Positions 1 to 64,000 of a stretch of 64,000 bases of DNA are shown piece after piece (position 1 is the first letter of the stretch; every line of letters starts with the position of its first letter). The notes beneath the pieces were generated by a model, which saw only the letters and a list, made by a program, of their open reading frames with translations, was not told where the DNA came from and ran no database searches. A program made the position numbers and the translations under genes. The stretch lies in the NCBI RefSeq assembly GCF_016405855.1, contig NZ_JAEFCA010000004.1:344075-408074 (forward strand), given 5' to 3'. The DNA comes from Flavobacterium sp. IB48 (lineage in GTDB: Bacteria; Bacteroidota; Bacteroidia; Flavobacteriales; Flavobacteriaceae).

Positions 1-1
1 G

Positions 2-1120
2 GGCGCAACGTCTATTCTAATAAAAGCGCTAGAAGACTCAAAATGGTTTGTGCCAATTGAGCGCGAAAATATTGGAAACTTATTGCAGGAGCGAAATCTT
101 ATTCGAGCCACGAGACAGGAATATGTAAAAAATGCAAATCCGAACGAACCCCAGTTAACTCCATTATTGTATGCAGGAGTTTTGTTAGAAGGAGGTATAG
201 TTTCCTATGATTCCAATATTATTACAGGCGGATTTGGTGCTCGATATTTTGGAGCTGGAGCTTCTGTGAAATATCGCCAGGATCGTGTTACAATATACTT
301 AAGAATGATTTCTACTTCAAACGGAAAAATTCTAAAATCTGTTTATATCTCAAAAACTATTTTGTCTCAGGCTATCGACGAGAGTCTTTTTAGATATGTA
401 AATTTTAAAAGGCTTTTGGAAGTAGAAACCGGATATACAACTAATGAACCCGTACACATGGCTGTAACAGAAGCGATAGAAAAAGCGGTAGAATCATTGG
501 TTTTAGAAGGAATAAAAGACAATATCTGGGAAGCCGATGCACCAAAATGGCAGGTTGACAATTTATTAAAAGCATACGCAGAAGAAACCAAAACGGCAGA
601 TGTTACAGGACTTTATGATAGGGTCTTAGAAAATAGAAGAAGCCAGTTTGCTATAGAACTTTCTGGTGGAGCTACTTTAATGGATGGAGATTATCAAGAT
701 CCGCTTTTAAGACCTTTTGGACGCGGAGCTTTAAAATTCTTTATTACTCCAAGTTTTAATATCAGCGCTTCTACAAATGTGGTAAATCTTGCCAATAAAA
801 ATTTAGTCGATGTCGGATACATTACATACGATCTTAATATGGAATGGGTCATACTTCCTAAAGACCGTCTTACGCCTTATTTATATGTAGGTGGCGGATA
901 TGGAATGAATAGGAAATTTGAAAATACATATGGCAAAGTCCAATATGGAGGAGGTCTTGAATATTTGGCTTCAGATAGAATAGGAATAAAATTATTTGCG
1001 GAGCAAAATATCAATTTCAGTGATAATATCGATTATATAGTTGCTGGAACCCGAGATGATTACTATTATAAATTTGGATTAGGACTGACTTATTATTTTG
1101 TGAAGAAAAAGAAAAAGTAA
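2..1120 (+). CDS. csgG: CsgG-family curli secretion channel with C-terminal beta-barrel extension, 5' truncated
   Basis: The 5' end lies outside the window. The reading frame is open from base 2, and the residues before the first apparent start (a GTG at 50) already read as CsgG (alternating ...KALEDSKWFVPIERENIGNLL), so that GTG is an internal valine codon. CsgG forms the outer-membrane pore that secretes curli subunits; the stretch with ERENIGNLLQER and the later LLYAGVLLEGGI segment is characteristic of the family. After the CsgG domain (to about base 650) the protein continues with about 150 residues of alternating beta-strands rich in Gly and aromatics, ending in YYF plus a lysine tail, which reads as a small outer-membrane barrel. 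A lipoprotein gene follows 55 bp downstream on the same strand. The curli partner genes would be expected upstream, outside the window. Confidence 0.85.
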   Translation, partial: GATSILIKALEDSKWFVPIERENIGNLLQERNLIRATRQEYVKNANPNEPQLTPLLYAGVLLEGGIVSYDSNIITGGFGARYFGAGASVKYRQDRVTIYLRMISTSNGKILKSVYISKTILSQAIDESLFRYVNFKRLLEVETGYTTNEPVHMAVTEAIEKAVESLVLEGIKDNIWEADAPKWQVDNLLKAYAEETKTADVTGLYDRVLENRRSQFAIELSGGATLMDGDYQDPLLRPFGRGALKFFITPSFNISASTNVVNLANKNLVDVGYITYDLNMEWVILPKDRLTPYLYVGGGYGMNRKFENTYGKVQYGGGLEYLASDRIGIKLFAEQNINFSDNIDYIVAGTRDDYYYKFGLGLTYYFVKKKKK

Positions 1121-1175
1121 ATCGGTCATTTCGAAGATGTAAGAAAGAAGTTTAAATTTTAAAAGTAAGGTAATA

Positions 1176-2660
1176 ATGAAGTATTTATATAAAATAGCAA
1201 GTGTACTTTTTTTATTAGGTCTGGTTTCCTGCAGCGAAGAGAAAATTGGAGAATCTCAGTTTGGAACTGTAACCGGAAAAGTAGTCAATAGTGATACTTT
1301 TGAACCAATGGAAAATGTAAAAATATTATCAAGTCCAACAACTAGCACTGTTTTTACAGATGCTGAAGGAAAATTTACGGTTTCGAATGTAAAAGTGGGC
1401 GAATATTCTTTTCAAGCCCAAAAGGATGGTTTTACAGCAAAGTTCGAAGCGGTTACTGTAACAGCCAATAACACTTCTGAAATTGTATTCGAATTAAGCA
1501 AATCGACAGCAAATAACAAACCTCCAACAGTTCCGGTTTTGGCTGCTCCAACAGATAATAGCACAAGTCAGCCTATAAATTTAGAACTCAGTTGGACTGT
1601 TGCCGATCCTGATAATGATACGATGACATACACGATAAATCTGAGAAATGATAAAAATAGCGATATCGCGGTTTTTACAGATATAAAAGACAAAAAACTG
1701 GCACTGACAAATTTAATGTATGGCACAAAATATTATTGGCAAGTTTCTGTAAGTGATGGAGTAAATGCACCAGTTTTAAGCACAATAAGCGCATTTTCTA
1801 CAATTGCATTTCCAGCAACAAGGCATTTATTTGTGAAAACCATAAATGGAAACAACGTAATTTTTACAGCAGATGATACGGGAAAACAATACCAATTAAC
1901 AAGTTCTGATAAAAATTATTGGCGACCAAGACGAAATAATCAGGCTCAAAAAATAGCATTTATAGGAACAACAGGTTCGCAAAATGATATTTATACGATG
2001 AATTTTGACGGAACAAACATAAAAAAAGTAACAAGTTCTATTCCTATTGCTGGGTTTAATGCAAATTATATAGGGTATTCGTGGAATGCTTCTGGAAGCG
2101 AATTTATTTATCCGAACTTTGATAAATTATATAGGATAAAAAGCGATGGAAGTGGAGTCGCCAAAATATTCCAGACCCCAAACGGTAAATTTATTTCAGA
2201 ATGTGATTGGAGTGCAGATGGAAGTAAAATAGCTTTAAAAGTAAATGATATAAATGGCTATGGCGTAGAAATTTATGTTATAAATCCGTCGGGAGTAGTT
2301 GTAACTCCAATATTGGCTAGCTTACCAGGTGCTGTTAGCGGTTTGAGTTTTTCAGTTTCTGGCTTGAAATTAGTTTATACTAGAGATGTTTCAGGATTTG
2401 AAAACAATAATTATCGTCAATTAGATTCTAAAATTTTTGAATATAGTTTTCTTTTAGGTAATTCATATGAAATTACTACAGAAAAGCCTTCAGGATCAAA
2501 TGACTTGGATGTTAGGTATTCACCAAATGAAGCCGAGCTAATCTTTATGAACACTTCAAATGATGGAATTTCAGTAAAAAATATCGTTAAATGCGGAATA
2601 GGAGTTGCAAATTCTAGAGTAATCTTATTTACAGGAGCTTCAATGCCCGACTGGGAATAA
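1176..2660 (+). CDS. Lipoprotein with carboxypeptidase-regulatory-like, Fn3-like and TolB/WD40-like beta-propeller regions
   Basis: The protein has 494 residues. A lipoprotein signal peptide ends in LVSC (Cys19). Residues about 30-108 form a carboxypeptidase-regulatory-like fold (GTVTGKVVN...TDAEGKFTVSNV). Residues about 116-208 resemble a fibronectin-type domain (PPTVPVL...YYWQVSVSDG). From about 215 to the end there are TolB-like propeller repeats (NDIYTMNFDGTNIKKVT, KLYRIKSDGSG, SADGSKIAL). It starts 55 bp after the csgG-family gene and ends at a strong terminator, so the two are probably cotranscribed. A surface or periplasmic role linked to curli secretion is inferred from position only; the exact function is unknown. 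Confidence 0.8.
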   Translation: MKYLYKIASVLFLLGLVSCSEEKIGESQFGTVTGKVVNSDTFEPMENVKILSSPTTSTVFTDAEGKFTVSNVKVGEYSFQAQKDGFTAKFEAVTVTANNTSEIVFELSKSTANNKPPTVPVLAAPTDNSTSQPINLELSWTVADPDNDTMTYTINLRNDKNSDIAVFTDIKDKKLALTNLMYGTKYYWQVSVSDGVNAPVLSTISAFSTIAFPATRHLFVKTINGNNVIFTADDTGKQYQLTSSDKNYWRPRRNNQAQKIAFIGTTGSQNDIYTMNFDGTNIKKVTSSIPIAGFNANYIGYSWNASGSEFIYPNFDKLYRIKSDGSGVAKIFQTPNGKFISECDWSADGSKIALKVNDINGYGVEIYVINPSGVVVTPILASLPGAVSGLSFSVSGLKLVYTRDVSGFENNNYRQLDSKIFEYSFLLGNSYEITTEKPSGSNDLDVRYSPNEAELIFMNTSNDGISVKNIVKCGIGVANSRVILFTGASMPDWE

Positions 2661-2702
2661 AAGCATCAAGCCAAAGTTTCATAACCAATTTTATTTCGGG
2701 AG

Positions 2703-2736
2703 ATCGGCAGAATATAAACTTCTGCCGATTTTTTTA
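2703..2736 (+). terminator. Rho-independent terminator after the csgG-lipoprotein operon
   Basis: A perfect 9-bp stem (atcggcaga at 2703-2711 pairing with tctgccgat at 2721-2729) with a 9-nt loop is followed by a run of T to 2736. It lies 42 bp after the lipoprotein stop codon. Confidence 0.85.
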
Positions 2737-2779
2737 TCAATCAAATAATCGAATAAGGCAAAGAATTAAAAAAAGGGAT

Positions 2780-2787
2780 TATCTTTG
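2780..2787 (+). promoter_or_regulatory. Bacteroidota -7 element (TATCTTTG) for purM
   Basis: TATCTTTG matches the Bacteroidota consensus TAnnTTTG exactly and sits 26 bp before the purM ATG, giving a predicted leader of about 20 nt. No clear TTG -33 element is visible at the usual spacing. Confidence 0.55.
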
Positions 2788-2813
2788 CAGCACATCAACA
2801 CAAACTAATTTTC

Positions 2814-3992
2814 ATGAGTTCAGATTCTAGCAAAAGATATGCACAAAGAGGTGTTTCGGCATCAAAAGAAGACGTACATAACGCTATAAAAAATATTGAC
2901 AAAGGTTTATTTCCGCAGGCATTCTGTAAAATTGTTCCTGATTATTTAACTCAGGACAATGATCACTGCCTAATTATGCATGCTGACGGAGCGGGTACAA
3001 AGTCGTCTTTAGCATACATGTATTGGAAAGAAACTGGAGATCTTTCTGTTTGGAAAGGAATTGCTCAAGATGCCTTAATCATGAATATTGACGATTTATT
3101 GTGTGTTGGCGCAACAGATAATATCTTACTTTCTTCGACAATTGGAAGAAACAAAAACCTAATTCCAGCTGAGGTAATTTCTGCAATTATCAACGGAACA
3201 GAGGAACTAATCAACGAATTAAAATCATTTGGAGTTACCATTCATTCAACAGGAGGAGAAACAGCAGATGTTGGCGATGTAGTTCGTACCATTATTGTAG
3301 ATTCTACTGTAACAGCTCGTATGAAACGTAGTGATGTTGTAGACAATGCAAATATTAAAGCTGGAGATGTAATTGTTGGTTTGGCTTCTTTCGGACAAGC
3401 AACTTACGAAAAAGGATATAATGGAGGGATGGGAAGTAACGGACTTACTTCTGCACGTCATGATGTTTTCGGAAAATATTTGGCTAAGAAATATCCAGAA
3501 AGTTACGATGCTGCCGTTCCAGAAGAATTAATTTATTCAGGACAAGTAAACTTGACAGATGAAGTAGAAAACAGTCCAATCAATGCCGGACAATTAGTGC
3601 TTTCTCCAACAAGAACTTACGCACCAATTATAAAGAAAATTTTAGATAAATATACTCCAGAAGATATTCACGGAATGGTACATTGCAGTGGTGGTGCACA
3701 AACTAAAATTTTACATTTTGTAAAAGACTTACATGTTATAAAAGACAATTTGTTTCCGGTGCCGCCATTGTTCAAATTAATTCAAGAACAATCAAAAACA
3801 GATTGGAAAGAAATGTATCAGGTTTTCAACTGCGGTCACAGAATGGAGCTTTACGTTCCAGAAAATATTGCACAAGATATTATCGAAATTTCGAAATCAT
3901 TTAATGTTGATGCGCAGATTGTAGGTAGAGTAGAAGCTTCAGATTCTAAAAAGCTTACAATTACTAGCGAATACGGAACATTTAATTATTAA
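2814..3992 (+). CDS. purM: Phosphoribosylformylglycinamidine cyclo-ligase (AIR synthase)
   Basis: Catalyses the ATP-dependent closure of FGAM to aminoimidazole ribonucleotide in de novo purine synthesis, in the cytoplasm. The 392-residue protein carries the AIR-synthase signature region (MHADGAGTKSS, about residues 55-65), the metal-binding and glycine-rich GGETADVGD segment near 145, and the C-terminal GGAQTKI and FNCGHRME segments. Its length and the divergent N-terminus fit the longer PurM version found in Bacteroidota. The ATG start lies 26 bp after a -7 promoter element. It is preceded by a terminator and followed by a palindromic repeat, so it is probably monocistronic. Confidence 0.9.
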   Translation: MSSDSSKRYAQRGVSASKEDVHNAIKNIDKGLFPQAFCKIVPDYLTQDNDHCLIMHADGAGTKSSLAYMYWKETGDLSVWKGIAQDALIMNIDDLLCVGATDNILLSSTIGRNKNLIPAEVISAIINGTEELINELKSFGVTIHSTGGETADVGDVVRTIIVDSTVTARMKRSDVVDNANIKAGDVIVGLASFGQATYEKGYNGGMGSNGLTSARHDVFGKYLAKKYPESYDAAVPEELIYSGQVNLTDEVENSPINAGQLVLSPTRTYAPIIKKILDKYTPEDIHGMVHCSGGAQTKILHFVKDLHVIKDNLFPVPPLFKLIQEQSKTDWKEMYQVFNCGHRMELYVPENIAQDIIEISKSFNVDAQIVGRVEASDSKKLTITSEYGTFNY

Positions 3993-3999
3993 AAAAAAT

Positions 4000-4127
4000 A
4001 ACCATATAAGTGATATAAGTTCATTTTAAGTTAGATTGTCAGGCTGAGCAAAGTCGAAGCCTTATTAATGACAGCTTTCGATTTCACTCAGAAAAAATTT
4101 ATATTTTCTTATATCACTCATATGGTT
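4000..4127. repeat. Nested intergenic palindromic repeat element
   Basis: The outer inverted repeat is 20 bp with one mismatch (aaccatataagtgatataag at 4000-4019 against 4108-4127). Inside it lies a second imperfect palindrome built on the gctgagcaaagtcgaag motif (about 4040-4060) and its inverted partner (about 4073-4090). The inner motif is related to the element at 7680-7745. It fills the gap between purM and the next gene and has no coding capacity. Confidence 0.8.
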
Positions 4128-4142
4128 TAAAAATATTTAACT

Positions 4143-4499
4143 ATGTACGAATTACTTTTTTGGAGATACCTAGACGAAATTTACCTGAACAATCAGGAAG
4201 TTTATGAAGCTCTTGTAGAAAAACAAGAAGTTGAAGGTCTGGCTGCACTTCAAATTGAAGTAATCGTAAACAGAATCAATTCAGTCTTTTCTGAATGGGA
4301 AAGAGTGGATGAAGACAGCTGGAAAAATCCAAAAGGAAAAGGTGCATTTCAAGTTATTACAACACCTCAAAGCATAAAAATTGACTGCTACGGAACAGAA
4401 GGAAAAACCATGAATAAATTAGTAGATATCATGGAAGAATTCAAATGTCCGCTTTACGACCCGCAAGTTCCAGAACGTTATGATGAAATGAATGAATAG
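4143..4499 (+). CDS. Conserved hypothetical cytoplasmic protein, 118 aa
   Basis: A small acidic protein without signal peptide or membrane segment (MYELLFWRYLDEIYL at the start, KCPLYDPQVPERYDEMNE at the end). I do not recognise a named domain. Its alternating strands and helices suggest a compact single-domain fold. It stands alone between two palindromic repeats, and its ATG at 4143 has no strong ribosome-binding site. Coding character looks genuine: normal codon use for the region and no competing long frame. Function unknown. Confidence 0.7.
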   Translation: MYELLFWRYLDEIYLNNQEVYEALVEKQEVEGLAALQIEVIVNRINSVFSEWERVDEDSWKNPKGKGAFQVITTPQSIKIDCYGTEGKTMNKLVDIMEEFKCPLYDPQVPERYDEMNE

Positions 4500-4507
4500 A
4501 TAATTGT

Positions 4508-4568
4508 TAATGGTGAATTGTGAATTATTAATTAAGAATCAACATCAATCATTCACAATTCGCCATTA
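4508..4568. repeat. Inverted repeat between convergent genes, possible bidirectional terminator
   Basis: taatggtgaattgtgaat (4508-4525) pairs with attcacaattcgccatta (4551-4568) with one mismatch over 18 bp. It sits exactly between two convergent stop codons. It lacks a T-run, so it may be an interspersed repeat serving as a transcript end. Confidence 0.65.
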
Positions 4569-4571
4569 AAA

Positions 4572-5195
4572 TTACCCATTTTTTAAAAGCACATCCTGTT
4601 CTTTTCTTATTTTTTCAGTCAATTGATTAACGTATAATTTTATTTTCTGCGGAAGCGTATTCCAATTTTGATCTTTTTCAAAACTTCTGCAATTATCAAA
4701 ATCACATTCAACTGCACGAATAACATATTTTTTCTTTTTATAAACCGTAATAATTTTTACGCGTCTTATATAGCCATCTTCGTTGCGAGTTCCATAAACA
4801 ATAATAGGTTCAATATAACCGTCTCCATCAATATCTTTTGTACTGCAATATTTTGTCCAAAACCAAATGTTTGTTTCTTTTGGCAGAGTATCTTCAAGCA
4901 AATCATTAATTTTCCATTGATCTAAAAGTCCGCCGTGGTCATTAATTACACAAACAGCTTGTATTTTTGTGTTTAAAGTATCCTTTTTAGAAATTACTTT
5001 TTGATTTTCGCCTAGAACCAATTCGTAAACTCCGCTTTTATCGCTAAATTCAAATGCTCTATAAATAGGGAAATTGGTTGTGTTTTCAAGTTCACGTTCC
5101 GAAATTTCTTGTTTAGTTAATCTGCGGCTTTCTGCTTTTTGAGAAAAAATAAAAGAGGAATAAAAAGAAAGTAGAATTAAAATATATTTTTTCAT
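4572..5195 (-). CDS. Secreted hypothetical protein with an EF-hand-like DxDGDG loop
   Basis: I place the start at the internal ATG (5193-5195), because MKKYILILLSFYSSFIFSQ is then a clean signal peptide and a -7 promoter element lies just upstream at 5220-5227; a longer reading would begin upstream of the predicted transcript start. The mature part of about 190 residues has a DIDGDGYIEP motif (calcium-loop-like, also seen in FG-GAP/VCBS-type repeats) and no other recognised domain. It is transcribed divergently from the GH92 gene. Function unknown; probably periplasmic. Confidence 0.7.
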   Translation of the reverse strand: MKKYILILLSFYSSFIFSQKAESRRLTKQEISERELENTTNFPIYRAFEFSDKSGVYELVLGENQKVISKKDTLNTKIQAVCVINDHGGLLDQWKINDLLEDTLPKETNIWFWTKYCSTKDIDGDGYIEPIIVYGTRNEDGYIRRVKIITVYKKKKYVIRAVECDFDNCRSFEKDQNWNTLPQKIKLYVNQLTEKIRKEQDVLLKNG

Positions 5196-5219
5196 GTTTT
5201 CGCTAGACTTTTTGTATAT

Positions 5220-5227
5220 CAAAGATA
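5220..5227 (-). promoter_or_regulatory. -7 element TATCTTTG (minus strand)
   Basis: On the minus strand the bases read TATCTTTG, an exact TAnnTTTG match, 24 bp before the chosen ATG of the secreted protein. No TTG is visible at the expected -33 distance. Confidence 0.5.
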
Positions 5228-5333
5228 TTTAAACCTTTCGAGTTCTGCTAAATTTATGTTTTTTAAAAATAGATTTTGTTGTACTTTTCTACATTAAAAC
5301 AACAACAAAGATTTCAAAGAAAAACAATAAAAA

Positions 5334-7670
5334 ATGATTAAAACAAAATGCTGTAATTTTCTTTTCGGAGTATTGGCTTTAATGCTTTCGAGTAATCATA
5401 TAAAAGGACAAAAGAAGGCGACCGAAAAGTTAAATCTTATTCAATATGTAGACCCAATGATTGGAACAGCTAAAATGGGACATACTTACCCAGGTGCAAC
5501 AGTTCCTTTTGGAAGCGTGCAATTGAGCCCAGAAACCGATACAATTGCTTATAGCTTAAACGGAAAATATAATGGAGAGGTTTATAAATACTGCGCTGGT
5601 TATCAATATGAAGATAAAACAATTGTAGGTTTCAGTCACACGCATTTTAGCGGAACTGGACATTCAGATTTAGGCGATTTCTTAATTATGCCAACAACGG
5701 GAAAACTGCAATTAAATCCTGGTGTGGCGTCTAAACCATTATCCGGTTATAGATCGGCATTTTCGCATGCAACAGAAAAAGCAGAGCCAGCTTATTACAG
5801 CGTTTTTCTAGAAGATCATAAAATTAAAGCAGAATTGACAGCCACAACTCGTATTGGAATGCATCAGTATACTTTTCCAAAATCTAATGATGCACATATT
5901 ATTTTAGATTTAACTTCAGGAATTTACAATTACGATAAAAAGAATGTTTGGACATTTGTTCGTGTAGAAAACGATACTTTAATAACAGGATATCGTCAGA
6001 CAAACGGATGGGCGAGAACCAGAACAGTTTATTTTGCCATGTCTTTCAATAAACCTATTAAAAGCTACGGACAAGCTGTTCAAGAAAAAAGTGTTTACAG
6101 AGGTTTTTGGGGAAAATTCGATCAAACGAAAAACTTCCCAGAAATGGCAGGTCAAAACTTAAAACTATTTTTTGATTTTGATACGAATGAAGGTGAAAAA
6201 ATTAAAATCAAAATGGCTCTTTCGCCTGTAAGTTCTGCTGGAGCATTAGAAAACATGAAAAAAGAAACTCCAGATTGGGATTTCGAAAAAGTAAAAAAAC
6301 AAAGTCAGGAAGTTTGGAATAAAGAATTGAATAAAGTTCAGGTGGAAACCATTCAAAAAGAAGATTTGGTTAATTTTTATACCGCAATGTATCACGCATT
6401 TTTAGGTCCCACAGAATACATGGATTTAGATCGAAACTATAAAGGTCTTGATATGAATGTGCATAAAGCCGAAAACTTTACCAATTATACCAGTTATTCG
6501 CTTTGGGATACTTATCGTGCTTTACATCCTTTATTTAATATTGTCCAGCCAAAAAGAAACGCCGATATGGTGAGTTCGATGCTGGCGCATTCAGATCAGA
6601 GTGTTCATAAAATGCTTCCAATATGGTCGCATTATGCCAACGAAAACTGGTGCATGATTGGGTACCATTCTGTTTCGGTTGTGGCAGATGCCATTGTAAA
6701 AGGCAATATTAGTTTTGATGCCGAGAAAGCGCTTCAAGCTTGTGTGAATACTGCAAAAGTACCTTATTATGATGGATTAGAATTTTACATGAATAAAGGG
6801 TATGTTCCAGAAGATAAAAACGGTGCTTCGGTTTCTAAAACTTTAGAATATGCTTATGATGACTGGGCAATCGCGCAAGCGGCTAAAAAACTTGGAAAAA
6901 CAGATGTTTATAATGAATTCATTGGAAGATCGAAAAATTATAAAAATGTGTATGACGAAAAAACAGGTTTCATGCGTCCAAAATTGAATGATGGGACTTT
7001 CAAGAAAGAATTTGACCCATTAGATACGCACGGACAAGGTTTTATTGAAGGAAATTCTTGGAATTATAGTTTGTACGTTCCGCAAGATCCAGCTGATATG
7101 ATTCAATTGATGGGAGGAAATGAGAAATTTAAAGTTCGTTTAGATTCATTGTTCAATATGCATCTTCCTGATAAATATTTTGAAAATACAGAAGATATTA
7201 CAAGAGACGGAATCATAGGGAATTATGTTCACGGAAATGAGCCTTCGCATCATGTTGTCTACTTATACAATTGGACAGATTCGCCTTGGAAAGCGCAAGA
7301 TAAAATTAGAATGATTTTGAAAAAAATGTACAGAAATGGCGCTGATGGTTTAGGCGGAAATGACGATTTTGGTCAAATGAGTGCTTGGTATATTTTTAGC
7401 AGTTTAGGATTTTATCCAGTTGCTCCAGGTTCTGATGAATATGCGCTAGGAAGTCCCTTGCTGAAAAATGCCATTTTAAATTTGGAAAATGGAAAAACTT
7501 TTGAAGTAAAAACCGTAAATCAATCTGATAAAAATGTATTTGTGAATAAAGTTTTACTGAACGGTAAACAATTAGAAAGGCCGTTTTTAAAACATGCAGA
7601 TGTTATAAATGGTGGAAAGATTACGTTTTATATGAGCAGTAAACCTAATAAGAAGCAATATCAAAATTAG
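5334..7670 (+). CDS. GH92 family alpha-mannosidase, secreted
   Basis: GH92 enzymes are calcium-dependent exo-alpha-mannosidases that trim mannose from N-glycans and mannans. The 778-residue length is typical. A signal peptide spans about residues 1-26. The family's N-terminal hallmark (YVDPMIGTAKMGHTYPGATVPFG) follows at about 39-60. The catalytic-domain motifs GNEPSHH (about 632) and GGNDDFGQMSAW (about 674-685) carry the conserved Glu and Asp residues. It stands alone without a SusC/SusD neighbour, so it is probably a free-standing glycan-scavenging enzyme in the periplasm or outside the cell. A weak TACTTTTC element lies at 5282-5289. Confidence 0.93.
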   Translation: MIKTKCCNFLFGVLALMLSSNHIKGQKKATEKLNLIQYVDPMIGTAKMGHTYPGATVPFGSVQLSPETDTIAYSLNGKYNGEVYKYCAGYQYEDKTIVGFSHTHFSGTGHSDLGDFLIMPTTGKLQLNPGVASKPLSGYRSAFSHATEKAEPAYYSVFLEDHKIKAELTATTRIGMHQYTFPKSNDAHIILDLTSGIYNYDKKNVWTFVRVENDTLITGYRQTNGWARTRTVYFAMSFNKPIKSYGQAVQEKSVYRGFWGKFDQTKNFPEMAGQNLKLFFDFDTNEGEKIKIKMALSPVSSAGALENMKKETPDWDFEKVKKQSQEVWNKELNKVQVETIQKEDLVNFYTAMYHAFLGPTEYMDLDRNYKGLDMNVHKAENFTNYTSYSLWDTYRALHPLFNIVQPKRNADMVSSMLAHSDQSVHKMLPIWSHYANENWCMIGYHSVSVVADAIVKGNISFDAEKALQACVNTAKVPYYDGLEFYMNKGYVPEDKNGASVSKTLEYAYDDWAIAQAAKKLGKTDVYNEFIGRSKNYKNVYDEKTGFMRPKLNDGTFKKEFDPLDTHGQGFIEGNSWNYSLYVPQDPADMIQLMGGNEKFKVRLDSLFNMHLPDKYFENTEDITRDGIIGNYVHGNEPSHHVVYLYNWTDSPWKAQDKIRMILKKMYRNGADGLGGNDDFGQMSAWYIFSSLGFYPVAPGSDEYALGSPLLKNAILNLENGKTFEVKTVNQSDKNVFVNKVLLNGKQLERPFLKHADVINGGKITFYMSSKPNKKQYQN

Positions 7671-7679
7671 TTTTACGTC

Positions 7680-7745
7680 TGTCACCCTGAGCGGAGTCGA
7701 AGGGCTTTCTAGCTTAAAATGGCTTCAACTCCGCTCAGCCTGACA
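7680..7745. repeat. Palindromic repeat of the tgtcaCCCTGAGCGGAGTCGAAG type
   Basis: tgtcaccctgagcggagtcg (from 7680) forms a long imperfect hairpin with ggcttcaactccgctcagcc (from 7721), about 25 bp per arm. It lies 10 bp after the GH92 stop, where it could act as a transcript end. The core is shared with the inner palindrome at about 4040-4090. Confidence 0.8.
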
Positions 7746-7840
7746 AATGATAATATTTTAATTCGCGAAAATTTGTGCAATTCGTGGCGAAACAACAAAA
7801 AACTTCACGAAATTTGCACTTCAAATAAAGAAAACTAGAT

Positions 7841-8284
7841 ATGAAAATAAATCTAAAATCAGGAATTGATAAATTGCTTTTTGGAATGAAGCAGAATGAC
7901 GTAACAGCTGTTTTAGGAAAACCTGATAAAAACTATAAAGACGAAGACGATAATGTGATTTTTGTGTATAATGCGCACAAAATCAGATTGACATTTTATG
8001 AGGAGGAAGATTTGAAATTAGGTTATTTGGTAGCTTCAAGTAATGATTTAGAAGTTTTCGGATTCAAATTAATAGGAAGAAAAATTGCTGATGTAAAGAA
8101 AGATTTTGCAGCAAAAGGAATTACAAAATACAATCAAGAAACTTTTGATACTTTCGAAAATTACTTCAACGAAGATAATTGGTTTATTCTTCAAACAGAA
8201 TATGATGAGGTTGTAAAGTTCGAAATTGGAGCAATCATTAATAGTAAAGACGAATTTGACTGGAAATTTCCTGTGAAGAAATAG
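7841..8284 (+). CDS. Hypothetical cytoplasmic protein, 147 aa
   Basis: No signal peptide or membrane segment. Near the N-terminus LLFGMKQNDVTAVLGKPD resembles the start of SmpA/OmlA-like or BLIP-like folds (a Gly-x-x-xx-V-x-x-x-x-G-x-P pattern), and a related pattern appears again around residues 75-95 (FKLIGRKIADVKKDFAAKG), which suggests two copies of a small alpha/beta unit. That is inference from pattern only. It lies between a palindromic repeat and a bidirectional terminator, so it is probably monocistronic. Function unknown. Confidence 0.65.
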   Translation: MKINLKSGIDKLLFGMKQNDVTAVLGKPDKNYKDEDDNVIFVYNAHKIRLTFYEEEDLKLGYLVASSNDLEVFGFKLIGRKIADVKKDFAAKGITKYNQETFDTFENYFNEDNWFILQTEYDEVVKFEIGAIINSKDEFDWKFPVKK

Positions 8285-8293
8285 CACATCGAA

Positions 8294-8326
8294 AACTTTG
8301 TCAAAGTTTTAAACTTTGACAAAGTT
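8294..8326. repeat. Perfect 15-bp inverted repeat (aactttgtcaaagtt)
   Basis: aactttgtcaaagtt at 8294-8308 is matched exactly by its reverse complement at 8312-8326, with a 3-nt gap. Each arm is itself nearly palindromic (aactttg/caaagtt), so cruciform or alternative pairing is possible. It directly precedes a terminator. Confidence 0.75.
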
Positions 8327-8339
8327 CTTAGAAGACAAT

Positions 8340-8373
8340 AAAAAAACCGACAATCACTTGTCGGTTTTTTTTA
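8340..8373. terminator. Bidirectional Rho-independent terminator
   Basis: accgacaa (8346-8353) pairs with ttgtcggt (8358-8365) around a 4-nt loop, flanked by an A-run on the left and a T-run on the right. It serves the convergent genes ending at 8284 and 8389. Confidence 0.9.
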
Positions 8374-8388
8374 TATAGTAAAATGAAA

Positions 8389-10245
8389 TTATCCTTTTAA
8401 CCATGCATTTTTAAGTTTTTCTTTTGAAGCATCAGTTGCTTTAAAAGTTTCAGATTCTTCAAAAGGTAGTTTTACAGTTCCTTTGATAGTTTCTTCTTTT
8501 GTACCGCGTTTTACTTTAAGAGTAATTGGATCATTTTCTTTCCAGTTTTCACTTTCAGTAATTAAATCATAAATGTTATCTAAGTTGTATGATTTATTGT
8601 TTACAGCTAAAATTTTATCTCCACCTTTTAAATTCAAATTTTTAAAGAATGCAATTGATTCTGAATCAGGACGAACAGCAATTTCTTTTGTTGCTTTGTC
8701 AATTGTGATGTATGGAGTTTGACCTTTAATAAACGGATTTCCAGCTTTTTTCTCAGTTGATTTTGTAACGCCAACTTTAGCTAAATAAAAATCGTAAGGA
8801 ATTGGAGTTGTTCCAGCAACATATTTATTCAAAAAGTCACCAACTTCAGGATAAGTTAAAGAAGTGATTTTTGCGAATAATTCATCGTCATTAAAAGGTT
8901 TTTCAATACCATATTCATCAGATAATTTGTGCATCAAATCTAAAATTCCTCTTTCGCCATTACTTTTTTCTCTAATGATAATGTCAATACACATACCAAT
9001 TAAAGCTCCTTTTTGGTATACATTTAAGTATTGGTCTTTGTATGGTTGTTCTAAAACATTTTTACTCATTACAGTAAATGACATTGTATCGTCTAAACTT
9101 TTAGACTGTTCAATTTTATCAGCAATACGAGAATAGAATTCAGCTTCGTCAATTAAACCTTGGTTAATTTGGAAAAGATTAGCAAAATATTCTGTTACAC
9201 CTTCGTACATCCATAAGTGCTCAGACATTTGTGGCGCATTGTAATCAAAATACTGAATTTCTTTTGAGTGAATGGTTAAAGGAGTAACGATATGAAAGAA
9301 TTCGTGAGAAACTACATCTTTCATAGATTCTACCAATTTTTCTTTTGGCATAGACTCAGGCAAAACTACAGTTGTAGCCGTTGGGTGCTCTAATGCTCCA
9401 AAACCGTGAGCATCATCCTTTGCCATGCTAGATAAATACAATAACACAGTATACTTTTTAGTAGAATTGACTTTTCCTAAAAAGTTTTTCTGAGCTGTCA
9501 TCATAGTTTTCATTTCTGGAGTAATGCTTTCAGCAGTGTATTTTCCAGTAGGAGAGTAAACTGCAATTAAGATATCCATTCCGTTTACATTAAAAGTAGT
9601 GTAATCAGGTTTAGAATACATAATTGGGTTTTCTACCAAAACAGCATAACGAGAAGTTGTAAAAACATCAGAAGTATTGCTTGCATCTTGATCTGTCATA
9701 GAAGTAGCTCCCCAAAGCGTTTCAGGATGTGTAATAGTGACTTTGTACGGAATATCTAATTTATCTTTAAAATACCCTACAAAACCATGAGTGTTAACCA
9801 TGAAATTTTTTCCAGCATCGATGTTTGTTCCAGCTGGAGAAAAAACGTCATCATTCCCAAATCCGGTTCCTTTTTCTGTATCAAAAGTATCGTTTACTAG
9901 ATAAGTGATTTTCTTTAATGTTTTTGCGTTTGAAATAGACCAAGAATTATCGTCTAATCTTTTTACAGTAAGTGGATTTCCTTTAGCATCAAATGCTTTG
10001 AAATCTTCTGAATATTTTCCGTAATTATCTGTTGAATATGTACCAGGAACTGTTTTCGGAATACTATAAACAATTTCATCGGTTTTAATGGCTGGTGGTG
10101 TAACTGTTACTAAAACTTTATCGTCCTTAACATCAGTTAGATTGATATTAACTTCAACTATATTGCTTTTCGCGGCTCCTGTGCTCCCTGTTTTACAGCT
10201 CCAAAAAGTGACCGCTAGAGCTAAGGTGTAAAGTATTTTTTTCAT
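8389..10245 (-). CDS. M61 family (glycyl aminopeptidase-like) metallopeptidase lipoprotein with PDZ domain
   Basis: The 618-residue protein begins with a lipoprotein signal ending in FWSC (Cys17). An N-terminal beta-rich M61 domain is followed by the zinc site HEFFH (314-318) with the downstream glutamate in EGVTEYF (about 348-354). A PDZ-like domain follows near 505-590. M61 enzymes are zinc peptidases; the characterised relative is a glycyl aminopeptidase, but substrates in Bacteroidota are unknown. The lipid anchor places it at the outer or inner membrane facing the periplasm. It is a single gene ending at a bidirectional terminator. Confidence 0.92.
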   Translation of the reverse strand: MKKILYTLALAVTFWSCKTGSTGAAKSNIVEVNINLTDVKDDKVLVTVTPPAIKTDEIVYSIPKTVPGTYSTDNYGKYSEDFKAFDAKGNPLTVKRLDDNSWSISNAKTLKKITYLVNDTFDTEKGTGFGNDDVFSPAGTNIDAGKNFMVNTHGFVGYFKDKLDIPYKVTITHPETLWGATSMTDQDASNTSDVFTTSRYAVLVENPIMYSKPDYTTFNVNGMDILIAVYSPTGKYTAESITPEMKTMMTAQKNFLGKVNSTKKYTVLLYLSSMAKDDAHGFGALEHPTATTVVLPESMPKEKLVESMKDVVSHEFFHIVTPLTIHSKEIQYFDYNAPQMSEHLWMYEGVTEYFANLFQINQGLIDEAEFYSRIADKIEQSKSLDDTMSFTVMSKNVLEQPYKDQYLNVYQKGALIGMCIDIIIREKSNGERGILDLMHKLSDEYGIEKPFNDDELFAKITSLTYPEVGDFLNKYVAGTTPIPYDFYLAKVGVTKSTEKKAGNPFIKGQTPYITIDKATKEIAVRPDSESIAFFKNLNLKGGDKILAVNNKSYNLDNIYDLITESENWKENDPITLKVKRGTKEETIKGTVKLPFEESETFKATDASKEKLKNAWLKG

Positions 10246-10321
10246 TTGTATATGTTTAGTTAATTATATTTGACACAAAAAGTCTAGAAAAGTTACTAAA
10301 AAATCACATTAATTTAAAAAA

Positions 10322-10350
10322 TAAAAAAAAACTCCTGAAAAACAGGAGCT
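10322..10350 (-). terminator. Terminator for the TIGR03643-type gene
   Basis: On the minus strand the stem ctcctg/caggag (10343-10348 with 10332-10337) with a 5-nt loop is followed by a long T-run (the plus-strand A-run at 10322-10330). It is placed just after the stop at 10356. Confidence 0.8.
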
Positions 10351-10355
10351 TTATG

Positions 10356-10634
10356 TTAGTCTAATTTATTCTTGATATAATACTTTCCATCCAAATCTTC
10401 ATCAAAATCATCTATTTTTACTGGTTTTGGTTTTGGTTTATTTGCAATTGCCTTCTTTTTCCACATCTCAAATTTTTCAAGAGGCATTTTCTTTTTCATG
10501 ATGTCTAGGACTTCTTTTTCTGCCAATCCAAATTCTTTCTTTATAATTTCAAATGGATTTCTTTCTTCTAAAGCTAGCGAAACAAGTCTTTCAATTTGTT
10601 CCGGAGTTAATTCTTTGCGGCTACTCTTTTTCAT
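10356..10634 (-). CDS. TIGR03643/DUF2805-type small protein
   Basis: A 92-residue basic protein. The segment LTPEQIERLVSLALEERNPFEIIKKEFGLAEKEV followed by MKKKMPLEKFEMWKKK matches the TIGR03643 pattern (helix-turn-helix-like N-terminal half, then a conserved F-x-x-W-x-K segment). The tail is rich in Lys/Pro and then acidic. The family has no established function; a nucleic-acid-binding role is plausible from the helical repeat but not shown. It is monocistronic with its own terminator. Confidence 0.8.
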   Translation of the reverse strand: MKKSSRKELTPEQIERLVSLALEERNPFEIIKKEFGLAEKEVLDIMKKKMPLEKFEMWKKKAIANKPKPKPVKIDDFDEDLDGKYYIKNKLD

Positions 10635-10755
10635 CTCGTGAAAATTAATTCAAAATAGGGTGTTAATTATTAATAGATTGATTTTCAATTTCTGTATCAA
10701 TATTAAAAAAAAAAATAATAAGTTGGTTCAGTAGAGTTCAATTTTTTTAATGATT

Positions 10756-11583
10756 TTAACTGTTTTTGAAGGATCTTGATTTTTGAAATGGAATTTTTAA
10801 CAGATTCTTTAATTCATTGTTTTCTTCGGGTAGCATGTGAGTATCTACGCCATAAATGAGCTGATCTTTGGGTAAATAGGTAAAGGTTCCAAAAAGGCGA
10901 TCCCAAACAGAAAAAATATTTCCATAATTACTATCTGTATAGGGCAAAACATAATGATGATGCACTTTATGCATATTTGGAGAAACAATAAAATAACTCA
11001 AGAAAATATCCAATTTGTCTGGAAGCAAAATATTGGCGTGGTTAAATTGTGAAGCAATAACAGACAATGACTGATAAAGAAAAACCATCCACATTGGAGC
11101 GCCTACAATCAAAACACCCAAAGTAGTAAAAACAAAACGAACTACACTCTCTCCCGGATGGTGTCTGTTTGCTGTTGTAGTATCGATCCAAGTGTCTGTA
11201 TGATGTATTAAATGAAATTGCCACAGAATTTTTACCTTGTGTTCAACCAAATGCGCTAAATAAGCACCAATTAAATCCAAGAGCAATAATCCAATTATGG
11301 TATAAAGCCAAATTGGCATTTGAGGTAACCACTGCAGAATTCCAAAATTATGGTCGATGGTCCATGCGGCGGTTCTTATCAAAATAAAAGCCAGAATAAA
11401 ATTGACGACAATTGTGGTAAACGTGAAGAAGAAATTAATTCCTGCATGAGGCCATTTTTTGTACTGCATTTTAAACAAAGGAAAACTGTTTTCGATGAGC
11501 CAGAAAATGGTAATTCCACCAACCAAAATCAAACTTCTATGCAAAGAAGGAATTGTAGAAAAATAATTAATAATGTCATTCAT
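10756..11583 (-). CDS. Sterol desaturase / fatty acid hydroxylase superfamily membrane protein
   Basis: An integral membrane di-iron oxygenase family protein of 275 residues when started at the ATG at 11583 (MNDIINYFSTI); an upstream in-frame start would add three residues. Four to five hydrophobic segments surround the histidine clusters HLVEHKVKILWQFHLIHHTD, NRHHPGE and NMHKVHHHY, which bind the two irons. Members hydroxylate or desaturate sterols, fatty acids or carotenoids; the substrate here cannot be told. It is transcribed on its own strand block upstream of the M61 region. Confidence 0.88.
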   Translation of the reverse strand: MNDIINYFSTIPSLHRSLILVGGITIFWLIENSFPLFKMQYKKWPHAGINFFFTFTTIVVNFILAFILIRTAAWTIDHNFGILQWLPQMPIWLYTIIGLLLLDLIGAYLAHLVEHKVKILWQFHLIHHTDTWIDTTTANRHHPGESVVRFVFTTLGVLIVGAPMWMVFLYQSLSVIASQFNHANILLPDKLDIFLSYFIVSPNMHKVHHHYVLPYTDSNYGNIFSVWDRLFGTFTYLPKDQLIYGVDTHMLPEENNELKNLLKIPFQKSRSFKNS

Positions 11584-11696
11584 GGTACACAAATATTTGA
11601 ATTAATTAAAACTTTCTTTCGGTTTTATTCAAAAAAAAAGAGAAAACCAAATATAAATATATCCGATTTTCTCTTTAGAAATTATTATTTATGGTA

Positions 11697-11936
11697 TTAT
11701 TTTTTGATGAGGCTTATTATAAATAATAAAACCCAAGCACCTCCTACAGCAATTATAATCTGCCAAAGAAGCCCGCCGCCGCCAATACCGAGTTTGCCTG
11801 CAATCCATCCGCCAATGAATCCGCCAATGATTCCAACAATAATATTACCAATTAATCCGAAACCTGCACCTTTCCATATTTGACCAGCTAGCCAGCCAGA
11901 AATTGCACCAATAAGTAAGAAATATAAAAACGCCAT
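11697..11936 (-). CDS. GlsB/YeaQ/YmgE family stress-response membrane protein
   Basis: A 79-residue, glycine-rich, three-helix membrane protein (AISGWLAGQIWKGAGFGLIGNIIVGIIGGFIGGWIAGKL). The alternating Gly pattern and the length are characteristic of the transglycosylase-associated/GlsB family, often induced by general stress. It lies 42 bp downstream of aqpZ on the same strand, so the three genes DoxX-aqpZ-this one may form an operon linked to osmotic or envelope stress (inference). Confidence 0.88.
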   Translation of the reverse strand: MAFLYFLLIGAISGWLAGQIWKGAGFGLIGNIIVGIIGGFIGGWIAGKLGIGGGGLLWQIIIAVGGAWVLLFIISLIKK

Positions 11937-11978
11937 ATTTAATTTTTAAATTTAAGGTTATGATTATTTAAAGCAATA

Positions 11979-12686
11979 TTAAGCTTCGTTATGATTTTGT
12001 AGTAATGTTTTATAAAGGAAACCAGCTGCTAATGCACCAAGAATAGGAGCGACCCAAAATAGCCAAACTTGAGATAATGGTTCTCCGCCCACAAAAATTG
12101 CTTGAGACAAAGATCTAGCTGGATTTACAGAAGTGTTGGTAATTGGAATACTGATTAAATGGATTAAGGTTAAAGCCAGACCGATTGCGATTCCTGCAAA
12201 TCTTCCGTTTGCAAATTTATCAGTTGCTCCTAAAATCACTAATAAGAAGAATAAGGTAAGCACAAATTCGGCGATGAAACAAGCTTGTAACGAATAACCA
12301 TCAGGAGAAAAAGCCCCAAAACCATTAGAAGCAAAGGCTCCCGCTTTTGTACTATCAATTGCAAAACCAGCTTTTCCAGAGGCTATAGTGTATAAAGTTC
12401 CTGCAGCAGCAGCAGCTCCAACACATTGTGCAATGATGTACGGAATAAGATCTTTAGCAGAGAATCTCCCGCCTGCCCATAAACCAAAAGAAACAGCAGG
12501 ATTAAAATGACCGCCAGAAATATGGCCAACAGCATATGCCATTGTAAGTACAGTTAAACCAAAAGCTAGTGCAACACCTGCAAATCCGATTCCTAAATTT
12601 GGAATTCCTGCTGCAAAAAGAGCGCTTCCGCATCCGCCAAAAACAAGCCAATAAGTTCCAAAAAACTCTGCAAATAATTTTTTCAT
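11979..12686 (-). CDS. aqpZ: Aquaporin Z (water channel)
   Basis: A 235-residue MIP-family protein with six membrane helices and both NPA boxes ([14 protein letters not shown] 62-64; [12 protein letters not shown] 188-190). The segment [13 protein letters not shown] is nearly the same as in characterised AqpZ, and the selectivity-filter residues (Phe42, His176, Arg191) fit a water-specific pore rather than a glycerol facilitator. It starts 25 bp after the DoxX-like gene, suggesting cotranscription. Confidence 0.93.
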
Positions 12687-12711
12687 AATAAAATAATTTA
12701 AATGGTTAATG

Positions 12712-13068
12712 TTAGAATGTATATTGGTAAGCCCAATAAATTAAAATAACTTGTAAGGGCAAACGTACAAATAAAATCCATTTTGGTAAACCAGAGCCTG
12801 CTTTTTTATTTTGAAGCATGTACAAATTGGCAGGAAAAACAGCAATTAATAGCATTATAATTCCCCAGGCGGCAAAATTTGTAGTAAAAGGCAGGATTAG
12901 AAAGATGCCTAGAATAATCTCAGCGGCACCACTTAAAATATTTATTAATTTGGGGTTTTTAAATGCGGGCGGAATGATTTTTATATACATTCCAGGTTTT
13001 CTAAAATGATTTATCCCAGCAAGAATATATAAGGAAGCCATTAAATATAAATGCCAAGGTAAGTTCAT
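12712..13068 (-). CDS. DoxX-like family membrane protein
   Basis: A 118-residue protein with four predicted membrane helices. The N-terminal [21 protein letters not shown] pattern (helix 1 with Asn-His-Phe, then a Pro-rich loop) and [15 protein letters not shown] are typical of DoxX/DUF417-like proteins. The function of the family is poorly defined; some act with oxidoreductases in membranes. It is probably the first gene of an operon with aqpZ (25-bp gap) and the GlsB-like gene. Confidence 0.82.
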
Positions 13069-13156
13069 GATATTTAGTTGTTTATCACGAATTTATGAAA
13101 AAAATTAACAATTATTGCATTACAGATATGATTTTTTTAACAATGCATATTTTGAG

Positions 13157-14056
13157 TTATTTTTTTGACTTAAAATTTACATTCATAATAATTATGGCAA
13201 GTATAATCAAGACAATACCAACCCATTGAGAGAAGATCACTTTCTCATCTAATAATACATAAGCCATTGTTACAGAAACAGGAAGTTCAAGTGCAGAAAC
13301 AATACTTCCTAATCCAATTCCTGTTAGAGGAAAACCTGCAGTCATTAAAAGTGGCGGAATAATGGTTCCAAACAAAGACAAGACAATTCCCCATTTTAAG
13401 AAAATGTCAAGATTGAAAGCTGTTACTTGTGTTGCAAAAGCAAACGAAAAAACAATAATAGCACCACCAAGAAGCATATAAAGGCTTCTTTGAGCTGAAG
13501 AAATTTCGGTAGCAACACGATTAGCAGTAAACATAGTTGTTGTAAAAGAAGCAGCAGCCAGCATTCCCCAACCTAAACCTCTCCAGTCTAGTTCGATATC
13601 ATTATGTATAAGATTTGTAGCTAAAACAGTTCCGAAAAGAACTATGAAAACAGCAATTACTTTTTGTTTGGAAGGTAACTTCTTTTCTAAAAACATTTCG
13701 AGCAAAACCCCCATCCAAACGGTTTGCATCAATAAAACAATTCCAATAGAAACAGGAATGTATTTTACAGCCAAGTAATAAAATAAGCTGGTCATTCCTA
13801 ATGAAGTTCCTGCAAGCATTAAATTGAAAATATTTTTTGGAGATGCTTTTACAGCCGAATTCTTGTTTTTAACGCGCTGAAACAGATTGATTATAAGAAT
13901 ACCTAAAATTCCGTATATAAACTGTGATGTCGTTACTTCTGCAGTTGTGTATCCTTCAGAATAGGCCATTTTTACAAAAGTAGCCAACATTCCGTAAGTA
14001 GTTGCTCCTAGAGCAACAAGAAAAACACCTTTTAATACATTATTTTGCGACGTCAT
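13157..14056 (-). CDS. EamA/DMT-family transporter
   Basis: A 299-residue protein with about ten hydrophobic segments arranged as two EamA repeats (roughly 8-145 and 160-295). Typical features are the helix-rich GVFLVALGATTYGMLATFVK start and the second-half WRGLGWGMLAAASFTTTMF. The drug/metabolite transporter superfamily exports amino acids, metabolites or drugs; no substrate can be inferred from the neighbourhood. It lies 88 bp upstream of the DoxX-like gene on the same strand without a visible terminator between them. Confidence 0.87.
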   Translation of the reverse strand: MTSQNNVLKGVFLVALGATTYGMLATFVKMAYSEGYTTAEVTTSQFIYGILGILIINLFQRVKNKNSAVKASPKNIFNLMLAGTSLGMTSLFYYLAVKYIPVSIGIVLLMQTVWMGVLLEMFLEKKLPSKQKVIAVFIVLFGTVLATNLIHNDIELDWRGLGWGMLAAASFTTTMFTANRVATEISSAQRSLYMLLGGAIIVFSFAFATQVTAFNLDIFLKWGIVLSLFGTIIPPLLMTAGFPLTGIGLGSIVSALELPVSVTMAYVLLDEKVIFSQWVGIVLIILAIIIMNVNFKSKK

Positions 14057-14213
14057 AAATTATCTGTTTAAAAAAATTAAGCCGGCAAAGGTAAGTTATT
14101 TTGTTTAGGATTTTATCGTACTATGTTGAAAATAGTAATTTAATGACAAAATAAATCGGTTTTGAAGTCTTGAATTAAGAATTATTCAAAAAAAGAAAAT
14201 AATAATAAAAGAG

Positions 14214-14247
14214 AAAAGCCATCAAGAATAATCCTGATGGCTTTTTA
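14214..14247 (-). terminator. Terminator of the nrnA-gldI-PPIase operon
   Basis: gccatca (14218-14224) pairs with tgatggc (14235-14241); A-run on one side and T-run on the other make it usable in both directions. It follows the last gene of the PPIase operon (stop at 14278). Confidence 0.85.
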
Positions 14248-14277
14248 TTTGTAAAGAATAAATGTACTCTCTAATAA

Positions 14278-15402
14278 TTAGTTAGGCTGGTTTTGATAAG
14301 TTTCGATTTCGAAAATTAAGGTTGCATTTGGTGGAATTACGCCTCCAGCACCTTTTTCTCCGTAAGCTAAGTTTGAAGGCAAGAAGAAAATTGCTTTTTC
14401 TCCGTCTGTCATCATATCAAGAGCTTCAAGAAATCCAGGAATCATTCCGTCTTTTTTACCAACTGTAAAAGGAAAAGCTTTATAACCGCCTTGGGCATCT
14501 CTATTTGCATCGTATTTTCCGTATGCTTTTGCTACCTGAGCCATACTGCTGTCAAACAAATTACCGTCTTCAAAATATCCTGCGTAGTGAAAGTAGATTG
14601 TAGAACCTTCAGCACCTTTAACGCCAGTACCTTTTTGAGTAATTACATATTTTAAACCAGAAGCAGTCGCTGTTGCTTTTGCTTTTGCATCTTTAAAATA
14701 AGCCGCTTTAGCTGTAACTACTTTTTTAGCTTCCTCTTTTTTAGCAGCTTCTTTTTTAACATCATCGCTTAAAACCTTTAGAGCATCAAATTTCTTTGCT
14801 GCTGCACCTTTGCGTGTAATAACAATTTTTGTCATTACATCGTCTTGAACAATTTTATTTACGTTATCCATTCCAGAAACTACGTGACCAAAAATCGTAT
14901 GTTTTCCGTTTAACCAAGGAGTGTCTTTATGTGTAATAAAAAACTGGCTTCCGTTTGTTGCAGGACCAGAATTTGCCATTGCAAGAACACCGCCTTTTTC
15001 AAATTTTAAATCGTCAACAAATTCATCTTTGAATGAATATCCTGGACCTCCAGAACCATTTCCGTCAGGATCACCACCTTGAATCATGAAATCATTAATA
15101 ACTCTATGAAATTTTAATCCGTTATAAAATGGTTTTCCTTTAAGAGATGCTTTAACGTTCGGGTTTGTGCCTTCTGCCAAAGTAATAAAGTTGGCAACAG
15201 TTACAGGAGCTTTTACATATTCTAAAGAAAGGACAATGTCTCCTTTTGTAGTAGAAATTGTTGCAAAAATTCCTTCATCAGAGTTTGTTGATGCAACTGC
15301 TGTACTTGTAGGTTTTGCTGCTGGTTTTGCCGCAGGCTTTTTAGTTTGAGCTTGTATATTTACTATTGCTAGGCAAAATAAAAATAGAAATTTAAATTTC
15401 AT
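14278..15402 (-). CDS. Secreted cyclophilin-FKBP fusion peptidyl-prolyl isomerase
   Basis: This 374-residue protein joins two unrelated PPIase folds. After a signal peptide (ending in IQAQ) and a Lys/Pro/Ala linker comes a bacterial-type cyclophilin (about 45-205; motifs FHRVINDFMIQGGDPDGNGSGGPGY, FFITHKDTPWLNGKHTIFG). It is followed by an FKBP domain (about 245-372; IYFHYAGYFEDGNLFDSS, IPGFLEALDMM, LAYGEKGAGGVIPPNATLIFEIE). It acts on folding of exported proteins in the periplasm. It is the last gene of an operon with NrnA, GldI and a paralogue 29 bp upstream, which has the same architecture, suggesting tandem duplication. Confidence 0.92.
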   Translation of the reverse strand: MKFKFLFLFCLAIVNIQAQTKKPAAKPAAKPTSTAVASTNSDEGIFATISTTKGDIVLSLEYVKAPVTVANFITLAEGTNPNVKASLKGKPFYNGLKFHRVINDFMIQGGDPDGNGSGGPGYSFKDEFVDDLKFEKGGVLAMANSGPATNGSQFFITHKDTPWLNGKHTIFGHVVSGMDNVNKIVQDDVMTKIVITRKGAAAKKFDALKVLSDDVKKEAAKKEEAKKVVTAKAAYFKDAKAKATATASGLKYVITQKGTGVKGAEGSTIYFHYAGYFEDGNLFDSSMAQVAKAYGKYDANRDAQGGYKAFPFTVGKKDGMIPGFLEALDMMTDGEKAIFFLPSNLAYGEKGAGGVIPPNATLIFEIETYQNQPN

Positions 15403-15431
15403 TGCTTTTAAATTTTAAGTCTATAATTTAA

Positions 15432-16508
15432 TTATGGTTTTTCTGAAATCTGGATTTCGAAAATAATGTTAGCGTTTGGCGGAATTACACCTCCTGCACC
15501 AGTAGCTCCATATGCCAAGTGAGATGGAATGAAAAGAACAGCTTTGTCTCCATAAGATAATTGTTCAACTCCTTCGATAAAACCAGGGATTAAACCGTCT
15601 TTTTTACCAGCTTGAAATTGAATTGGTTGATATCCGTTCTGTTGTGCTCTTGCTGGATCAAATTTTCCAAATTCTTTTGCAACTTCCTCAATGCTAGTAT
15701 CAAAAAGAGTTCCGTTCTCAAGGAAACCAGCATATTTAATATAGATTTGATTTCCTGCAACAGGTTTTTTACCGCTTCCTTTTTCTGTAATTACATATTC
15801 TAAACCACTTGTAGTTTTAGTAGCTTTTGCTTTTAAGACAGCATAAGAATCTACTTTTTCTTTTTGAGCTCCAGCATATTTCTGCTGTTCTTTTGCGATG
15901 TCAGCAAAATAGTCGTGGAATACTTTTACAGCATCGAATTTTTTTGCTGCCTCACCATTTCTGATAATAGTTACAGAAACGATATTGTCGCCTTGAACAA
16001 CTTTATTTACTACTTCTTGATCTTTTGCACTTACAACATGACCAAAAATAGTGTGTAAGTTATCTAACCAAGGAGTTTCAACGTGAGTGATAAAAAACTG
16101 GCTGCTATTTGTTCCAGGACCGTTGTTTGCCATTGCCAAAATACCAGCTTTGTCAAATTTTAAATCTGAGAATTCATCTTTAAATTTATATCCAGTATCT
16201 CCAGAACCAGTTCCTAATGGATCACCGCTTTGAATCATGAAATTTTCAATAACTCTATGGAATTTTAAACCATCAAAAAAAGGTTTCTTTTTTAATTCTT
16301 CGTGCGTTACAAACTCGTTTTTACCTTCGGCTAAAGTCACAAAATTAGCCACTGTTATAGGAGCTTTTTTGTAATCAAGTTCTACAATAATATGCCCTTT
16401 GTTTGTTTCGATATCAGCGTATAAACCATCAGGAAGATTATTGTGATCGTCTTTACAAGAATAAAATGAGCTTACGGCTATTAATAATAATAAGATACTC
16501 TTTTTCAT
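15432..16508 (-). CDS. Lipoprotein cyclophilin-FKBP fusion peptidyl-prolyl isomerase
   Basis: A 358-residue paralogue of the next gene, but with a lipoprotein signal (SFYSC, Cys18) in place of a plain signal peptide. The cyclophilin domain (about 30-190) has FHRVIENFMIQSGDPLGTGSGDTGY and FFITHVETPWLDNLHTIFG. The FKBP domain (about 230-357) has GLEYVITEKGSG, IPGFIEGVEQL and LAYGATGAGGVIPPNANIIFEI. It is a membrane-anchored folding catalyst of the envelope. It lies 15 bp after gldI in the same operon. Confidence 0.92.
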   Translation of the reverse strand: MKKSILLLLIAVSSFYSCKDDHNNLPDGLYADIETNKGHIIVELDYKKAPITVANFVTLAEGKNEFVTHEELKKKPFFDGLKFHRVIENFMIQSGDPLGTGSGDTGYKFKDEFSDLKFDKAGILAMANNGPGTNSSQFFITHVETPWLDNLHTIFGHVVSAKDQEVVNKVVQGDNIVSVTIIRNGEAAKKFDAVKVFHDYFADIAKEQQKYAGAQKEKVDSYAVLKAKATKTTSGLEYVITEKGSGKKPVAGNQIYIKYAGFLENGTLFDTSIEEVAKEFGKFDPARAQQNGYQPIQFQAGKKDGLIPGFIEGVEQLSYGDKAVLFIPSHLAYGATGAGGVIPPNANIIFEIQISEKP

Positions 16509-16523
16509 TTTGAGATATTGTTT

Positions 16524-17177
16524 TTATTGAGTTAATGTGTCTTTTTTTGCTGATGGAGCAGGTTTTGCAACTGCTGCTTTTGGCGTTGCGGCTGAAGGTT
16601 GGGTAGCAGGTTTTGCTATTTGTGCCGCAGGATCTGGAACAAAATTTCTAAGCGTAATAGTAACAATTAGAGATTCGTTTGTACCAATTTTTTTATTGTC
16701 TCCGTGATATCCGTACGCCATGTGAGATGGAAATAGAAACGTAACAGTTTCATTTTTATGCATTCTTTTGATTCCGTCGCGAAGTCCCATCATGATGTCT
16801 TGTTTGTCTACATAATAAGTCTGTGGCCCAAGATCTGACTCAGAATAGATAGTATTACCTTTAATGTCTTTTACTTCCATATTAAAGTAAGCGATATCAC
16901 CTTTTCTTGGAGCTGTGGTTTCGTTTGTATTTCTTTCGTCATAATAAAACCAATAGCCTTTTGGAGTAGCGTAATATTTTACTTTCGGATTGCTTTTAAT
17001 TATTTTCTTAATGACCTCTTCTTCATTTGCCACTAATTTTTTGTTTCGGTCAGCCGATTTTTTCATGAATGTTCCCGACGCTCTAGAAATAGGTCTTCTG
17101 GCTTCTTCATGATGTTTACAGCTGCTTAATAAAACTGTAAAAAGCAAAGTGTAAATGCTAAGTTTTAGGTAGTTCAT
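16524..17177 (-). CDS. gldI: Gliding motility-associated FKBP-type PPIase lipoprotein GldI
   Basis: GldI is a lipoprotein PPIase required for gliding in F. johnsoniae. Here the signal peptide ends in LLSSC (Cys20). An FKBP domain spans about 75-180, with GDIAYFNMEVKDIKGNTIYSE, MGLRDGIKRMHKNETVTFLFPSHMAYGYHGD and LIVTITLRN. A proline/alanine/lysine-rich C-terminal tail of about 35 residues follows. Placement 8 bp after the NrnA-like gene and next to two further PPIases marks an envelope-folding operon. Assignment rests on the domain form, lipobox and typical neighbourhood. Confidence 0.85.
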   Translation of the reverse strand: MNYLKLSIYTLLFTVLLSSCKHHEEARRPISRASGTFMKKSADRNKKLVANEEEVIKKIIKSNPKVKYYATPKGYWFYYDERNTNETTAPRKGDIAYFNMEVKDIKGNTIYSESDLGPQTYYVDKQDIMMGLRDGIKRMHKNETVTFLFPSHMAYGYHGDNKKIGTNESLIVTITLRNFVPDPAAQIAKPATQPSAATPKAAVAKPAPSAKKDTLTQ

Positions 17178-17185
17178 GATTTGGA

Positions 17186-18193
17186 CTATAATTTTAATTT
17201 CTTTACTAAATCTTCAAATTTATTAACTGTTTCTTCCATTGAAACTTCAGATCTTCCGCCAGCTGCATTGCTATGTCCGCCACCATTGAAATGATCTCGT
17301 GCAAATTGATTTACATCAAAGCCTCCTTGTGAACGGAATGAAATCTTGATAATGCCTTCGTCTTTATTTTCGATAAAAATAGCAGTAAAAACAATATCTT
17401 TTATACTTAAACCATAATTAACAATTCCTTCTGTATCACCTTTAACATAATTAAAAGAATCTAGCTCTTCTTGTGTTAACGTTGTATATGAAGTTTTATG
17501 ATCTTCAAGTATCTTCATATTTTGCAGAGCGCGTCCTAATAATTGCAATCTGCTGAAAGAGCTATTGTCGAAAAGCAATACCGGAATCTGAGTATTTTCA
17601 ACTCCCAAATCAATTAATTCGGCAATAATTCTGTGTGTGTTTCCTGTTGTTCCTGGAAAACGGAATGAACCAGAATCGGTTAAAATTCCGGTATAAATAC
17701 AAGTTGCAATGGTTTTATCGATATCTTCTTTTTTATTTAAGAAAGAGATAAAGTTATAAACCATTTCGCAAGTAGATCCGTATGAAGTATCTGAATAAGT
17801 ATAAGCAGCATAATCATCAGGTTTTTGATGATGATCGATCATAATGAAAGTTGCTTTCAATTTTTCTAAAGCTTGCCCCATCATTTCGCCAGTACGGTGA
17901 AAAGCATTAAAATCAAGCGTAAAAATAATTTCAGCTTCTTCTAAAAGCTGTGTGCAGATTTCAGTTTCTTTTTCGAATATTTTTACTGTTTCAGATCCTG
18001 GAAGCCAAGCTAAAAAATTAGGAAAATCGTTCGGAGCAATTACTGTTGCCTGATGATTGTTTTTTATTAAAAAATGGTACAAACCCAATGTTGATCCCAT
18101 TGCGTCGCCATCTGGTCCTCTGTGCGGAATTATGACGATTTTTTTTGGGGTGGCGAGTAATAATTGAATCGCTTGAATATCTTGTATTTTCAT
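17186..18193 (-). CDS. DHH/DHHA1 phosphoesterase, NrnA-like oligoribonuclease/pAp phosphatase
   Basis: NrnA-type enzymes degrade short RNA oligonucleotides and 3'-phosphoadenosine-5'-phosphate in the cytoplasm. The 335-residue protein has the metal-binding motifs HRGPDGDAMGS (24-34), LDFNAFHR near 93-100, the eponymous DHH (120-122), and the C-terminal DHHA1 motif FNGGGHSNAAGG, which binds substrate. The length fits. It is the first gene of the operon leading to gldI. A weak TAAATTCG element lies at 18200-18207, just upstream of the ATG. Confidence 0.9.
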   Translation of the reverse strand: MKIQDIQAIQLLLATPKKIVIIPHRGPDGDAMGSTLGLYHFLIKNNHQATVIAPNDFPNFLAWLPGSETVKIFEKETEICTQLLEEAEIIFTLDFNAFHRTGEMMGQALEKLKATFIMIDHHQKPDDYAAYTYSDTSYGSTCEMVYNFISFLNKKEDIDKTIATCIYTGILTDSGSFRFPGTTGNTHRIIAELIDLGVENTQIPVLLFDNSSFSRLQLLGRALQNMKILEDHKTSYTTLTQEELDSFNYVKGDTEGIVNYGLSIKDIVFTAIFIENKDEGIIKISFRSQGGFDVNQFARDHFNGGGHSNAAGGRSEVSMEETVNKFEDLVKKLKL

Positions 18194-18447
18194 AGTGTGC
18201 GAATTTACATTTTTTAATGTAATGCTGAAAATAATTTAGTGTTCAGTCTTGGTTGAAAATATTCGGTCTTAATTTAATTCTCATTTTTAAGATTCTTTCA
18301 AGTTTCCTATATCAAAAGGTAATAAATCTTTATAGTTTATCTTCTTGAAAAAGTGTCTTATTTTGATACTAAAATGACTTTTTTATCCCTTCAATAAAAT
18401 AATCAAAGGTTAATTTAACAAAATATTGACCAGAAAATTATTTTATT

Positions 18448-19692
18448 ATGAAAAGAATGAAAAAGATGCTAATTGTTTTTTTAGTTTTAGGCACTTCTAT
18501 GTTAACGACTAATTGTGCTAATGAAGAAATTGGCAATGGGCAATTAGTAAGGGAAGACCCTAAAATAACTCAGGCTAAAGAATGGTTTGAAAGCTATAAA
18601 TCAGATTCAGCAACTGGCAAATCTGAGGAAGGAGAATTTAGTAAAGCTTTTGGAAATCTTGATTATTATTGGGAAAATGCAAAAGTGACTAAATTGGAAG
18701 ATAGCTCTACGGGAATTGCTGTGCCAGTTAAAGACAATCCAGAAGCCTCTGACTACAAAGGGCAGAAAATGTTATATTTGCGCGAATCTGATTCAAAGTA
18801 TCAAGCGATATTACAGGAGATTTTTCCGGAGTCAAAAGAGAAAATTACTGATGAACAGAAAAAACTAGGGTTTGGTGATTTATCTTTGTTTAGCGGTTAT
18901 ATCATTAATTGGGATCTAAAAGATGGCTTTCTAAAAGGAGCTAGATTAAAAGATGGTCTTGTTATTGCAGATGTAACAGCTGTTATGACGTTTCTTGATG
19001 AAAATGTCGCAACAGCTAAGATGATAGAAATGTTTGACGACAGTTCTAATTATGGTTCAGAGCGTGACGACACACTGCAGAAAGGCGGAACCGCCGCAAT
19101 TCCATTAAATAATGTCATTGTTACACAAAAATCTCCCGCCCCTGCTCCGAGAGATTTTACCATTGCGGGGGCATTTGGTGATGGAGGCTCAAATGGCAAT
19201 CCGAATACTCCTACAGGCGGTGGTTCTAATGGAAATAGTGATACAGCCAGTGTGGAAATTGCACCACCTAGTTGTCAAAGTTTTAATTTTAAAAAAACAA
19301 CATCACTTTGGCAAGTAGCGTTGGTGAAAAATGTTAGTTTTAAGATAATATTGCTTAGTGATAAAGGTATCCATTTTATACATTCCGCTAAGTTTACTCA
19401 GGCAATATCTTTTGGAATGCCAACAAATCATTTGGTAGGAGGAGCAAATATCAGTCAAGGATTAGCTGCAGAATTATCAGCAAAAGCTCTTCAAATCACG
19501 ATAAGAGAAGTGGTTCAAATGTACGGTAGAGTAAAAGTGTCTCCAATGGTTGTTGAGCAATATTTTAAAGAAAGATTAATATATAATTATCCTTTGATTA
19601 CATCAGGAGGGAGGGTAAATTGGACTGCATCAGAAAAATTACCGATAACTGATTACGAGACAACTTTTATGTTGCCAGATAATTGTCAATAA
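18448..19692 (+). CDS. Lipoprotein of unknown function with two regions joined by a Gly/Asn/Ser linker
   Basis: A 414-residue protein. The signal peptide ends in LTTNC (Cys23). Residues about 30-240 form one region, which starts ITQAKEWFESYKS and recalls N-terminal parts of other Bacteroidota surface lipoproteins. A low-complexity linker follows (DGGSNGNPNTPTGGGSNGNS, about 248-268). The final 140 residues start with PPSCQSFNFKKT and end in Cys, giving a possible disulphide between Cys277 and the penultimate Cys. I do not recognise either domain. It heads a three-gene cluster with two small cytoplasmic or membrane genes, ending in a terminator. The layout is compatible with an exported effector plus protective partners, but this is speculation. 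Confidence 0.7.
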   Translation: MKRMKKMLIVFLVLGTSMLTTNCANEEIGNGQLVREDPKITQAKEWFESYKSDSATGKSEEGEFSKAFGNLDYYWENAKVTKLEDSSTGIAVPVKDNPEASDYKGQKMLYLRESDSKYQAILQEIFPESKEKITDEQKKLGFGDLSLFSGYIINWDLKDGFLKGARLKDGLVIADVTAVMTFLDENVATAKMIEMFDDSSNYGSERDDTLQKGGTAAIPLNNVIVTQKSPAPAPRDFTIAGAFGDGGSNGNPNTPTGGGSNGNSDTASVEIAPPSCQSFNFKKTTSLWQVALVKNVSFKIILLSDKGIHFIHSAKFTQAISFGMPTNHLVGGANISQGLAAELSAKALQITIREVVQMYGRVKVSPMVVEQYFKERLIYNYPLITSGGRVNWTASEKLPITDYETTFMLPDNCQ

Positions 19693-19702
19693 AAAATATA
19701 TT

Positions 19703-20296
19703 ATGATTGAAAAAGTTTTAAAAAATTTAATTTACATTTTTTATCCTAGAAATATCTCATTTGAAAGGGAACAAGAAAAGTATTTTGTAAGTGATCAGTA
19801 TCGTAGATTGAATCAGACTTTAAAAACTTTTGAGTCAGATTTCAAAGAAGTTTGTTCAAAAAATATCCTTGAACAATTTGAAGATGATTATACATTGAAA
19901 AATTTTCAAGACCATACATTATTCGAATTCGGCGATAAATGCCTGACTTTTAATTTTGGTATTATAGAAGATGGAGAGTTATATACAGTATCACTACTGA
20001 TTAGTGTCTTAGCTCCTTATTATATTATTAAATGTCAAAAGAATATTATTGAGCTGGTTTTTTCTAAAGATAGAATAGCTGAGTTAGAGGCAGCTAATTT
20101 TGAGCAAAGAAAGCTAAAAGAAATTATCTTAAAACTTGAAAACATTGTTGAAGAAAAATTATATTACAATAAATTTCCTGATAAAATGCTTAACTATGTT
20201 ATGGAAGATATAAGTTTTCAAGAAGCAGACTTTGGCTATTTCAATATGTTTAACGCTTTTTTTAATAATTTAATAATGCGAGAAAATGAAAAATAA
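19703..20296 (+). CDS. Hypothetical protein, 197 aa, next to the linker lipoprotein
   Basis: No signal peptide. It is highly charged and rich in Glu/Lys/Phe, with a hydrophobic stretch at about 98-112 (YTVSLLISVLAPYYIIK) that could be a buried strand or a membrane-contacting segment. No known domain is recognised. It starts 10 bp after the lipoprotein gene, and its end overlaps the next gene by 11 bp, so the three are surely cotranscribed. Size, acidity and placement resemble immunity-type partners of exported proteins, an inference only. Confidence 0.65.
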   Translation: MIEKVLKNLIYIFYPRNISFEREQEKYFVSDQYRRLNQTLKTFESDFKEVCSKNILEQFEDDYTLKNFQDHTLFEFGDKCLTFNFGIIEDGELYTVSLLISVLAPYYIIKCQKNIIELVFSKDRIAELEAANFEQRKLKEIILKLENIVEEKLYYNKFPDKMLNYVMEDISFQEADFGYFNMFNAFFNNLIMRENEK

Positions 20297-20480
20297 AATT
20301 TTAATGTTTTTTGCGGTTTGTGTCTTGTTGTTGATCTTCTTCTACTTCGTAGAATATAGTTTCATTTTTTGCATTTCAGATACATATTTCATTGTGAGTT
20401 ATTTTTATATTCCATTACTTGTATTGCTAATAGGCAGTTTAGTTTTTTTAATCTTGAATTTCTTAAAACGAAGAAATTGA
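20286..20480 (+). CDS. Small membrane protein (64 aa, two membrane helices), possibly interrupted
   Basis: Two hydrophobic helices (about 5-27 and 38-59) are followed by a basic end LKRRN. It overlaps the preceding gene by 11 bp. After its TGA stop (20478-20480) the same frame stays open for another 35 codons to TAA at 20586-20588 and encodes a third hydrophobic helix (LAIFFVLVFDSIILFII). The current protein may therefore be a truncated form of a protein of about 100 residues. No family recognised. Confidence 0.55.
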   Translation: MKNKILMFFAVCVLLLIFFYFVEYSFIFCISDTYFIVSYFYIPLLVLLIGSLVFLILNFLKRRN

Positions 20481-20588
20481 AAATTTCCATCTATAAATTT
20501 ACTTATCGAAGATTATGATTACTTGGTTAATGGATTAGCAATTTTTTTTGTATTGGTTTTTGATAGTATTATCTTATTTATTATATAA
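20481..20588 (+). other. In-frame continuation of the small membrane gene after a TGA stop
   Basis: The frame of the 64-aa gene continues for 35 sense codons (KFPSINLLIEDYDYLVNG, then a hydrophobic helix) before TAA. There is no ATG in it. This may be the remnant of a longer gene cut by a stop mutation, or chance in AT-rich DNA. Confidence 0.35.
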
Positions 20589-20628
20589 AATTTATAAAAA
20601 AGTCAAATAAATAATTAATAACAGATAG

Positions 20629-20660
20629 AAATCCCTAGAAATAATCTAGGGATTTTTGTT
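20629..20660 (+). terminator. Terminator of the lipoprotein three-gene cluster
   Basis: aaatccctaga (20629-20639) pairs perfectly with tctagggattt (20645-20655) around a 5-nt loop, with further T residues. It could also serve the convergent ClC gene (stop at 20707). Confidence 0.85.
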
Positions 20661-20706
20661 TCTCTTGAGAATGTTTGGTACTTCGTCTCTTTTTTTATTT
20701 TATTAT

Positions 20707-21963
20707 TCAAAGATTCTCAAGTTCTTTTTTCTGAAACTTTTGATACAGTTTATATTTCGCGCCTTTTACAATTTGCGATTTGTAGATTCCGACAGAACCA
20801 GAAGAAAAATACGCAATTGTACAGGCAATTGCAATGAAAATTCCAGGAGCAATTCCGAATAATTCCATTCCCATAATTGTGCAGGCGATAGGAGTGTGGG
20901 TTGCGCCAGAGAAAACAGCAACAAATCCTAGTCCTGCTAAAAGAGCAATTGGCATCGGAATTACAGTTGATAAAGCACTTCCTAAAGTAGCTCCAACAAA
21001 GAATAATGGCGTTACTTCGCCACCTTTAAATCCTGCTCCTAAAGTAAATCCAGTAAATAAAATTTTAAGCAGAAAATCATACCATTGATTTGGATTTGAA
21101 AATGAATCGACAATTACAGGAACTCCCAATCCAGAGAATTTGGTAAATCCTAAGCCTGCAATTGCAATAGCCAAAACAACTCCGCCAATTACGGGACGAA
21201 GCGGTGGATATTTTATGTTTTTTGAAAAAAGCGAACCCCAAAAATGGGTGCTTCTCGAAAATAATAAAGCAGCAAATCCAGATAAAACTCCAACGATTAT
21301 TGTATATAAAACGTTATTTAAACTAAGTTCTGGAATTGTTGGAATGCTATAATGAGTATGTTTTATTTCCCAAAATTCTACTGTGAAATAAGCTGCGTAT
21401 GCAACAAGGAAAGAGAGTAGAATACTTTTGAAATTGATTTTACTGAAATATAAAACCTCTAAAGCGAAAATTGCACCAGCCAAAGGAGTTCCGAAAACAG
21501 AAGCAAAACCCGCGCTGATTCCTAGAATGATTAAAATTTTACGTTCTGAATTGTCTAGTTTAAAAAATTTTGTAAACTGATCTGCAATTGCGCCTCCCAT
21601 TTGCACTGCGGTTCCTTCTCGTCCTGCAGATCCTCCAAATAAATGAGTGAGCAAGGTTCCTAAAAGTACTAGAGGAGCCATTTTAAACGGAATGACTTTT
21701 TTAGGATTTTCGTATTCTTCCAATAAAAGATTATTTCCTTTTGCAACAGATTCTCCCCAATAATAGTAACTCAATCCAACCAGAAATCCGCCGAAAGGCA
21801 AAAGCCATACAATCCAGTCATGCTGAATTCGAAACTGCGTAACCCATTCTAAAGAAACTAAGAAAAATGCTGAAGCCGATCCGGAAAGTATTCCGATTAA
21901 AGCACAGATAAGAATCCATTTTGGAAGAGAAAGCAGGAATTGTTTTAGATTTAAGGAAGTCAT
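20707..21963 (-). CDS. ClC-family anion transporter, probably fluoride/proton-antiporter type
   Basis: A 418-residue membrane protein of the ClC family. The gating-glutamate motif GSAGREGT (Glu116) is intact. The chloride-selective GSGIP motif expected near residue 75 is replaced by AKGNNLLLEE, and the second motif ends in Thr (GREGT) rather than Pro. Both are traits of the CLC-F subgroup, which expels fluoride. The C-terminal AVFSGATHTPIACTIMGMELFG segment is also conserved. No regulatory C-terminal CBS domains are present. The family is certain; fluoride specificity is inferred from these two motifs. It is a single gene; no fluoride riboswitch was recognised upstream, only repeat-like sequence. 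Confidence 0.85.
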   Translation of the reverse strand: MTSLNLKQFLLSLPKWILICALIGILSGSASAFFLVSLEWVTQFRIQHDWIVWLLPFGGFLVGLSYYYWGESVAKGNNLLLEEYENPKKVIPFKMAPLVLLGTLLTHLFGGSAGREGTAVQMGGAIADQFTKFFKLDNSERKILIILGISAGFASVFGTPLAGAIFALEVLYFSKINFKSILLSFLVAYAAYFTVEFWEIKHTHYSIPTIPELSLNNVLYTIIVGVLSGFAALLFSRSTHFWGSLFSKNIKYPPLRPVIGGVVLAIAIAGLGFTKFSGLGVPVIVDSFSNPNQWYDFLLKILFTGFTLGAGFKGGEVTPLFFVGATLGSALSTVIPMPIALLAGLGFVAVFSGATHTPIACTIMGMELFGIAPGIFIAIACTIAYFSSGSVGIYKSQIVKGAKYKLYQKFQKKELENL

Positions 21964-21975
21964 TAATGAATTCTA

Positions 21976-22092
21976 AAAGTTTGCCACGAATTTCGCCAAT
22001 TTTCACGAATTAAAAGGAAAAAAATCATTTTAATCCATTTAATCTGCGGCATAAGAAAAATAACAAATGCAATTGGTGTAATTCGTGGCAGA
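21976..22092. repeat. Interspersed repeat of the gccacgaatt...aattcgtggc type
   Basis: gccacgaatt at about 21976 and aattcgtggc at about 22080 are inverted ends enclosing AT-rich DNA with partial repeats (aatttcgcc, attttcacgaatt, taatccatttaatctg). A related fragment (gcaattcgtggcg) occurs at about 7780. It fills the gap between the ClC and Rid genes. Confidence 0.65.
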
Positions 22093-22097
22093 AAAAA

Positions 22098-22481
22098 TTA
22101 CTGAACAACAGCAGTAAATTCTATTTCAACCAAATATTCTGGAGCAACCAGTTTACTGATTTCATAAAATCCTGTTGTTGGTTTTATATCTTTAAAGAAA
22201 GAAGCATGTGCTCTCGCCACTTCTTCGAAAGTAGAAACATTAGTAGTGAAAATTCTAGTTCTAATAACATCTTTCATTCCTACATTTAAATCTTCTAAAA
22301 CTTTTTCAACTCGCTCTAAAATATTATAGGTTTGAGCATAAGCGTCATCAGCTTTTACTTTTTCGCCGTCAACAATGGCTACAGTTCCAGAAACTTCAAC
22401 GATGTTGCCAATTCTTACTGCTCGGCAATATCCCATTTTGTCTTCCCACGGAGATCCAGTTAAGATGTTTTCTCTTTTCAT
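22098..22481 (-). CDS. Rid-family (YjgF/YER057c/UK114) protein
   Basis: A 127-residue protein that fits a Rid trimer subunit. Recognisable are GNIVEVSGTVAIVDG, the KVLEDLNVGMKDVIRTRIFTTNV stretch and the C-terminal PEYLVEIEFTAVV. The catalytic Arg of true RidA (in the AR-x-x-V-E-V segment) is not visible at the expected place; this region reads ISKLVAPEYLVEIEF. It is therefore better called a Rid subfamily protein than an imine deaminase. Cytoplasmic; it stands alone between repeats and a terminator. Confidence 0.88.
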   Translation of the reverse strand: MKRENILTGSPWEDKMGYCRAVRIGNIVEVSGTVAIVDGEKVKADDAYAQTYNILERVEKVLEDLNVGMKDVIRTRIFTTNVSTFEEVARAHASFFKDIKPTTGFYEISKLVAPEYLVEIEFTAVVQ

Positions 22482-22580
22482 TTTTTATAATTTTTGCGAA
22501 TTTGTCTGTATGGTTTTAAAAGCAAATTCAGGTTAATTAAAGTTGCTGCAATTTAGGAATTATGCTTTTTACAGCTATTA

Positions 22581-22618
22581 AAAAAAGCTTGAAATCAATT
22601 CAGAAATCAAGCTTTTTT
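22581..22618 (-). terminator. Terminator after cbpA-cbpM
   Basis: aaaaaagcttga (22581-22592) pairs perfectly with tcaagctttttt (22607-22618). On the minus strand it follows the CbpM stop at 22633 and ends in a T-run. Confidence 0.85.
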
Positions 22619-22632
22619 GTGATATTTAATCG

Positions 22633-22938
22633 TTATTCGGTTTGCTTTTCTTCGTAAAGGCGAAGCTTATTTTGGACCGTTTTTAAATTTTGCTGTAAGG
22701 TTTCAATTTTATTCAGAAGGTTGGCAATGGCATCAATTCCTTCTAGATTAATTTTGAGATCATAATGCATTCGAATCATTTTTTCTACTGTTGGAAGTTG
22801 CTCAGGTTCCAAAAATTCATCGTTTTCTTGGGTAATAATATGAATCAGTCCGTAATTATGAAGTTCGGTTATAAACGTATTTTCAATTTCGTGATAAATA
22901 CAAAACTGTTTGATCTGGATTAAGTTTTTATTTTTCAT
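22633..22938 (-). CDS. cbpM: CbpM-like chaperone modulator
   Basis: A 101-residue protein with the MerR-like fold of Cbp[25 protein letters not shown], then [34 protein letters not shown] and a coiled-coil tail. CbpM binds the J domain of CbpA and restrains its activity. Its start overlaps the end of the CbpA-like gene by 4 bp (ATGA), the same gene order as in E. coli, implying translational coupling. Confidence 0.85.
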
Positions 22939-23858
22939 GACTTTCTTAGTTTTGCTAATTCTTCAAATAATTCTTTTTCTTTATCCGACAGTTTTGTTGG
23001 AATTTTTATGGTGTATGTGATGTATAAATCACCAAATTGATTCTCTTTTTTATAAACGGGAAAACCTTTTCCTTTCAGTTTTACTTTTGTTCCTGGTTGT
23101 GTTTCTGCGGGAACTTTAATTTTTACCTTTCCATCAAAAGTATTAATGTATGTTTCTCCTCCTAAAACTGCTGTATACAAATCAATCGGCGCTTCAGCAT
23201 ACAGATTATTTCCTTCACGTTTAAAATCTGAATTGTTAGAAATTACAAAAGTGATATACAAATCGCCATTTGGACCGCCATTTACACCAGGTCCGCCATG
23301 GTTTGGAATTTTTATTATTTGCCCGTTTTCAACACCGGCAGGAATTGTAATTCGAATGTTTTTTCCGTTTACAGACAAGTTTCGTTTATGCGTTGTGTAA
23401 GCTTCTGCAAGATCTAATTCTAGTTCTGCATTAAAATCTTGGCCTCTGTATTTAGATTGCGATCTGCTTCTTCCGCCACTGCCGTACATAGAATTGAAGA
23501 ATTCCGAAAAATCACTTCCAGAAAAGTCTCCACCTCCAAAACCAGAGAAATCGCCCTCAGAATATTGATAACCACCTTGTTGTCTGCTTTGCTGTTGATT
23601 AGGATCGTAACCTGCTTTTTCAAATTCGTCGGCATGTTTCCAGTCTTTTCCGTACTTATCGTATTTTTTTCTGTTTTCTGGATTGCTTAAAACTTCGTTG
23701 GCTTCATTAATTTCTTTGAATTTTTTTTCGGCTTCTTTATCATTCGGATTCAAATCTGGATGATATTTTCGTGCCAGTTTTCTATATGCTTTTTTGATGT
23801 CTGCCTCTGTAGCCGATTTGGTAACATCTAGTACTTTGTAATAATCTATATAATCCAT
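22935..23858 (-). CDS. cbpA: CbpA-like DnaJ co-chaperone
   Basis: A J-domain co-chaperone of 307 residues that stimulates DnaK. The J domain (1-70) has the HPD motif at 33-35 ([10 protein letters not shown]). A Gly/Phe/Ser-rich linker follows (about 85-135). Two C-terminal DnaJ substrate-binding domains (about 135-300) follow, with [21 protein letters not shown] and [19 protein letters not shown]. The zinc-finger domain of true DnaJ is absent, which marks the CbpA type; the neighbouring CbpM supports this. Confidence 0.9.
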
Positions 23859-24176
23859 TTTGTTATGATTTTATAAATGGTAAATAAAGACTTGAAGGTA
23901 AGAATAAGTTGTTAATAATCAAAATGCTGAGTTTGGTTTGAGAGAAAAAAGAAGTGTTCTTAAAAAGGGTTTTTGAGAATTTGGAATTTGAGAGGTGGAA
24001 TTTATTTTTACAAATTAAAAAATCAGTTTGGCAGGTTTTTTGATTCCAAAAATTAGCTTAATTTAATGTTATAAAACTCCTAAAGTTGTAGCAACTAACG
24101 AAATTATACTATTTTTGTGATGCTAGACTTTTGGTTTATATTAATTATAAAAGCCGATTCGATAATACTTTTTTCA
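23859..24176 (+). promoter_or_regulatory. 318-bp intergenic region with one promoter candidate (TTG 24086-24088, TATTTTTG 24110-24117)
   Basis: TATTTTTG at 24110-24117 is an exact TAnnTTTG match, with TTG at 24086-24088 (21-bp spacing), matching the Bacteroidota consensus. The predicted start of transcription is about 24123, upstream of the ATG at 24177. The rest of the gap holds nothing I can recognise. Confidence 0.55.
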
Positions 24177-24893
24177 ATGAAGCACATTTTATTTTTCATA
24201 TTATTTTTTACTGCAATGTCAGTATCTGCCCAAGTCGAATTTAATACTAAATTCAAAGCAATTCCTGGGGGAAAGTTTACGGCAAAGCCTAAAAAGACTC
24301 CGATTCCTGATGTGAAAGATCCGCAGGCAAATGAACTTGATATACCAAGTATTAAAACGCCAAATGTTTTTGAAAATACAACTATAACTCCAAAATCAAA
24401 ATTTCAGATTGGAGAAGAAAAAAGCAAATTTACCATGTCTACAGAAACCGATTTTGCTAATCCTGGCGATCGTTATGTAGCAAAAATGGAAAAGGATTTG
24501 GATAAAAGTCTAAAAGATGCTGGTTTAAGAGAAGGAAGAGGCGTCTTAGTAAAGAAAAACATTTCGTTGGGAGACTTTAAAACGAAATCAGAATATTTTA
24601 TAGTGAAGTTTCGAGATTTTGGAGCAATTGATGGCGATTTAGTGAAGGTATCTTGCAATGGAGCAGTTATAAGAGACCGAATTTTATTAGATGCTAGTTT
24701 CCAACAAGTAAAAATTAATCTTGGGCAAGGTTTTAACAAATTAGATTTTGAAGCTCTAAATATTGGTACGCTAGGAGGTAATACTGCAGAAATACAAGTA
24801 TACGACGATAAGGGTAATTTGGTAACAAATGATTATTGGGATAATCTCGCCGCAGGTTTTAAAGCGTCGATTGTTGTTACAAAAGAGGAATAA
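24177..24893 (+). CDS. Secreted hypothetical protein, 238 aa
   Basis: I choose the ATG at 24177, since it begins a clean signal peptide (MKHILFFILFFTAMSVSAQ) and lies after the predicted transcription start; an upstream in-frame start at 24117 overlaps the -7 element. The mature protein begins with a Lys/Pro-rich, probably unfolded region (to about residue 110). A beta-rich domain follows (FIVKFRDFGAIDGDLVKVSCNGAVIRD...KLDFEALNIGTLGGNTAEIQVYDDKG), which looks like a small secreted beta-sandwich. No named family recognised with confidence. It is monocistronic with a strong terminator. Confidence 0.7.
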   Translation: MKHILFFILFFTAMSVSAQVEFNTKFKAIPGGKFTAKPKKTPIPDVKDPQANELDIPSIKTPNVFENTTITPKSKFQIGEEKSKFTMSTETDFANPGDRYVAKMEKDLDKSLKDAGLREGRGVLVKKNISLGDFKTKSEYFIVKFRDFGAIDGDLVKVSCNGAVIRDRILLDASFQQVKINLGQGFNKLDFEALNIGTLGGNTAEIQVYDDKGNLVTNDYWDNLAAGFKASIVVTKEE

Positions 24894-24903
24894 AAAAGAA
24901 TAT

Positions 24904-24947
24904 AAAAAAATAAGATAAGACCATTTTTGATCTTATCTTATTTTTTT
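24904..24947. terminator. Bidirectional terminator
   Basis: aaaaaaataagataaga (24904-24920) pairs perfectly with tcttatcttattttttt (24931-24947). It serves the convergent secreted-protein and MFS genes and touches the stop codon of the latter. Confidence 0.88.
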
Positions 24948-26209
24948 TAGATAACTACCTTAGTAGAATTTGCGTGTTTTCCTTCACCTGTTTCTTTCAA
25001 AAGAAAACTTATCAAAATAGCTATCGTAATGCCAATAATCCAAAACAAACCAGCTTGCTGAAAATGTAGCGCTTTATTGAGAGTATTATTTAAAGTTTGA
25101 CCAAATAGGCGACTAAATAATGGGCTTAAAAGTGTTGTTACGCCAAAAGTTATAAAATTAATGGCTCCTGTGGCACTTCCTTTTACATTATCTGGATTTG
25201 CTTCTTTTATTATTGAATAAGGAATCATGGCTGCTCCAGAAGCTACACCCAATAAGAACATACTGTATTTAGTGGTCAGAATATCTGGAAAATACAGTAA
25301 CTGGATTAAGGTTATAATCATCAATAAGGCGCCAGCTACTAAAACTGGTTTTCGCCTTTTTAGCTTGTCTGTAATATATCCTAAGAGCGGACATCCAAAT
25401 ACCCAGCCAAAAGCTACCATTGCACTTGATATGGTTGCGGTATGAAAATCTAAAGCACGATCTTTCTGAAAAAAATCTACAGCCCAAGTCATTGCAAATA
25501 TTGTAGTTGGAGCAAATAATAATCCCGATATTATGCCGCAGAACCAAGATTGCGGATTGCTAAAAACGATTTTGTATGGTTCTAAAATGCCTTGTTTTTT
25601 TACTACACTTTCTGTTTTTTTCTCTGTTATATCGGCTGGAGTTATAAACCAAAGGCCGAAAGCAACAATTATGGTAAAAATTCCGATTGAAAGCCAGAAA
25701 ATGTCTATGTGCATTCCTTCTTCTATCCAAGGCCCAACCACAAATTGCCCAGCAGAACCTCCGAGCATTCCGAGACATTGTGTAAATCCAATTGCTGTTG
25801 CCAACGATTTTGCCGAAAATCCTTTACTGGCAAGATATACACAGCCCGGAAAAGCAAAAGCACATCCGGCACCTTGAAGCAATCGGCCAGCAACACCCGA
25901 AAACTGACTCGAAATCATAAATAATAAACAGCCAATTCCCAAAATGAAAGCTCCTGCAAAGAGAGAATATTTGGCTCCAAATCTATCGAGTGCGATTCCG
26001 GCAATTAAACTGCAGGTAGAATACGTGTAATAATAAGTGCCAATTATGGTAACTAATCTAATTTCATTTACCGAGAAAGTCTGCGAAAGTTCTGGAAGCA
26101 TTACCGCTGGAGCAGAACGTATTACATAATCTAAAAAATAAAAAATAAGACCAAATACCCAAGCAATGACATAATATTTGGTGTACGATTTTGTACTGTT
26201 TGTATCCAT
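24947..26209 (-). CDS. MFS transporter
   Basis: A 12-helix major facilitator of about 420 residues from the ATG at 26209 (MDTNSTKSYTKYY); a TTG nine codons earlier is less likely. The segment FGLIFYFLDYVIRSAPAVMLPELSQTFSV and the loop IAGIALDRFGAKYSLFAGAF (motif A-like Gly-x-x-x-D-R-x-G) place it among organic-anion or sialic-acid/hexuronate-like MFS carriers. Its gene begins 29 bp after the PoxB-like gene ends, so the two are probably cotranscribed; a carboxylate substrate such as pyruvate or lactate is possible but unproven. Confidence 0.85.
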   Translation of the reverse strand: MDTNSTKSYTKYYVIAWVFGLIFYFLDYVIRSAPAVMLPELSQTFSVNEIRLVTIIGTYYYTYSTCSLIAGIALDRFGAKYSLFAGAFILGIGCLLFMISSQFSGVAGRLLQGAGCAFAFPGCVYLASKGFSAKSLATAIGFTQCLGMLGGSAGQFVVGPWIEEGMHIDIFWLSIGIFTIIVAFGLWFITPADITEKKTESVVKKQGILEPYKIVFSNPQSWFCGIISGLLFAPTTIFAMTWAVDFFQKDRALDFHTATISSAMVAFGWVFGCPLLGYITDKLKRRKPVLVAGALLMIITLIQLLYFPDILTTKYSMFLLGVASGAAMIPYSIIKEANPDNVKGSATGAINFITFGVTTLLSPLFSRLFGQTLNNTLNKALHFQQAGLFWIIGITIAILISFLLKETGEGKHANSTKVVI

Positions 26210-26238
26210 AAGAGGGCTCTTTTTAAATTGGTACAATT

Positions 26239-27975
26239 TTACAAACCTTCTTTAAGGTGTTTGTAATTAGATTTTATGGTATCAAAAACTTCTTCCATTT
26301 TCCCTCCAAGCATTAATTTTGTCATTGATTTTGCCATACCTACAACTTGTTCCCATTCTATTTTTGGAGGCATTGCCAAAGCATTCGGATTTGTAAATAC
26401 ATTCAATAATACAGGCCCATTATGGGTAAAAGCATTTTGAATTGCCATCTCAACTTCTTCGGGTTTATGAACATTTATGCCTTGAAAACCCATTGCTTGA
26501 GCAATTAAGCCAAAATCTGGATTAACCATATTAGTTTCGTTATCAGGTAGACCATTAACTTCCATTTCTAGTTTGACCATTCCTAAAGCGCGATTGTTGA
26601 ATACAATAATTTTAACGGGAATATCGTATTGATGTATCGTAGCCAAATCACCTAATAGCATTGATAAACCTCCGTCACCACACATGGCAATAACTTGTTT
26701 TTCGGGATGAGCAAGAGCTGCGCCAATTGCCATTGGCATTGCATTAGCCATTGATCCATGATTAAAAGAACCTAGCATTTTTCGTTCGCCAGTTCCTTTA
26801 ATAAAACGAGCACCCCAAACACACGACATTCCGGTATCAACAGTAAAAATCGCATCTTTAGAAGCTAATTTGTCAATAATGTGCGCTACATATTCGGGTT
26901 GAATTGTGTCTTCTCCGCCATTATCATTGACATAAGTATTCATGTTTTCTTTTACGGTGTTGTAGAATTTTAACTGAGCATTTAAAAAACTATCATCGGT
27001 TTTGGTTTCTAGGAGCGGAAGTAAAGCTTCTATAGTATCGGCAACGTCGCCGCATAATCCCATATAAAGGTTGGCTCTTCGGCCTAAACGCTCAGAACTT
27101 GTATCAATTTGAATAATTTTATTATCAGAAGGCATGAATTTATCATAAGGAAAATCTGTTCCTAACAATAAAACCAAATGGGATTCGTGCATGCTATGGT
27201 AAGCAGACGGAAGCCCTAATAAACCTGTCATCCCTATTTCGTTTGGGTTGTTGGGTTGAATGCTCATTTTTCCGCGGAAAGAATATCCTACGGGAGCTTT
27301 AATATGCTGTGATAATTGTACGACTTGATCATGAGCTTTTTCGGCTCCAATACCGCAGAATAAAGTTATTTTTGTGCTTTCGTTAATGGCTTTTGCCAAT
27401 TGCTGTAATTCAGTATCAGAAGGTCGGATTATAGGATTGCAATGAAAAAACTGAGTTGAGATGTTGCTTTCTACGGCTTTTAATTGAGAAACATCACCTG
27501 GTAAACCAATAACTGCAACACCTTTTTTTCCTAAAGCATGTTGTATAGCAGTTTGAATAATGCGAGGTGCTTGCTCAGCTGTCATAATCATTTGATTGTA
27601 ATAGCTGCAATCATCAAAAAGTTTGATAGTATTGGTTTCCTGAAAATAATCCATACCCATTTCGCCAGTATTAATTGTAGAAGCAATGGCAAGCAAAGGC
27701 ACGTGAGAACGATGTGCATCGTACAGGCCATTAATTAGATGAACATGTCCTGGACCACAGCTTCCGGCGCAAACAGCAAATCCGTCGAGTTCGGCTTCAG
27801 CGGCAGCGGCATACGCTCCAACTTCTTCATGGCGTACATGAATCCACTTTATTTTTCCATTTCTGCGTATGGCATCATTAAAATGATTTAAACTGTCTCC
27901 GGTAACTGCATAAACACGTTTTACTCCGGCTTCTACTAACATGTCGACTAATTGTTCGGCAACTATTTTACTCAT
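26239..27975 (-). CDS. poxB: Thiamine-diphosphate-dependent pyruvate oxidase/dehydrogenase (PoxB-like)
   Basis: A 578-residue ThDP enzyme. The N-terminal VYAVTGDSLNHFNDAI and IHVRHEEVGAYAAAAEAEL (catalytic Glu50) closely resemble E. coli PoxB, as does CAGSCGPGHVHLINGLYDAHRSHVP. The ThDP motif GDGGLSMLLGD...NN lies at about 430-458. PoxB oxidatively decarboxylates pyruvate to acetate and CO2, passing electrons through FAD to quinones. The C-terminus is helical, like the membrane-binding end of PoxB. FAD use cannot be proven from motifs alone. It is the first gene of a likely pair with the MFS carrier. Confidence 0.85.
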   Translation of the reverse strand: MSKIVAEQLVDMLVEAGVKRVYAVTGDSLNHFNDAIRRNGKIKWIHVRHEEVGAYAAAAEAELDGFAVCAGSCGPGHVHLINGLYDAHRSHVPLLAIASTINTGEMGMDYFQETNTIKLFDDCSYYNQMIMTAEQAPRIIQTAIQHALGKKGVAVIGLPGDVSQLKAVESNISTQFFHCNPIIRPSDTELQQLAKAINESTKITLFCGIGAEKAHDQVVQLSQHIKAPVGYSFRGKMSIQPNNPNEIGMTGLLGLPSAYHSMHESHLVLLLGTDFPYDKFMPSDNKIIQIDTSSERLGRRANLYMGLCGDVADTIEALLPLLETKTDDSFLNAQLKFYNTVKENMNTYVNDNGGEDTIQPEYVAHIIDKLASKDAIFTVDTGMSCVWGARFIKGTGERKMLGSFNHGSMANAMPMAIGAALAHPEKQVIAMCGDGGLSMLLGDLATIHQYDIPVKIIVFNNRALGMVKLEMEVNGLPDNETNMVNPDFGLIAQAMGFQGINVHKPEEVEMAIQNAFTHNGPVLLNVFTNPNALAMPPKIEWEQVVGMAKSMTKLMLGGKMEEVFDTIKSNYKHLKEGL

Positions 27976-28114
27976 GTGTTATATTTTTAAAATTAATATT
28001 CAGAAGTATACATTGGTTATGATTAACTTTCTTAATACTTATATTTTAATATAAATCAAGCAATGATGTAAAGGGCCTTATAAAATTAAGGAAAAGAATT
28101 GGTTTTCTTTTAAA

Positions 28115-28160
28115 GGTGTTAAGAAACTAAGCTGCTAAGGTGTTAAGTTTTTCATTTTGT
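28115..28160. repeat. ctaag-rich interspersed repeat, first part
   Basis: Contains ggtgttaagaaactaagc and ctgctaaggtgttaag, a short degenerate tandem of (c/t)taag units. Similar sequence lies after the adjoining terminator (cttagcgtcttag, about 28242-28256), on the other side of the lipoprotein gene (28852-28921) and at 58955-58985. Confidence 0.55.
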
Positions 28161-28165
28161 GAAAA

Positions 28166-28210
28166 TATAAAAAGAGAGATCCTAATATTTTTAGAACCTC
28201 TCTTTTTATA
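28166..28210 (-). terminator. Terminator after the small lipoprotein gene
   Basis: tataaaaagagag (28166-28178) pairs perfectly over 13 bp with ctctctttttata (28198-28210). It lies 47 bp after the minus-strand lipoprotein stop and can also act on the other strand. Confidence 0.8.
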
Positions 28211-28256
28211 TTTAAAATTTTATGCACTTAGTCACTCATAAACTTAGCGTCTTAGA

Positions 28257-28784
28257 TTAAAATGGATCTGCAGTAACTTTAAATTTCATATCTGCTTTTA
28301 CCGTTACATCTTTTGTTAAAGTCTCTTTTAATGTTACCTGTGTTCTTATTTTGTAGCTATCTGCTTTTATGTATTCATCCAATCTCTTATCTGTACAAAT
28401 CAAATCGATTGTATTGCTTGAGACGTTGATATTGTCTTGGTAAGCTAATTCTATTTCATCTGAATTGGCTGTTGAAATATACAGATGAATTGATTTTAAA
28501 AACGTAAAAGTTTTGTCTGAAGGATCTGTAATTGTTAGTTTTAATGATTTGATTTTAACATCTTTTACTAAACTTGCTTTTGTTTTATTATTTTGAAATT
28601 CAGCTGAAGAATTGGTTGTGACTTCTGGCGTAATAATTTCTAAAGGAAGATTAATTGGAGTGGTGCTTTGAATTTTAATTGAAGCATTATTCGAAATAGT
28701 AAAAGTCAATAAGTCATCTACAGTATTACAAGAAGAAAATAAAATTGACAGAAAAACGGTCAAGGCAATAAATTTTGATTTCAT
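28257..28784 (-). CDS. Hypothetical lipoprotein, 175 aa
   Basis: I start it at the ATG at 28784, where MKSKFIALTVFLSILFSSC gives a lipoprotein signal (Cys19); an upstream TTG would only add a non-signal extension. The mature part is a beta-strand-rich domain (KIKSLKLTITDPSDKTFTFLKSIHLYISTANSDEIELAYQD, then KIRTQVTLKETLTKDVTVKADMKFKVTADPF). That pattern is seen in Bacteroidota lipoproteins of unknown role. It is flanked by ctaag repeats on both sides and is separate from the efflux operon upstream (145-bp gap). Confidence 0.7.
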   Translation of the reverse strand: MKSKFIALTVFLSILFSSCNTVDDLLTFTISNNASIKIQSTTPINLPLEIITPEVTTNSSAEFQNNKTKASLVKDVKIKSLKLTITDPSDKTFTFLKSIHLYISTANSDEIELAYQDNINVSSNTIDLICTDKRLDEYIKADSYKIRTQVTLKETLTKDVTVKADMKFKVTADPF

Positions 28785-28851
28785 AGTTAAATTTATACGG
28801 TTTTGTGTAGATACGATTTTTTGGAACGCTTGGATTTTTTGCAAAGGTATT

Positions 28852-28921
28852 AATTCACTAAGTTTTTCTCTAAGATCAAAAAAAACTTAGTAGCTTAGAA
28901 TCTTAGCAACTTAGCATCTTA
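28852..28921. repeat. ctaag-rich interspersed repeat, second part
   Basis: A run of related units (cactaag, ctctaag, aacttagtagcttag, aatcttagcaacttagcatctta) between the lipoprotein gene and the ABC permease stop. Same family as 28115-28160 on the other side of the gene. Confidence 0.6.
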
Positions 28922-28929
28922 AAAAAAAG

Positions 28930-30150
28930 CTATTCATAATGCAATGCTTCTATTGGGTCTAATTTTGATGCTTTTAATGCAGGATAATAACCAAAGAAAA
29001 TACCTGTGATAGCACAAACTAAAAATGAAAGTATTACAGAAGATTCGGAAATTAGAGTAGGCCAGTGTAGAAAGTATTGTATTAATTCTGACGCTATAAT
29101 TCCTAAAACTATTCCAATTAATCCTCCAGTTAAGCTGATTAAAATTGCTTCCACTAAAAATTGTAATAAAATATCTCTTCCGTTTGCACCAATAGACATA
29201 CGTAAACCGATTTCTTTGGTTCGTTCTGTAACCGAAACATACATAATATTCATAATGCCTATTCCTCCAATCAAGAGCGAAATTCCCGATATTGCGGTTA
29301 ACAATACTGTTAGTAGTTGGCTTGTTGAACTAAAAGTGTTGATTAATTCTGCCTGTGTTCGTACAGAGAAATCGTCATCGTCATTGGCTTTTAATCGATG
29401 TGCTGTGCGCATAATCTGCTCGATTTCATCTGTTGCCAATTGTGTTTGACTTTCGTCTGTTGTTGATGCATAAATATTTTGGAGATAAATAGAGTTTGTT
29501 ATTCTTTTTTGTACTGTGGTATAAGGCGCAATAATAATATCGTCTTGATCCTGCCCAAATGCATTTTCTCCTTTTGATTGTAAAACTCCAATAATTCGAA
29601 ACGGAATTTTATTAAACCGAATGATTTGCCCAATAGGATTTACTCCATACGGAAATATATTGTCTACAACGGTTTGTCCAATTAAGCAGACTTTGTTTGC
29701 GGTATGAATATCAGATTCTCTAAAAATAATTCCTTCCTTAAGTGGCCAATCTCTAATTTTGAGATAATCAACACTCACGCCTTGCATACTCGTTGGCCAG
29801 TTTAGCGCACCATTAATTGCCTGACCTTTGCTGGAAACTGCAGGAGAAATTGCATTTAAATGTTTTGACTCTTTTTTAAGTGCTTCAACATCACTAAGTG
29901 TTAAGGTCTGAACGCTCGAAATATCCAAACGCGCTCCTGCCGATACATTGCTATTTGGTCTAATGGTAATCATATTAGATCCCATACTAGACAACTGATC
30001 CTGAATGCTTTTTTTGGATCCCTGACCAATTGCAACCATTGCGATTACAGAGCCAACACCAATAATAATTCCGAGCATGGTTAATAATGCACGAAGTTTA
30101 TTGCGTCGAAGCGCTTTTAAGGCGATTAGAAAAAGATTAGCTATTTTCAT
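28930..30150 (-). CDS. MacB-type ABC transporter permease (FtsX fold)
   Basis: A 406-residue permease with the MacB/FtsX layout. One N-terminal membrane helix includes LLTMLGIIIGVGSVIAMVAIGQGS. A periplasmic domain of about 220 residues follows, with RPNSNVS...VQTLTLSDVEAL. Three C-terminal helices carry GGIGIMNIMYVSVTERTKEIGLRMSIGA. The ATPase is encoded separately just upstream and overlaps this gene by 14 bp, so transporter halves are translated together. With the adaptor and the TolC protein it forms a tripartite efflux pump, substrate unknown. Confidence 0.92.
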   Translation of the reverse strand: MKIANLFLIALKALRRNKLRALLTMLGIIIGVGSVIAMVAIGQGSKKSIQDQLSSMGSNMITIRPNSNVSAGARLDISSVQTLTLSDVEALKKESKHLNAISPAVSSKGQAINGALNWPTSMQGVSVDYLKIRDWPLKEGIIFRESDIHTANKVCLIGQTVVDNIFPYGVNPIGQIIRFNKIPFRIIGVLQSKGENAFGQDQDDIIIAPYTTVQKRITNSIYLQNIYASTTDESQTQLATDEIEQIMRTAHRLKANDDDDFSVRTQAELINTFSSTSQLLTVLLTAISGISLLIGGIGIMNIMYVSVTERTKEIGLRMSIGANGRDILLQFLVEAILISLTGGLIGIVLGIIASELIQYFLHWPTLISESSVILSFLVCAITGIFFGYYPALKASKLDPIEALHYE

Positions 30151-30898
30151 ATTTATAATCTTCGTCTACATGAAAATCGGCTAGCATTTGTACGGCCGAT
30201 TTTATGTTTTGGTTATTAAAGTCTTTCGTTACTCTTCCGTCGCGAAGTGTGACAGTTCTACTGCTAAAGGCAGCGATATCGGGTTCATGAGTTACAAAAA
30301 TTATCGTTTTTCCTTTCGAATTCAATTCTTGAATTAGCGCCATGATTTCGTATGAAGTTCTGGTGTCGAGATTTCCTGTAGCTTCATCTGCAAGTATCAT
30401 CACAGGGTCATTTACTAGAGCTCTCGCAATGGCTACACGCTGCTGTTGCCCGCCCGAAAGCTGATTTGGAAAATGATCTAATCGATCAGCTAGTTTTACA
30501 GCTTCTAAAGCATTTATAGCTCTTTCTCGTCTTTCTTTTGCAGAAACTTTAGAATTGTATAATAATGGCAATTCAACATTCTCAATTGCCGAAGTGCGCG
30601 CTAAAAGATTATAGGACTGAAAAATAAAAACAATTTTAGTGTTTCGTAAAGCCGCCAGTTCAGTTTTGGATAATGATTTGACATTGACTCCATCGAGTAT
30701 ATAATTCCCGTCTGATGGTTTGTCCAAACATCCCAAAATATTAAGCATAGTTGTTTTTCCAGAACCACTGCTTCCCATAATGGTAATAAATTCACCTTCC
30801 ATGACATCAAAAGAAACGCCTTTTAAAGCTCTTACGGTTTCAGATCCCATGGTGAATTCTCTTTTAAGGTCTTGTATTTCAAGAATCTTTTTTTTCAT
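30137..30898 (-). CDS. MacB-type ABC transporter ATP-binding protein
   Basis: A 253-residue LolD/MacB-type ATPase. Walker [10 protein letters not shown] (42-50), signature LSGGQQQR (147-154), Walker B with DE at 171-172 and the switch histidine in IFVTHEP are all intact. The C-terminal part beyond the usual domain (about 225-253) is a short extension. It lies 26 bp after the adaptor gene and overlaps the permease by 14 bp. Confidence 0.93.
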
Positions 30899-30924
30899 TA
30901 CAATTGCTTTTGTGTGGTTTGTTG

Positions 30925-32196
30925 CTATTGTCTTCTTCCTCCGCCGCCGCCGCCTCGTTTTGGCATAAACGGACTTGATTCTGTCGCTTTAGCGCTTTTA
31001 GTTTGTTTTAATGCATTTACTCCCGTAATGATTTCATCTTGAGCTGTTAGGCCTCTAATGACTTGAACATTAATATCATCATCTAATCCTATTCGTATGT
31101 GTTTTGGAATTATCGAATCGCCTACTTTTTTCCATACAATTGCTTTTTTATGGTCAATGGTGTCGAGAGTTTTATTATTTAATCCTGAATTTCCACCATA
31201 TTTATTTCCGTTTTTGCCTTTGTGTTCGCCTTTGTGATTTCGTAAAGACAGTTTCCTTATTTTAAACTGTTTTTCTAATGTAGAATCAGGCTGGAAAGCA
31301 ATGGCTTTTGCTGGAATAAGCAAGGTGTTTTTTACTTCATTGGTATAAATAATAATATTAGCTGTCATTCCAGGTTTTAATTTTAAATCATCATTTGGAG
31401 CATTGATAATGGTAGTATACGTAACAACATTTGACGAAATAGTGGGTTCCAAACGTATTTCGATTACAGTTCCTTTAAAGACATCATCGGGAAAAGCATC
31501 TACGGTAAAAGTGGCATTTTCTCCCACTTTTACATTGCCGACATCCGCTTCATCGACAGATGCCCGAACCTGCATTTTGCTTAGATCTTTAGCAATGCTA
31601 AATAAGGTAGGCGTATTAAGACTCGCCGCAACGGTTTGCCCTTCGCTTACTTTTCTAGATAAAACAGTTCCATCAATAGGTGAATAAATATTGGTGTACG
31701 AAAGGTTCTTTTCTGCAGATCGCAATTGTGCTGCAACACTGTTTACATTGTCTTTCGCAACATCATAAAGGTTTTTTGCCGTTTCATAATCAGCCCTACT
31801 AATTCCGCCTGCTTTATACAATTCATTTTGTCTGTTGAAATTGGATTGCTGGTAACCAAGGTTGTTTTTTGATAATTGCAAATTGGCAGCGATCTGCTGT
31901 ACCTGAGCTAGAAAAAGAGACTGGTCTATTTGCGCCAGCAGTTGTCCTTTTTTTACAACTGAGTTAAAATCAACAAATACTTTTTGGATGGTTCCCGAAA
32001 CTTGTGTTCCTACTGCAACGGTATCTACAGGCTGTATTTTTCCAGTTGCGGTTACACTCGTTGCAATATCTCCGTAATGTGGTTTTTCTGTAATCAGTTC
32101 TACTTTATTACTATCTTTATGAAAAATAAAATATGCTATAGATCCTACGAGTAAAACTCCAATGATGATGAGAATTGCTAATTTACTTTTTTTCAT
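30925..32196 (-). CDS. MacA/HlyD-type periplasmic adaptor of the efflux pump
   Basis: 423 residues from the ATG at 32196 (MKKSKLAILIIIGVLLVG, a single N-terminal membrane anchor). Lipoyl-like halves surround a helical hairpin with FNRQNELYKAGGISRADYETAKNLYDVAKDN. A beta-barrel region follows (KMQVRASVDEADVGNVKVGENATFTVDAFPDD). An inserted lysine/asparagine/glycine stretch (KGEHKGKNGNKYGGNSG) and the tail MPKRGGGGGGRRQ are unusual low-complexity additions. It lies 10 bp after the TolC-like gene in the operon. Confidence 0.9.
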   Translation of the reverse strand: MKKSKLAILIIIGVLLVGSIAYFIFHKDSNKVELITEKPHYGDIATSVTATGKIQPVDTVAVGTQVSGTIQKVFVDFNSVVKKGQLLAQIDQSLFLAQVQQIAANLQLSKNNLGYQQSNFNRQNELYKAGGISRADYETAKNLYDVAKDNVNSVAAQLRSAEKNLSYTNIYSPIDGTVLSRKVSEGQTVAASLNTPTLFSIAKDLSKMQVRASVDEADVGNVKVGENATFTVDAFPDDVFKGTVIEIRLEPTISSNVVTYTTIINAPNDDLKLKPGMTANIIIYTNEVKNTLLIPAKAIAFQPDSTLEKQFKIRKLSLRNHKGEHKGKNGNKYGGNSGLNNKTLDTIDHKKAIVWKKVGDSIIPKHIRIGLDDDINVQVIRGLTAQDEIITGVNALKQTKSAKATESSPFMPKRGGGGGGRRQ

Positions 32197-32206
32197 TTTG
32201 CTCTTT

Positions 32207-33547
32207 TTATAGTTTGATTGGATCACCTTTATAGAAATCGTATATTTTTAAGCTTACAACAGAATTGTATTTTGCCTGAATGAAATTTTGAAATGCCTGA
32301 ACATATAAATTTTTCTCGAGCAAATAATCTACAGTGCTAATGCCTCCTAATCGCAATTGTTCGTTTGCAATTCGATAATTTTCGGTATTGGCATCAAGTT
32401 GTTCCTGTGCTGCTGTATATTGAGATTGTGCATTGAGTACATTAATATAAGCCTGTTCTACTTTTTGCGATAATACTGTTTCTGTATTGGTAACATTAAG
32501 TTTGGACTGATCAATAGCAATTTTTGATTTTTCGACTCCAGTTTTAGCTATTCGGTTATTGAATATTGGAACTGTTAAAGAAAGCCCCAAACGCTGATAA
32601 AAGTTGTTGTCTATTTGAGTTGGATATGGTGTTTTTTGATTGTCTGAATACCCCGAAGCCAAAGTTCCGCTTGCACTAAGTGTAGGCAGAAAACTAGCTT
32701 TAGATTTTTGTAATTGCAGATCGGCAGCTTCTTTTTCTATCAAACTGCTTTTTACTTCTGGTCTTTGTTCTAAGGCTGTTTTTTGAGCTTCTTCAAGGTT
32801 AACTATAGGTAGGGTAGCGTCCAGAATTTCTGGTTTTCTGATATTTAACTCATATCCTGACGGAAGCTGCAGCAATTGTTTTAAGGTTAAAACATTTTGA
32901 CGTTCGGTATTTTGCGAGGTAATTAGATTAAAATTATCTGTTGCCAATTGTGCTTTTAGTAAAACATAATCTTTCTTAGCAATACTTCCTGCATTGTATT
33001 TTAATTCTCCTAGTTTCAGTTGTGCTTTCGAAGTTTCGAGAATCTCGTTTAGGTACACACTATTTTCCTTTGCTAACAAAATGGTTAGATAAGCTTGTGT
33101 AATTTGAATGGTAATATCATTTTCGGCAGCTTCGGCATTAAATTGCGCAGATTTGATATAGAGATCTTTCTGTTTTATGTCATTATTTAGATAACCACCA
33201 TTATACAACACCATAGATGATCCTAATGAATAATTGCCCGCAAAACTTGATTGGGACTGAAAACCTCCTACTACTAAATCAGCATTTTTTGCATTATTAA
33301 AAGTTTGCGAAGCATTTCCTAAAAGATTAGGAAACTTTGCAGCTTTCGACAATAGTAAATCCTGTTCTGTCGATTTAGTAGTGAGCCGTAAGGTATTAAT
33401 TTGAATGTTTTGCTGCTTTGCATAAGCAATACATTGTTCAAGATTCCATACTTCAGGCAATTGGTTTTGTTCAGTAGTTTGTGCTGTAATCTGCATGCAC
33501 TGAAAAATCAAAATTACCTTTAAAGTATTTATCATAAATGACCTCAT
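32207..33547 (-). CDS. TolC-family outer-membrane efflux protein
   Basis: 446 residues with a signal peptide (ending in QITAQ). Two long helical repeats belong to the OEP family: LEQCIAYAKQQNIQINTLRL and ITIQITQAYLTILLAKENSVYLNE in the first half, QKVEQAYINVLNAQSQYTAAQEQL and YRIANEQLRLGGISTVDYLLEKN in the second. It provides the outer-membrane channel of the efflux pump and is the first gene of the four-gene operon. Confidence 0.92.
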   Translation of the reverse strand: MRSFMINTLKVILIFQCMQITAQTTEQNQLPEVWNLEQCIAYAKQQNIQINTLRLTTKSTEQDLLLSKAAKFPNLLGNASQTFNNAKNADLVVGGFQSQSSFAGNYSLGSSMVLYNGGYLNNDIKQKDLYIKSAQFNAEAAENDITIQITQAYLTILLAKENSVYLNEILETSKAQLKLGELKYNAGSIAKKDYVLLKAQLATDNFNLITSQNTERQNVLTLKQLLQLPSGYELNIRKPEILDATLPIVNLEEAQKTALEQRPEVKSSLIEKEAADLQLQKSKASFLPTLSASGTLASGYSDNQKTPYPTQIDNNFYQRLGLSLTVPIFNNRIAKTGVEKSKIAIDQSKLNVTNTETVLSQKVEQAYINVLNAQSQYTAAQEQLDANTENYRIANEQLRLGGISTVDYLLEKNLYVQAFQNFIQAKYNSVVSLKIYDFYKGDPIKL

Positions 33548-33894
33548 ACCTGAATTTAATTTAAATTAAAAAAAATAAATTATAACCTGAGACTTAAGAT
33601 AATAAAATGCTTTAAGCGTATTAAGAATTTGATTTAAAGGTGGGATTAGGTTTGTTATCCATAATATTGGTAGCTAAAACGAATAACTATATCAAATATA
33701 GCAATTATTTTAACACTTTAAACGAGCTATATCCCATTTTAATCTTAAATAAATTGAAAAGAAAACTTAATGTTTTTATCGAATGAGGAACGCAATTTTC
33801 GATATTTTTTTAGATGTTTTAGAAGCTGAAGATCTTTCAGAAAAAAAATCAAAAATCAATTTTTCAATTTCAAATATAAAAAGTACTTTTGCGC
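33548..33894 (+). promoter_or_regulatory. 347-bp intergenic region with a guaA -7 element (TACTTTTG, 33884-33891)
   Basis: TACTTTTG matches TAnnTTTG and ends only 3 bp before the guaA ATG, so the predicted transcript would begin at or near the start codon. No TTG is seen at -33. The rest of the gap is AT-rich without other recognisable features; it separates the divergent efflux operon from guaA. Confidence 0.45.
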
Positions 33895-35424
33895 ATGCAA
33901 CACAACGTACTTATTTTAGATTTCGGGTCGCAATATACTCAGCTTATTGCGCGTAGAGTTCGCGAATTAAATATATTCTGCGAAATTTTTCCTTACAATC
34001 ACATTCCAAGTGATTTATCAAGTTATAAAGCCGTAATTTTAGGAGGAAGTCCTTTCTCTGTTAGAGGAGAAGATGCACCGCATCCTGATTTATCGCAAAT
34101 TAGAGGTAAAATGCCTTTACTTGCTGTTTGTTACGGAGCACAATATTTAGCACACTTTAGTGGTGGAGAAGTTGCTGCTTCAAACACAAGAGAATACGGA
34201 AGAGCAAACTTGTCTTACATTAAAGAAGGCGAAACTTTCTTTGAAGGAGTTTCAGAAAATAGCCAAGTTTGGATGAGCCACAGCGATAGTATCAAAGCAC
34301 TTCCAACAAATGCTGTAAAGCTTGCAAGCACACATGATGTAGAATTTGCAGCTTACAAAATTGAAGGCGAAACTACTTATGCAATTCAATACCATCCAGA
34401 GGTTTACCATTCAACAGATGGAAAGAAAATGCTGGAAAACTTCTTAGTTAAAATTGCTGAAGTTCCTCAAAACTTTACTCCAAATGCTTTCGTTGATGAA
34501 ATGGTAGCAGAATTAAAAGAAAAACTAGGAAACGATAAAGTAGTTCTTGGTTTATCTGGAGGAGTAGATTCTACTGTAGCAGCAGTTTTATTAAACAAAG
34601 CAATTGGACAAAATTTATATTGCATCTTCGTAAATAACGGTTTACTTCGTAAAAACGAATTCCAAAATGTATTAGATCAATACAAAGGAATGGGATTGAA
34701 TGTAAAAGGTGTAGATGCTGGAGATCGTTTCCTTGGCGAATTAGCTGGAATTAGTGATCCAGAAACGAAACGTAAAACAATCGGTCGTGTTTTTATCGAA
34801 GTTTTTGATGATGAATCACACTTATTAGAAGACGTAAAATGGTTAGCGCAAGGAACTATTTACCCAGACGTTATCGAGTCTGTTTCGGTAAAAGGACCAT
34901 CTGCGACAATTAAATCGCACCATAATGTTGGTGGATTGCCAGATTATATGAAATTAAAAATTGTAGAACCACTTAGAATGTTGTTTAAAGACGAAGTTCG
35001 TAGAGTTGGCGCTACATTAGGAATAGATCCTGAATTGCTAGGAAGACACCCTTTCCCAGGACCAGGATTATCAATTAGAATTTTAGGAGATATTACTCCA
35101 GAGAAAGTGCAGATTTTACAAGATGTAGATTCTGTATTTATCGAAGGATTAAAATCTTGGGGATTATACGATAAAGTTTGGCAGGCTGGAGCAATTTTGC
35201 TTCCGGTAAACAGTGTTGGTGTTATGGGGGATGAGCGTACTTACGAAAAAGTAGTAGCGCTTAGAGCTGTAGAATCGACAGACGGTATGACTGCTGACTG
35301 GGTTCATTTACCTTACGATTTCTTGATGAAAGTGTCAAATGATATCATCAATAAAGTAAAAGGCGTGAATCGTGTAGTTTACGATATTAGTTCAAAACCA
35401 CCTGCAACAATTGAGTGGGAATAG
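33895..35424 (+). CDS. guaA: GMP synthase (glutamine-hydrolysing)
   Basis: Converts XMP to GMP using glutamine and ATP. The N-terminal class I amidotransferase has Cys79 ([11 protein letters not shown]) and the His-Glu pair in IQYHPEVYH. The ATP-pyrophosphatase domain has the PP-loop SGGVDS (about 221-226), and the C-terminal dimerisation domain ends PPATIEWE. I start it at ATG 33895 ([22 protein letters not shown]), the usual N-terminus; a TTG two codons earlier overlaps the -7 promoter element. 509 residues is the normal length. Confidence 0.95.
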
Positions 35425-35435
35425 TAGCATAATTT

Positions 35436-35476
35436 AAAATTAAGGTCTTACATTTGTAAGGCCTTAATTTTTTATA
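35436..35476 (+). terminator. Terminator after guaA
   Basis: aaaattaaggtctta (35436-35450) pairs with taaggccttaatttt (35457-35471), one G-T pair, followed by a T-run. The loop contains TACATTTG, which fits the -7 consensus and could be a promoter for the next gene. Confidence 0.8.
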
Positions 35477-35487
35477 ACCTACTATTT

Positions 35488-37401
35488 ATGAGAGAACTTT
35501 TAATAATTTCTCTTGTGTTTATTTTGTCTTTTAACAAAATAACTGCGCAAGATTCAATTATCGAGCACAAGATTCAAAAAGGTGAAACCGCTTATTTTAT
35601 TGCCCAAAAGTATAAGGTTTCTATCGAGGAGATTTACAAACTCAACCCCGAATCACAAAACGGAATCAAAGACAATCAGGTTTTAAAGATTCCAATTCAC
35701 CACTCAGAAAACACAACTTCAAAGCAGCAAACCCATATTGTTGCACCGAAAGAAACATTGTTTGGTTTGTCAAAACAATATCATGTTTCAGTTGAAGCAC
35801 TTCAGAATGCTAATCAGGAAATTTTGGCAGGCGGACTTCAAATCGGTCAAGAGTTAATAATTCCTCAAAATTCAGATAGTGCAGCCAAATCTGAAGTTGC
35901 GGTTTCTTCAAAAAGTACACATCAAGTTGTAGCCAAAGAATCTTTATTTAGCATTGCAAGACAATACAATGTTTCGGTTGAGGATTTAGAAAACCTAAAT
36001 AAGGATATTTTAATTAACGGATTGCAAATTGGACAGACCATTTCAATTCCAAACAAAAGAAAAACGTTAGACGGAAGAGTTCGTGTCATCAATCAGGAAA
36101 CGGTTTTCCATGTCGTTGAACCAAAAGAAACCAAATTTTCGATTGCAAAGAAATACGGAATTTCAATTGATCAATTAGAATCTCAAAATCCAGAAATTGT
36201 AAACGGATTAATTGTCGGGAACAAATTAGCCATTAATACCGCAGCAATTAAACCAGTAAATGAAAGCGAAGAGTTAATGCTCGCTTTGGCTGAAAAACAG
36301 GTTGTGGTTGAAAAAACAAAAGCGAAAACAGTAGAAATTGAAGATTTGAAAGACCGTTTGGTTGTTCAGAAAGAAATGAATCAGAAAATTATAAAAATTA
36401 ATGATTTGAAAGTAAATCTGAATGATATGAATGGTTCGAAAGAAAACTCGGTTGAAAAATTGCGTCTGGTTTTAGAAGCCAATAAAAATGTTCAGGATGT
36501 TTTAATGGCAAAATTAGATTCGCTTGTCAGTTCAATGAACGACGATTTGAAGGAATTGAAGCGAATGGATATTTTAAATGTTGAAGAATCAAAAAGGTTA
36601 GAAAAACAATCTTCAGAAGGAATCAATAAAACCAATGAATTATCATCTCAGCTGAAAAAAGAATTGGCTGAAAACAGAAAAGTTTATGCCGGATTGATGA
36701 ACAAAGTAGAGAAAATTGCTGTTGAGGAAAATCAGGAATATAAGAAGAAAATCCGCGAAAGCGAAAAAAACAATAATACAACATCTCTACAGCAGCGTTT
36801 ATCTTTAGAAGAAATAAAAAAATACAAAATAGAGCAGGAGCAGGGAGATAAGCAAAATCAGCTTTTGATTGCAAAAATAGATTCTTTGGATACTCAGAAA
36901 AAAATTGAAGTAAAAAGACATATCAGCAAAGCCTCTTATTATAGTATGGAAGCGAGAAAATTTGATGATAAACTGGCTTTGGTGAAATTAAAGAAATACC
37001 AAGACGAAGCGGTTAAAAAACAGAAGAAAAATAATACCGCTGAAAATTCAAAAATAATTTCATTAGAAGAAATGAAACAGGAATTGAAAGACAATCCTTT
37101 AAGAACTGACAAAACTGTAAAAGTAGAAGTTTATGATAATCTTAGAGAAGTTTCAAACGGGTATTACTTAGTTTTAGGTATATTTACAGACGCAGTTGAC
37201 CGCGATAAGTTTATTATGAAACTCATTGATTCTGGCGAATTTAATGCTAGTTTCTTTTTCAATATTAACAGTCTTTCGTACTATGTTTATGCCGATAAGT
37301 ATGAAAACATGGAAGAAGTGCTTTATAAATGCAAGAAAAAAGAAGAAGATGAGTTATATAAAGAAATCATTATTGCTAAAGTAGAAATCGATTTGAGGTA
37401 A
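35488..37401 (+). CDS. Secreted protein with four LysM domains, coiled coil and C-terminal SPOR-like region
   Basis: A 637-residue protein. A signal peptide (ending in ITAQ) is followed by four LysM peptidoglycan-binding units at about 25-70, 85-130, 145-190 and 205-250 (each with a K-x-E-T-x-F/Y-x-I-A-K-x-Y core). A long charged coiled coil (about 260-530) follows. A C-terminal domain (about 545-637; GYYLVLGIFTDAVDRDKFIMKLIDSG...SYYVYADKY) resembles the repeat-type SPOR fold found with Bacteroidota gliding and cell-wall proteins. The next gene shares the LysM array, suggesting tandem duplication. Probable role in cell-wall attachment or remodelling. Confidence 0.82.
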   Translation: MRELLIISLVFILSFNKITAQDSIIEHKIQKGETAYFIAQKYKVSIEEIYKLNPESQNGIKDNQVLKIPIHHSENTTSKQQTHIVAPKETLFGLSKQYHVSVEALQNANQEILAGGLQIGQELIIPQNSDSAAKSEVAVSSKSTHQVVAKESLFSIARQYNVSVEDLENLNKDILINGLQIGQTISIPNKRKTLDGRVRVINQETVFHVVEPKETKFSIAKKYGISIDQLESQNPEIVNGLIVGNKLAINTAAIKPVNESEELMLALAEKQVVVEKTKAKTVEIEDLKDRLVVQKEMNQKIIKINDLKVNLNDMNGSKENSVEKLRLVLEANKNVQDVLMAKLDSLVSSMNDDLKELKRMDILNVEESKRLEKQSSEGINKTNELSSQLKKELAENRKVYAGLMNKVEKIAVEENQEYKKKIRESEKNNNTTSLQQRLSLEEIKKYKIEQEQGDKQNQLLIAKIDSLDTQKKIEVKRHISKASYYSMEARKFDDKLALVKLKKYQDEAVKKQKKNNTAENSKIISLEEMKQELKDNPLRTDKTVKVEVYDNLREVSNGYYLVLGIFTDAVDRDKFIMKLIDSGEFNASFFFNINSLSYYVYADKYENMEEVLYKCKKKEEDELYKEIIIAKVEIDLR

Positions 37402-37494
37402 TTTTTACAGCAATAAACAAACGGCGTGAATTTTGCTTTTAGTAAAATTGTAACTTATTTTAGAATTAGAAATTAAATTGTTTTAAGCCTTATT

Positions 37495-39558
37495 ATGAAA
37501 TATTATTTAACAGTATTGTCTCTTGTATTTTTTATAACTTCAAGCGCATTTTCGCAAGAAAAAGTGGTTAAGTATAAAGTGTCAAGCGGTGAGACAATTA
37601 ATCAGATTGCACAAAAATTTAAGGTAACACCTTACGATATTTACCAGCTCAATCCAGATGCTAGAACAGGATTGGTGCCAAACTCTGTGCTGTTGATTCC
37701 AACAAAAACAGGGGAAGCAAAAAAAGAAGTTTCTGAAACTAAAACTCCTACAGCTTCAGGAAAAGAAATAATCCATGAAGTGCAGCCTAAAGAAACCTTT
37801 TACAGCATTGAGCATAAGTACGGAATTTCAGATGAAGCTTTAAAAGCGGCAAATCCATTTTTAGAAAAAACGGGTGTTCAAATCGGACAAAAATTGGTTA
37901 TTCCTGCAAAAGGCTCTACGCCAAAAACAGCAGAAAAACCAGTTAAAGAAAAAGGTGCTGAAAAATATGTATATCACGATGTACAGCCAAAAGAAACAAA
38001 ATTTGGTATTGCAAAACAGTACAATATAACTGTTGATGAATTGGAAAAAAGAAATCCAGATATTGTTAATAGCTTGCCAGTTGGTTACAGATTAACCATA
38101 AAAGGAACAGCTCCTAAAACAGAATCTACTCCTGCAAAAGCTGTAGAAAGTAAAAAGTCTGCTGAGACTTCTAAAAAAGCAGTTACTTACATGGAATATC
38201 AAGTAAAGCCAAAAGAAACTTTTTATAGTTTAGGAAGGGTTTTTCATTTAACACAAGATGAATTAGTGGCATTAAATCCGTCGCTTTCTGAAGGTGTAAA
38301 AGAAGGAATGGTTTTGAAAGTTCCTGCTGGATATATTGCTCCAGCTCCAATTGTTGCGGCTCAAGTACCGGATAAACCAGCTGATTCTTCAGTGTACAAA
38401 CCGGTTGAAAATACGGGAGGAGGAATTAAAATTGTTGATAAAGTAAAATCGACTGAAAATGAAAACGTAGAAATTGTAGAATTGACCAAAAAGAAAGGGC
38501 TTAATGAGCGTAAAAAAGTAGTTCTATTGCTTCCGTTTAATTTGGCTAAAGTTCAAAGTGATACTTCTGGAACAGCGAACAGAATTAAAAACGATAAGTT
38601 CTTAAACATGACTCTAGATTTTTATGCCGGAGCTATGATGGCGATTGATTCTGCAAAAACATTGAAACTTCCAATTGATGTTGCTATTTACGATTCGCAA
38701 GAAACTAAAACAACTTCTAATGTTGTAGGCTTAACTCCGAAATTGCAAGATGCAGATGCTGTAATTGGGCCATTTTACCAAAGTAATGCAGAAACGACAG
38801 CAAACATGTTGCGTTCATACGATGTTCCGGTAATTTCGCCTTTATCAAAAGATAGCGCCAATCCGATTGACAATTTGTATCAAACAATACCTTCAAATGA
38901 CGTGATCAGAAATTCTATTTTTGATTATATGCGTTCTAAAAACGGTAATATTGTTGCGGTAGTAGATAAGAAAAAAGAATCGGTTATTAATTACATCAAA
39001 CAAAACCAAAAAGGAGTTGCATTTGCTTCTTTAACAGAAACTGGTGGTTTGGATGTAGCTAATTTAAAAAGCTTATTGATTCCTAATCGATTGAATTATG
39101 TGGTAATGGAAACAGGTAATACTGCAATGGTTAAAGCCACTATAAAAGCTTTACTTGATTCTCAGAAAACATGCCAAGTTCAATTGGTAATTTTGGAACC
39201 AAACAGCACATTAGATACAGACGAAATTAGTTTTGATAATTTGGTAAAATTGAAATTAATGTATCCTTCTGTAACTCGTGAAAGTGATGAACAACCCGTT
39301 TTAATTTATGAAAAGCAGTATCGTCTAAAAAACAAAGCAAATCCGACAACTTATGCAACAAGAGGATTTGACGTTACATTTGACACGATGATGCGTTTGT
39401 CTCAAGGAAAAACATTCCAAGAAACTGCTGATATGATGACGACTCAGCAAGTAGATAATAAATTTCAATATTATAGAAAAGAAGATGGCGGACACGCTAA
39501 TAAAGGCGTTTACATCTTATATTATGATAGTGACTTAACTTTAAAAGTAGCAAATTAA
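37495..39558 (+). CDS. LysM-repeat protein fused to a periplasmic-binding-protein (type 1 PBP) domain
   Basis: 687 residues with a signal peptide (ending in AFSQ). Four LysM units occupy about 22-65, 95-140, 160-205 and 235-280. After a proline-rich linker, from about 340 the chain reads as a type 1 periplasmic-binding fold (KVVLLLPFNLAKV, DFYAGAMMAIDSAKTLKLPIDVAIYDSQ, ADAVIGPFYQSNAETTANML, DVPVISPLSKD), as in branched-chain amino-acid binding proteins and LpoA. LpoA activates penicillin-binding proteins, so a cell-wall-linked regulator is plausible. The stop overlaps the OsmC gene start by one base, implying coupling. Confidence 0.85.
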   Translation: MKYYLTVLSLVFFITSSAFSQEKVVKYKVSSGETINQIAQKFKVTPYDIYQLNPDARTGLVPNSVLLIPTKTGEAKKEVSETKTPTASGKEIIHEVQPKETFYSIEHKYGISDEALKAANPFLEKTGVQIGQKLVIPAKGSTPKTAEKPVKEKGAEKYVYHDVQPKETKFGIAKQYNITVDELEKRNPDIVNSLPVGYRLTIKGTAPKTESTPAKAVESKKSAETSKKAVTYMEYQVKPKETFYSLGRVFHLTQDELVALNPSLSEGVKEGMVLKVPAGYIAPAPIVAAQVPDKPADSSVYKPVENTGGGIKIVDKVKSTENENVEIVELTKKKGLNERKKVVLLLPFNLAKVQSDTSGTANRIKNDKFLNMTLDFYAGAMMAIDSAKTLKLPIDVAIYDSQETKTTSNVVGLTPKLQDADAVIGPFYQSNAETTANMLRSYDVPVISPLSKDSANPIDNLYQTIPSNDVIRNSIFDYMRSKNGNIVAVVDKKKESVINYIKQNQKGVAFASLTETGGLDVANLKSLLIPNRLNYVVMETGNTAMVKATIKALLDSQKTCQVQLVILEPNSTLDTDEISFDNLVKLKLMYPSVTRESDEQPVLIYEKQYRLKNKANPTTYATRGFDVTFDTMMRLSQGKTFQETADMMTTQQVDNKFQYYRKEDGGHANKGVYILYYDSDLTLKVAN

Positions 39559-39959
39559 TGACATCAAAAGTAACCTATTTAGGAGATTTAAGAACAAGTT
39601 CAATTCACGTGCAATCAGGAAGCGAAATCATTTCTGACGCACCATTAGATAATAACGGAAAAGGAGAAGCATTTTCTCCAACAGATACTGTAGCGAACGC
39701 ATTAGCAAGTTGCATGATGACAATTATGGGAATCAAAGCTCGTGATTTAGAAGTTGATTTTGTTGGATCTACAGCAGAAGTAACTAAAATTATGAATGCA
39801 GAACCTAGAAGAATTGGAGCAATCGAAATTGTATTTCAAATGAAAAGCAACGCTGACGAAAAAAGTAAAACTATTTTAGAACGTGCTGCAATGACTTGCC
39901 CAGTATTTTTAAGTTTAAGCAGTGAAATCGAAAAGAAAATTACCTTCAACTGGAAGTAA
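39558..39959 (+). CDS. OsmC-family peroxide-stress protein
   Basis: A 133-residue OsmC/Ohr-like protein that reduces organic hydroperoxides. The two catalytic cysteines are visible in ALASCMMTIMG and MTCPVFLSL, and the region SPTDTVANALASC is the usual N-terminal dimer motif. Its ATG overlaps the stop of the LysM/PBP gene (TAATG). Whether it is OsmC, Ohr or the YhfA-like branch is not clear. Confidence 0.88.
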   Translation: MTSKVTYLGDLRTSSIHVQSGSEIISDAPLDNNGKGEAFSPTDTVANALASCMMTIMGIKARDLEVDFVGSTAEVTKIMNAEPRRIGAIEIVFQMKSNADEKSKTILERAAMTCPVFLSLSSEIEKKITFNWK

Positions 39960-39984
39960 AAAAGAGCCATTAGGCTCGATCCAT

Positions 39985-40145
39985 ATTGTAGGGCTGGATT
40001 TTAATCCAGTTTAAAAGAAATAGAAAGGAAAAAGAACCATCTGTTCGATCCATTTTATAAAATTATAATATGAATCGTTCCTACGGAACTCCTGAATTGT
40101 GATATATCATTTTTTCAACGGATTGAAATCCGTTGCTACAACATA
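39985..40145. repeat. Interspersed repeat with hairpins (ggctggattttaatccag, aacggattgaaatccgtt)
   Basis: Two self-complementary motifs: ctggattttaatccag near 39993 and aacggattgaaatccgtt near 40120. Direct-repeat pieces (gctcgatccat, gttcgatccat) lie between them. No coding capacity; it fills the gap between OsmC and GH109. Confidence 0.65.
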
Positions 40146-40177
40146 AATAGTTCCTAAGGAATTTTATAAATTAATAG

Positions 40178-40212
40178 AAAAGGGTGCTCTTAACAAAGAG
40201 CACCCTTTTCTG
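40178..40212. terminator. Strong bidirectional terminator
   Basis: aaaagggtgctctt (40178-40191) pairs perfectly with aagagcaccctttt (40196-40209) around a 4-nt loop. It serves the convergent OsmC and GH109-type genes and marks the end of the glycan locus. Confidence 0.92.
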
Positions 40213-40237
40213 CAATAACTAACCACCAAAATATTTA

Positions 40238-41617
40238 TTACTCTGAAAACTCTAATTTTTTCAATTTATTCCAGCCTCCGCGGGTAAAATCCGGGATTTC
40301 TACAGGAGCAGAACCGTTATCAAGCGAGATTTCTGTTAAAGGACCTAAACAAGACCATTCGGCTAAATCGTAAACGTCCATGTCAAGTGGAAGTCCTTTT
40401 TGGAGACAATGAATTAAACGATAATCCATAATAAAATCCATTCCGCCGTGACCGCCTACTTTTTTGGCTTGTTCTTCAATTCCTTTAGCAATTGGGTGTT
40501 TGTATTTTTCCATTAATGCTTTTTTTACTTCTTCAGGAACAAAAGAATGAGCACTTAATTTTTCGTGATTTGGTTTTACATCATCACCTAATTCTTTTCC
40601 ATCCAAAGCATAACCTTCTAATGGATATTTGTTAGCAAAACCTTTTGTACCACTCAACTGATACATTCTGCTGTAGGGACGAGGAGAAGTCACATCGTGC
40701 TGAATTTGGATTGTTTTTCCGTTTTCAGTACGAATCATTGTCATCGTGTGATCTCCATTTCTAAAATCTTTAATTTCCTGTCCTGATTTTTCTTTAATGT
40801 AAGCAGGATTTCCTACGGCTTTTGTATCCATAGAAACCAAAAAATTCATTTTGTCACCACGGTGAATATTTAGTGCCTGACACGCAGGTCCCATACCGTG
40901 TGTCGCATAAACATCACCGCGGTGTTTGATGTTGTAATCCATTCTCCAGTTGTTCCAGTATTCTCCCCAGAAAGGTTGTAAACCATGAATATAAGAACCT
41001 TCAGCATGAAGAATTTCTCCAAAAACACCTTGTTGTGCCATGTTTAATGTTGTCAATTCGAAGAAATCATAAACGCAATTTTCCAATTGCATACAGTGTT
41101 TTCTCGTTTTTTCTGAAGTATCAATAAGTTCCCAGATTTCTTTCATAGTTAAAGCGCCAGGAACTTCTATTGCAACGTGTTTTCCATCTTTCATGGCCTG
41201 AACTCCAATTACGGCATGATGTTTCCAATCTGTGGCAACATATACTAAATCTACGTTTGGCAAGGCCGTTACTTTTCTCCAAGCATTTTCGTCACCGTAG
41301 AATTCTTGTGCTTTTGGAAAACCTGCTTTGGTTAAAATTTCATTTGATTTTGCAGTATTTTCTTGAGTCATGTCGCACAAGGCTACAATCTCAACACCCG
41401 GAATATGTGTCATACGTTCTACAGCTCCAGGACCGCGCATTCCAAGTCCGATGAAAGCAACACGAACGGTCGGAATCGGATCTGCAGCCATTCTCAATAC
41501 GTCTTGCTGTCCTTTTGGACGAGAAGGTGTTTTGGTCTTAATCATTTGTGCGGATGCAATTGTCCATCCGAACAAAAGAAAAAGGATTGTTATAGGTTTT
41601 AAGAAGCTAATTTTCAT
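40238..41617 (-). CDS. GH109-type Gfo/Idh/MocA-fold protein (alpha-N-acetylgalactosaminidase family)
   Basis: A secreted (signal peptide to about 24, ending ASAQ) 459-residue protein. The nucleotide-binding start VRVAFIGLGMRGPGAVERM, CDMTQENTAK, EVPGALTMKEIWELIDTSE and YATHGMGPACQALNIHRGDKM are hallmarks of GH109, whose founding members remove terminal alpha-GalNAc by an NAD-dependent mechanism. Other family proteins act on other sugars, so alpha-GalNAcase activity is only the best guess. It lies at the end of the minus-strand glycan locus; a stem-loop at 41649-41679 separates it from the M1 gene, so it may have its own promoter. Confidence 0.87.
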   Translation of the reverse strand: MKISFLKPITILFLLFGWTIASAQMIKTKTPSRPKGQQDVLRMAADPIPTVRVAFIGLGMRGPGAVERMTHIPGVEIVALCDMTQENTAKSNEILTKAGFPKAQEFYGDENAWRKVTALPNVDLVYVATDWKHHAVIGVQAMKDGKHVAIEVPGALTMKEIWELIDTSEKTRKHCMQLENCVYDFFELTTLNMAQQGVFGEILHAEGSYIHGLQPFWGEYWNNWRMDYNIKHRGDVYATHGMGPACQALNIHRGDKMNFLVSMDTKAVGNPAYIKEKSGQEIKDFRNGDHTMTMIRTENGKTIQIQHDVTSPRPYSRMYQLSGTKGFANKYPLEGYALDGKELGDDVKPNHEKLSAHSFVPEEVKKALMEKYKHPIAKGIEEQAKKVGGHGGMDFIMDYRLIHCLQKGLPLDMDVYDLAEWSCLGPLTEISLDNGSAPVEIPDFTRGGWNKLKKLEFSE

Positions 41618-41648
41618 GAGTGATTATTGTTAGATAATTTTTTAAAAC

Positions 41649-41679
41649 AACCTCTCTAATGAACCAAATTAGAGAGGTT
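41649..41679 (-). terminator. Stem-loop between the M1 peptidase and GH109 genes
   Basis: aacctctctaat (41649-41660) pairs perfectly with attagagaggtt (41668-41679). The minus-strand T-run after it is weak (ttgtttt), so it may attenuate or stabilise RNA rather than fully stop transcription. Confidence 0.65.
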
Positions 41680-41716
41680 TTCAAAAACAAAAACAGACCT
41701 AAAGGACTTTTAATAA

Positions 41717-43900
41717 TTATTTTTGACTACTAAATCTTTTCATTAATGGCGTTACATGTTTTTTGGTATCGTCATCTAATGAACCTAATGCTTTATCTGA
41801 TTCGGCTGGTGCGTATTTTGTTAATCCTGATAATCCAGCTGCAATTACGTTGTATGATTGTTCTTTTATGCTTTTGTCCATCAATGCTTTATAAGAAGCA
41901 TCGCCTGTAGAAGCTAATTTTACAATAGCATTTGCTCTTGCAATAGTTTTTTTGTCGTTTTTAGCAATATCAAGAAGCGTTTTTAAAACCTGATCTTTGT
42001 TTTGTTTCTCATTTAAATCAATTGCTTTGATACTCAATACTCTTAAGTCTTCTTGAGGATCTTTTAAGCCTTCTAGTAAAATAAGCTGTGACTCCTGACT
42101 TCTGTCTTTTGAAGCAAATTTTATAGCTTCAATTCGATTATAATACGATGGCGCATTTTTATACTGAAAAAGATAATCAGCAGCCGTTTTTTTATCGACA
42201 TTCACTTCGCCAACTAAGATTTTATCTGGATCTAAGTCGATGAATTCAGGTTTTGAAGGAAGATCAAAACTGAAACTTTGTTGTCTTTTATCAATTAAAA
42301 TATCCTTTCTTATTTTAGTTCCGTTTACGTAAAAATCAACTTTTAAAGGCAGTGTAAAGGTTTGCACCGAACTATCTTGAGATTGACTTATTGTAATGGT
42401 AACTTTTCCATTAGCATATTTGTAAGTTACATCAAGAATCGGACTTCCAGCATTATAATACCATTGATCAAAATAAGGCAGCCAGTCTTTTCCAGTCACT
42501 TCTTCCATCGATAAACGCAACTGATGTGGCTCACCAGATTTATATGCATTTGTAGTCAAATAATGATTTAGTCCTTTAAAAAAGGCTTCGTCACCCATTT
42601 GATTTTTCATGGCATATAAAATAATCGAACCTTTAGAATAGCTGATATTATCAAACATATCGTCTGCGTTTCTGTAATGAAAACGAGCTAAAATAGGGCT
42701 GTCACCATTTTTTTGAGAACGTAAATAATTCTGCAATTTTTCATAACGAGATCTGTCTTCACCATCTTGTCCAGCATCATGTCCGTGCCAAAGCACTTCT
42801 CCAAAAGTGGCAAATGATTCGTTCATTGTTAAGTTTGACCACGACTCAGCTGTTACATAATCTCCAAACCATTGGTGAAAAAGCTCGTGAGCAATGGTGC
42901 TTTCTTGATTATCATCCAATAATTCTCGTTCTGTTTTCTGAACATATTCGCCATGAACGGTTGCCGAAGTATTTTCCATCGCACCTCCAAAATAGTCTTT
43001 CACCACAATTTGCGAATATTTTGCCCAAGGATATTCTACACCAAGCATTTTGCTGTAAAAATTCATCATATCTGGCGTTTTATAAAAAATCTGTTTGGCA
43101 TAAGGCGCATATTTCGGTTCTAAATAATAGCTGACTTCTTTGCCATTATAAGAATCTTTATAGATTTTAAAATCACCAACGGCCATCATAAACAAATAAG
43201 GCGCATTTGGCTGTTCCATTTTCCAGATATCAGTTCTTGTTCCGTCTTTATTTACTTTTTGTGAGGCTAATTTACCGTTTGAAAGCGTCGTATATTTTGC
43301 CTCAACAGTCATCGCAATTTCAGAAGTTGTTTTCTGATTTGGTTTGTCAATTGTCGGGAACCAGCAAGAAGATGCTTCTGTTTCGCCTTGTGTCCATATT
43401 TGTGTTGGTTTGTCACCTTTTCCATCAGGATTAATAAAATACAATCCGTTTGAATTGGTAATCGATTCGCCAGCTTTGCTTTTCAGTTCTGCTGGTTTTG
43501 CAGTATAATTAATGAAAATCGTATACTTTTCTGTGCTTTTGTATTTTCTGTTTAAAGCGATTGAAAGTTCTTCGTTATCATATTTATATTGCAACGGAAT
43601 GCTTTTTTTACCATCAATAATAGCAATTTCTTTAAAATCCATTCCTTTTGCGTCCAGCTTAAGCGAATCAGTTTCGTAGAAATGAGGTTTTAAAGTAATC
43701 CATTCCTTTCCATACAAATAGCGTTTTCCATAATCGAAAGAAACTTCCAATTTGGTATGAATTAAATCGTGTGTTTTTAAAGGAGTAGTGCGGTAAATGG
43801 ATAATTCATCAACCTTTTCTGCTTTGTTTTGTGCCTCAATTTTTGGACTCATCAAAACGACAAGACCCAAAAAAGTATATTTTAAAAAATGGTTTTTCAT
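41717..43900 (-). CDS. M1 family zinc metallopeptidase (aminopeptidase N-like), secreted
   Basis: 727 residues from the ATG at 43900, where MKNHFLKYTFLGLVVLMSPKIEAQ is a clean signal peptide; an earlier start adds a basic non-signal stretch. The M1 motifs are complete: GGAMEN (305-310) and HELFHQWFGD (HExxH at 338-342) with the third zinc ligand Glu361 in NESFA. A C-terminal HEAT-like helical region begins near 590. It removes N-terminal residues from peptides in the periplasm or at the surface. It lies 22 bp after the DUF5107/TPR gene, so it belongs to the glycan locus, suggesting a glycoprotein or peptidoglycan-peptide substrate (inference). Confidence 0.93.
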   Translation of the reverse strand: MKNHFLKYTFLGLVVLMSPKIEAQNKAEKVDELSIYRTTPLKTHDLIHTKLEVSFDYGKRYLYGKEWITLKPHFYETDSLKLDAKGMDFKEIAIIDGKKSIPLQYKYDNEELSIALNRKYKSTEKYTIFINYTAKPAELKSKAGESITNSNGLYFINPDGKGDKPTQIWTQGETEASSCWFPTIDKPNQKTTSEIAMTVEAKYTTLSNGKLASQKVNKDGTRTDIWKMEQPNAPYLFMMAVGDFKIYKDSYNGKEVSYYLEPKYAPYAKQIFYKTPDMMNFYSKMLGVEYPWAKYSQIVVKDYFGGAMENTSATVHGEYVQKTERELLDDNQESTIAHELFHQWFGDYVTAESWSNLTMNESFATFGEVLWHGHDAGQDGEDRSRYEKLQNYLRSQKNGDSPILARFHYRNADDMFDNISYSKGSIILYAMKNQMGDEAFFKGLNHYLTTNAYKSGEPHQLRLSMEEVTGKDWLPYFDQWYYNAGSPILDVTYKYANGKVTITISQSQDSSVQTFTLPLKVDFYVNGTKIRKDILIDKRQQSFSFDLPSKPEFIDLDPDKILVGEVNVDKKTAADYLFQYKNAPSYYNRIEAIKFASKDRSQESQLILLEGLKDPQEDLRVLSIKAIDLNEKQNKDQVLKTLLDIAKNDKKTIARANAIVKLASTGDASYKALMDKSIKEQSYNVIAAGLSGLTKYAPAESDKALGSLDDDTKKHVTPLMKRFSSQK

Positions 43901-43922
43901 TTTTATTGTTTTTGAAAGTTCT

Positions 43923-46900
43923 TTACAATTTTTCGATAATTCTAACTTCACCGTCTTTTTCATCTTCACTCAAAATATTCGAAGGTTTTTTGGTGTAAGA
44001 CAATAAAGTCCACTGCACTATTTTATTTGTCGGATATAAATCTGCCTGAGTTTTAATCCATTTTTCTGCCTCTTGTGAAGAAGACGTTTTCTCAATCGCC
44101 CAAGCCGAAACAAGGTTGTTCGCCGGAAGGAAATTCATGACCGTATTATCCACTACAGGACGGAAAGCGACGATTTTATCTAAAGATTTAGAAGCCATTT
44201 CTTTATTTCCTAAATTGGTATAACATTGATAATCCAGCCAGTTTTCTAATCTTTCGTCTATGTTTTCGTCATACGGTTTTCCAACGCCTAAATTCTCTGG
44301 AAACAGTTTGGCATCAGCAATAAATTGTAATGCTTTTTTGTATTGCTTGTTTTTGATTTCTGCTAAAGCCTGCATCAATTTTGCTTCATGATACAATTGT
44401 CTTCCAGCTGTTGCGCCTTCAAACGGAAGGATTTGCAATTTGGTTAAGAACGAATCGGCTTCGCGGTATTTTTTATTTAGCAATAAAGTTTTAGCGTAAA
44501 GCATTCCAATCAAATAATTGTCTTGATGTTTTTTATAGAAAGATTCAGCCGTTGTAAGCGCTTTGTCAAATTGTTTTTGAGCGATGTAATGTTCTGCCAG
44601 CATTTTATGGTATCTCCAGCCTTGCGGATCTAATTTTATTGCCTGCTGAAGACTTGCCAATACTATTGAGGCATCGTCTTTGAATAAAGAAGCTTTTGCG
44701 CCATAAAAAGCAGGATCGATTGGTTTTGAACCGCATTCTGAAAACAATCTTTTAGCTTCTGAGATGCTGTTACGATTCCATTCAATTAAACCTAAATGAT
44801 ATTTTAATTGGTATTGATCATTTGTTTTAATTAATGATTTCAAAATTTCAGCCGTCTCATTTCTAAAAGGGAAGCTTGTTCCAGGTTTGATTTTGCTTAC
44901 ATCAACAGGTTTGTTTTCTAAAAAGGCTTTCCAATAGATAATTTCAGCACTTGGTTCTGCAATAGAAAATACTTTTAAAGCTTCTTCTTTTCGGCTTATA
45001 TTATTATACCAGATTCCTAATTCAAGAAAAGTCTGTTCTGGCATTTCGTTTTGAATGGCAGTAACAAAAGCATTTTTTGAATCGTTTGAATTATTCGAAA
45101 GGTATTTTTCAAAATCAGCAAAATGATTCAGCGGATCCAATTTTGTAATGGTTTTTAAAACCGAATTTGCTTTATCGGAATTATTTTGAAGACGATATAA
45201 AACCGCTAAAACCTGTAGACCTTCTATGTTATATTGATTGTATACCAAGCTTTTCTCAGCATATTCAATCGCTTTTGAAAGATCGTTTTCGGCCAAATAA
45301 ATTTTGCTTAAAGCGGTATAAGCTGGACTGCGGAATTCGACACTTGCGGCAGCAATATCAAAACCATCTTTTGCATCGGTATTATTTCCTAAATGAAAAT
45401 TAGCCAAAGCATAAAAATAATTACCCGCAGGATCATAAGTGTCTATTGATAAAGCTTTACTTGCCGAATTTATAGCTGCTTTGTAATCTAATTTTCTGAT
45501 TTGCAAAGAAGCCAATGCAGAAAGAGCAGGAGCGTAGTTAGCATCTAATTTCAAACAGGCATTTAATTTTTCTTCGGCAAGTACATAATCTTTAAAACTG
45601 ATGTAATTTTTCCCCTGCAAATACAATCCATAAACCGAATTATGATCAAAATCTTTAGGTATTTCTACAGGGCGATTGATGTTTCCGTCTTCTGGAGCAG
45701 AATTCCAAACCAATTTATTGCCACCCAAAACAAATTTCAATTTATTAGAATCGACTTTACCCTGAATAGAATCTTTGAAAGTTTGGAGTGTATTTAAAGC
45801 AATATCTTTAGAATATACTTTTTTGTCATTTTCAAAAACTTCAATTTTTTCATTTAGTTTTTGAAGCGGAGAAAAATAGATTTTCAGCCAGCCGTTTTCG
45901 TTTTTAATATTGACAGAACCGTAATTATTAGCTTTTACAAAACCTTTCGTCTGCTTTACAGGAAACCAATATTCAGTCCAAGTATCGGTTTGATAAGGCG
46001 CAAATGAGCGCTGTTTGAAAGGCGTAAGATTACTGCCTTCGCTCGCCTGATTAAATAATCTTCCGCTTTGTACTTCTACATATTGTCCGTCGGTATCGGT
46101 TAATAATTTTTCCCAAATCATTCCTTGCTGCGACAATCCCCAAATCCAGATTTTTTTGCCCGGTTTATCATCGTGATTGCCGTATCTTCCCATTCCGAAA
46201 TCTTCGTCATGATAATATCCTCCAAAGAAATCATCGTATTTCCCGAATACGTGATACGATTTGTAGCCTCCAAAATTATTGTTTTTGTAGAAAGATAAAT
46301 TTTTACCGTTTTCTTTGTCAATTGGCCACGAATTGTATTCTCCGTTATGACCAATATAGGTTTGTCCTGGATAAATAAACTGCAGATTTTCGGCCGCTTT
46401 AATTCCCGTATTTATCCAAGTATAGTAAGGCTGTTCGAATTCGGTTGTGTTTGACCAAAATGAATTTGTGGTAAAATACGCTTTGTCTTTAGGAAGATTG
46501 ATGTCTAATTTCCAAGAAGTTCTTGTCAATAAATCTAAAACCCCAATCACACAGCTAATGCTTCCGTCTTCTCTGTTTATGATTTTGTAATCGACAGGAG
46601 TAGCGCAATTTGGCGTGTGTCCGATAATTCCATAATTGCCTTCAACACCACCGCTTGTCCAAGGTCCGCGCATGGCAATGTCTCTAAATTTTACCACATG
46701 ATTATTGTAAACAATATCTTTTCCTGTAGATTTTTCTATAGCTGACCAGACTTTTCCGCCAATTTCTGGCAGAATCATCAGTTTGATATAACCGTTTTCA
46801 ATTTCGATTACTTTCCATTCTTTCTGAACGGGTTTATCAGTAAAACCGTCAAAACGGAAATACGGATAAAACTTGGTATCTGGTTTCGGAATCGGATCAG

Positions 46901-47018
46901 GATCTGAGAACGGATATGTCGTAAATACTTTTTTGTATTCTTTTATAGTGGGTTTGTTTTGTGCGGTGACAAAAAGGCTTCCAAGGAGTAAAAAGGATAG
47001 TAATGGTCTAAATTTCAT
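43923..47018 (-). CDS. DUF5107 domain protein with TPR repeats, secreted
   Basis: A 1031-residue protein with a signal peptide ending in VTAQ. The first third (about 35-345) is a DUF5107 domain (YPYFRFDG, KLMILPEIGGKVWSAIEKSTGKDIVYNN, RGPWTSGGVEGNYG, GHTPNCATPVDY). Its beta-sandwich pattern recalls aldose-epimerase-like and GH-associated folds. From about 465 onward come many TPR units (LNACLKLDANYAPALSALASLQIRKLDYKAAI and similar). The biochemical function of DUF5107 is not known to me. It sits between the putative glycosidase and the M1 peptidase in a SusC/D-led locus. Confidence 0.85.
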   Translation of the reverse strand: MKFRPLLSFLLLGSLFVTAQNKPTIKEYKKVFTTYPFSDPDPIPKPDTKFYPYFRFDGFTDKPVQKEWKVIEIENGYIKLMILPEIGGKVWSAIEKSTGKDIVYNNHVVKFRDIAMRGPWTSGGVEGNYGIIGHTPNCATPVDYKIINREDGSISCVIGVLDLLTRTSWKLDINLPKDKAYFTTNSFWSNTTEFEQPYYTWINTGIKAAENLQFIYPGQTYIGHNGEYNSWPIDKENGKNLSFYKNNNFGGYKSYHVFGKYDDFFGGYYHDEDFGMGRYGNHDDKPGKKIWIWGLSQQGMIWEKLLTDTDGQYVEVQSGRLFNQASEGSNLTPFKQRSFAPYQTDTWTEYWFPVKQTKGFVKANNYGSVNIKNENGWLKIYFSPLQKLNEKIEVFENDKKVYSKDIALNTLQTFKDSIQGKVDSNKLKFVLGGNKLVWNSAPEDGNINRPVEIPKDFDHNSVYGLYLQGKNYISFKDYVLAEEKLNACLKLDANYAPALSALASLQIRKLDYKAAINSASKALSIDTYDPAGNYFYALANFHLGNNTDAKDGFDIAAASVEFRSPAYTALSKIYLAENDLSKAIEYAEKSLVYNQYNIEGLQVLAVLYRLQNNSDKANSVLKTITKLDPLNHFADFEKYLSNNSNDSKNAFVTAIQNEMPEQTFLELGIWYNNISRKEEALKVFSIAEPSAEIIYWKAFLENKPVDVSKIKPGTSFPFRNETAEILKSLIKTNDQYQLKYHLGLIEWNRNSISEAKRLFSECGSKPIDPAFYGAKASLFKDDASIVLASLQQAIKLDPQGWRYHKMLAEHYIAQKQFDKALTTAESFYKKHQDNYLIGMLYAKTLLLNKKYREADSFLTKLQILPFEGATAGRQLYHEAKLMQALAEIKNKQYKKALQFIADAKLFPENLGVGKPYDENIDERLENWLDYQCYTNLGNKEMASKSLDKIVAFRPVVDNTVMNFLPANNLVSAWAIEKTSSSQEAEKWIKTQADLYPTNKIVQWTLLSYTKKPSNILSEDEKDGEVRIIEKL

Positions 47019-47054
47019 GATGGAGAGCTTGGTTATTTGTGGTTGTTTTTTTTT

Positions 47055-47135
47055 GCCACAGATTACACAGATTAAAATGATTTTTTTTAATCTGTGTGGA
47101 CAAACTAATCTGTGTTAATCTGTGAAATCTGTGGC
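47055..47135. repeat. Repeat of the gccacagattacacagatt type
   Basis: gccacagattacacagatt (47055-47073) and the inverted copies aatctgtgt (about 47088), taatctgtg (two copies) and aatctgtggc (47126-47135) form an array of alternating agatt/aatct units able to fold on itself. It lies between two genes of the glycan locus. Confidence 0.7.
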
Positions 47136-47154
47136 TTAGTTTTTTGAGCTTTTT

Positions 47155-47254
47155 TGTCATTTCGACGAAGGAGAAATCTTCGTAAGTAGCTCCGCAACGA
47201 AAAACCAATCTTTGTAGAGTTTCTTGTGGAGATTTCTCCTTCGTCGAAATGACA
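47155..47254. repeat. Palindromic element with perfect 25-bp inverted ends (tgtcatttcgacgaaggaga...)
   Basis: The arm starting tgtcatttcgacgaaggaga (47155-47179) is matched exactly by its reverse complement (47230-47254), 50 bp apart, with a partial inner hairpin. No open reading frame; it could be a mobile MITE-like unit or an RNA hairpin between cotranscribed genes. Confidence 0.8.
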
Positions 47255-47285
47255 AGCAAGACGAGGTAATTGATGTTGCGTTTAA

Positions 47286-50200
47286 TTACTTAACAATCAA
47301 TAACCATCCTTTTCCTTTAGGAACAGTTATTTCGTCTTTTGTTGTGAACGTTTTTGCCGGTTGGAAATTGGTAACTTCTGGAGCAGCAATCGTTGCTTTT
47401 GCAGGATTGATTCCTAGTTTTTTCCAGTCAATATTTAGTTTCACATTTACATCAGCATCTGCCCAGCTTGCGATTGAAATTAAAGCCGTTCCATTCTTTT
47501 TATAAACCGTTGCTAGAACTTTGTCGTTGTTTGTTTTTACAGGACAGTTTTCGCTCCAATATCCGATCATTTCAGAACCTTTAATTCCGAAAGAATCCCA
47601 AACTTTCCAGATGTTTCTTGGGTCTGCACCGTCGCTCCAAGGCAATCTGTTCGTCATTCCGTAAACCATTCCTCTCCACGGATTTCCACCATCTTGAAGC
47701 ATTTCTCCCATTAATCCAAACGGAATTCCGCTTACTTCAGTTAAGAAAAAGTCAGGTTGATTTTTCTCATAATCAAAATATTCTCCAAACCATAATTTAT
47801 TGATGTACGGGAAGTGCTCCATGTATAAGTTGGCACTGTTATTAAATCCGTCGCTTTTGTTGTATTGGTTCGCACTATGCAAATCGATAATTCCAGGATG
47901 ACCGTCTTTAGTCAATACTCTTTTGATACGTTTCATTGTAATTCTGTCAAAAGCAACGTCATCTAGATAAATTCCGTCAATACCAACATTTTGAGTCAGC
48001 CAATTCATTCCTTCCACATAGTAATTGTGCCAACGATTCATGCCACTATTTACTATCGCAGCATCTTTAATTTCAGGTACAAACCACGCTGCGATATAAT
48101 CGTCACCAACATGTTCTTGAAGCCAAGAGAATCCGCCACCTTTTCCTGGAGAATAAATTTCGTGGCCTAAACTTCTAAGAGCGAAAGTTTCATAAGCTTT
48201 GTTTGAAACCTCTCTAACTGTGTTGTAGATTTTTACTTTTAATCCTTTTTCGTGCGCTTCATCGATATATGATTTCATCTTTTTAAATTCGATAAAAGGA
48301 TAATTGATATATGGATTGATTGCATTTGCGTGGTGAATATTAATTACTGTTGCACCAGTTTTAGCGATTGAATCAATTGGGCTGTATTTGTGGTAAAATT
48401 TTGTATCCCATTGAAAATCTGTATTGATCGTATGGAAAGGCGTAATCAATAAGTTGAAGTTGTAATACAAAACATCGCCTTTTTTCATTGTTCTAGCACC
48501 GCTGTACGCATTTACTAGAACCGATTTTTGGTTTGGCGTGATGGTAATACCGCCCTTATTTTCGTTACCCCATGAAGTAGGCAGCAATAAAGGTTTTTGT
48601 AAATAGAAATTAGTATTTAAAGGGCGGCTATATTTTTCATCTCTCAAAGAAAACTGCAATCCAGAATTTACAGCACCAATCCAAGCTCCGTCTTGATTTT
48701 TATGCGCTACATCCCATTTCCAATCAAAAGTTGCAGGACGATCTCCACCTTTTTGACCTAATCCCATCATGTATTTTGCAGATGTTGGCTGCATTGGCAT
48801 TTGGAAATTAATGTCATTAAAGGCAACATCTTCAAGAGCTGTAACTTTCACGATATAATGTACGAAACCATCAAATTCAACAGAAGCATTTACATCCATT
48901 TGAACCGATTTTGAAGTAGAAGTACTTTCCCAAGAAACCGTTCCAGCTTCTTTTTTAGTGAATTTTACACCGCTGTTTTTCCATTGCACTTCTTTTCCTG
49001 ATGCGTCAACAAAATGAAAATCGATTGGTGAGCTTAAAACATCATTTGCTTTTGCTGTTACAGAAGTCATTTCTGGAGTAAAGAAAGTCTGAATTTGCGC
49101 AGGGAATCCGTTTGGAGCTAAAATTAATTTTCTTCCTAATAAAGCAATTTCAGAATTGTTTACGGTTAATGGAGTATAAGGCGCAATAACCGTATTTTCT
49201 TGAGCTAAAGTTGAGTTTAACCATTTTAGTCGAGTCATTTTTTCTGGACTGTCAATACCTCCGTTTTTTGTTACTTGGTTAGAAACCGTAATTTGAAGAT
49301 TGATTTCTTTTGATTTTCCGTCAGCAATAACAGTTGCTTTTCCGTTGTAAGTTCCTGCTGCAGCTGTTTGCGGAACATCGATACCGCACCACATTGCCTG
49401 AATTTTTCCTTTTGAAACAGAAACAGTATTGGTGAAAGGATTACCGTCATATTTCGTTCCGTCAGTATTGATACAGCTGATATCTTTCGCTTCGATTGTT
49501 GCGCCAGTTGTACTTACTAAATTCGTAAAAGTTACTTTTATGTTTTTTAAATCTTCAAGAGCATAAACGCCTAATTGAAAAGCTAAATATTCACCTTTCA
49601 TTGCCGTATCAGAAAAGCTGTTTTGAACGCCTTTTTGAATCCATCTTTGTGGCAAATCTGATTTTAATTTGATAGAATGTTCTCTGTCTTCTGGGAAAAC
49701 TAAGAAAGAATTTCCGCTGTTTTTTGCCACAAGAGCTGAAGTTTCGGCAGCTGTCGCAATTACTTCCATTGGATAAAAACTATTGAAAGCATTCACGCTC
49801 TGAATTTCTGTTACAGCCGCATTGTCTTTTAAGTTTGCTTTTACATTAGAAAGCCATTTTGCATCGGCTTTGTCTTCAGGTTTCTGATAAATTCCTTTTG
49901 GGTAATTTGCCGTTCCTTCGTCAACATAAGGCATATAATACACGTAATATGTTCCTTTTCCCGAAATTGGTTCGAAGTAAATAGTACCGTTTTCTCTATT
50001 GATATTTTCGGTTTTTATGTTCTGAATATCTTTTCCAGATGCATCCTGAACGATAATTTTTTTAAGTTCTGGATTCGTGTCTCTTCTTCGCCATTCGATC
50101 GTTGTTTTAGCAACATTTCCTGAACCAGAAAAAGCAACTACAGCACGGTGATTCCCTAATTTATTCGGATTCCAGCTGTCATTTCCGTCTGAATATTTAA

Positions 50201-50288
50201 TTTGTGCAGTTAGAGGAATACTGATCGTGATAAAACACATTATCAATATTCTGCTTAAAAGCGTTGTGTTGTTTAGGTTTAGTTTCAT
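47286..50288 (-). CDS. Large secreted protein with glycoside-hydrolase-like TIM barrel (DUF6067-like)
   Basis: 1000 residues with a signal peptide (ending in PLTAQ). Beta-rich N-terminal modules run to about 620. A barrel-like C-terminal domain follows: VINIHHANAINPYINYPFIEFKKMKSYIDEAHEKGLKVKIYNTVREVS, then GIDGIYLDDVAFDR (about 765-785) with paired Asp residues at a likely active site, then DLHSANQYN and EYFDYEK. This arrangement matches glycosidase-like DUF6067 proteins; relation to GH123 or similar barrels is possible but not shown. The C-terminus is a small beta-domain. It lies in the glycan locus after the cytochrome gene. Substrate unknown. Confidence 0.75.
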   Translation of the reverse strand: MKLNLNNTTLLSRILIMCFITISIPLTAQIKYSDGNDSWNPNKLGNHRAVVAFSGSGNVAKTTIEWRRRDTNPELKKIIVQDASGKDIQNIKTENINRENGTIYFEPISGKGTYYVYYMPYVDEGTANYPKGIYQKPEDKADAKWLSNVKANLKDNAAVTEIQSVNAFNSFYPMEVIATAAETSALVAKNSGNSFLVFPEDREHSIKLKSDLPQRWIQKGVQNSFSDTAMKGEYLAFQLGVYALEDLKNIKVTFTNLVSTTGATIEAKDISCINTDGTKYDGNPFTNTVSVSKGKIQAMWCGIDVPQTAAAGTYNGKATVIADGKSKEINLQITVSNQVTKNGGIDSPEKMTRLKWLNSTLAQENTVIAPYTPLTVNNSEIALLGRKLILAPNGFPAQIQTFFTPEMTSVTAKANDVLSSPIDFHFVDASGKEVQWKNSGVKFTKKEAGTVSWESTSTSKSVQMDVNASVEFDGFVHYIVKVTALEDVAFNDINFQMPMQPTSAKYMMGLGQKGGDRPATFDWKWDVAHKNQDGAWIGAVNSGLQFSLRDEKYSRPLNTNFYLQKPLLLPTSWGNENKGGITITPNQKSVLVNAYSGARTMKKGDVLYYNFNLLITPFHTINTDFQWDTKFYHKYSPIDSIAKTGATVINIHHANAINPYINYPFIEFKKMKSYIDEAHEKGLKVKIYNTVREVSNKAYETFALRSLGHEIYSPGKGGGFSWLQEHVGDDYIAAWFVPEIKDAAIVNSGMNRWHNYYVEGMNWLTQNVGIDGIYLDDVAFDRITMKRIKRVLTKDGHPGIIDLHSANQYNKSDGFNNSANLYMEHFPYINKLWFGEYFDYEKNQPDFFLTEVSGIPFGLMGEMLQDGGNPWRGMVYGMTNRLPWSDGADPRNIWKVWDSFGIKGSEMIGYWSENCPVKTNNDKVLATVYKKNGTALISIASWADADVNVKLNIDWKKLGINPAKATIAAPEVTNFQPAKTFTTKDEITVPKGKGWLLIVK

Positions 50289-50325
50289 TGTATTGTATAA
50301 TCAGGTTAAATAGTATATTTTGAGT

Positions 50326-51327
50326 TTAGTAAACGGCTTTCCATCCTTGTTTTTTCCAATAAGCAATAATAGGTTTATAAGGGCCGTATTTATGCTGTTC
50401 TTCAGTAAAACTATCATTAAACGGACTGTGTGCATAATCAATCGGTTTGCCCATTTTGTCTGGATAATCCAATGTTTTTGGGTTTGGTCTTGTATGTACA
50501 GAATCGTCGTTTACATAAGCCGCAATGTCAAGTGCTTCTTTGTCTGTAAGATACGGTTTTCCTAGTTGAACTTTATCATAAGGCATATTGCTTTTTAGCC
50601 ATTGTGCTTGTTTGATTACGCGATGCATGCTTGAACCAGGCTGATAACCGTATTGTCCCCAAAGTGGAGGGTAGGTGTAACCCGATTTGTCGGCATTGTA
50701 AACTCCCTCGCCATTATTTCCGTGACATCTTGCGCAGTTTTCAGCAAATAAAACTTTTCCTCTTTCTGGACTTGCGGCAACATCTGGAAATTCGATTTCT
50801 AAATTTTTGGCTCCTTTAAAATTACCATCTTTTGGAACAAATTTACTGATCCATTTAAAGTACGATAAAAACGCCACCATTTCTTTGCTGTCCAACGGAA
50901 GCGGTTTTCCAGAATGCGGACGCATAATGCAGTTATTAACTCTTTCTGCTAAAGTAAGTACTTTGTTTTCGCGTCCGCGATATTGTGGATAATTGTCATG
51001 CGAAGACATTAAATTGAATGCATGAGGTTTTGTTCCTGCATCTTGATGACAGTTCGTGCAGTTCATTTTATTGCCTAAATATTGTCCTTTTTTTCCGTTT
51101 GGGCCAATGTAATAAGCGGTTTTCATCATTAATTCTTTTCCATAACGAACCGATTCTCCAAATTGATCGTCTGGAATTTGGGAAGTATCAATTGTGATGT
51201 AACCTTCATCTTCTTCTCCTTCTTCGATTGTATTTGAAGCTAAAGTCTGTGAATTGGTTTTGGTGCAGGAATTGAAAACAGCGATTGACAATGCTGAAAA
51301 AAGTCCGATAAGAATTGTTTTTTTCAT
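50326..51327 (-). CDS. Dihaem cytochrome c lipoprotein, TsdA-like (thiosulfate dehydrogenase family)
   Basis: 333 residues with a lipoprotein signal ending in FNSC (Cys21). Two haem motifs are present, CTNCH (90-94) and CARCH (198-202). The N-terminal domain resembles thiosulfate dehydrogenase TsdA: YGKELMMKTAYYIG, then YPQYRGRENKVLTLAERVNNC. Cys133 falls where TsdA has its unusual cysteine haem ligand, followed by SGKPLPLDSKEMVAFLSYFKWIS. In TsdA this site oxidises thiosulfate to tetrathionate. The protein is odd in a SusC/D locus; it starts 13 bp after the sulfotransferase-like gene, so both are cotranscribed. Confidence 0.85.
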   Translation of the reverse strand: MKKTILIGLFSALSIAVFNSCTKTNSQTLASNTIEEGEEDEGYITIDTSQIPDDQFGESVRYGKELMMKTAYYIGPNGKKGQYLGNKMNCTNCHQDAGTKPHAFNLMSSHDNYPQYRGRENKVLTLAERVNNCIMRPHSGKPLPLDSKEMVAFLSYFKWISKFVPKDGNFKGAKNLEIEFPDVAASPERGKVLFAENCARCHGNNGEGVYNADKSGYTYPPLWGQYGYQPGSSMHRVIKQAQWLKSNMPYDKVQLGKPYLTDKEALDIAAYVNDDSVHTRPNPKTLDYPDKMGKPIDYAHSPFNDSFTEEQHKYGPYKPIIAYWKKQGWKAVY

Positions 51328-51340
51328 GGGTACTATTTTT

Positions 51341-52747
51341 TTAATTTAGAAGAAAAGGTTTTAGTTTTTCTTCAGGAATAAAGATCGTTCTGTATGGAGG
51401 AATTTCAGATTCTAATGCCCAAATAAGTATTCCTTTTTTATTTGTCAAAACTGTAATATGTCTTTTAGAACAACAAACCAAAAAGAGGTCTTTATTGATC
51501 ATGTAAGCGCTTCCCATTCGGTCATTGTAAATATCTTTTGGTAATTTGATATGAAAATCAAGTTTTACATCATTGTTTTTTTCGTCTACTTTTAAGGCAA
51601 AAACAGAAGATTGTTTGATGTCGACTCCATTATCAAAAAATAATAAACTGCCTTCTTGATCGATATGTGCGGCATGAGCCTGGGAGAAATTAGCATCTGG
51701 AGCCATTTTCATAGTTCCGCCTTTCCCTAATTTCCAGATTACTTTTCCAGTTTTAGAATTGATTTTCCAAATCTGGCCATTGTTGTAGAAAGAAATTAAA
51801 AAGTTTCCATCTTTATCGTAACTCAAACTGTTGGCATGCGTCCAATCCTTTTTGGTTTTTAGTAAATCTTTATCTTTAAACGGATCTAAATCATCAAAAA
51901 CACTCCATTTCCAAAGCTGTTTTCCTTTTTTATTTAAAATTATAATTCCGTCTCCGTTGATGGTATCTTGTTTTTTCCCTCCAATAGAAGTCAAATCGAT
52001 TATTTTTTGCTCAACAGTTAAAGCGACAATTTCGTCAGCCGATTTTTTTATGATTTCATGATGAAGAACCTGCTTCAAATCGCCCTGTCCTTTTTTGATG
52101 TGGGTTAAAGTATCGCCTTGAAAATTTATTTCAAGGATTTCGCTTCCATAACTTGTTGGTTCGTCATTTGTACCCAAAATAGAAAGAATCGTTTGGTCTT
52201 TTGTAAAGTGAGTAACTTTAAATCCAGTTCCTTCAATAGTATGATACCATCTTAAGTTTCCTTTGTAATCAACAATATAAGCTGTTCCTGGAGTTTCTCT
52301 TTTCGCTAAAAGCATAAAGCCTTTTTTGAAATTTTCAGGCAATAATTCTGGTTTCGGACAATTGGCTTTGAATTGTTTCTGTAGCCATTCTGGAAGTTTT
52401 CTTGATTTGAAAGCATAAACTTTACTAGTTTGTTTATTTCCGTCTTGAACTGTAATTAATTGAAAACTATAATCGGTTTCTGGAATTATGTTGCAAAGTA
52501 CCAAGGAATGTTTTAAACCAGTATTTGAAATAGGAGAGGTTATTTTATTTTCAATTCCTTTTTTGTCAGACCAATATTCTGCATATACCTGAGCTTGGTC
52601 ATTCGTAGTAACATCGATTTGAATTTTCAATTCGTTGTTGCTATGAGTGCCAATATTGATATTGGAGATAATTTGGCTTTTAGAACAGCTTGCCAGTGCA
52701 AGGAGAACTAAAATAAAACTTCCTTTTAATATTAATTTTTTGATCAT
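51341..52747 (-). CDS. Arylsulfotransferase (ASST)-like lipoprotein
   Basis: 468 residues with a lipoprotein signal ending in LASC (Cys21). The remaining chain is a beta-propeller with the ASST-type segments DWTHANSLSYDKDGNFLISF, GKVIWKLGKGG, FSQAHAAHIDQEGSLLFFDNG and GSAYMINKDLFLVCCSK, including the histidines expected near the active site. PAPS-independent ASSTs move sulfate between phenolic compounds in the periplasm. Neighbouring genes code for a TsdA-like cytochrome and SusCD, so transfer of sulfate from or to a glycan-linked aromatic group can be imagined but not shown. It could also be a non-catalytic propeller. Confidence 0.8.
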   Translation of the reverse strand: MIKKLILKGSFILVLLALASCSKSQIISNINIGTHSNNELKIQIDVTTNDQAQVYAEYWSDKKGIENKITSPISNTGLKHSLVLCNIIPETDYSFQLITVQDGNKQTSKVYAFKSRKLPEWLQKQFKANCPKPELLPENFKKGFMLLAKRETPGTAYIVDYKGNLRWYHTIEGTGFKVTHFTKDQTILSILGTNDEPTSYGSEILEINFQGDTLTHIKKGQGDLKQVLHHEIIKKSADEIVALTVEQKIIDLTSIGGKKQDTINGDGIIILNKKGKQLWKWSVFDDLDPFKDKDLLKTKKDWTHANSLSYDKDGNFLISFYNNGQIWKINSKTGKVIWKLGKGGTMKMAPDANFSQAHAAHIDQEGSLLFFDNGVDIKQSSVFALKVDEKNNDVKLDFHIKLPKDIYNDRMGSAYMINKDLFLVCCSKRHITVLTNKKGILIWALESEIPPYRTIFIPEEKLKPFLLN

Positions 52748-52798
52748 TTGAAAAGCTTCTTTTGTGAAACAGAAAAATACTTTTTTATATAAAAAAAC

Positions 52799-52831
52799 AA
52801 GAACAGACAGACTGTTTTACTGTCTGTTCCT
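52799..52831 (-). terminator. Stem-loop after susD
   Basis: gaacagacag (52801-52810) pairs perfectly with ctgtctgttc (52820-52829); on the minus strand it is followed by tgttttttt. It lies 11 bp after the susD stop and probably reduces expression of the genes beyond it, relative to susCD. Confidence 0.8.
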
Positions 52832-52841
52832 GATTATTTTT

Positions 52842-54353
52842 TTATTGTCTGTCGGCGTTGCTTAAATTTGGATTAAGGTCAACCTGACTTTGCGGATAAG
52901 TGTAATATTTGTTTTGCGGCATTTTGATTAAAGCTGCTTCACCAACTCTAAGATGGTATGCATTTACCAGAACATCATATTTGTTCATTCTGATCAAATC
53001 GGCGCGACGTTTTCCTTCGTAGAAAAGTTCCCATCCTCTCTCTTGTAAAATAGCATCTCTCAAACTAGTTTGCGTAAGAGCCGATAAAACCAAAAGTTTT
53101 GCATGCGACCTTCCTTTTACTTGATTGATTAGATCTATCGCTTCTTGAGTTGGACCACTTATTTCGTTTAAGGCTTCAGCTCGGCTTAATAAAACATCAG
53201 CATAACGAAGGATATTTACACTATGCCCATCGTAATATGTTGTAGTTTCATCATCGGCATATTTTCTAGTAGAAACGTCTGGCATATAAAATTCACCAGC
53301 TGGTGGCTGAGCTCCTAATGAAGGCGCTTGTTTGTGAAGTAACCCGTCTGTCCCTTCAAATTCTGGGAAGAAACATTGTTTTCTTTCATCTTCATCACCA
53401 AAAGTGTTATAGAAATCCCAGTTTACAGTATAATACTGCCATCTGTTTTGAACTACAGGGTGATCAACAGGACCAAAGTGGTTTAATAATTCTGTTCCGT
53501 TTGTATTAGCATCACTTAAAGAAGAGAAGATATTTTCGCTGCACCATTTGTTACTTTCTTTAAACAAACCTAAGTAAGAAGGATAAAGACGATATTCGTT
53601 TAGATCTATTACCTGCTGAGTAAGTGTAACTACTTTTTGCCAATCGTGATTGCGTAAGTATAATTTTGCTAGTAAAGTAAGGGCAGCGCCTTTTGTAGCG
53701 CGGCCAACATCATTACTGCCATAAATTGCATTTTCTTTATAGTTTACAGGCAAAATAGCAGCAATTTCTGTAAGGTCTTTAATAATGAAAGCGTCAATTT
53801 CTTCTACAGATGATGGAGGTGTCTGCGCTAAGTAACTTGGATTTGCTATGTTTTCTTCGGTCATTAAAACAACAGGTCCCCAAGAGTCAGTCAAATCCAT
53901 ATAAGCAGATGCTCTTAAAAATTTTGCCTCAGAAATAAACTGTGCTTTTTCAATATCTGATACAGAAGACATCTTTCCGATGTAATAAATAGCATTGTTA
54001 GCATTGGAAATTAATTTATACATTGCATTCCAATCTTCTAAAAGTAAGCCATTTGCAGAATTCCATGTTCCTAAAGACAATTGGCCAGGATCTCCTCCAA
54101 ATTGACAATGTCCTAAATCTGTCGCAATATCAGTTAATGCGAAGTGTCTTGTAGCCCAATACGAAAAGTTATCACCCACAGATGGTCCTTTTAGTCTGCC
54201 GTAAATAGAATTAACTGCGGCAATAGCATCTGATTTGGTTTGATATCCATTAGTAGTCGTCAAACTGCTATATACTGTAGGATCAAGATCCTCATTGCAG
54301 GAATATTGAAGTCCAGCAGCAAGTAAAAGCAATAAAATTGTATATTTTTTCAT
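52842..54353 (-). CDS. SusD/RagB-family outer-membrane glycan-binding lipoprotein
   Basis: 503 residues with a lipoprotein signal ending in LQYSC (Cys19). TPR-rich SusD fold: AIAAVNSIYGRLKGP, EAKFLRASAYMDLTDSWGPVVLM, GAALTLLAKLYLRNHDWQKVV and the C-terminal ILRYADVLLSRAEALNEI and AILQERGWELFYEGKRRADLIRMNKY. It caps SusC and delivers glycan to it. It starts 31 bp after susC. A hairpin follows directly. Confidence 0.94.
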   Translation of the reverse strand: MKKYTILLLLLAAGLQYSCNEDLDPTVYSSLTTTNGYQTKSDAIAAVNSIYGRLKGPSVGDNFSYWATRHFALTDIATDLGHCQFGGDPGQLSLGTWNSANGLLLEDWNAMYKLISNANNAIYYIGKMSSVSDIEKAQFISEAKFLRASAYMDLTDSWGPVVLMTEENIANPSYLAQTPPSSVEEIDAFIIKDLTEIAAILPVNYKENAIYGSNDVGRATKGAALTLLAKLYLRNHDWQKVVTLTQQVIDLNEYRLYPSYLGLFKESNKWCSENIFSSLSDANTNGTELLNHFGPVDHPVVQNRWQYYTVNWDFYNTFGDEDERKQCFFPEFEGTDGLLHKQAPSLGAQPPAGEFYMPDVSTRKYADDETTTYYDGHSVNILRYADVLLSRAEALNEISGPTQEAIDLINQVKGRSHAKLLVLSALTQTSLRDAILQERGWELFYEGKRRADLIRMNKYDVLVNAYHLRVGEAALIKMPQNKYYTYPQSQVDLNPNLSNADRQ

Positions 54354-54384
54354 TTTGATAAGTTTAATGTTATTGAAAAAGCTA

Positions 54385-57300
54385 TTAATGAATTGCTATT
54401 TTGATCCCTAATATAAACGTTCTAGAAGCTGGGAATGAGTTAAAATCAATTCCTCCACCAAGATTTTGCGCTGTAGCAGTAGTAGTGTGTCCATTTATTT
54501 CAGGATCGTTTCCAGAATACTTTGTAATTGTCAATAAATTTTGCCCTATTGCATATAGTCTTATATTATCAATAAATTTGGTTGGTTTTAAAAGGCTTTC
54601 TGGGATAGAATATCCGATAGATAGATTTTTAAGACGTATGTAAGAAGCATCTTCAACAAACCTTGAGTTTACATAACTACCATAAGCACTTTTGTAATAA
54701 CCATCTCTTGGAATATCAGTATTTTCATTTGTACCAGCAACCCAACGATTCAAAGCATCAGTACTTGTGCTTGATTCTCCAACCATTCTGGTCATGTTAT
54801 AAACAGAGTAATCAAGAGCACCTTGGAAAAATAGATTCACATCAAAATCTCCGAATCTAAAATCATTATTAAAACCAACAATGTAGTGAGGAGTAGAATT
54901 TCCTAAATAAGTTCTGTCTTTAGCCGTAATCAATCCATCGCCATCTAAATCTTCGTATTTAGGATCTCCAGGTTTAGAACCAGGTTGCGCAGCATAAGTT
55001 TCACCTGTTTTTATTACTCCAGCATATTTAAATCCATATAATACACCCATTTCTTTTCCAGGTTCTAATCTTGTAAATTCACGACCAGAAACCGTACCGC
55101 TTGGATTAGAAGTGTTGTAACTAATTATTTTAACATTCTCTGCCAATGAAACAACCTCTTGTTTATTATAGGCAAGATTTAGTGAAGTTCTCCAGTAAAA
55201 TTTATCATTTTTGAAATTCTCACTGCTAATACCAAGTTCAATTCCCTTATTTTCGATAGTACCTGAGTTAAGTGTTTGAGTATTAAAACCCCACCATCCT
55301 CCAACAGGAACATTCAAAAGAGCATCTGTTGTTTTCTTTTTGTAAACATCAATTGTAGCAGTCAATCGATCATTAAAGAATCCCATATCCAGACCAATAT
55401 TAGCTTGAGCTTGCTGTTCCCATTTTAGATCAGGATTTGATAAATTTTTTGGTTCAGTACCGCCTACAAAAGAACCATCAGAAATGGTGACATTCCAAGG
55501 AGCAAGATTAGCTAGATATAAATAATCAGGAATTCCATCATTACCTGTAATACCGTAACTAACTCTTAATTTTAGTTCAGAAACGGTTTCCAAATTTTGC
55601 ATAAATGCCTCTTTTGAAATTCTCCATGCAACTGCTCCCGAAGGGAATTTACCATATTGGTTATTTGGACCAAAACGAGAAGAACCATCTAGTCTATATG
55701 TAAATGAAGCTAAATATTTATCGTCAAAAGCATAAGTTAGCCTACCAAAATAAGAAGTCAATTTTGTTTCTGTTTTTTGAGTTTCAGGTTTTAGATAAAC
55801 AGAAGCACTTTCTAGATTGTAATACGTTAATACATCATTTGCAAAACCAGAACCAGAAGCTTTCATTCTTTCGTAAGTATCTTTTTGGTTTGATGTTCCA
55901 ATCATTGCAGTAAATGCATGCTGCTCTTTGATATTAAATTTATAGGTTAAATATTGTTCTGTACTCCATCTGAAATAGGTTTTGTTTTCTTCAGATCCAG
56001 AACCATTTAAGGCAGCTCCTGCAACAAGTGTTCGTGGAGTATATTTACCTTGAATATTTTCCTGCCACTCTGCACCAGCTCCAAAATGATATGTTAAGCC
56101 TTTTATGATTTCATAATCCATAAACATGTTTCCATTAACCAATCTGTTAATAGTATGATCAGTTGGTTCTAATAAAAGCGCTAAAGCATTATCTTTTCCT
56201 TGATATTTGTAGTATGAACCATCTGCATTATAAATTGGAATTGCCGGAGGAGCAGTTTGAATAGAAAACATAGGAGATAAGATATTATCGCCAAAATCAC
56301 TATTATGTCCTTCACTTGCAGCCCCATAAACATTGGCTCCTACAGTTAATTTGTCTGTAAATTTTTTCTCTGTTCCAATACGAACACTATATCTTGTGAA
56401 ATCAGTGTTTTGTATTGCTCCAGTTTGTTTTAAGTAATTTCCAGATAAGAAAAATTTAGATGTTTTATCGCTTCCGCTAAAAGTCAACGTTCTATTAAGA
56501 ACTTCGCCTGGCCGAGTTGCCGCTTCAAACCAATTTGTGTTGGCAATTGGAAAACTTGAAGGGAAAACTGCAGGTCTGCCATTTTCAGCAGCAATAGCAT
56601 TCTGAATAGAAGCATATTGTTGACCTGTTAAAAGAGATGGTTCCTGAATAATGTTTTGGAAACCATCAGAAATTTCACCTTCAATCTGCATTTTTCCAGA
56701 TTTTCCTTTTTTAGTAGTAATCATGATAACACCATTTCCTCCTCTTGAACCATAAATGGCAGTAGAAGCGGCATCTTTAAGAATCTGAATGCTTTCTATG
56801 TCATTTGGACTAATAGATGCACCAGTACTTGTAATAAAACCATCAACTACATATAATGGAGCATTTGATGTTGTAATAGAGTTTCCTCCTCTAACAACTA
56901 TAGTAGGCGATGTTCCAGGAGCATAACTGTTCTGTTGAACTTGAACTCCAGAAGCACGTCCTTGTAATGCCTGTCCAACGTTTGAAACAGTACCACCTAA
57001 GTTTAAGTTGTCTTTTCCAACAGAAGCAACAGAACCAGTAATGTCTTTTTTCTTTGCTTTTCCGTATCCAATTACTACTTCTTCTAGTTTTTGCCCTGCT
57101 TCTTTCATGGCAATTTTTAGAGGAGTAGTTCCAATAGCTACTTCTTGATCTTCCATACCAATGTAAGTAATCACAAGTTTTGTAGCATTATCAGGAACTG
57201 TAATAACAAAGCTTCCATCTACATCCGTTTGAACACCTTTAGACGAGCCTTTAACCGTAACATTCGCACCAGGAAGAGGCATGCCATTTTGATCTGTTAC

Positions 57301-57483
57301 AGTACCTTTTACTGTTTTTTCAAAAAACAACGCCGTTTTGTTCTTATCCGAAATATTTATAGAAGAAGCTGCAGAGGCTTGACATGTAAAAACTAATAAC
57401 GAGAGAACCGTTATTCCGATTTCTTTGCTGGATAAATTTTTAATCCGAAAATCTCTTGGCTTTTTTTGGGTTAATAATTTCAT
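54385..57483 (-). CDS. SusC/RagA-family TonB-dependent transporter
   Basis: 1032 residues. A long positively charged leader precedes the signal peptide (to about 38). A carboxypeptidase-regulatory-like domain (about 57-125; VKGTVTDQNGMPLPGANVTVKG) is followed by the TonB-box and plug region (KLEEVVIGYGKAKKKDITGSVASV) and the barrel. The C-terminus ends in ILGIKIAIH. It imports glycan fragments across the outer membrane with SusD. Upstream, about 240 bp away, is a promoter with paired operators shared with the kinase gene across the regulator. Confidence 0.94.
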   Translation of the reverse strand: MKLLTQKKPRDFRIKNLSSKEIGITVLSLLVFTCQASAASSINISDKNKTALFFEKTVKGTVTDQNGMPLPGANVTVKGSSKGVQTDVDGSFVITVPDNATKLVITYIGMEDQEVAIGTTPLKIAMKEAGQKLEEVVIGYGKAKKKDITGSVASVGKDNLNLGGTVSNVGQALQGRASGVQVQQNSYAPGTSPTIVVRGGNSITTSNAPLYVVDGFITSTGASISPNDIESIQILKDAASTAIYGSRGGNGVIMITTKKGKSGKMQIEGEISDGFQNIIQEPSLLTGQQYASIQNAIAAENGRPAVFPSSFPIANTNWFEAATRPGEVLNRTLTFSGSDKTSKFFLSGNYLKQTGAIQNTDFTRYSVRIGTEKKFTDKLTVGANVYGAASEGHNSDFGDNILSPMFSIQTAPPAIPIYNADGSYYKYQGKDNALALLLEPTDHTINRLVNGNMFMDYEIIKGLTYHFGAGAEWQENIQGKYTPRTLVAGAALNGSGSEENKTYFRWSTEQYLTYKFNIKEQHAFTAMIGTSNQKDTYERMKASGSGFANDVLTYYNLESASVYLKPETQKTETKLTSYFGRLTYAFDDKYLASFTYRLDGSSRFGPNNQYGKFPSGAVAWRISKEAFMQNLETVSELKLRVSYGITGNDGIPDYLYLANLAPWNVTISDGSFVGGTEPKNLSNPDLKWEQQAQANIGLDMGFFNDRLTATIDVYKKKTTDALLNVPVGGWWGFNTQTLNSGTIENKGIELGISSENFKNDKFYWRTSLNLAYNKQEVVSLAENVKIISYNTSNPSGTVSGREFTRLEPGKEMGVLYGFKYAGVIKTGETYAAQPGSKPGDPKYEDLDGDGLITAKDRTYLGNSTPHYIVGFNNDFRFGDFDVNLFFQGALDYSVYNMTRMVGESSTSTDALNRWVAGTNENTDIPRDGYYKSAYGSYVNSRFVEDASYIRLKNLSIGYSIPESLLKPTKFIDNIRLYAIGQNLLTITKYSGNDPEINGHTTTATAQNLGGGIDFNSFPASRTFILGIKIAIH

Positions 57484-57729
57484 ACTTTAAATTGGTTTTG
57501 GTTAATGTTTAATTGTTTTTTTCTTGTTTGTAGGTTTTAGATTTCTTTTTTGATCGTGGAATTCATTTTACTTTTTTTAGTTATGTGTTGATTAAGTCGT
57601 TTTCTATACAAATAAGAGGTTTTGTTTTTGCTCTAAACACGGCTTGTTTAGTTCTGTTTTCTTGTTTTTTAAAGATTAAAAATCACCCTAATTTTTACAT
57701 AATTAACTTAGTTTTAAGATTAATCTCTG

Positions 57730-57815
57730 ACGAAACTAGAGATTATATTTTTATAAAACAAGAAAAAACACAAAAAATGTGCTCGAACACACAAAATTTA
57801 TGTTCTCGAGCACAT
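57730..57815 (-). promoter_or_regulatory. susC promoter with two palindromic operators (mirror copy of 60095-60178)
   Basis: Reading on the minus strand: distal operator tgtgctcgagaaca (57801-57814), 9-bp spacer, proximal operator tgtgttcgagcaca (57778-57791), 9-bp spacer. Then comes a 39-bp block (57730-57768) identical to that before the kinase gene. It contains TTG (57759-57761) and TAGTTTCG (57731-57738) at 20-bp spacing, one mismatch from the Bacteroidota -33/-7 consensus. The operators lie upstream of the -33 element, which favours activation. The leader to susC would be about 240 nt and holds no other feature I can recognise. Confidence 0.8.
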
Positions 57816-58162
57816 AAAATTATACAATACATTTTTTTACACTTAAAAAGATGTGATATTTTTAAAATATTTTAGAAAAAGCAGCACCTGTGAAATGTGT
57901 TGTTTTTTAAATTTTAAATAAGGATTTATTAAAAACTTATGAATTTCGCAATCACTAAATGAAAAACGTAAAAATTAAGCAGTCTTTTCTTATGCAGAAA
58001 TGAAGAGAATTTTTGGTTTTTATTATGAATTCGGTTTGTTTTTTAATTCAATTTTTGAACTATATTGGTCATGGAGGAAAAAGCCGAAATCGCGAAATGA
58101 ATTAATGGTCATTTTGACTTTTTTTAAAAATGAAAAATTAACAGATTTTAAGAAGAAGAATT
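57816..58162. other. AT-rich intergenic DNA, nothing recognised
   Basis: Apart from a short AGAAGAAG stretch before the next gene (58151-58158), no promoter, hairpin or repeat is recognised here. Short open frames in it have no coding features. Confidence 0.6.
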
Positions 58163-58801
58163 TTGAAAGAATACCACGTAGAAATAATCGATAAAAATGA
58201 AAAGAATGTAACTCAGATTTTAGATTCTTTTTTTTGGGAAAAAGCAAATTGTTTAACTGATTTTACTTCGCCATGGAATAATGATCCAGTTCTGAAAATT
58301 GAATTTCGTGCGCTTTGGGATTTAGATTATCTGTATTTTAATTTTCAAGTTTTTGATTCAGAGGTTTATATTGATCGAAAAGACAATTCTACAGATAGTA
58401 TTTGTAATTCAGATAGAGTAGAGCTGTTTTTTAGAAAAGATGAAAAACTAAGTCCCTATTATTGTTTGGAAATGGATGTAGATGCACGTATTTTGGATTT
58501 TGAAGCTTATCCGAACTGGAATTTTGATTACAATTGGAAATGGCCAGAAAAACAGTTGGAAATACAATCGGTAAAAGAACAAAATTCTTTTACTGTTGTG
58601 GGGAGAATTAGTATTGCTTCACTAGAAGAATTAGATTTGATCCATGATAATATTATGGAAGTTGGAGTTTACCGAGCTAAATTCTCTAAAGCTGAAGACG
58701 GAAATTATGAACCAACATGGATTTCTTGGATAAATCCAAATACAGCAGAACCGAATTTTCATATCGCTTCTTCTTTTGGGAAATTTGTTTTGATGAAGTA
58801 A
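58163..58801 (+). CDS. CBM9-like carbohydrate-binding-fold protein without signal peptide
   Basis: 212 residues. TTG start at 58163 after AGAAGAAG; the frame is closed by a stop at 58139 with no ATG in between. The fold pattern (LKIEFRALWDLDYLYFNFQVFDSEVYIDRKDN...DRVELFFRKDE...YYCLEMDVDARILDFEAYPNWNFDYNW) matches the CBM9-like domain of Bacteroidota. It lacks a signal peptide or lipobox, so it is probably cytoplasmic, unlike most CBMs. It lies between the divergent susC operators and the regulator. No enzymatic residues can be assigned. Confidence 0.75.
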   Translation: MKEYHVEIIDKNEKNVTQILDSFFWEKANCLTDFTSPWNNDPVLKIEFRALWDLDYLYFNFQVFDSEVYIDRKDNSTDSICNSDRVELFFRKDEKLSPYYCLEMDVDARILDFEAYPNWNFDYNWKWPEKQLEIQSVKEQNSFTVVGRISIASLEELDLIHDNIMEVGVYRAKFSKAEDGNYEPTWISWINPNTAEPNFHIASSFGKFVLMK

Positions 58802-58802
58802 T

Positions 58803-58990
58803 TTGCCACAAAGGCACGAAGGCTCAAAGTTTTTTTAAGGAAAAAGAAATTTCAATTGCTTCCAGCTAAAGCTAGAGGCAATTAAGGTTATAATTTGAAA
58901 GTGAAAAAACTTTGCGTCTTAGTGCCTTTGCGAGATTTAAATTGGTAAAAGTTTAAAAAAACTTGGTGCCTTAGCGTCTTAGCGGCAAAA
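58803..58990. repeat. Interspersed repeat of the gccacaaaggcacgaaggc type
   Basis: The left end tttgccacaaaggcacgaag is inversely related to segments on the right (cttagtgcctttgcgag and ccttagcgtcttagcggcaaa). Inside is a second hairpin-like motif (aattgcttccagctaaagct... at about 58854). It fills the gap between the CBM9-like gene and the regulator and has no coding capacity. Confidence 0.7.
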
Positions 58991-58994
58991 CTCC

Positions 58995-60035
58995 TTAACT
59001 AACGTAAAAAGAAGCATTTTCTACATTTATAATATCAATAGGAAGCAAAATGGTTTCCGGAATGTCTTTTCTAAAGATAAAATGATCTGCCAAAGTGCTT
59101 ACGCCTAAATAAGCCTGTCTTTTTTGATTTTGATGAATTAAGAAATGAACCAAGCCTTGGTTTAAAAAGCTAACATTTTTATCAATTAAATCGTAGCCAA
59201 TCAAAGCAATCTTTTTGTCTGTAATTGATGATAAAATAGAGGCGATTTGGTATGCTTTGGAAGTTGTAATAAAAATTCCGCTTAAATCTGGATTTTCATC
59301 TAAAAAAGCAGTGAGCTTATTTTCTATGTTGGAATATTTCAGTTTTAATGTGGTTAAAGAGTAATCAGGAAGATTTTTTTCGTCAAAATAACTTCTAAAA
59401 CCTCGTTCCTTTTCCTGCATGTGAACGGCATTTTTCAGACTTTCATCAATATGAATAATCGCAATTTGGCCTTTCTGAAGAATCAAATTCATTAGACTCG
59501 CGGCGACACGACCGCTTTTGTACAAATCTTGTCCCACAAAACTTTTGATAGAAGAAGATTCGACCTGGTTGTTAAAAGTATTAACCATAATTCCCAGTTC
59601 ATCATATTGATTTATAATTTCGATGGTTTCTTTATGGAAAAGCGGAGTCAATAAAACGGCATCAGGCGATTGAGAAATAATCGCTTCGTTGGTCTTTAAA
59701 AAAGATTTGGTGCTTTCTGGATTAAAATAATGTATTTCTATAACAACATTGTAAGCTTTAAACTCTGTAATCGCATCTTGGATTCCGTTAACGCAAGGAA
59801 GCCAGTAAGGATCAAATACAGGATCTGGAAGCAAAACGCAAATGCGGTACACTTTTGTGCTTTTTAAATTTCGCGCAATTAAGTTGGGTTCATAATCAAT
59901 AACATTCAAAACCTCATTGATCTTTTCGAGTGCAGCAGGAGAGACTTTTCCTCTGTTGTGCAGAACACGGTCTACAGTTCCTTTAGAAACTCCAGCCATT
60001 TGCGCAATATCCTTAATTGTGTACTTTTTATCCAT
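58995..60035 (-). CDS. LacI/GalR-family transcriptional regulator
   Basis: 346 residues. The N-terminal HTH (about 4-26; TIKDIAQMAGVSKGTVDRVLHNRG) and hinge region (KINEVLNVIDYEPNLIARNL) are typical. The remainder is a type 1 periplasmic-binding fold for a sugar effector (YRICVLLPDPVFDPYWLPCVNGIQDA). The 14-bp palindromes with central TCGA before both susC and the kinase gene have the form of LacI operators. They also lie 60-96 bp upstream of its own start, so autoregulation is likely. It is the local regulator of the glycan locus. Confidence 0.93.
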   Translation of the reverse strand: MDKKYTIKDIAQMAGVSKGTVDRVLHNRGKVSPAALEKINEVLNVIDYEPNLIARNLKSTKVYRICVLLPDPVFDPYWLPCVNGIQDAITEFKAYNVVIEIHYFNPESTKSFLKTNEAIISQSPDAVLLTPLFHKETIEIINQYDELGIMVNTFNNQVESSSIKSFVGQDLYKSGRVAASLMNLILQKGQIAIIHIDESLKNAVHMQEKERGFRSYFDEKNLPDYSLTTLKLKYSNIENKLTAFLDENPDLSGIFITTSKAYQIASILSSITDKKIALIGYDLIDKNVSFLNQGLVHFLIHQNQKRQAYLGVSTLADHFIFRKDIPETILLPIDIINVENASFYVS

Positions 60036-60040
60036 ATAGA

Positions 60041-60048
60041 CAAATATA
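60041..60048 (-). promoter_or_regulatory. -7 element TATATTTG for the LacI gene
   Basis: On the minus strand TATATTTG fits TAnnTTTG and ends five bases before the regulator's ATG, predicting a leaderless or nearly leaderless transcript. No TTG at -33. Confidence 0.45.
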
Positions 60049-60094
60049 AAAACTTTGATTTAATAAACGCATTTTTTCTGTAAGAATTAATAAA

Positions 60095-60178
60095 TGTGCT
60101 CGAGAACATAAAAATAGTGTGTTCGAGCACATTTTTATATTTTTTCTTGTTTTATAAAAATATAATCTCTAGTTTCGT
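60095..60178 (+). promoter_or_regulatory. Kinase promoter with two palindromic operators (mirror copy of 57730-57815)
   Basis: Distal operator tgtgctcgagaaca (60095-60108), 9-bp spacer, proximal operator tgtgttcgagcaca (60118-60131), 8-bp spacer. The 39-bp block (60140-60178), identical to the susC one, follows, with TTG at 60147-60149 and TAGTTTCG at 60170-60177. Centre-to-centre spacing of the operators is 23 bp, two helical turns. The transcript would start near 60183, about 85 nt before the kinase start; that leader can form a small hairpin (cactttaattt with aaataaagtg, 60222-60246). Confidence 0.8.
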
Positions 60179-60266
60179 GAAATCAAAACCAAAAAACTAA
60201 AATAAATCTATAACCAAACAGCACTTTAATTTATTGAAATAAAGTGTTTTAACACAAAGTGTTTAA

Positions 60267-61358
60267 GTGAAAAAAATTACGTCATTAGCTCCCGGCCGAA
60301 CCTGTCTTTTTGGAGATCATCAAGATTATTTAGGGTTGCCTGTTATAGCCTGTGCGATAGATCGAAATATTAAATTGATTGCAACAGAAAATCAGACCGA
60401 GACATTTGTTCTGAATATGGTTGATATTAATGAAATTAGAGTTATTGATATACACGAGGCTTTCGAAAAATTAGAATCAAGAGATTATTTTGCTTCCTCA
60501 TTGCGCGTATTGCGCAGACACGGCTGTAAGCCTACATCTGGTTATGATATTACAATTACCGGAGACATTCCGATTAATTCGGGAACATCGAGTTCGTCGG
60601 CTTTGCTGATGGCTTGGATTCGTTTTCTGATAGAAGCTTTTGGAATAGATCATGAAGTTACGCCCGAATTTCTTTCTAAATTAGGTTATGAATCTGAAGT
60701 TTTGGAACACGGAGAACCTGGCGGAATGATGGATCATTTTAGCATTGGCGTTGGAAATATCGTTTATATCAATACAAAAAAACCGTTTTCTTTTGATGTA
60801 ATAGGAACAGAATTAAAAGGATTGATTACAGGAGTTTCAGGTGTTCCAAAGGAAACTATTGGTTTGCTTGGCGAATTAAAAGGCAATGCTTTAATGGCAA
60901 TTGATCTTGTAAAACAGAATTATCCACAGTTTGATTTAAATGCTGCTGAAATAGAGGATTTGGATAAATACAGAAATTGCCTTCCAGATCGTATGATTCC
61001 GTTTTTTGAAGCAGCAATCAAGAATTACCATTATACCAAAGAAGCGTTAAAGGAATTCGAAAAACCAGTTTTAGATCTTAAAAAAATTGGAGCATTAATG
61101 AATGGACATCATGAAGTTTTGCGCGATTTACTAAAAATTACCGTCCCAAGAATTGATGCAATGGTTAACGCTGCATTAAAAGCAGGAGCATATGGAGCAA
61201 AAATTGTGGGCTCTGGCGGTGGCGGAAGTATTGTTGTAATTGCCGATCCTAAAAACGAAGATGCGGTTATAAAAGCGATTTTAGATGCTGGAGCCCAAGA
61301 AGCTTACGCGGTAAATGTTGATCCAGGAGTACGAATTATTGATAATATTGAAATTTAA
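60267..61358 (+). CDS. GHMP-family sugar kinase (galactokinase-like)
   Basis: 363 residues with a GTG start (no ATG fits). It has the galactokinase-type substrate motif (LAPGRTCLFGDHQDYLGLPV), the ATP loop GDIPINSGTSSSSALLMAW and the C-terminal motif AKIVGSGGGGSIVV. GHMP kinases phosphorylate the anomeric hydroxyl of galactose, fucose, GalNAc or GlcNAc. The next gene is a sugar nucleotidyltransferase 6 bp away, so the pair probably makes an NDP-sugar from a free sugar. The exact sugar is unknown; GH109 and NagB in the locus suggest an N-acetylhexosamine. Confidence 0.9.
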   Translation: MKKITSLAPGRTCLFGDHQDYLGLPVIACAIDRNIKLIATENQTETFVLNMVDINEIRVIDIHEAFEKLESRDYFASSLRVLRRHGCKPTSGYDITITGDIPINSGTSSSSALLMAWIRFLIEAFGIDHEVTPEFLSKLGYESEVLEHGEPGGMMDHFSIGVGNIVYINTKKPFSFDVIGTELKGLITGVSGVPKETIGLLGELKGNALMAIDLVKQNYPQFDLNAAEIEDLDKYRNCLPDRMIPFFEAAIKNYHYTKEALKEFEKPVLDLKKIGALMNGHHEVLRDLLKITVPRIDAMVNAALKAGAYGAKIVGSGGGGSIVVIADPKNEDAVIKAILDAGAQEAYAVNVDPGVRIIDNIEI

Positions 61359-61364
61359 AATAAA

Positions 61365-62246
61365 ATGCACGACAGTTTAGTAATTCTAGCCGGCGGAGCT
61401 TCTTCTCGTATGAAAAAAGAAGCGGTTACAGATAGTTTATCTCCAGAAGAAATTGCGCAGGCCAACGAAAGAAGTAAAGGCTTAATAGGTGTTGGTTCAA
61501 GCGGAAGACCTCTTTTGGATTATCTTTTATGGAATGCGAAAAAAGCAGGCTATAAAAATATCTATATTATAATAGGAGAACAAGGAGAATTATTTAAAGA
61601 GTTTTATGGAAGTAAAATGAAGGATAACGATTTTCACGGACTCAATATTTCATTTGCTGTTCAGTATATTCCTGAAGGAAGAGTAAAGCCTTTTGGAACT
61701 GCAGATGCTCTGTTTCAAGCTGTAGAGCAATATCCAGAATTAAATTCGCAGTTTTATTCGGTTTGTAATAGCGATAATTTGTATTCGGCTGAAGCATTGC
61801 GTGCTTTGAGAGAAACTAAAAGTCCGAATGCTTTTATTAGTTATGATCGCGATGCAATGGATTTTCCGCTAGAGCGTATTTCCCGTTTTGCAATTGCAAA
61901 ATTGGACCAGAATAATCAGTTGTTGGATATTTTAGAAAAGCCTACAGAAGAAGATTTGGAGCAATATAAAGATGCAGAAGGAAAAATACGTGTTAGTATG
62001 AATGCTTTTAAGTTTAACGGCAAGACCTTATATATACATCTTAAAAATTGTCCTGTTCATCCGGAGCGTGATGAAAAGGAGCTTCCGACGGTTCTTTTGA
62101 ACTCCGTTAAGGAAAATCCGAATACAACGATCGGAATTCCGTTTTCTGAGCACGTTCCTGACCTGACTGCTAAAGAAGATATTGCCGAAGTAAAAACATA
62201 TTTGGCAAAATATTATCCAGATTTAAATTGGAATAATAAAAATTAA
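61365..62246 (+). CDS. NDP-sugar nucleotidyltransferase
   Basis: 293 residues. The N-terminal nucleotide-binding loop reads VILAGGASSRMKK. After an insertion (KEAVTDSLSPEEIAQANERSKGLIGVGSSGRPLLDYLLWNAKKAGYKNIYIIIGE) come PFGTADALFQAVEQ and SVCNSDNLYSAEAL, where Asp in the SD pair should bind the metal. The family joins a sugar-1-phosphate to a nucleotide. Position 6 bp after the kinase implies it acts on that kinase's product. Sugar and nucleotide are not known. Confidence 0.85.
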   Translation: MHDSLVILAGGASSRMKKEAVTDSLSPEEIAQANERSKGLIGVGSSGRPLLDYLLWNAKKAGYKNIYIIIGEQGELFKEFYGSKMKDNDFHGLNISFAVQYIPEGRVKPFGTADALFQAVEQYPELNSQFYSVCNSDNLYSAEALRALRETKSPNAFISYDRDAMDFPLERISRFAIAKLDQNNQLLDILEKPTEEDLEQYKDAEGKIRVSMNAFKFNGKTLYIHLKNCPVHPERDEKELPTVLLNSVKENPNTTIGIPFSEHVPDLTAKEDIAEVKTYLAKYYPDLNWNNKN

Positions 62247-62291
62247 CAAAACTTTCATATCTAAATTAGAGAATAAGGAAATTTAATGTAG

Positions 62292-62299
62292 TACTTTTG
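62292..62299 (+). promoter_or_regulatory. -7 element TACTTTTG before the sugar transporter
   Basis: TACTTTTG is an exact TAnnTTTG match, 112 bp before the transporter start. No TTG at -33. It could add a separate promoter for the transporter and nagB inside the gene cluster. Confidence 0.4.
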
Positions 62300-62411
62300 T
62301 TTTGCAAAAAAAATGCAGATATTTGCATAAATTACGCAATCAATAATGTGAGAGTTGATTCTAATTTAGATTTTGAATTAAATAAATCTATAACTAAATC
62401 AACCAAAAATT

Positions 62412-63791
62412 ATGACAAACATTCAAAGTACATTACAGCTGGAGAAAAAAAGTACCATTGTTCCGATGGTAATTTTAACTTTATTGTTTTTTATTCTAGG
62501 ATTTGTAACCTGGCTTAACGGACCACTAATTCCGTTTTTTGAATTAGCTTGCGAACTAACTTCTTCGCAAGCCTATTTTGTGACTTTCGCATTTTATATT
62601 GCCTACTTTGTAATGGCAGTTCCTTCTTCTTACATTATTGAAAAAGTGGGATATAAAAACGGAATTTCTTTAGGATTATTGATTATCGCCGCGGGAGCAT
62701 TTATGTTTTATCCAGCGGCTTCAAGTCGTACATTTCTCTTGTTTTTATTAGCTTTATTTATCATGGGAACTGGTTTGGCAGTTTTACAAACAGCTTCAAA
62801 TCCGTATGTTGTTGTAATTGGCCCAAGAGAAAGTGCCGCTGCAAGAATCAGCGTTTTAGGAATTGCAAATAAATTGGCAGGTTTTGTTGCACCAATTGTG
62901 CTTACTATTTTGGTTTTGTCTAATATGCAGGATTTTACCGCAGACAAAATTGCCTTGATGGATCAAGCTGCAAAAACTAGCGCATTAAATTCTCTTGCTT
63001 TACAATTGCAAACACCGTATCTTTATATGGGGCTGATTATTACAGTTTTAGCTTTAATGGTGAAATTTTCTCCTCTTCCAGAAATTGATTTAGGCGAAGA
63101 TGGAAATGTGTCAGAATTAAGTGTTTTTAAACAAATTAAAAATGCTTTTCAGCACCCACAGTTGGTTTTAGGAGTAATAACTCTAATGTTGTATTTATCT
63201 GCCGAAGTTTTGGCGGGAGATTCAATCGGAGCTTTCGGAAAACAGCTGGGAGTTTATGGTGAAGAAGGGAACTTTTATCTTAAATTAACCTCATTTACCA
63301 TGTCAGCAATGGTGATCGGCTATATTCTTGGTATAGTTTTGATTCCTAAATATGTTTCGCAAGTCACTGCTTTAAAAGTGTCTGGATTACTTGGTTTGGT
63401 GTTAGTTACGGCAATTGTTTTGATTTCTCCAAAGATAATGATTGCATTGCCTGGAACTCCAAATATACCATTGGTGATACTTTTAGTAGCGCTTTTGGGA
63501 CTAGCAAATGCATTGTGCTGGCCAGCAATATGGCCAATGGCTCTGCAGGATTTAGGAGGTTATACAAAGATTGGAAGTGCTATTTTGATTATGGGAATTA
63601 TCGGTGGAGCAGTTTTTCCACTTTTTTATGGAATGATCACCGAAAGTATCAATTCTGCAAATGTTGCAAAAAATATGCAAAATGTTTCAAAAAGTGGAAA
63701 TCAATTGGCGTACTTAATGTTGTTGCCTTCTTATGCAATGATTTTGTTTTATGCTGTGAAAGGGCATAAATATAGGAAATGGAATAGTTGA
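62412..63791 (+). CDS. FucP/NagP-type sugar MFS transporter
   Basis: 459 residues, 12 membrane helices. LTLLFFILGFVTWLNGPLIPFFELACEL, YFVMAVPSSYIIEKVGYKNGI and FIMGTGLAVLQTASNPYVVVIGP are hallmarks of the FucP family, which imports fucose, glucose/galactose or N-acetylglucosamine (NagP) with protons. Its position before nagB points to an amino sugar, but the sequence alone does not fix the substrate. Confidence 0.9.
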   Translation: MTNIQSTLQLEKKSTIVPMVILTLLFFILGFVTWLNGPLIPFFELACELTSSQAYFVTFAFYIAYFVMAVPSSYIIEKVGYKNGISLGLLIIAAGAFMFYPAASSRTFLLFLLALFIMGTGLAVLQTASNPYVVVIGPRESAAARISVLGIANKLAGFVAPIVLTILVLSNMQDFTADKIALMDQAAKTSALNSLALQLQTPYLYMGLIITVLALMVKFSPLPEIDLGEDGNVSELSVFKQIKNAFQHPQLVLGVITLMLYLSAEVLAGDSIGAFGKQLGVYGEEGNFYLKLTSFTMSAMVIGYILGIVLIPKYVSQVTALKVSGLLGLVLVTAIVLISPKIMIALPGTPNIPLVILLVALLGLANALCWPAIWPMALQDLGGYTKIGSAILIMGIIGGAVFPLFYGMITESINSANVAKNMQNVSKSGNQLAYLMLLPSYAMILFYAVKGHKYRKWNS

Positions 63792-63815
63792 ACAAAAAAT
63801 AAAAATTAATATATC

Positions 63816-64000
63816 ATGTTAAAAAGTAAAATCGACAAAGCAACAGGTTTCGAAAAACGATTCGAAAACATTAACACAGTTGTTTTTGAAAACTCAACGG
63901 ATGCTTCAAAAGAAGTAGCGCAGGAAATTGCGTCTTTAATCAAAGAAAAACAAAAAGAAGGAAAACCTTGTATTTTAGGATTAGCTACCGGTTCTTCTCC
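63816..64000 (+). CDS. nagB: Glucosamine-6-phosphate deaminase, 5' part (3' end outside window)
   Basis: The first 61 codons are visible from ATG 63816 (MLKSKIDKATGFEKRFENIN, then ILGLATGSS). The ATGSS loop is the phosphate-binding part of NagB, and the N-terminal extension fits the two-domain Bacteroidota form that carries an extra LmbE-like domain. NagB turns glucosamine-6-phosphate into fructose-6-phosphate and ammonia. It follows the transporter gene by 24 bp and is cut by the window end. Confidence 0.85.
   Translation, partial: MLKSKIDKATGFEKRFENINTVVFENSTDASKEVAQEIASLIKEKQKEGKPCILGLATGSS

Follow-up and report, generated by a model that had tools for sequence, protein, structure and literature searches.

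The window analysed here, a stretch of 64,000 nucleotides from the soil bacterium Flavobacterium sp. IB48, carries a gene set for the import and breakdown of amino-sugar-rich glycans. Eight minus-strand open reading frames had been assigned to it in a preliminary description; all eight were confirmed at the same coordinates in the ORF list, and their family assignments were upheld by profile searches. SusC, SusD and glycosidase genes lie in one same-strand run, as expected of a SusCD glycan locus. The unit extends beyond the span described earlier, and CBM9-like, LacI-family, GHMP kinase, nucleotidyltransferase and MFS genes up to position 63791 belong to it. The features are:

54385..57483, minus strand, SusC/RagA TonB-dependent outer-membrane importer (TIGR04056, 836 bits; TIGR04057)
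52842..54353, minus strand, SusD-like lipoprotein (PF07980, 93 bits, E 3e-26)
51341..52747, minus strand, ASST-fold lipoprotein, N-terminal beta-sandwich plus propeller (PF05935, 102 bits vs cut-off 24)
50326..51327, minus strand, TsdA-type dihaem c lipoprotein (PF00034, PF21342; TsdA 4wqc, E 2.8e-44 by profile)
47286..50288, minus strand, GH123_N family protein (PF19543, 1574 bits, residues 2-969 of 969)
43923..47018, minus strand, DUF5107 plus TPR protein (PF17128, 415 bits)
41717..43900, minus strand, M1 metallopeptidase (PF01433, 145 bits, E 2.5e-42; HELFH at residue 361 of the long ORF)
40238..41617, minus strand, GH109-like Gfo/Idh/MocA protein (PF21252, GH109_C, 144 bits; GGHGG at 388)
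57730..57815, minus strand, promoter copy of the SusC operon (14-bp palindromes at 57778-57791 and 57801-57814)
58163..58801, plus strand, CBM9-like protein (PF06452, 49 bits)
58995..60035, minus strand, LacI-family regulator (PF00356, PF13407)
60094..60179, plus strand, promoter copy of the kinase operon (14-bp palindromes at 60095-60108 and 60118-60131)
60267..61358, plus strand, GHMP kinase with galactokinase signature (PF00288, PF08544, PF10509)
61365..62246, plus strand, sugar-1-phosphate nucleotidyltransferase-like protein (PF00483, 48 bits)
62412..63791, plus strand, MFS sugar transporter with NagP as closest model (461 bits, under the NagP cut-off of 625)

ATG 43900, not GTG 43969, is the probable start codon of the M1 gene. 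The protein first described as a putative glycosidase gave a full-length match to PF19543 ('GH123_N') and is a probable N-acetylhexosaminidase-type glycosidase; its GH123 identity comes from the Pfam name, since the PDB match 5l7v ('glycoside hydrolase', which we take to be a GH123 enzyme) was weak (E 0.029). Its AF2 model was poor (pLDDT 61), with the catalytic half, residues 617-888, badly modelled. In the GH109-like protein both the Gfo/Idh/MocA NAD domain and the GH109 C-terminal domain are present, and its GGHGG is presumably a GH109 mark; NCBIfam glycoside 3-dehydrogenase models matched far below cut-off. Against a sugar-kinase assignment, the GHMP kinase matched mevalonate kinases as well as galactokinases, both in NCBIfam (118 and 112 bits, both far below cut-off) and in the PDB (6e-21 and 1.7e-20, with GalNAc kinase at 4e-16).

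Separate promoters without shared induction had been named as a sign against a common unit. We found instead that the two arms have a duplicated promoter and its operators in common: the copies in front of the SusC and kinase operons are identical in 80 of 87 aligned columns, and in most Flavobacterium loci the operators of the core operon are common to the sugar-kinase operon. The 14-bp palindromic operators, paired at a spacing of 23 bp, are probably read by the LacI-family regulator. The operon partners and the shared promoter point to a GalNAc-type, perhaps peptide-linked glycan as substrate. The earlier proposal had been a sulfated or peptide-linked amino-sugar glycan. Its peptide-linked amino-sugar part fits the GH123_N, GH109-type and M1 enzymes, an M60 peptidase that three relatives encode (identified by Pfam in one and by similarity in two), the NagP-like MFS protein and the GHMP kinase with its galactokinase signature, whereas no direct sign of a sulfated substrate was seen at the locus.

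The lipoprotein encoded at 51341..52747 is, by structure prediction, a member of the ASST (PF05935) fold family, with the propeller and the N-terminal beta-sandwich that E. coli ASST also has. The model was confident (pLDDT 89), and a structure search with it returned Cpz4 (Z 34.3) and E. coli ASST (Z 31), followed by a next match at 22; E. coli ASST aligned with both domains (model residues 27-464). The NHL, LRP6 and TolB propellers that were also among the PDB matches were taken to reflect the general fold. H229, H230, H304, N306, H358 and H361 are invariant in 34 aligned rows at identities down to 48%. According to the available portion of a 2026 review, the active site of E. coli ASST contains His252, His356, Asn358 and the nucleophile His436 (PMC13426309). 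An arginine, Arg374 in E. coli, helps to bind sulfate in known ASSTs. H304, N306 and H358, placed via the Cpz4 alignment, correspond to His356, Asn358 and His436; H230, one of the invariant residues, is a candidate for the His252 equivalent by its place in the sequence order. The active-site arginine position, Tyr321 in the window, is occupied by tyrosine in 74 and by phenylalanine in 6 of 80 loci, and arginine is kept there in Cpz4 and in loci L173 and L177. With the usual arginine replaced in all 80 loci, activity may be altered or lost, and we therefore assign the protein to the ASST fold family rather than to the proven ASST enzymes. An acidic pair within positions +2 to +6 occurred in 0 of 75 ASST N-termini with a recognised lipobox, compared with 4 of 66 for the cytochrome and 38 of 58 for SusD. 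The SusD of the window, read directly after being missed by the lipobox script, carries CNEDLD after its signal peptide, resembling a surface-export signal; the ASST-fold lipoprotein, having no such signal, probably faces the periplasm.

The SusC-SusD-ASST core is present in Flavobacterium, Pedobacter, Mucilaginibacter, Niastella, Dyadobacter and other Bacteroidota, and gene order is conserved beyond the species and more than expected by chance. A gene-neighbourhood comparison, proposed earlier as a check, found the order kept in relatives. In 78 of the 80 named loci, SusD sits immediately upstream of ASST; of the other two, one is cut by the edge of its contig (L148) and one has an opposite-strand ORF call of 113 aa between the two genes (L163). 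A SusC-family gene precedes SusD-ASST in 77 of the 80, and a TsdA-type dihaem cytochrome gene directly follows ASST in 70. The combination, described as non-standard from the single sequence, is thus also a conserved one. Within the genus, the order SusC-SusD-ASST-CYT-GH123N-DUF5107-M1 recurs in all 14 congeneric genomes whose stretches were compared, as does the LacI-family regulator; some of these stretches have extra DNA between DUF5107 and M1, and the content of the operon end varies, with GH109 there in 11. In all 46 named Flavobacterium loci, the GH123N operon has the core at its head. F. johnsoniae CI04 is among the strains that have the locus (L119). Among 121 Flavobacterium genomes, the 15 with a full-length ASST orthologue, the window genome included, are identical to the 15 with a cytochrome orthologue. 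Of 395 genomes sampled across the phylum, the same 8 have an ASST above 640 bits and a cytochrome above 590 bits, the genes being adjacent in each; in four others (G151, G167, G223 and G310), relatives of both genes occur far apart or on different contigs.

ASST and cytochrome had been singled out as a non-standard combination. They are indeed only 13 bp apart in the window (51328-51340) and usually adjacent elsewhere, but no cytochrome was found in 10 of the 80 named loci, so the pair is not essential and the constant core is SusCD-ASST. The accompanying idea of a redox step attached to glycan use stays hypothetical. The cytochrome requires 3 changes on both ASST trees and the PAPS gene set 4 on the tree of 42 ASSTs. 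In the midpoint-rooted tree of 48, the fork at the point that matters is left open, and L173 and L177 sit on very long branches; the tree of 42 has its root on L168-L170 by our own choice. Near-copy Flavobacterium rows were dropped from both (34 of 46 and 36 of 46, respectively), and L148 and L151 were also left out of the smaller tree.

The cytochrome itself has two CxxCH haem-binding sites, as required for TsdA (CTNCH at 90 and CARCH at 198), and Cys133 and Met248, the latter within KSNMP 245-249, are invariant in 18 rows. In TsdA, as far as the accessible part of the source describes it, a cysteine is the sixth ligand of haem 1 and a methionine a ligand of haem 2 (PMC5146829). As judged by alignment, the window protein retains the TsdA haem ligands. 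A paralogue of about 44% identity in another Flavobacterium sits in a sulfur-gene neighbourhood (one locus), among genes that we take to be SoxB and YeeE. In a distant family, a 48-51% identical cytochrome gene lies directly beside an ASST gene in 4 of 5 sampled genomes, with a rhodanese gene (Pfam) on its other side in L231; the two genes are convergent there and do not form one operon.

The strongest sulfur evidence is the presence of PAPS-metabolism genes (APS kinase CysC, CysQ, P-loop sulfotransferase and ChrA) near the core in relatives. They were found in 13 of the 80 loci, none from Flavobacterium, and a P-loop sulfotransferase gene shares the locus with ASST in 12. In four Pedobacter loci the core and PAPS genes occur with neither GH123N nor cytochrome within the flank. 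Counting against a sulfuryl-transfer reading, 67 of the 80 loci have neither the sulfotransferase nor CysC within the flank. The window genome gave no match to the two P-loop sulfotransferase families searched (PF13469 and PF00685) and has no orthologue of the Pedobacter sulfotransferase; none was found among the 121 Flavobacterium genomes, where a single partial match (E 8e-4) is not an orthologue. The link between sulfotransferase and ASST comes mainly from ASST-retrieved loci, since the phylum sample yielded one sulfotransferase above 500 bits, in G167, adjoining an ASST. No sulfatase motif was found in the window, and a scan of 87 loci (L091-L177) by this motif, which can miss sulfatases, gave one hit among 1028 ORFs of at least 110 aa, in L170 about 5 kb from ASST. 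With 18 sulfatase matches elsewhere, the window genome does not lack sulfatases.

By sequence comparison, then, SusC-SusD-ASST is a conserved core which, in Flavobacterium, leads an operon with a predicted promoter and operators common to the sugar-kinase and transport operon. We favour, with about an even chance of being right, a SusCD uptake system with a built-in periplasmic ASST-type sulfuryl-transfer enzyme. The LacI-family regulator would control both arms on an N-acetylhexosamine signal, probably GalNAc; SusCD would take up an amino-sugar glycan or glycopeptide for breakdown in the periplasm by the M1, GH123-type and GH109-type enzymes, and the MFS permease would import the sugar for activation by the GHMP kinase and the nucleotidyltransferase. 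The ASST-fold lipoprotein would transfer a sulfuryl group via H358, either onto the incoming material or off it, with neither PAPS nor a sulfatase. In the PAPS-linked loci, ASST may obtain its donor from a cytosolic sulfotransferase that loads a small carrier, much like the relay from Cpz8 to Cpz4. The weakest step concerns the TsdA-type cytochrome, an accessory probably transcribed together with the other genes, which may deal with electrons or with a sulfur oxyanion formed as product. An extended version looks quite improbable to us: the Arg-to-Tyr variant would move glycan sulfate instead of hydrolysing it, the group would be supplied or received by an environmental aryl sulfate in Flavobacterium and by a cytosolic PAPS sulfotransferase in its relatives, and the cytochrome would couple the sulfur product to electron transport.

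The universal loss of the arginine, the position directly after SusD, where a SusE/SGBP gene would stand, and a beta-sandwich like those of binding proteins (E. coli ASST has one too) would also suit a protein that is no longer an enzyme and binds glycans or sulfate esters as a SusCD partner. We consider this somewhat unlikely: two active-site histidines, the asparagine and the putative third active-site histidine are invariant over the whole identity range, none of the 75 ASST N-termini carries the acidic pair, and PAPS genes accompany the core. Those genes raise the further possibility that the core sulfates rather than strips, tagging toxic compounds or glycans, whether imported or of the cell envelope, and that the Flavobacterium glycosidase operon is a later association. 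CysC and CysQ near the P-loop sulfotransferase fit forward PAPS use, Cpz4 is reported to sulfate the sugar of a glycoside, and the four Pedobacter loci pair the core with PAPS genes but not with GH123N. The GH123N operon led by the core in every named Flavobacterium locus, its operators common in most of them to the sugar-kinase operon and the window genome with no PF13469 or PF00685 match make it clearly unlikely.

Retention of the TsdA ligands, the paralogue among sulfur genes and the distant-family neighbours with their rhodanese might indicate desulfation coupled to sulfur oxidation, in which ASST would pass the group to a reduced-sulfur acceptor to give thiosulfate and the cytochrome would form tetrathionate. 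ASSTs are not known to work with sulfur acceptors, the operon contains no sulfur-gene partner, the distant pair is convergent and some loci go without the cytochrome; this reading is very improbable. That unrelated genes are neighbours by chance is hardly credible. The variable operon end would be consistent with it, but conservation across families and the matching sets of ASST-bearing and cytochrome-bearing genomes, in the genus and, above the bit thresholds, in the phylum sample, are not.

For most ASSTs, natural acceptors and physiological role are unknown according to the accessible part of the 2026 review (PMC13426309). The PAPS genes beside the trio in some relatives suggest a natural job for ASST-class enzymes, and an ASST-fold lineage fixed behind a largely orthologous SusCD offers a concrete and testable physiological setting, given its defined operators, its sugar regulon and the PAPS genes of its relatives. 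If active, the protein would represent sulfatase-free sulfate handling by Bacteroidota during glycan uptake. In the open-licence literature we found nothing joining an arylsulfotransferase with polysaccharide utilization loci and a cytochrome, or an aryl-sulfate sulfotransferase with SusD.

One of the closest known systems is the caprazamycin sulfation pair of Streptomyces, PAPS-dependent Cpz8 and the ASST Cpz4, the latter being both the best structural and the best PDB sequence match. A further likeness is the P-loop sulfotransferase encoded with ASST in 12 of the 80 relatives; theirs is antibiotic biosynthesis without SusCD, Cpz4 keeps the arginine at the Tyr321 position, and the window genome has no Cpz8-like match (PF13469, PF00685). 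PAPS supply genes beside a cytosolic sulfotransferase also occur in the Bacteroides PAPS and cholesterol sulfotransferase cluster BT_0411-BT_0416, whose report, in its available part, mentions neither an ASST nor a SusCD core (PMC9417993). The AssT of E. coli CFT073 has both domains, the nucleophilic histidine, a second histidine and the asparagine, and putatively a third histidine, in common with the putative enzyme here, in which Arg374 is replaced by Tyr/Phe; it is periplasmic and encoded with DsbL/DsbI, whereas the window protein is a lipoprotein behind SusCD. TsdA thiosulfate dehydrogenase/tetrathionate reductase is like the window cytochrome in its two haem sites, Cys and Met ligands and the Asn before Met; the window protein, TsdA-type by sequence, is a lipoprotein encoded in a glycan operon. 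With SusCD polysaccharide utilization loci and utilisomes the locus has SusC, SusD, glycosidases, a regulator and a sugar transporter in common, and it differs from them in its ASST-fold third component, its TsdA-type cytochrome and its LacI-type control, and in that the window shows no sulfatase motif.

All eight open reading frames of the locus were found at the coordinates that the preliminary description gave, and profile searches bore out their family assignments. The ASST-like and cytochrome genes are indeed 13 bp apart, and the protein entered as a putative glycosidase belongs to PF19543 (GH123_N) over its full length (1574 bits; GH123N below). Genes for CBM9, LacI, a GHMP kinase, a nucleotidyltransferase and an MFS transporter lie upstream of SusC. 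The M1 peptidase frame as listed starts at a GTG within the DUF5107 gene (window 43900-43969, minus strand); the likelier start is the ATG at 43900, which precedes a signal-peptide-like stretch.

The combination of SusCD, ASST-fold lipoprotein, TsdA-type cytochrome and glycosidase is real, its conservation extends across families, and it has the features of a single regulon. ASST matches were found in 18 of 121 Flavobacterium genomes, the window genome included, and cytochrome matches in 22; 15 of each were full-length (at least 75% and 78% identity, respectively), in an identical set of 15 genomes. The order SusC-SusD-ASST-cytochrome-GH123N-DUF5107-M1 recurs in all 14 genomes besides the window's, with added DNA between some genes. 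LacI is present in 14 of these 14; 13 have the CBM9, kinase, nucleotidyltransferase and MFS genes, and 11 show GH109 within the stretch that was fetched. The SusCD of F. gillisiae (locus L132) is a different pair, at 32-34% identity.

Scanning genomes with named records using the ASST alignment gave 109 confirmed loci, of which the best 80 were used: 46 from Flavobacterium and 34 from Pedobacter, Mucilaginibacter, Niastella, Dyadobacter, one Chitinophagaceae strain and unclassified Bacteroidota, with flanks of at most 10 kb that contig ends shorten in some. Among these best 80, SusD lies directly upstream of ASST in 78, SusC next to SusD in 77 and the cytochrome directly downstream of ASST in 70, and GH123N is present in 67; being located via ASST, the loci are uninformative on SusCD pairs without it. 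A phylum sample of 395 genomes served as a less biased check. Any ASST-profile match occurred in 44 of them, as did a cytochrome match at E 1e-40; the eight genomes with an ASST above 640 bits were the same eight with a cytochrome above 590 bits, the genes being adjacent in every one. Four genomes (G151, G167, G223 and G310) speak against a general bond between the two proteins: each has relatives of both, but at a great distance from each other or on separate contigs. Many Mucilaginibacter loci (e.g. L143, L150, L153, L164) have DUF5077/DUF3472-type and GH109-like genes upstream of the core, and several carry an APH-family kinase (PF01636, verified on L164) where Flavobacterium carries the GHMP kinase. 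A small DUF6438-like gene (under the Pfam cut-off) follows ASST in Pedobacter locus L136 (11437-11892), in the cytochrome's usual place, and an ORF of similar size does so in Pedobacter L137, L139 and L142.

The promoters of the SusC and kinase operons are near-identical (80 of 87 aligned columns), and each contains two 14-bp palindromes 23 bp apart. Exact sites number four in the window genome, every one at this locus; one-mismatch matches occur at two other places, and a reversed control pattern likewise gives two. Of 46 Flavobacterium loci, 42 have the pair in front of SusC; the kinase is preceded by the pair in 35 of 39 kinase-bearing loci and by a single site in four more; 677,518 bases of other genera's loci contained no site. 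We infer that the LacI protein binds these operators. Single sites precede SusC, ASST and GH123N separately in L132 (4323, 9732 and 12949), which places ASST and the glycosidase in one regulon even where the operon is split. L175 has an extra pair (16944-16980) ahead of another SusC gene a short way downstream, which indicates a larger regulon in some species.

The export signal worked out from F. johnsoniae SusD proteins has an acidic sequence, SDDFE, which occupies +2 to +6 past the lipid cysteine (available part of PMC5080379). Among N-termini with a lipobox found, at least two acidic residues fall there in 38 of 58 SusD, compared with 0 of 75 ASST and 4 of 66 cytochromes; the simple rule found no lipobox in 21 of 79 SusD, 5 of 80 ASST and 4 of 70 cytochromes, and the SusD it missed include that of the window, whose N-terminus reads CNEDLD. 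Because the signal is rare or absent in both, ASST and the cytochrome probably face the periplasm, which speaks against a binding protein at the surface.

Both CxxCH motifs, Cys133 and Met248 of the cytochrome match the ligands of the catalytic and electron-transfer haems of TsdA (roles from the accessible part of PMC5146829). The first motif of the L147 cytochrome (11438-12442) is CxxCQ. Other Flavobacterium genomes contain a paralogue, 42-45% identical, whose neighbourhood in L045, the one read, looks like a set of sulfur redox genes: at 50-13045 it clusters with what we take, from their sequences, to be MBL-rhodanese proteins, YeeE-like transporters and a SoxB-like protein. Among five sampled genomes of a distant Bacteroidota family that have a close cytochrome, four have an ASST as its convergent neighbour (cytochrome 48-51% identical in the four). 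These loci (L229-L232) have a large ASST of about 800 aa; behind the cytochrome of L231 come a rhodanese gene and a 456-aa protein without a Pfam match. The L231 ASST has a T9SS-tail-like end, under Pfam's cut-off. The pairing offers weak support, because it may have been inherited as one arrangement, does not form an operon and occurs in genomes with several ASSTs.

GH123_N, GH109, the NagP-like MFS transporter (461 bits, under the 625 cut-off), the GHMP kinase (galactokinase signature; mevalonate kinases match too) and the M1 and M60 peptidases, the latter in L135 (Pfam), L154 and L166 (similarity), suggest as substrate a glycan that contains GalNAc and is perhaps attached to protein. A motif scan found no sulfatase motif in the window and a single one among the ORFs from 87 loci, a near-absence compatible with ASST perhaps standing in for a sulfatase. 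Outside the locus the window genome has 18 sulfatase matches; five lie within about 10 kb (G000:C22:374570-385018).

An AF2 model of the ASST-fold protein, built from 34 sequences of the window and relatives, had a pLDDT of 89. Foldseek and VIA-align agreed on Cpz4 (9kf4, 9kf6; Z 34) and E. coli ASST (Z 31) as top matches, followed by a functionally uncharacterised propeller from Bacteroides caccae (Z 22); Cpz4 was the only strong PDB sequence match. In E. coli ASST the nucleophile His436 is surrounded by His252, His356, Asn358, Arg374 and Thr501 (available part of PMC13426309). H230, H304, N306 and H358 are invariant across the 34 aligned rows, and the best 80 of 109 loci all have Tyr (74) or Phe (6) at the position of the ASST arginine, which is Arg in Cpz4 and the distant relatives L173 and L177. 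This pattern indicates that the fold and most of the predicted active site are retained, with one residue substituted throughout the lineage.

PAPS genes lie near the core in 13 of the 80 loci, none from Flavobacterium: each has a P-loop sulfotransferase (ST, PF13469) or APS kinase, mostly together with ChrA (PF02417) and CysQ (ST 12, ChrA 12, CysC 10, CysQ 9). Identities rest on profiles in L136 (all four) and L168 (ChrA, ST) and elsewhere on similarity to L136; CysQ (TIGR01331) and APS kinase (TIGR00455) scored above cut-offs. Four loci (L138, L140, L146, L147) combine these genes with the cytochrome; Pedobacter L136, L137, L139 and L142 combine them with the core and show no cytochrome or GH123N within the flank. 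The distant relative G167 (ASST 32% identical) has an ASST-ST-ChrA arrangement with a SusC-family gene nearby. PF13469 and PF00685 had no match in the window genome, which, with no Cpz8-like enzyme found, falls outside the Streptomyces caprazamycin relay of PAPS-dependent Cpz8 and Cpz4. Our best reading is that the protein works like an ASST, the arginine replacement being the main doubt, and the Cpz8-Cpz4 relay, as described in the available parts of PMC4257720 and PMC6731281, is its closest mechanistic precedent.
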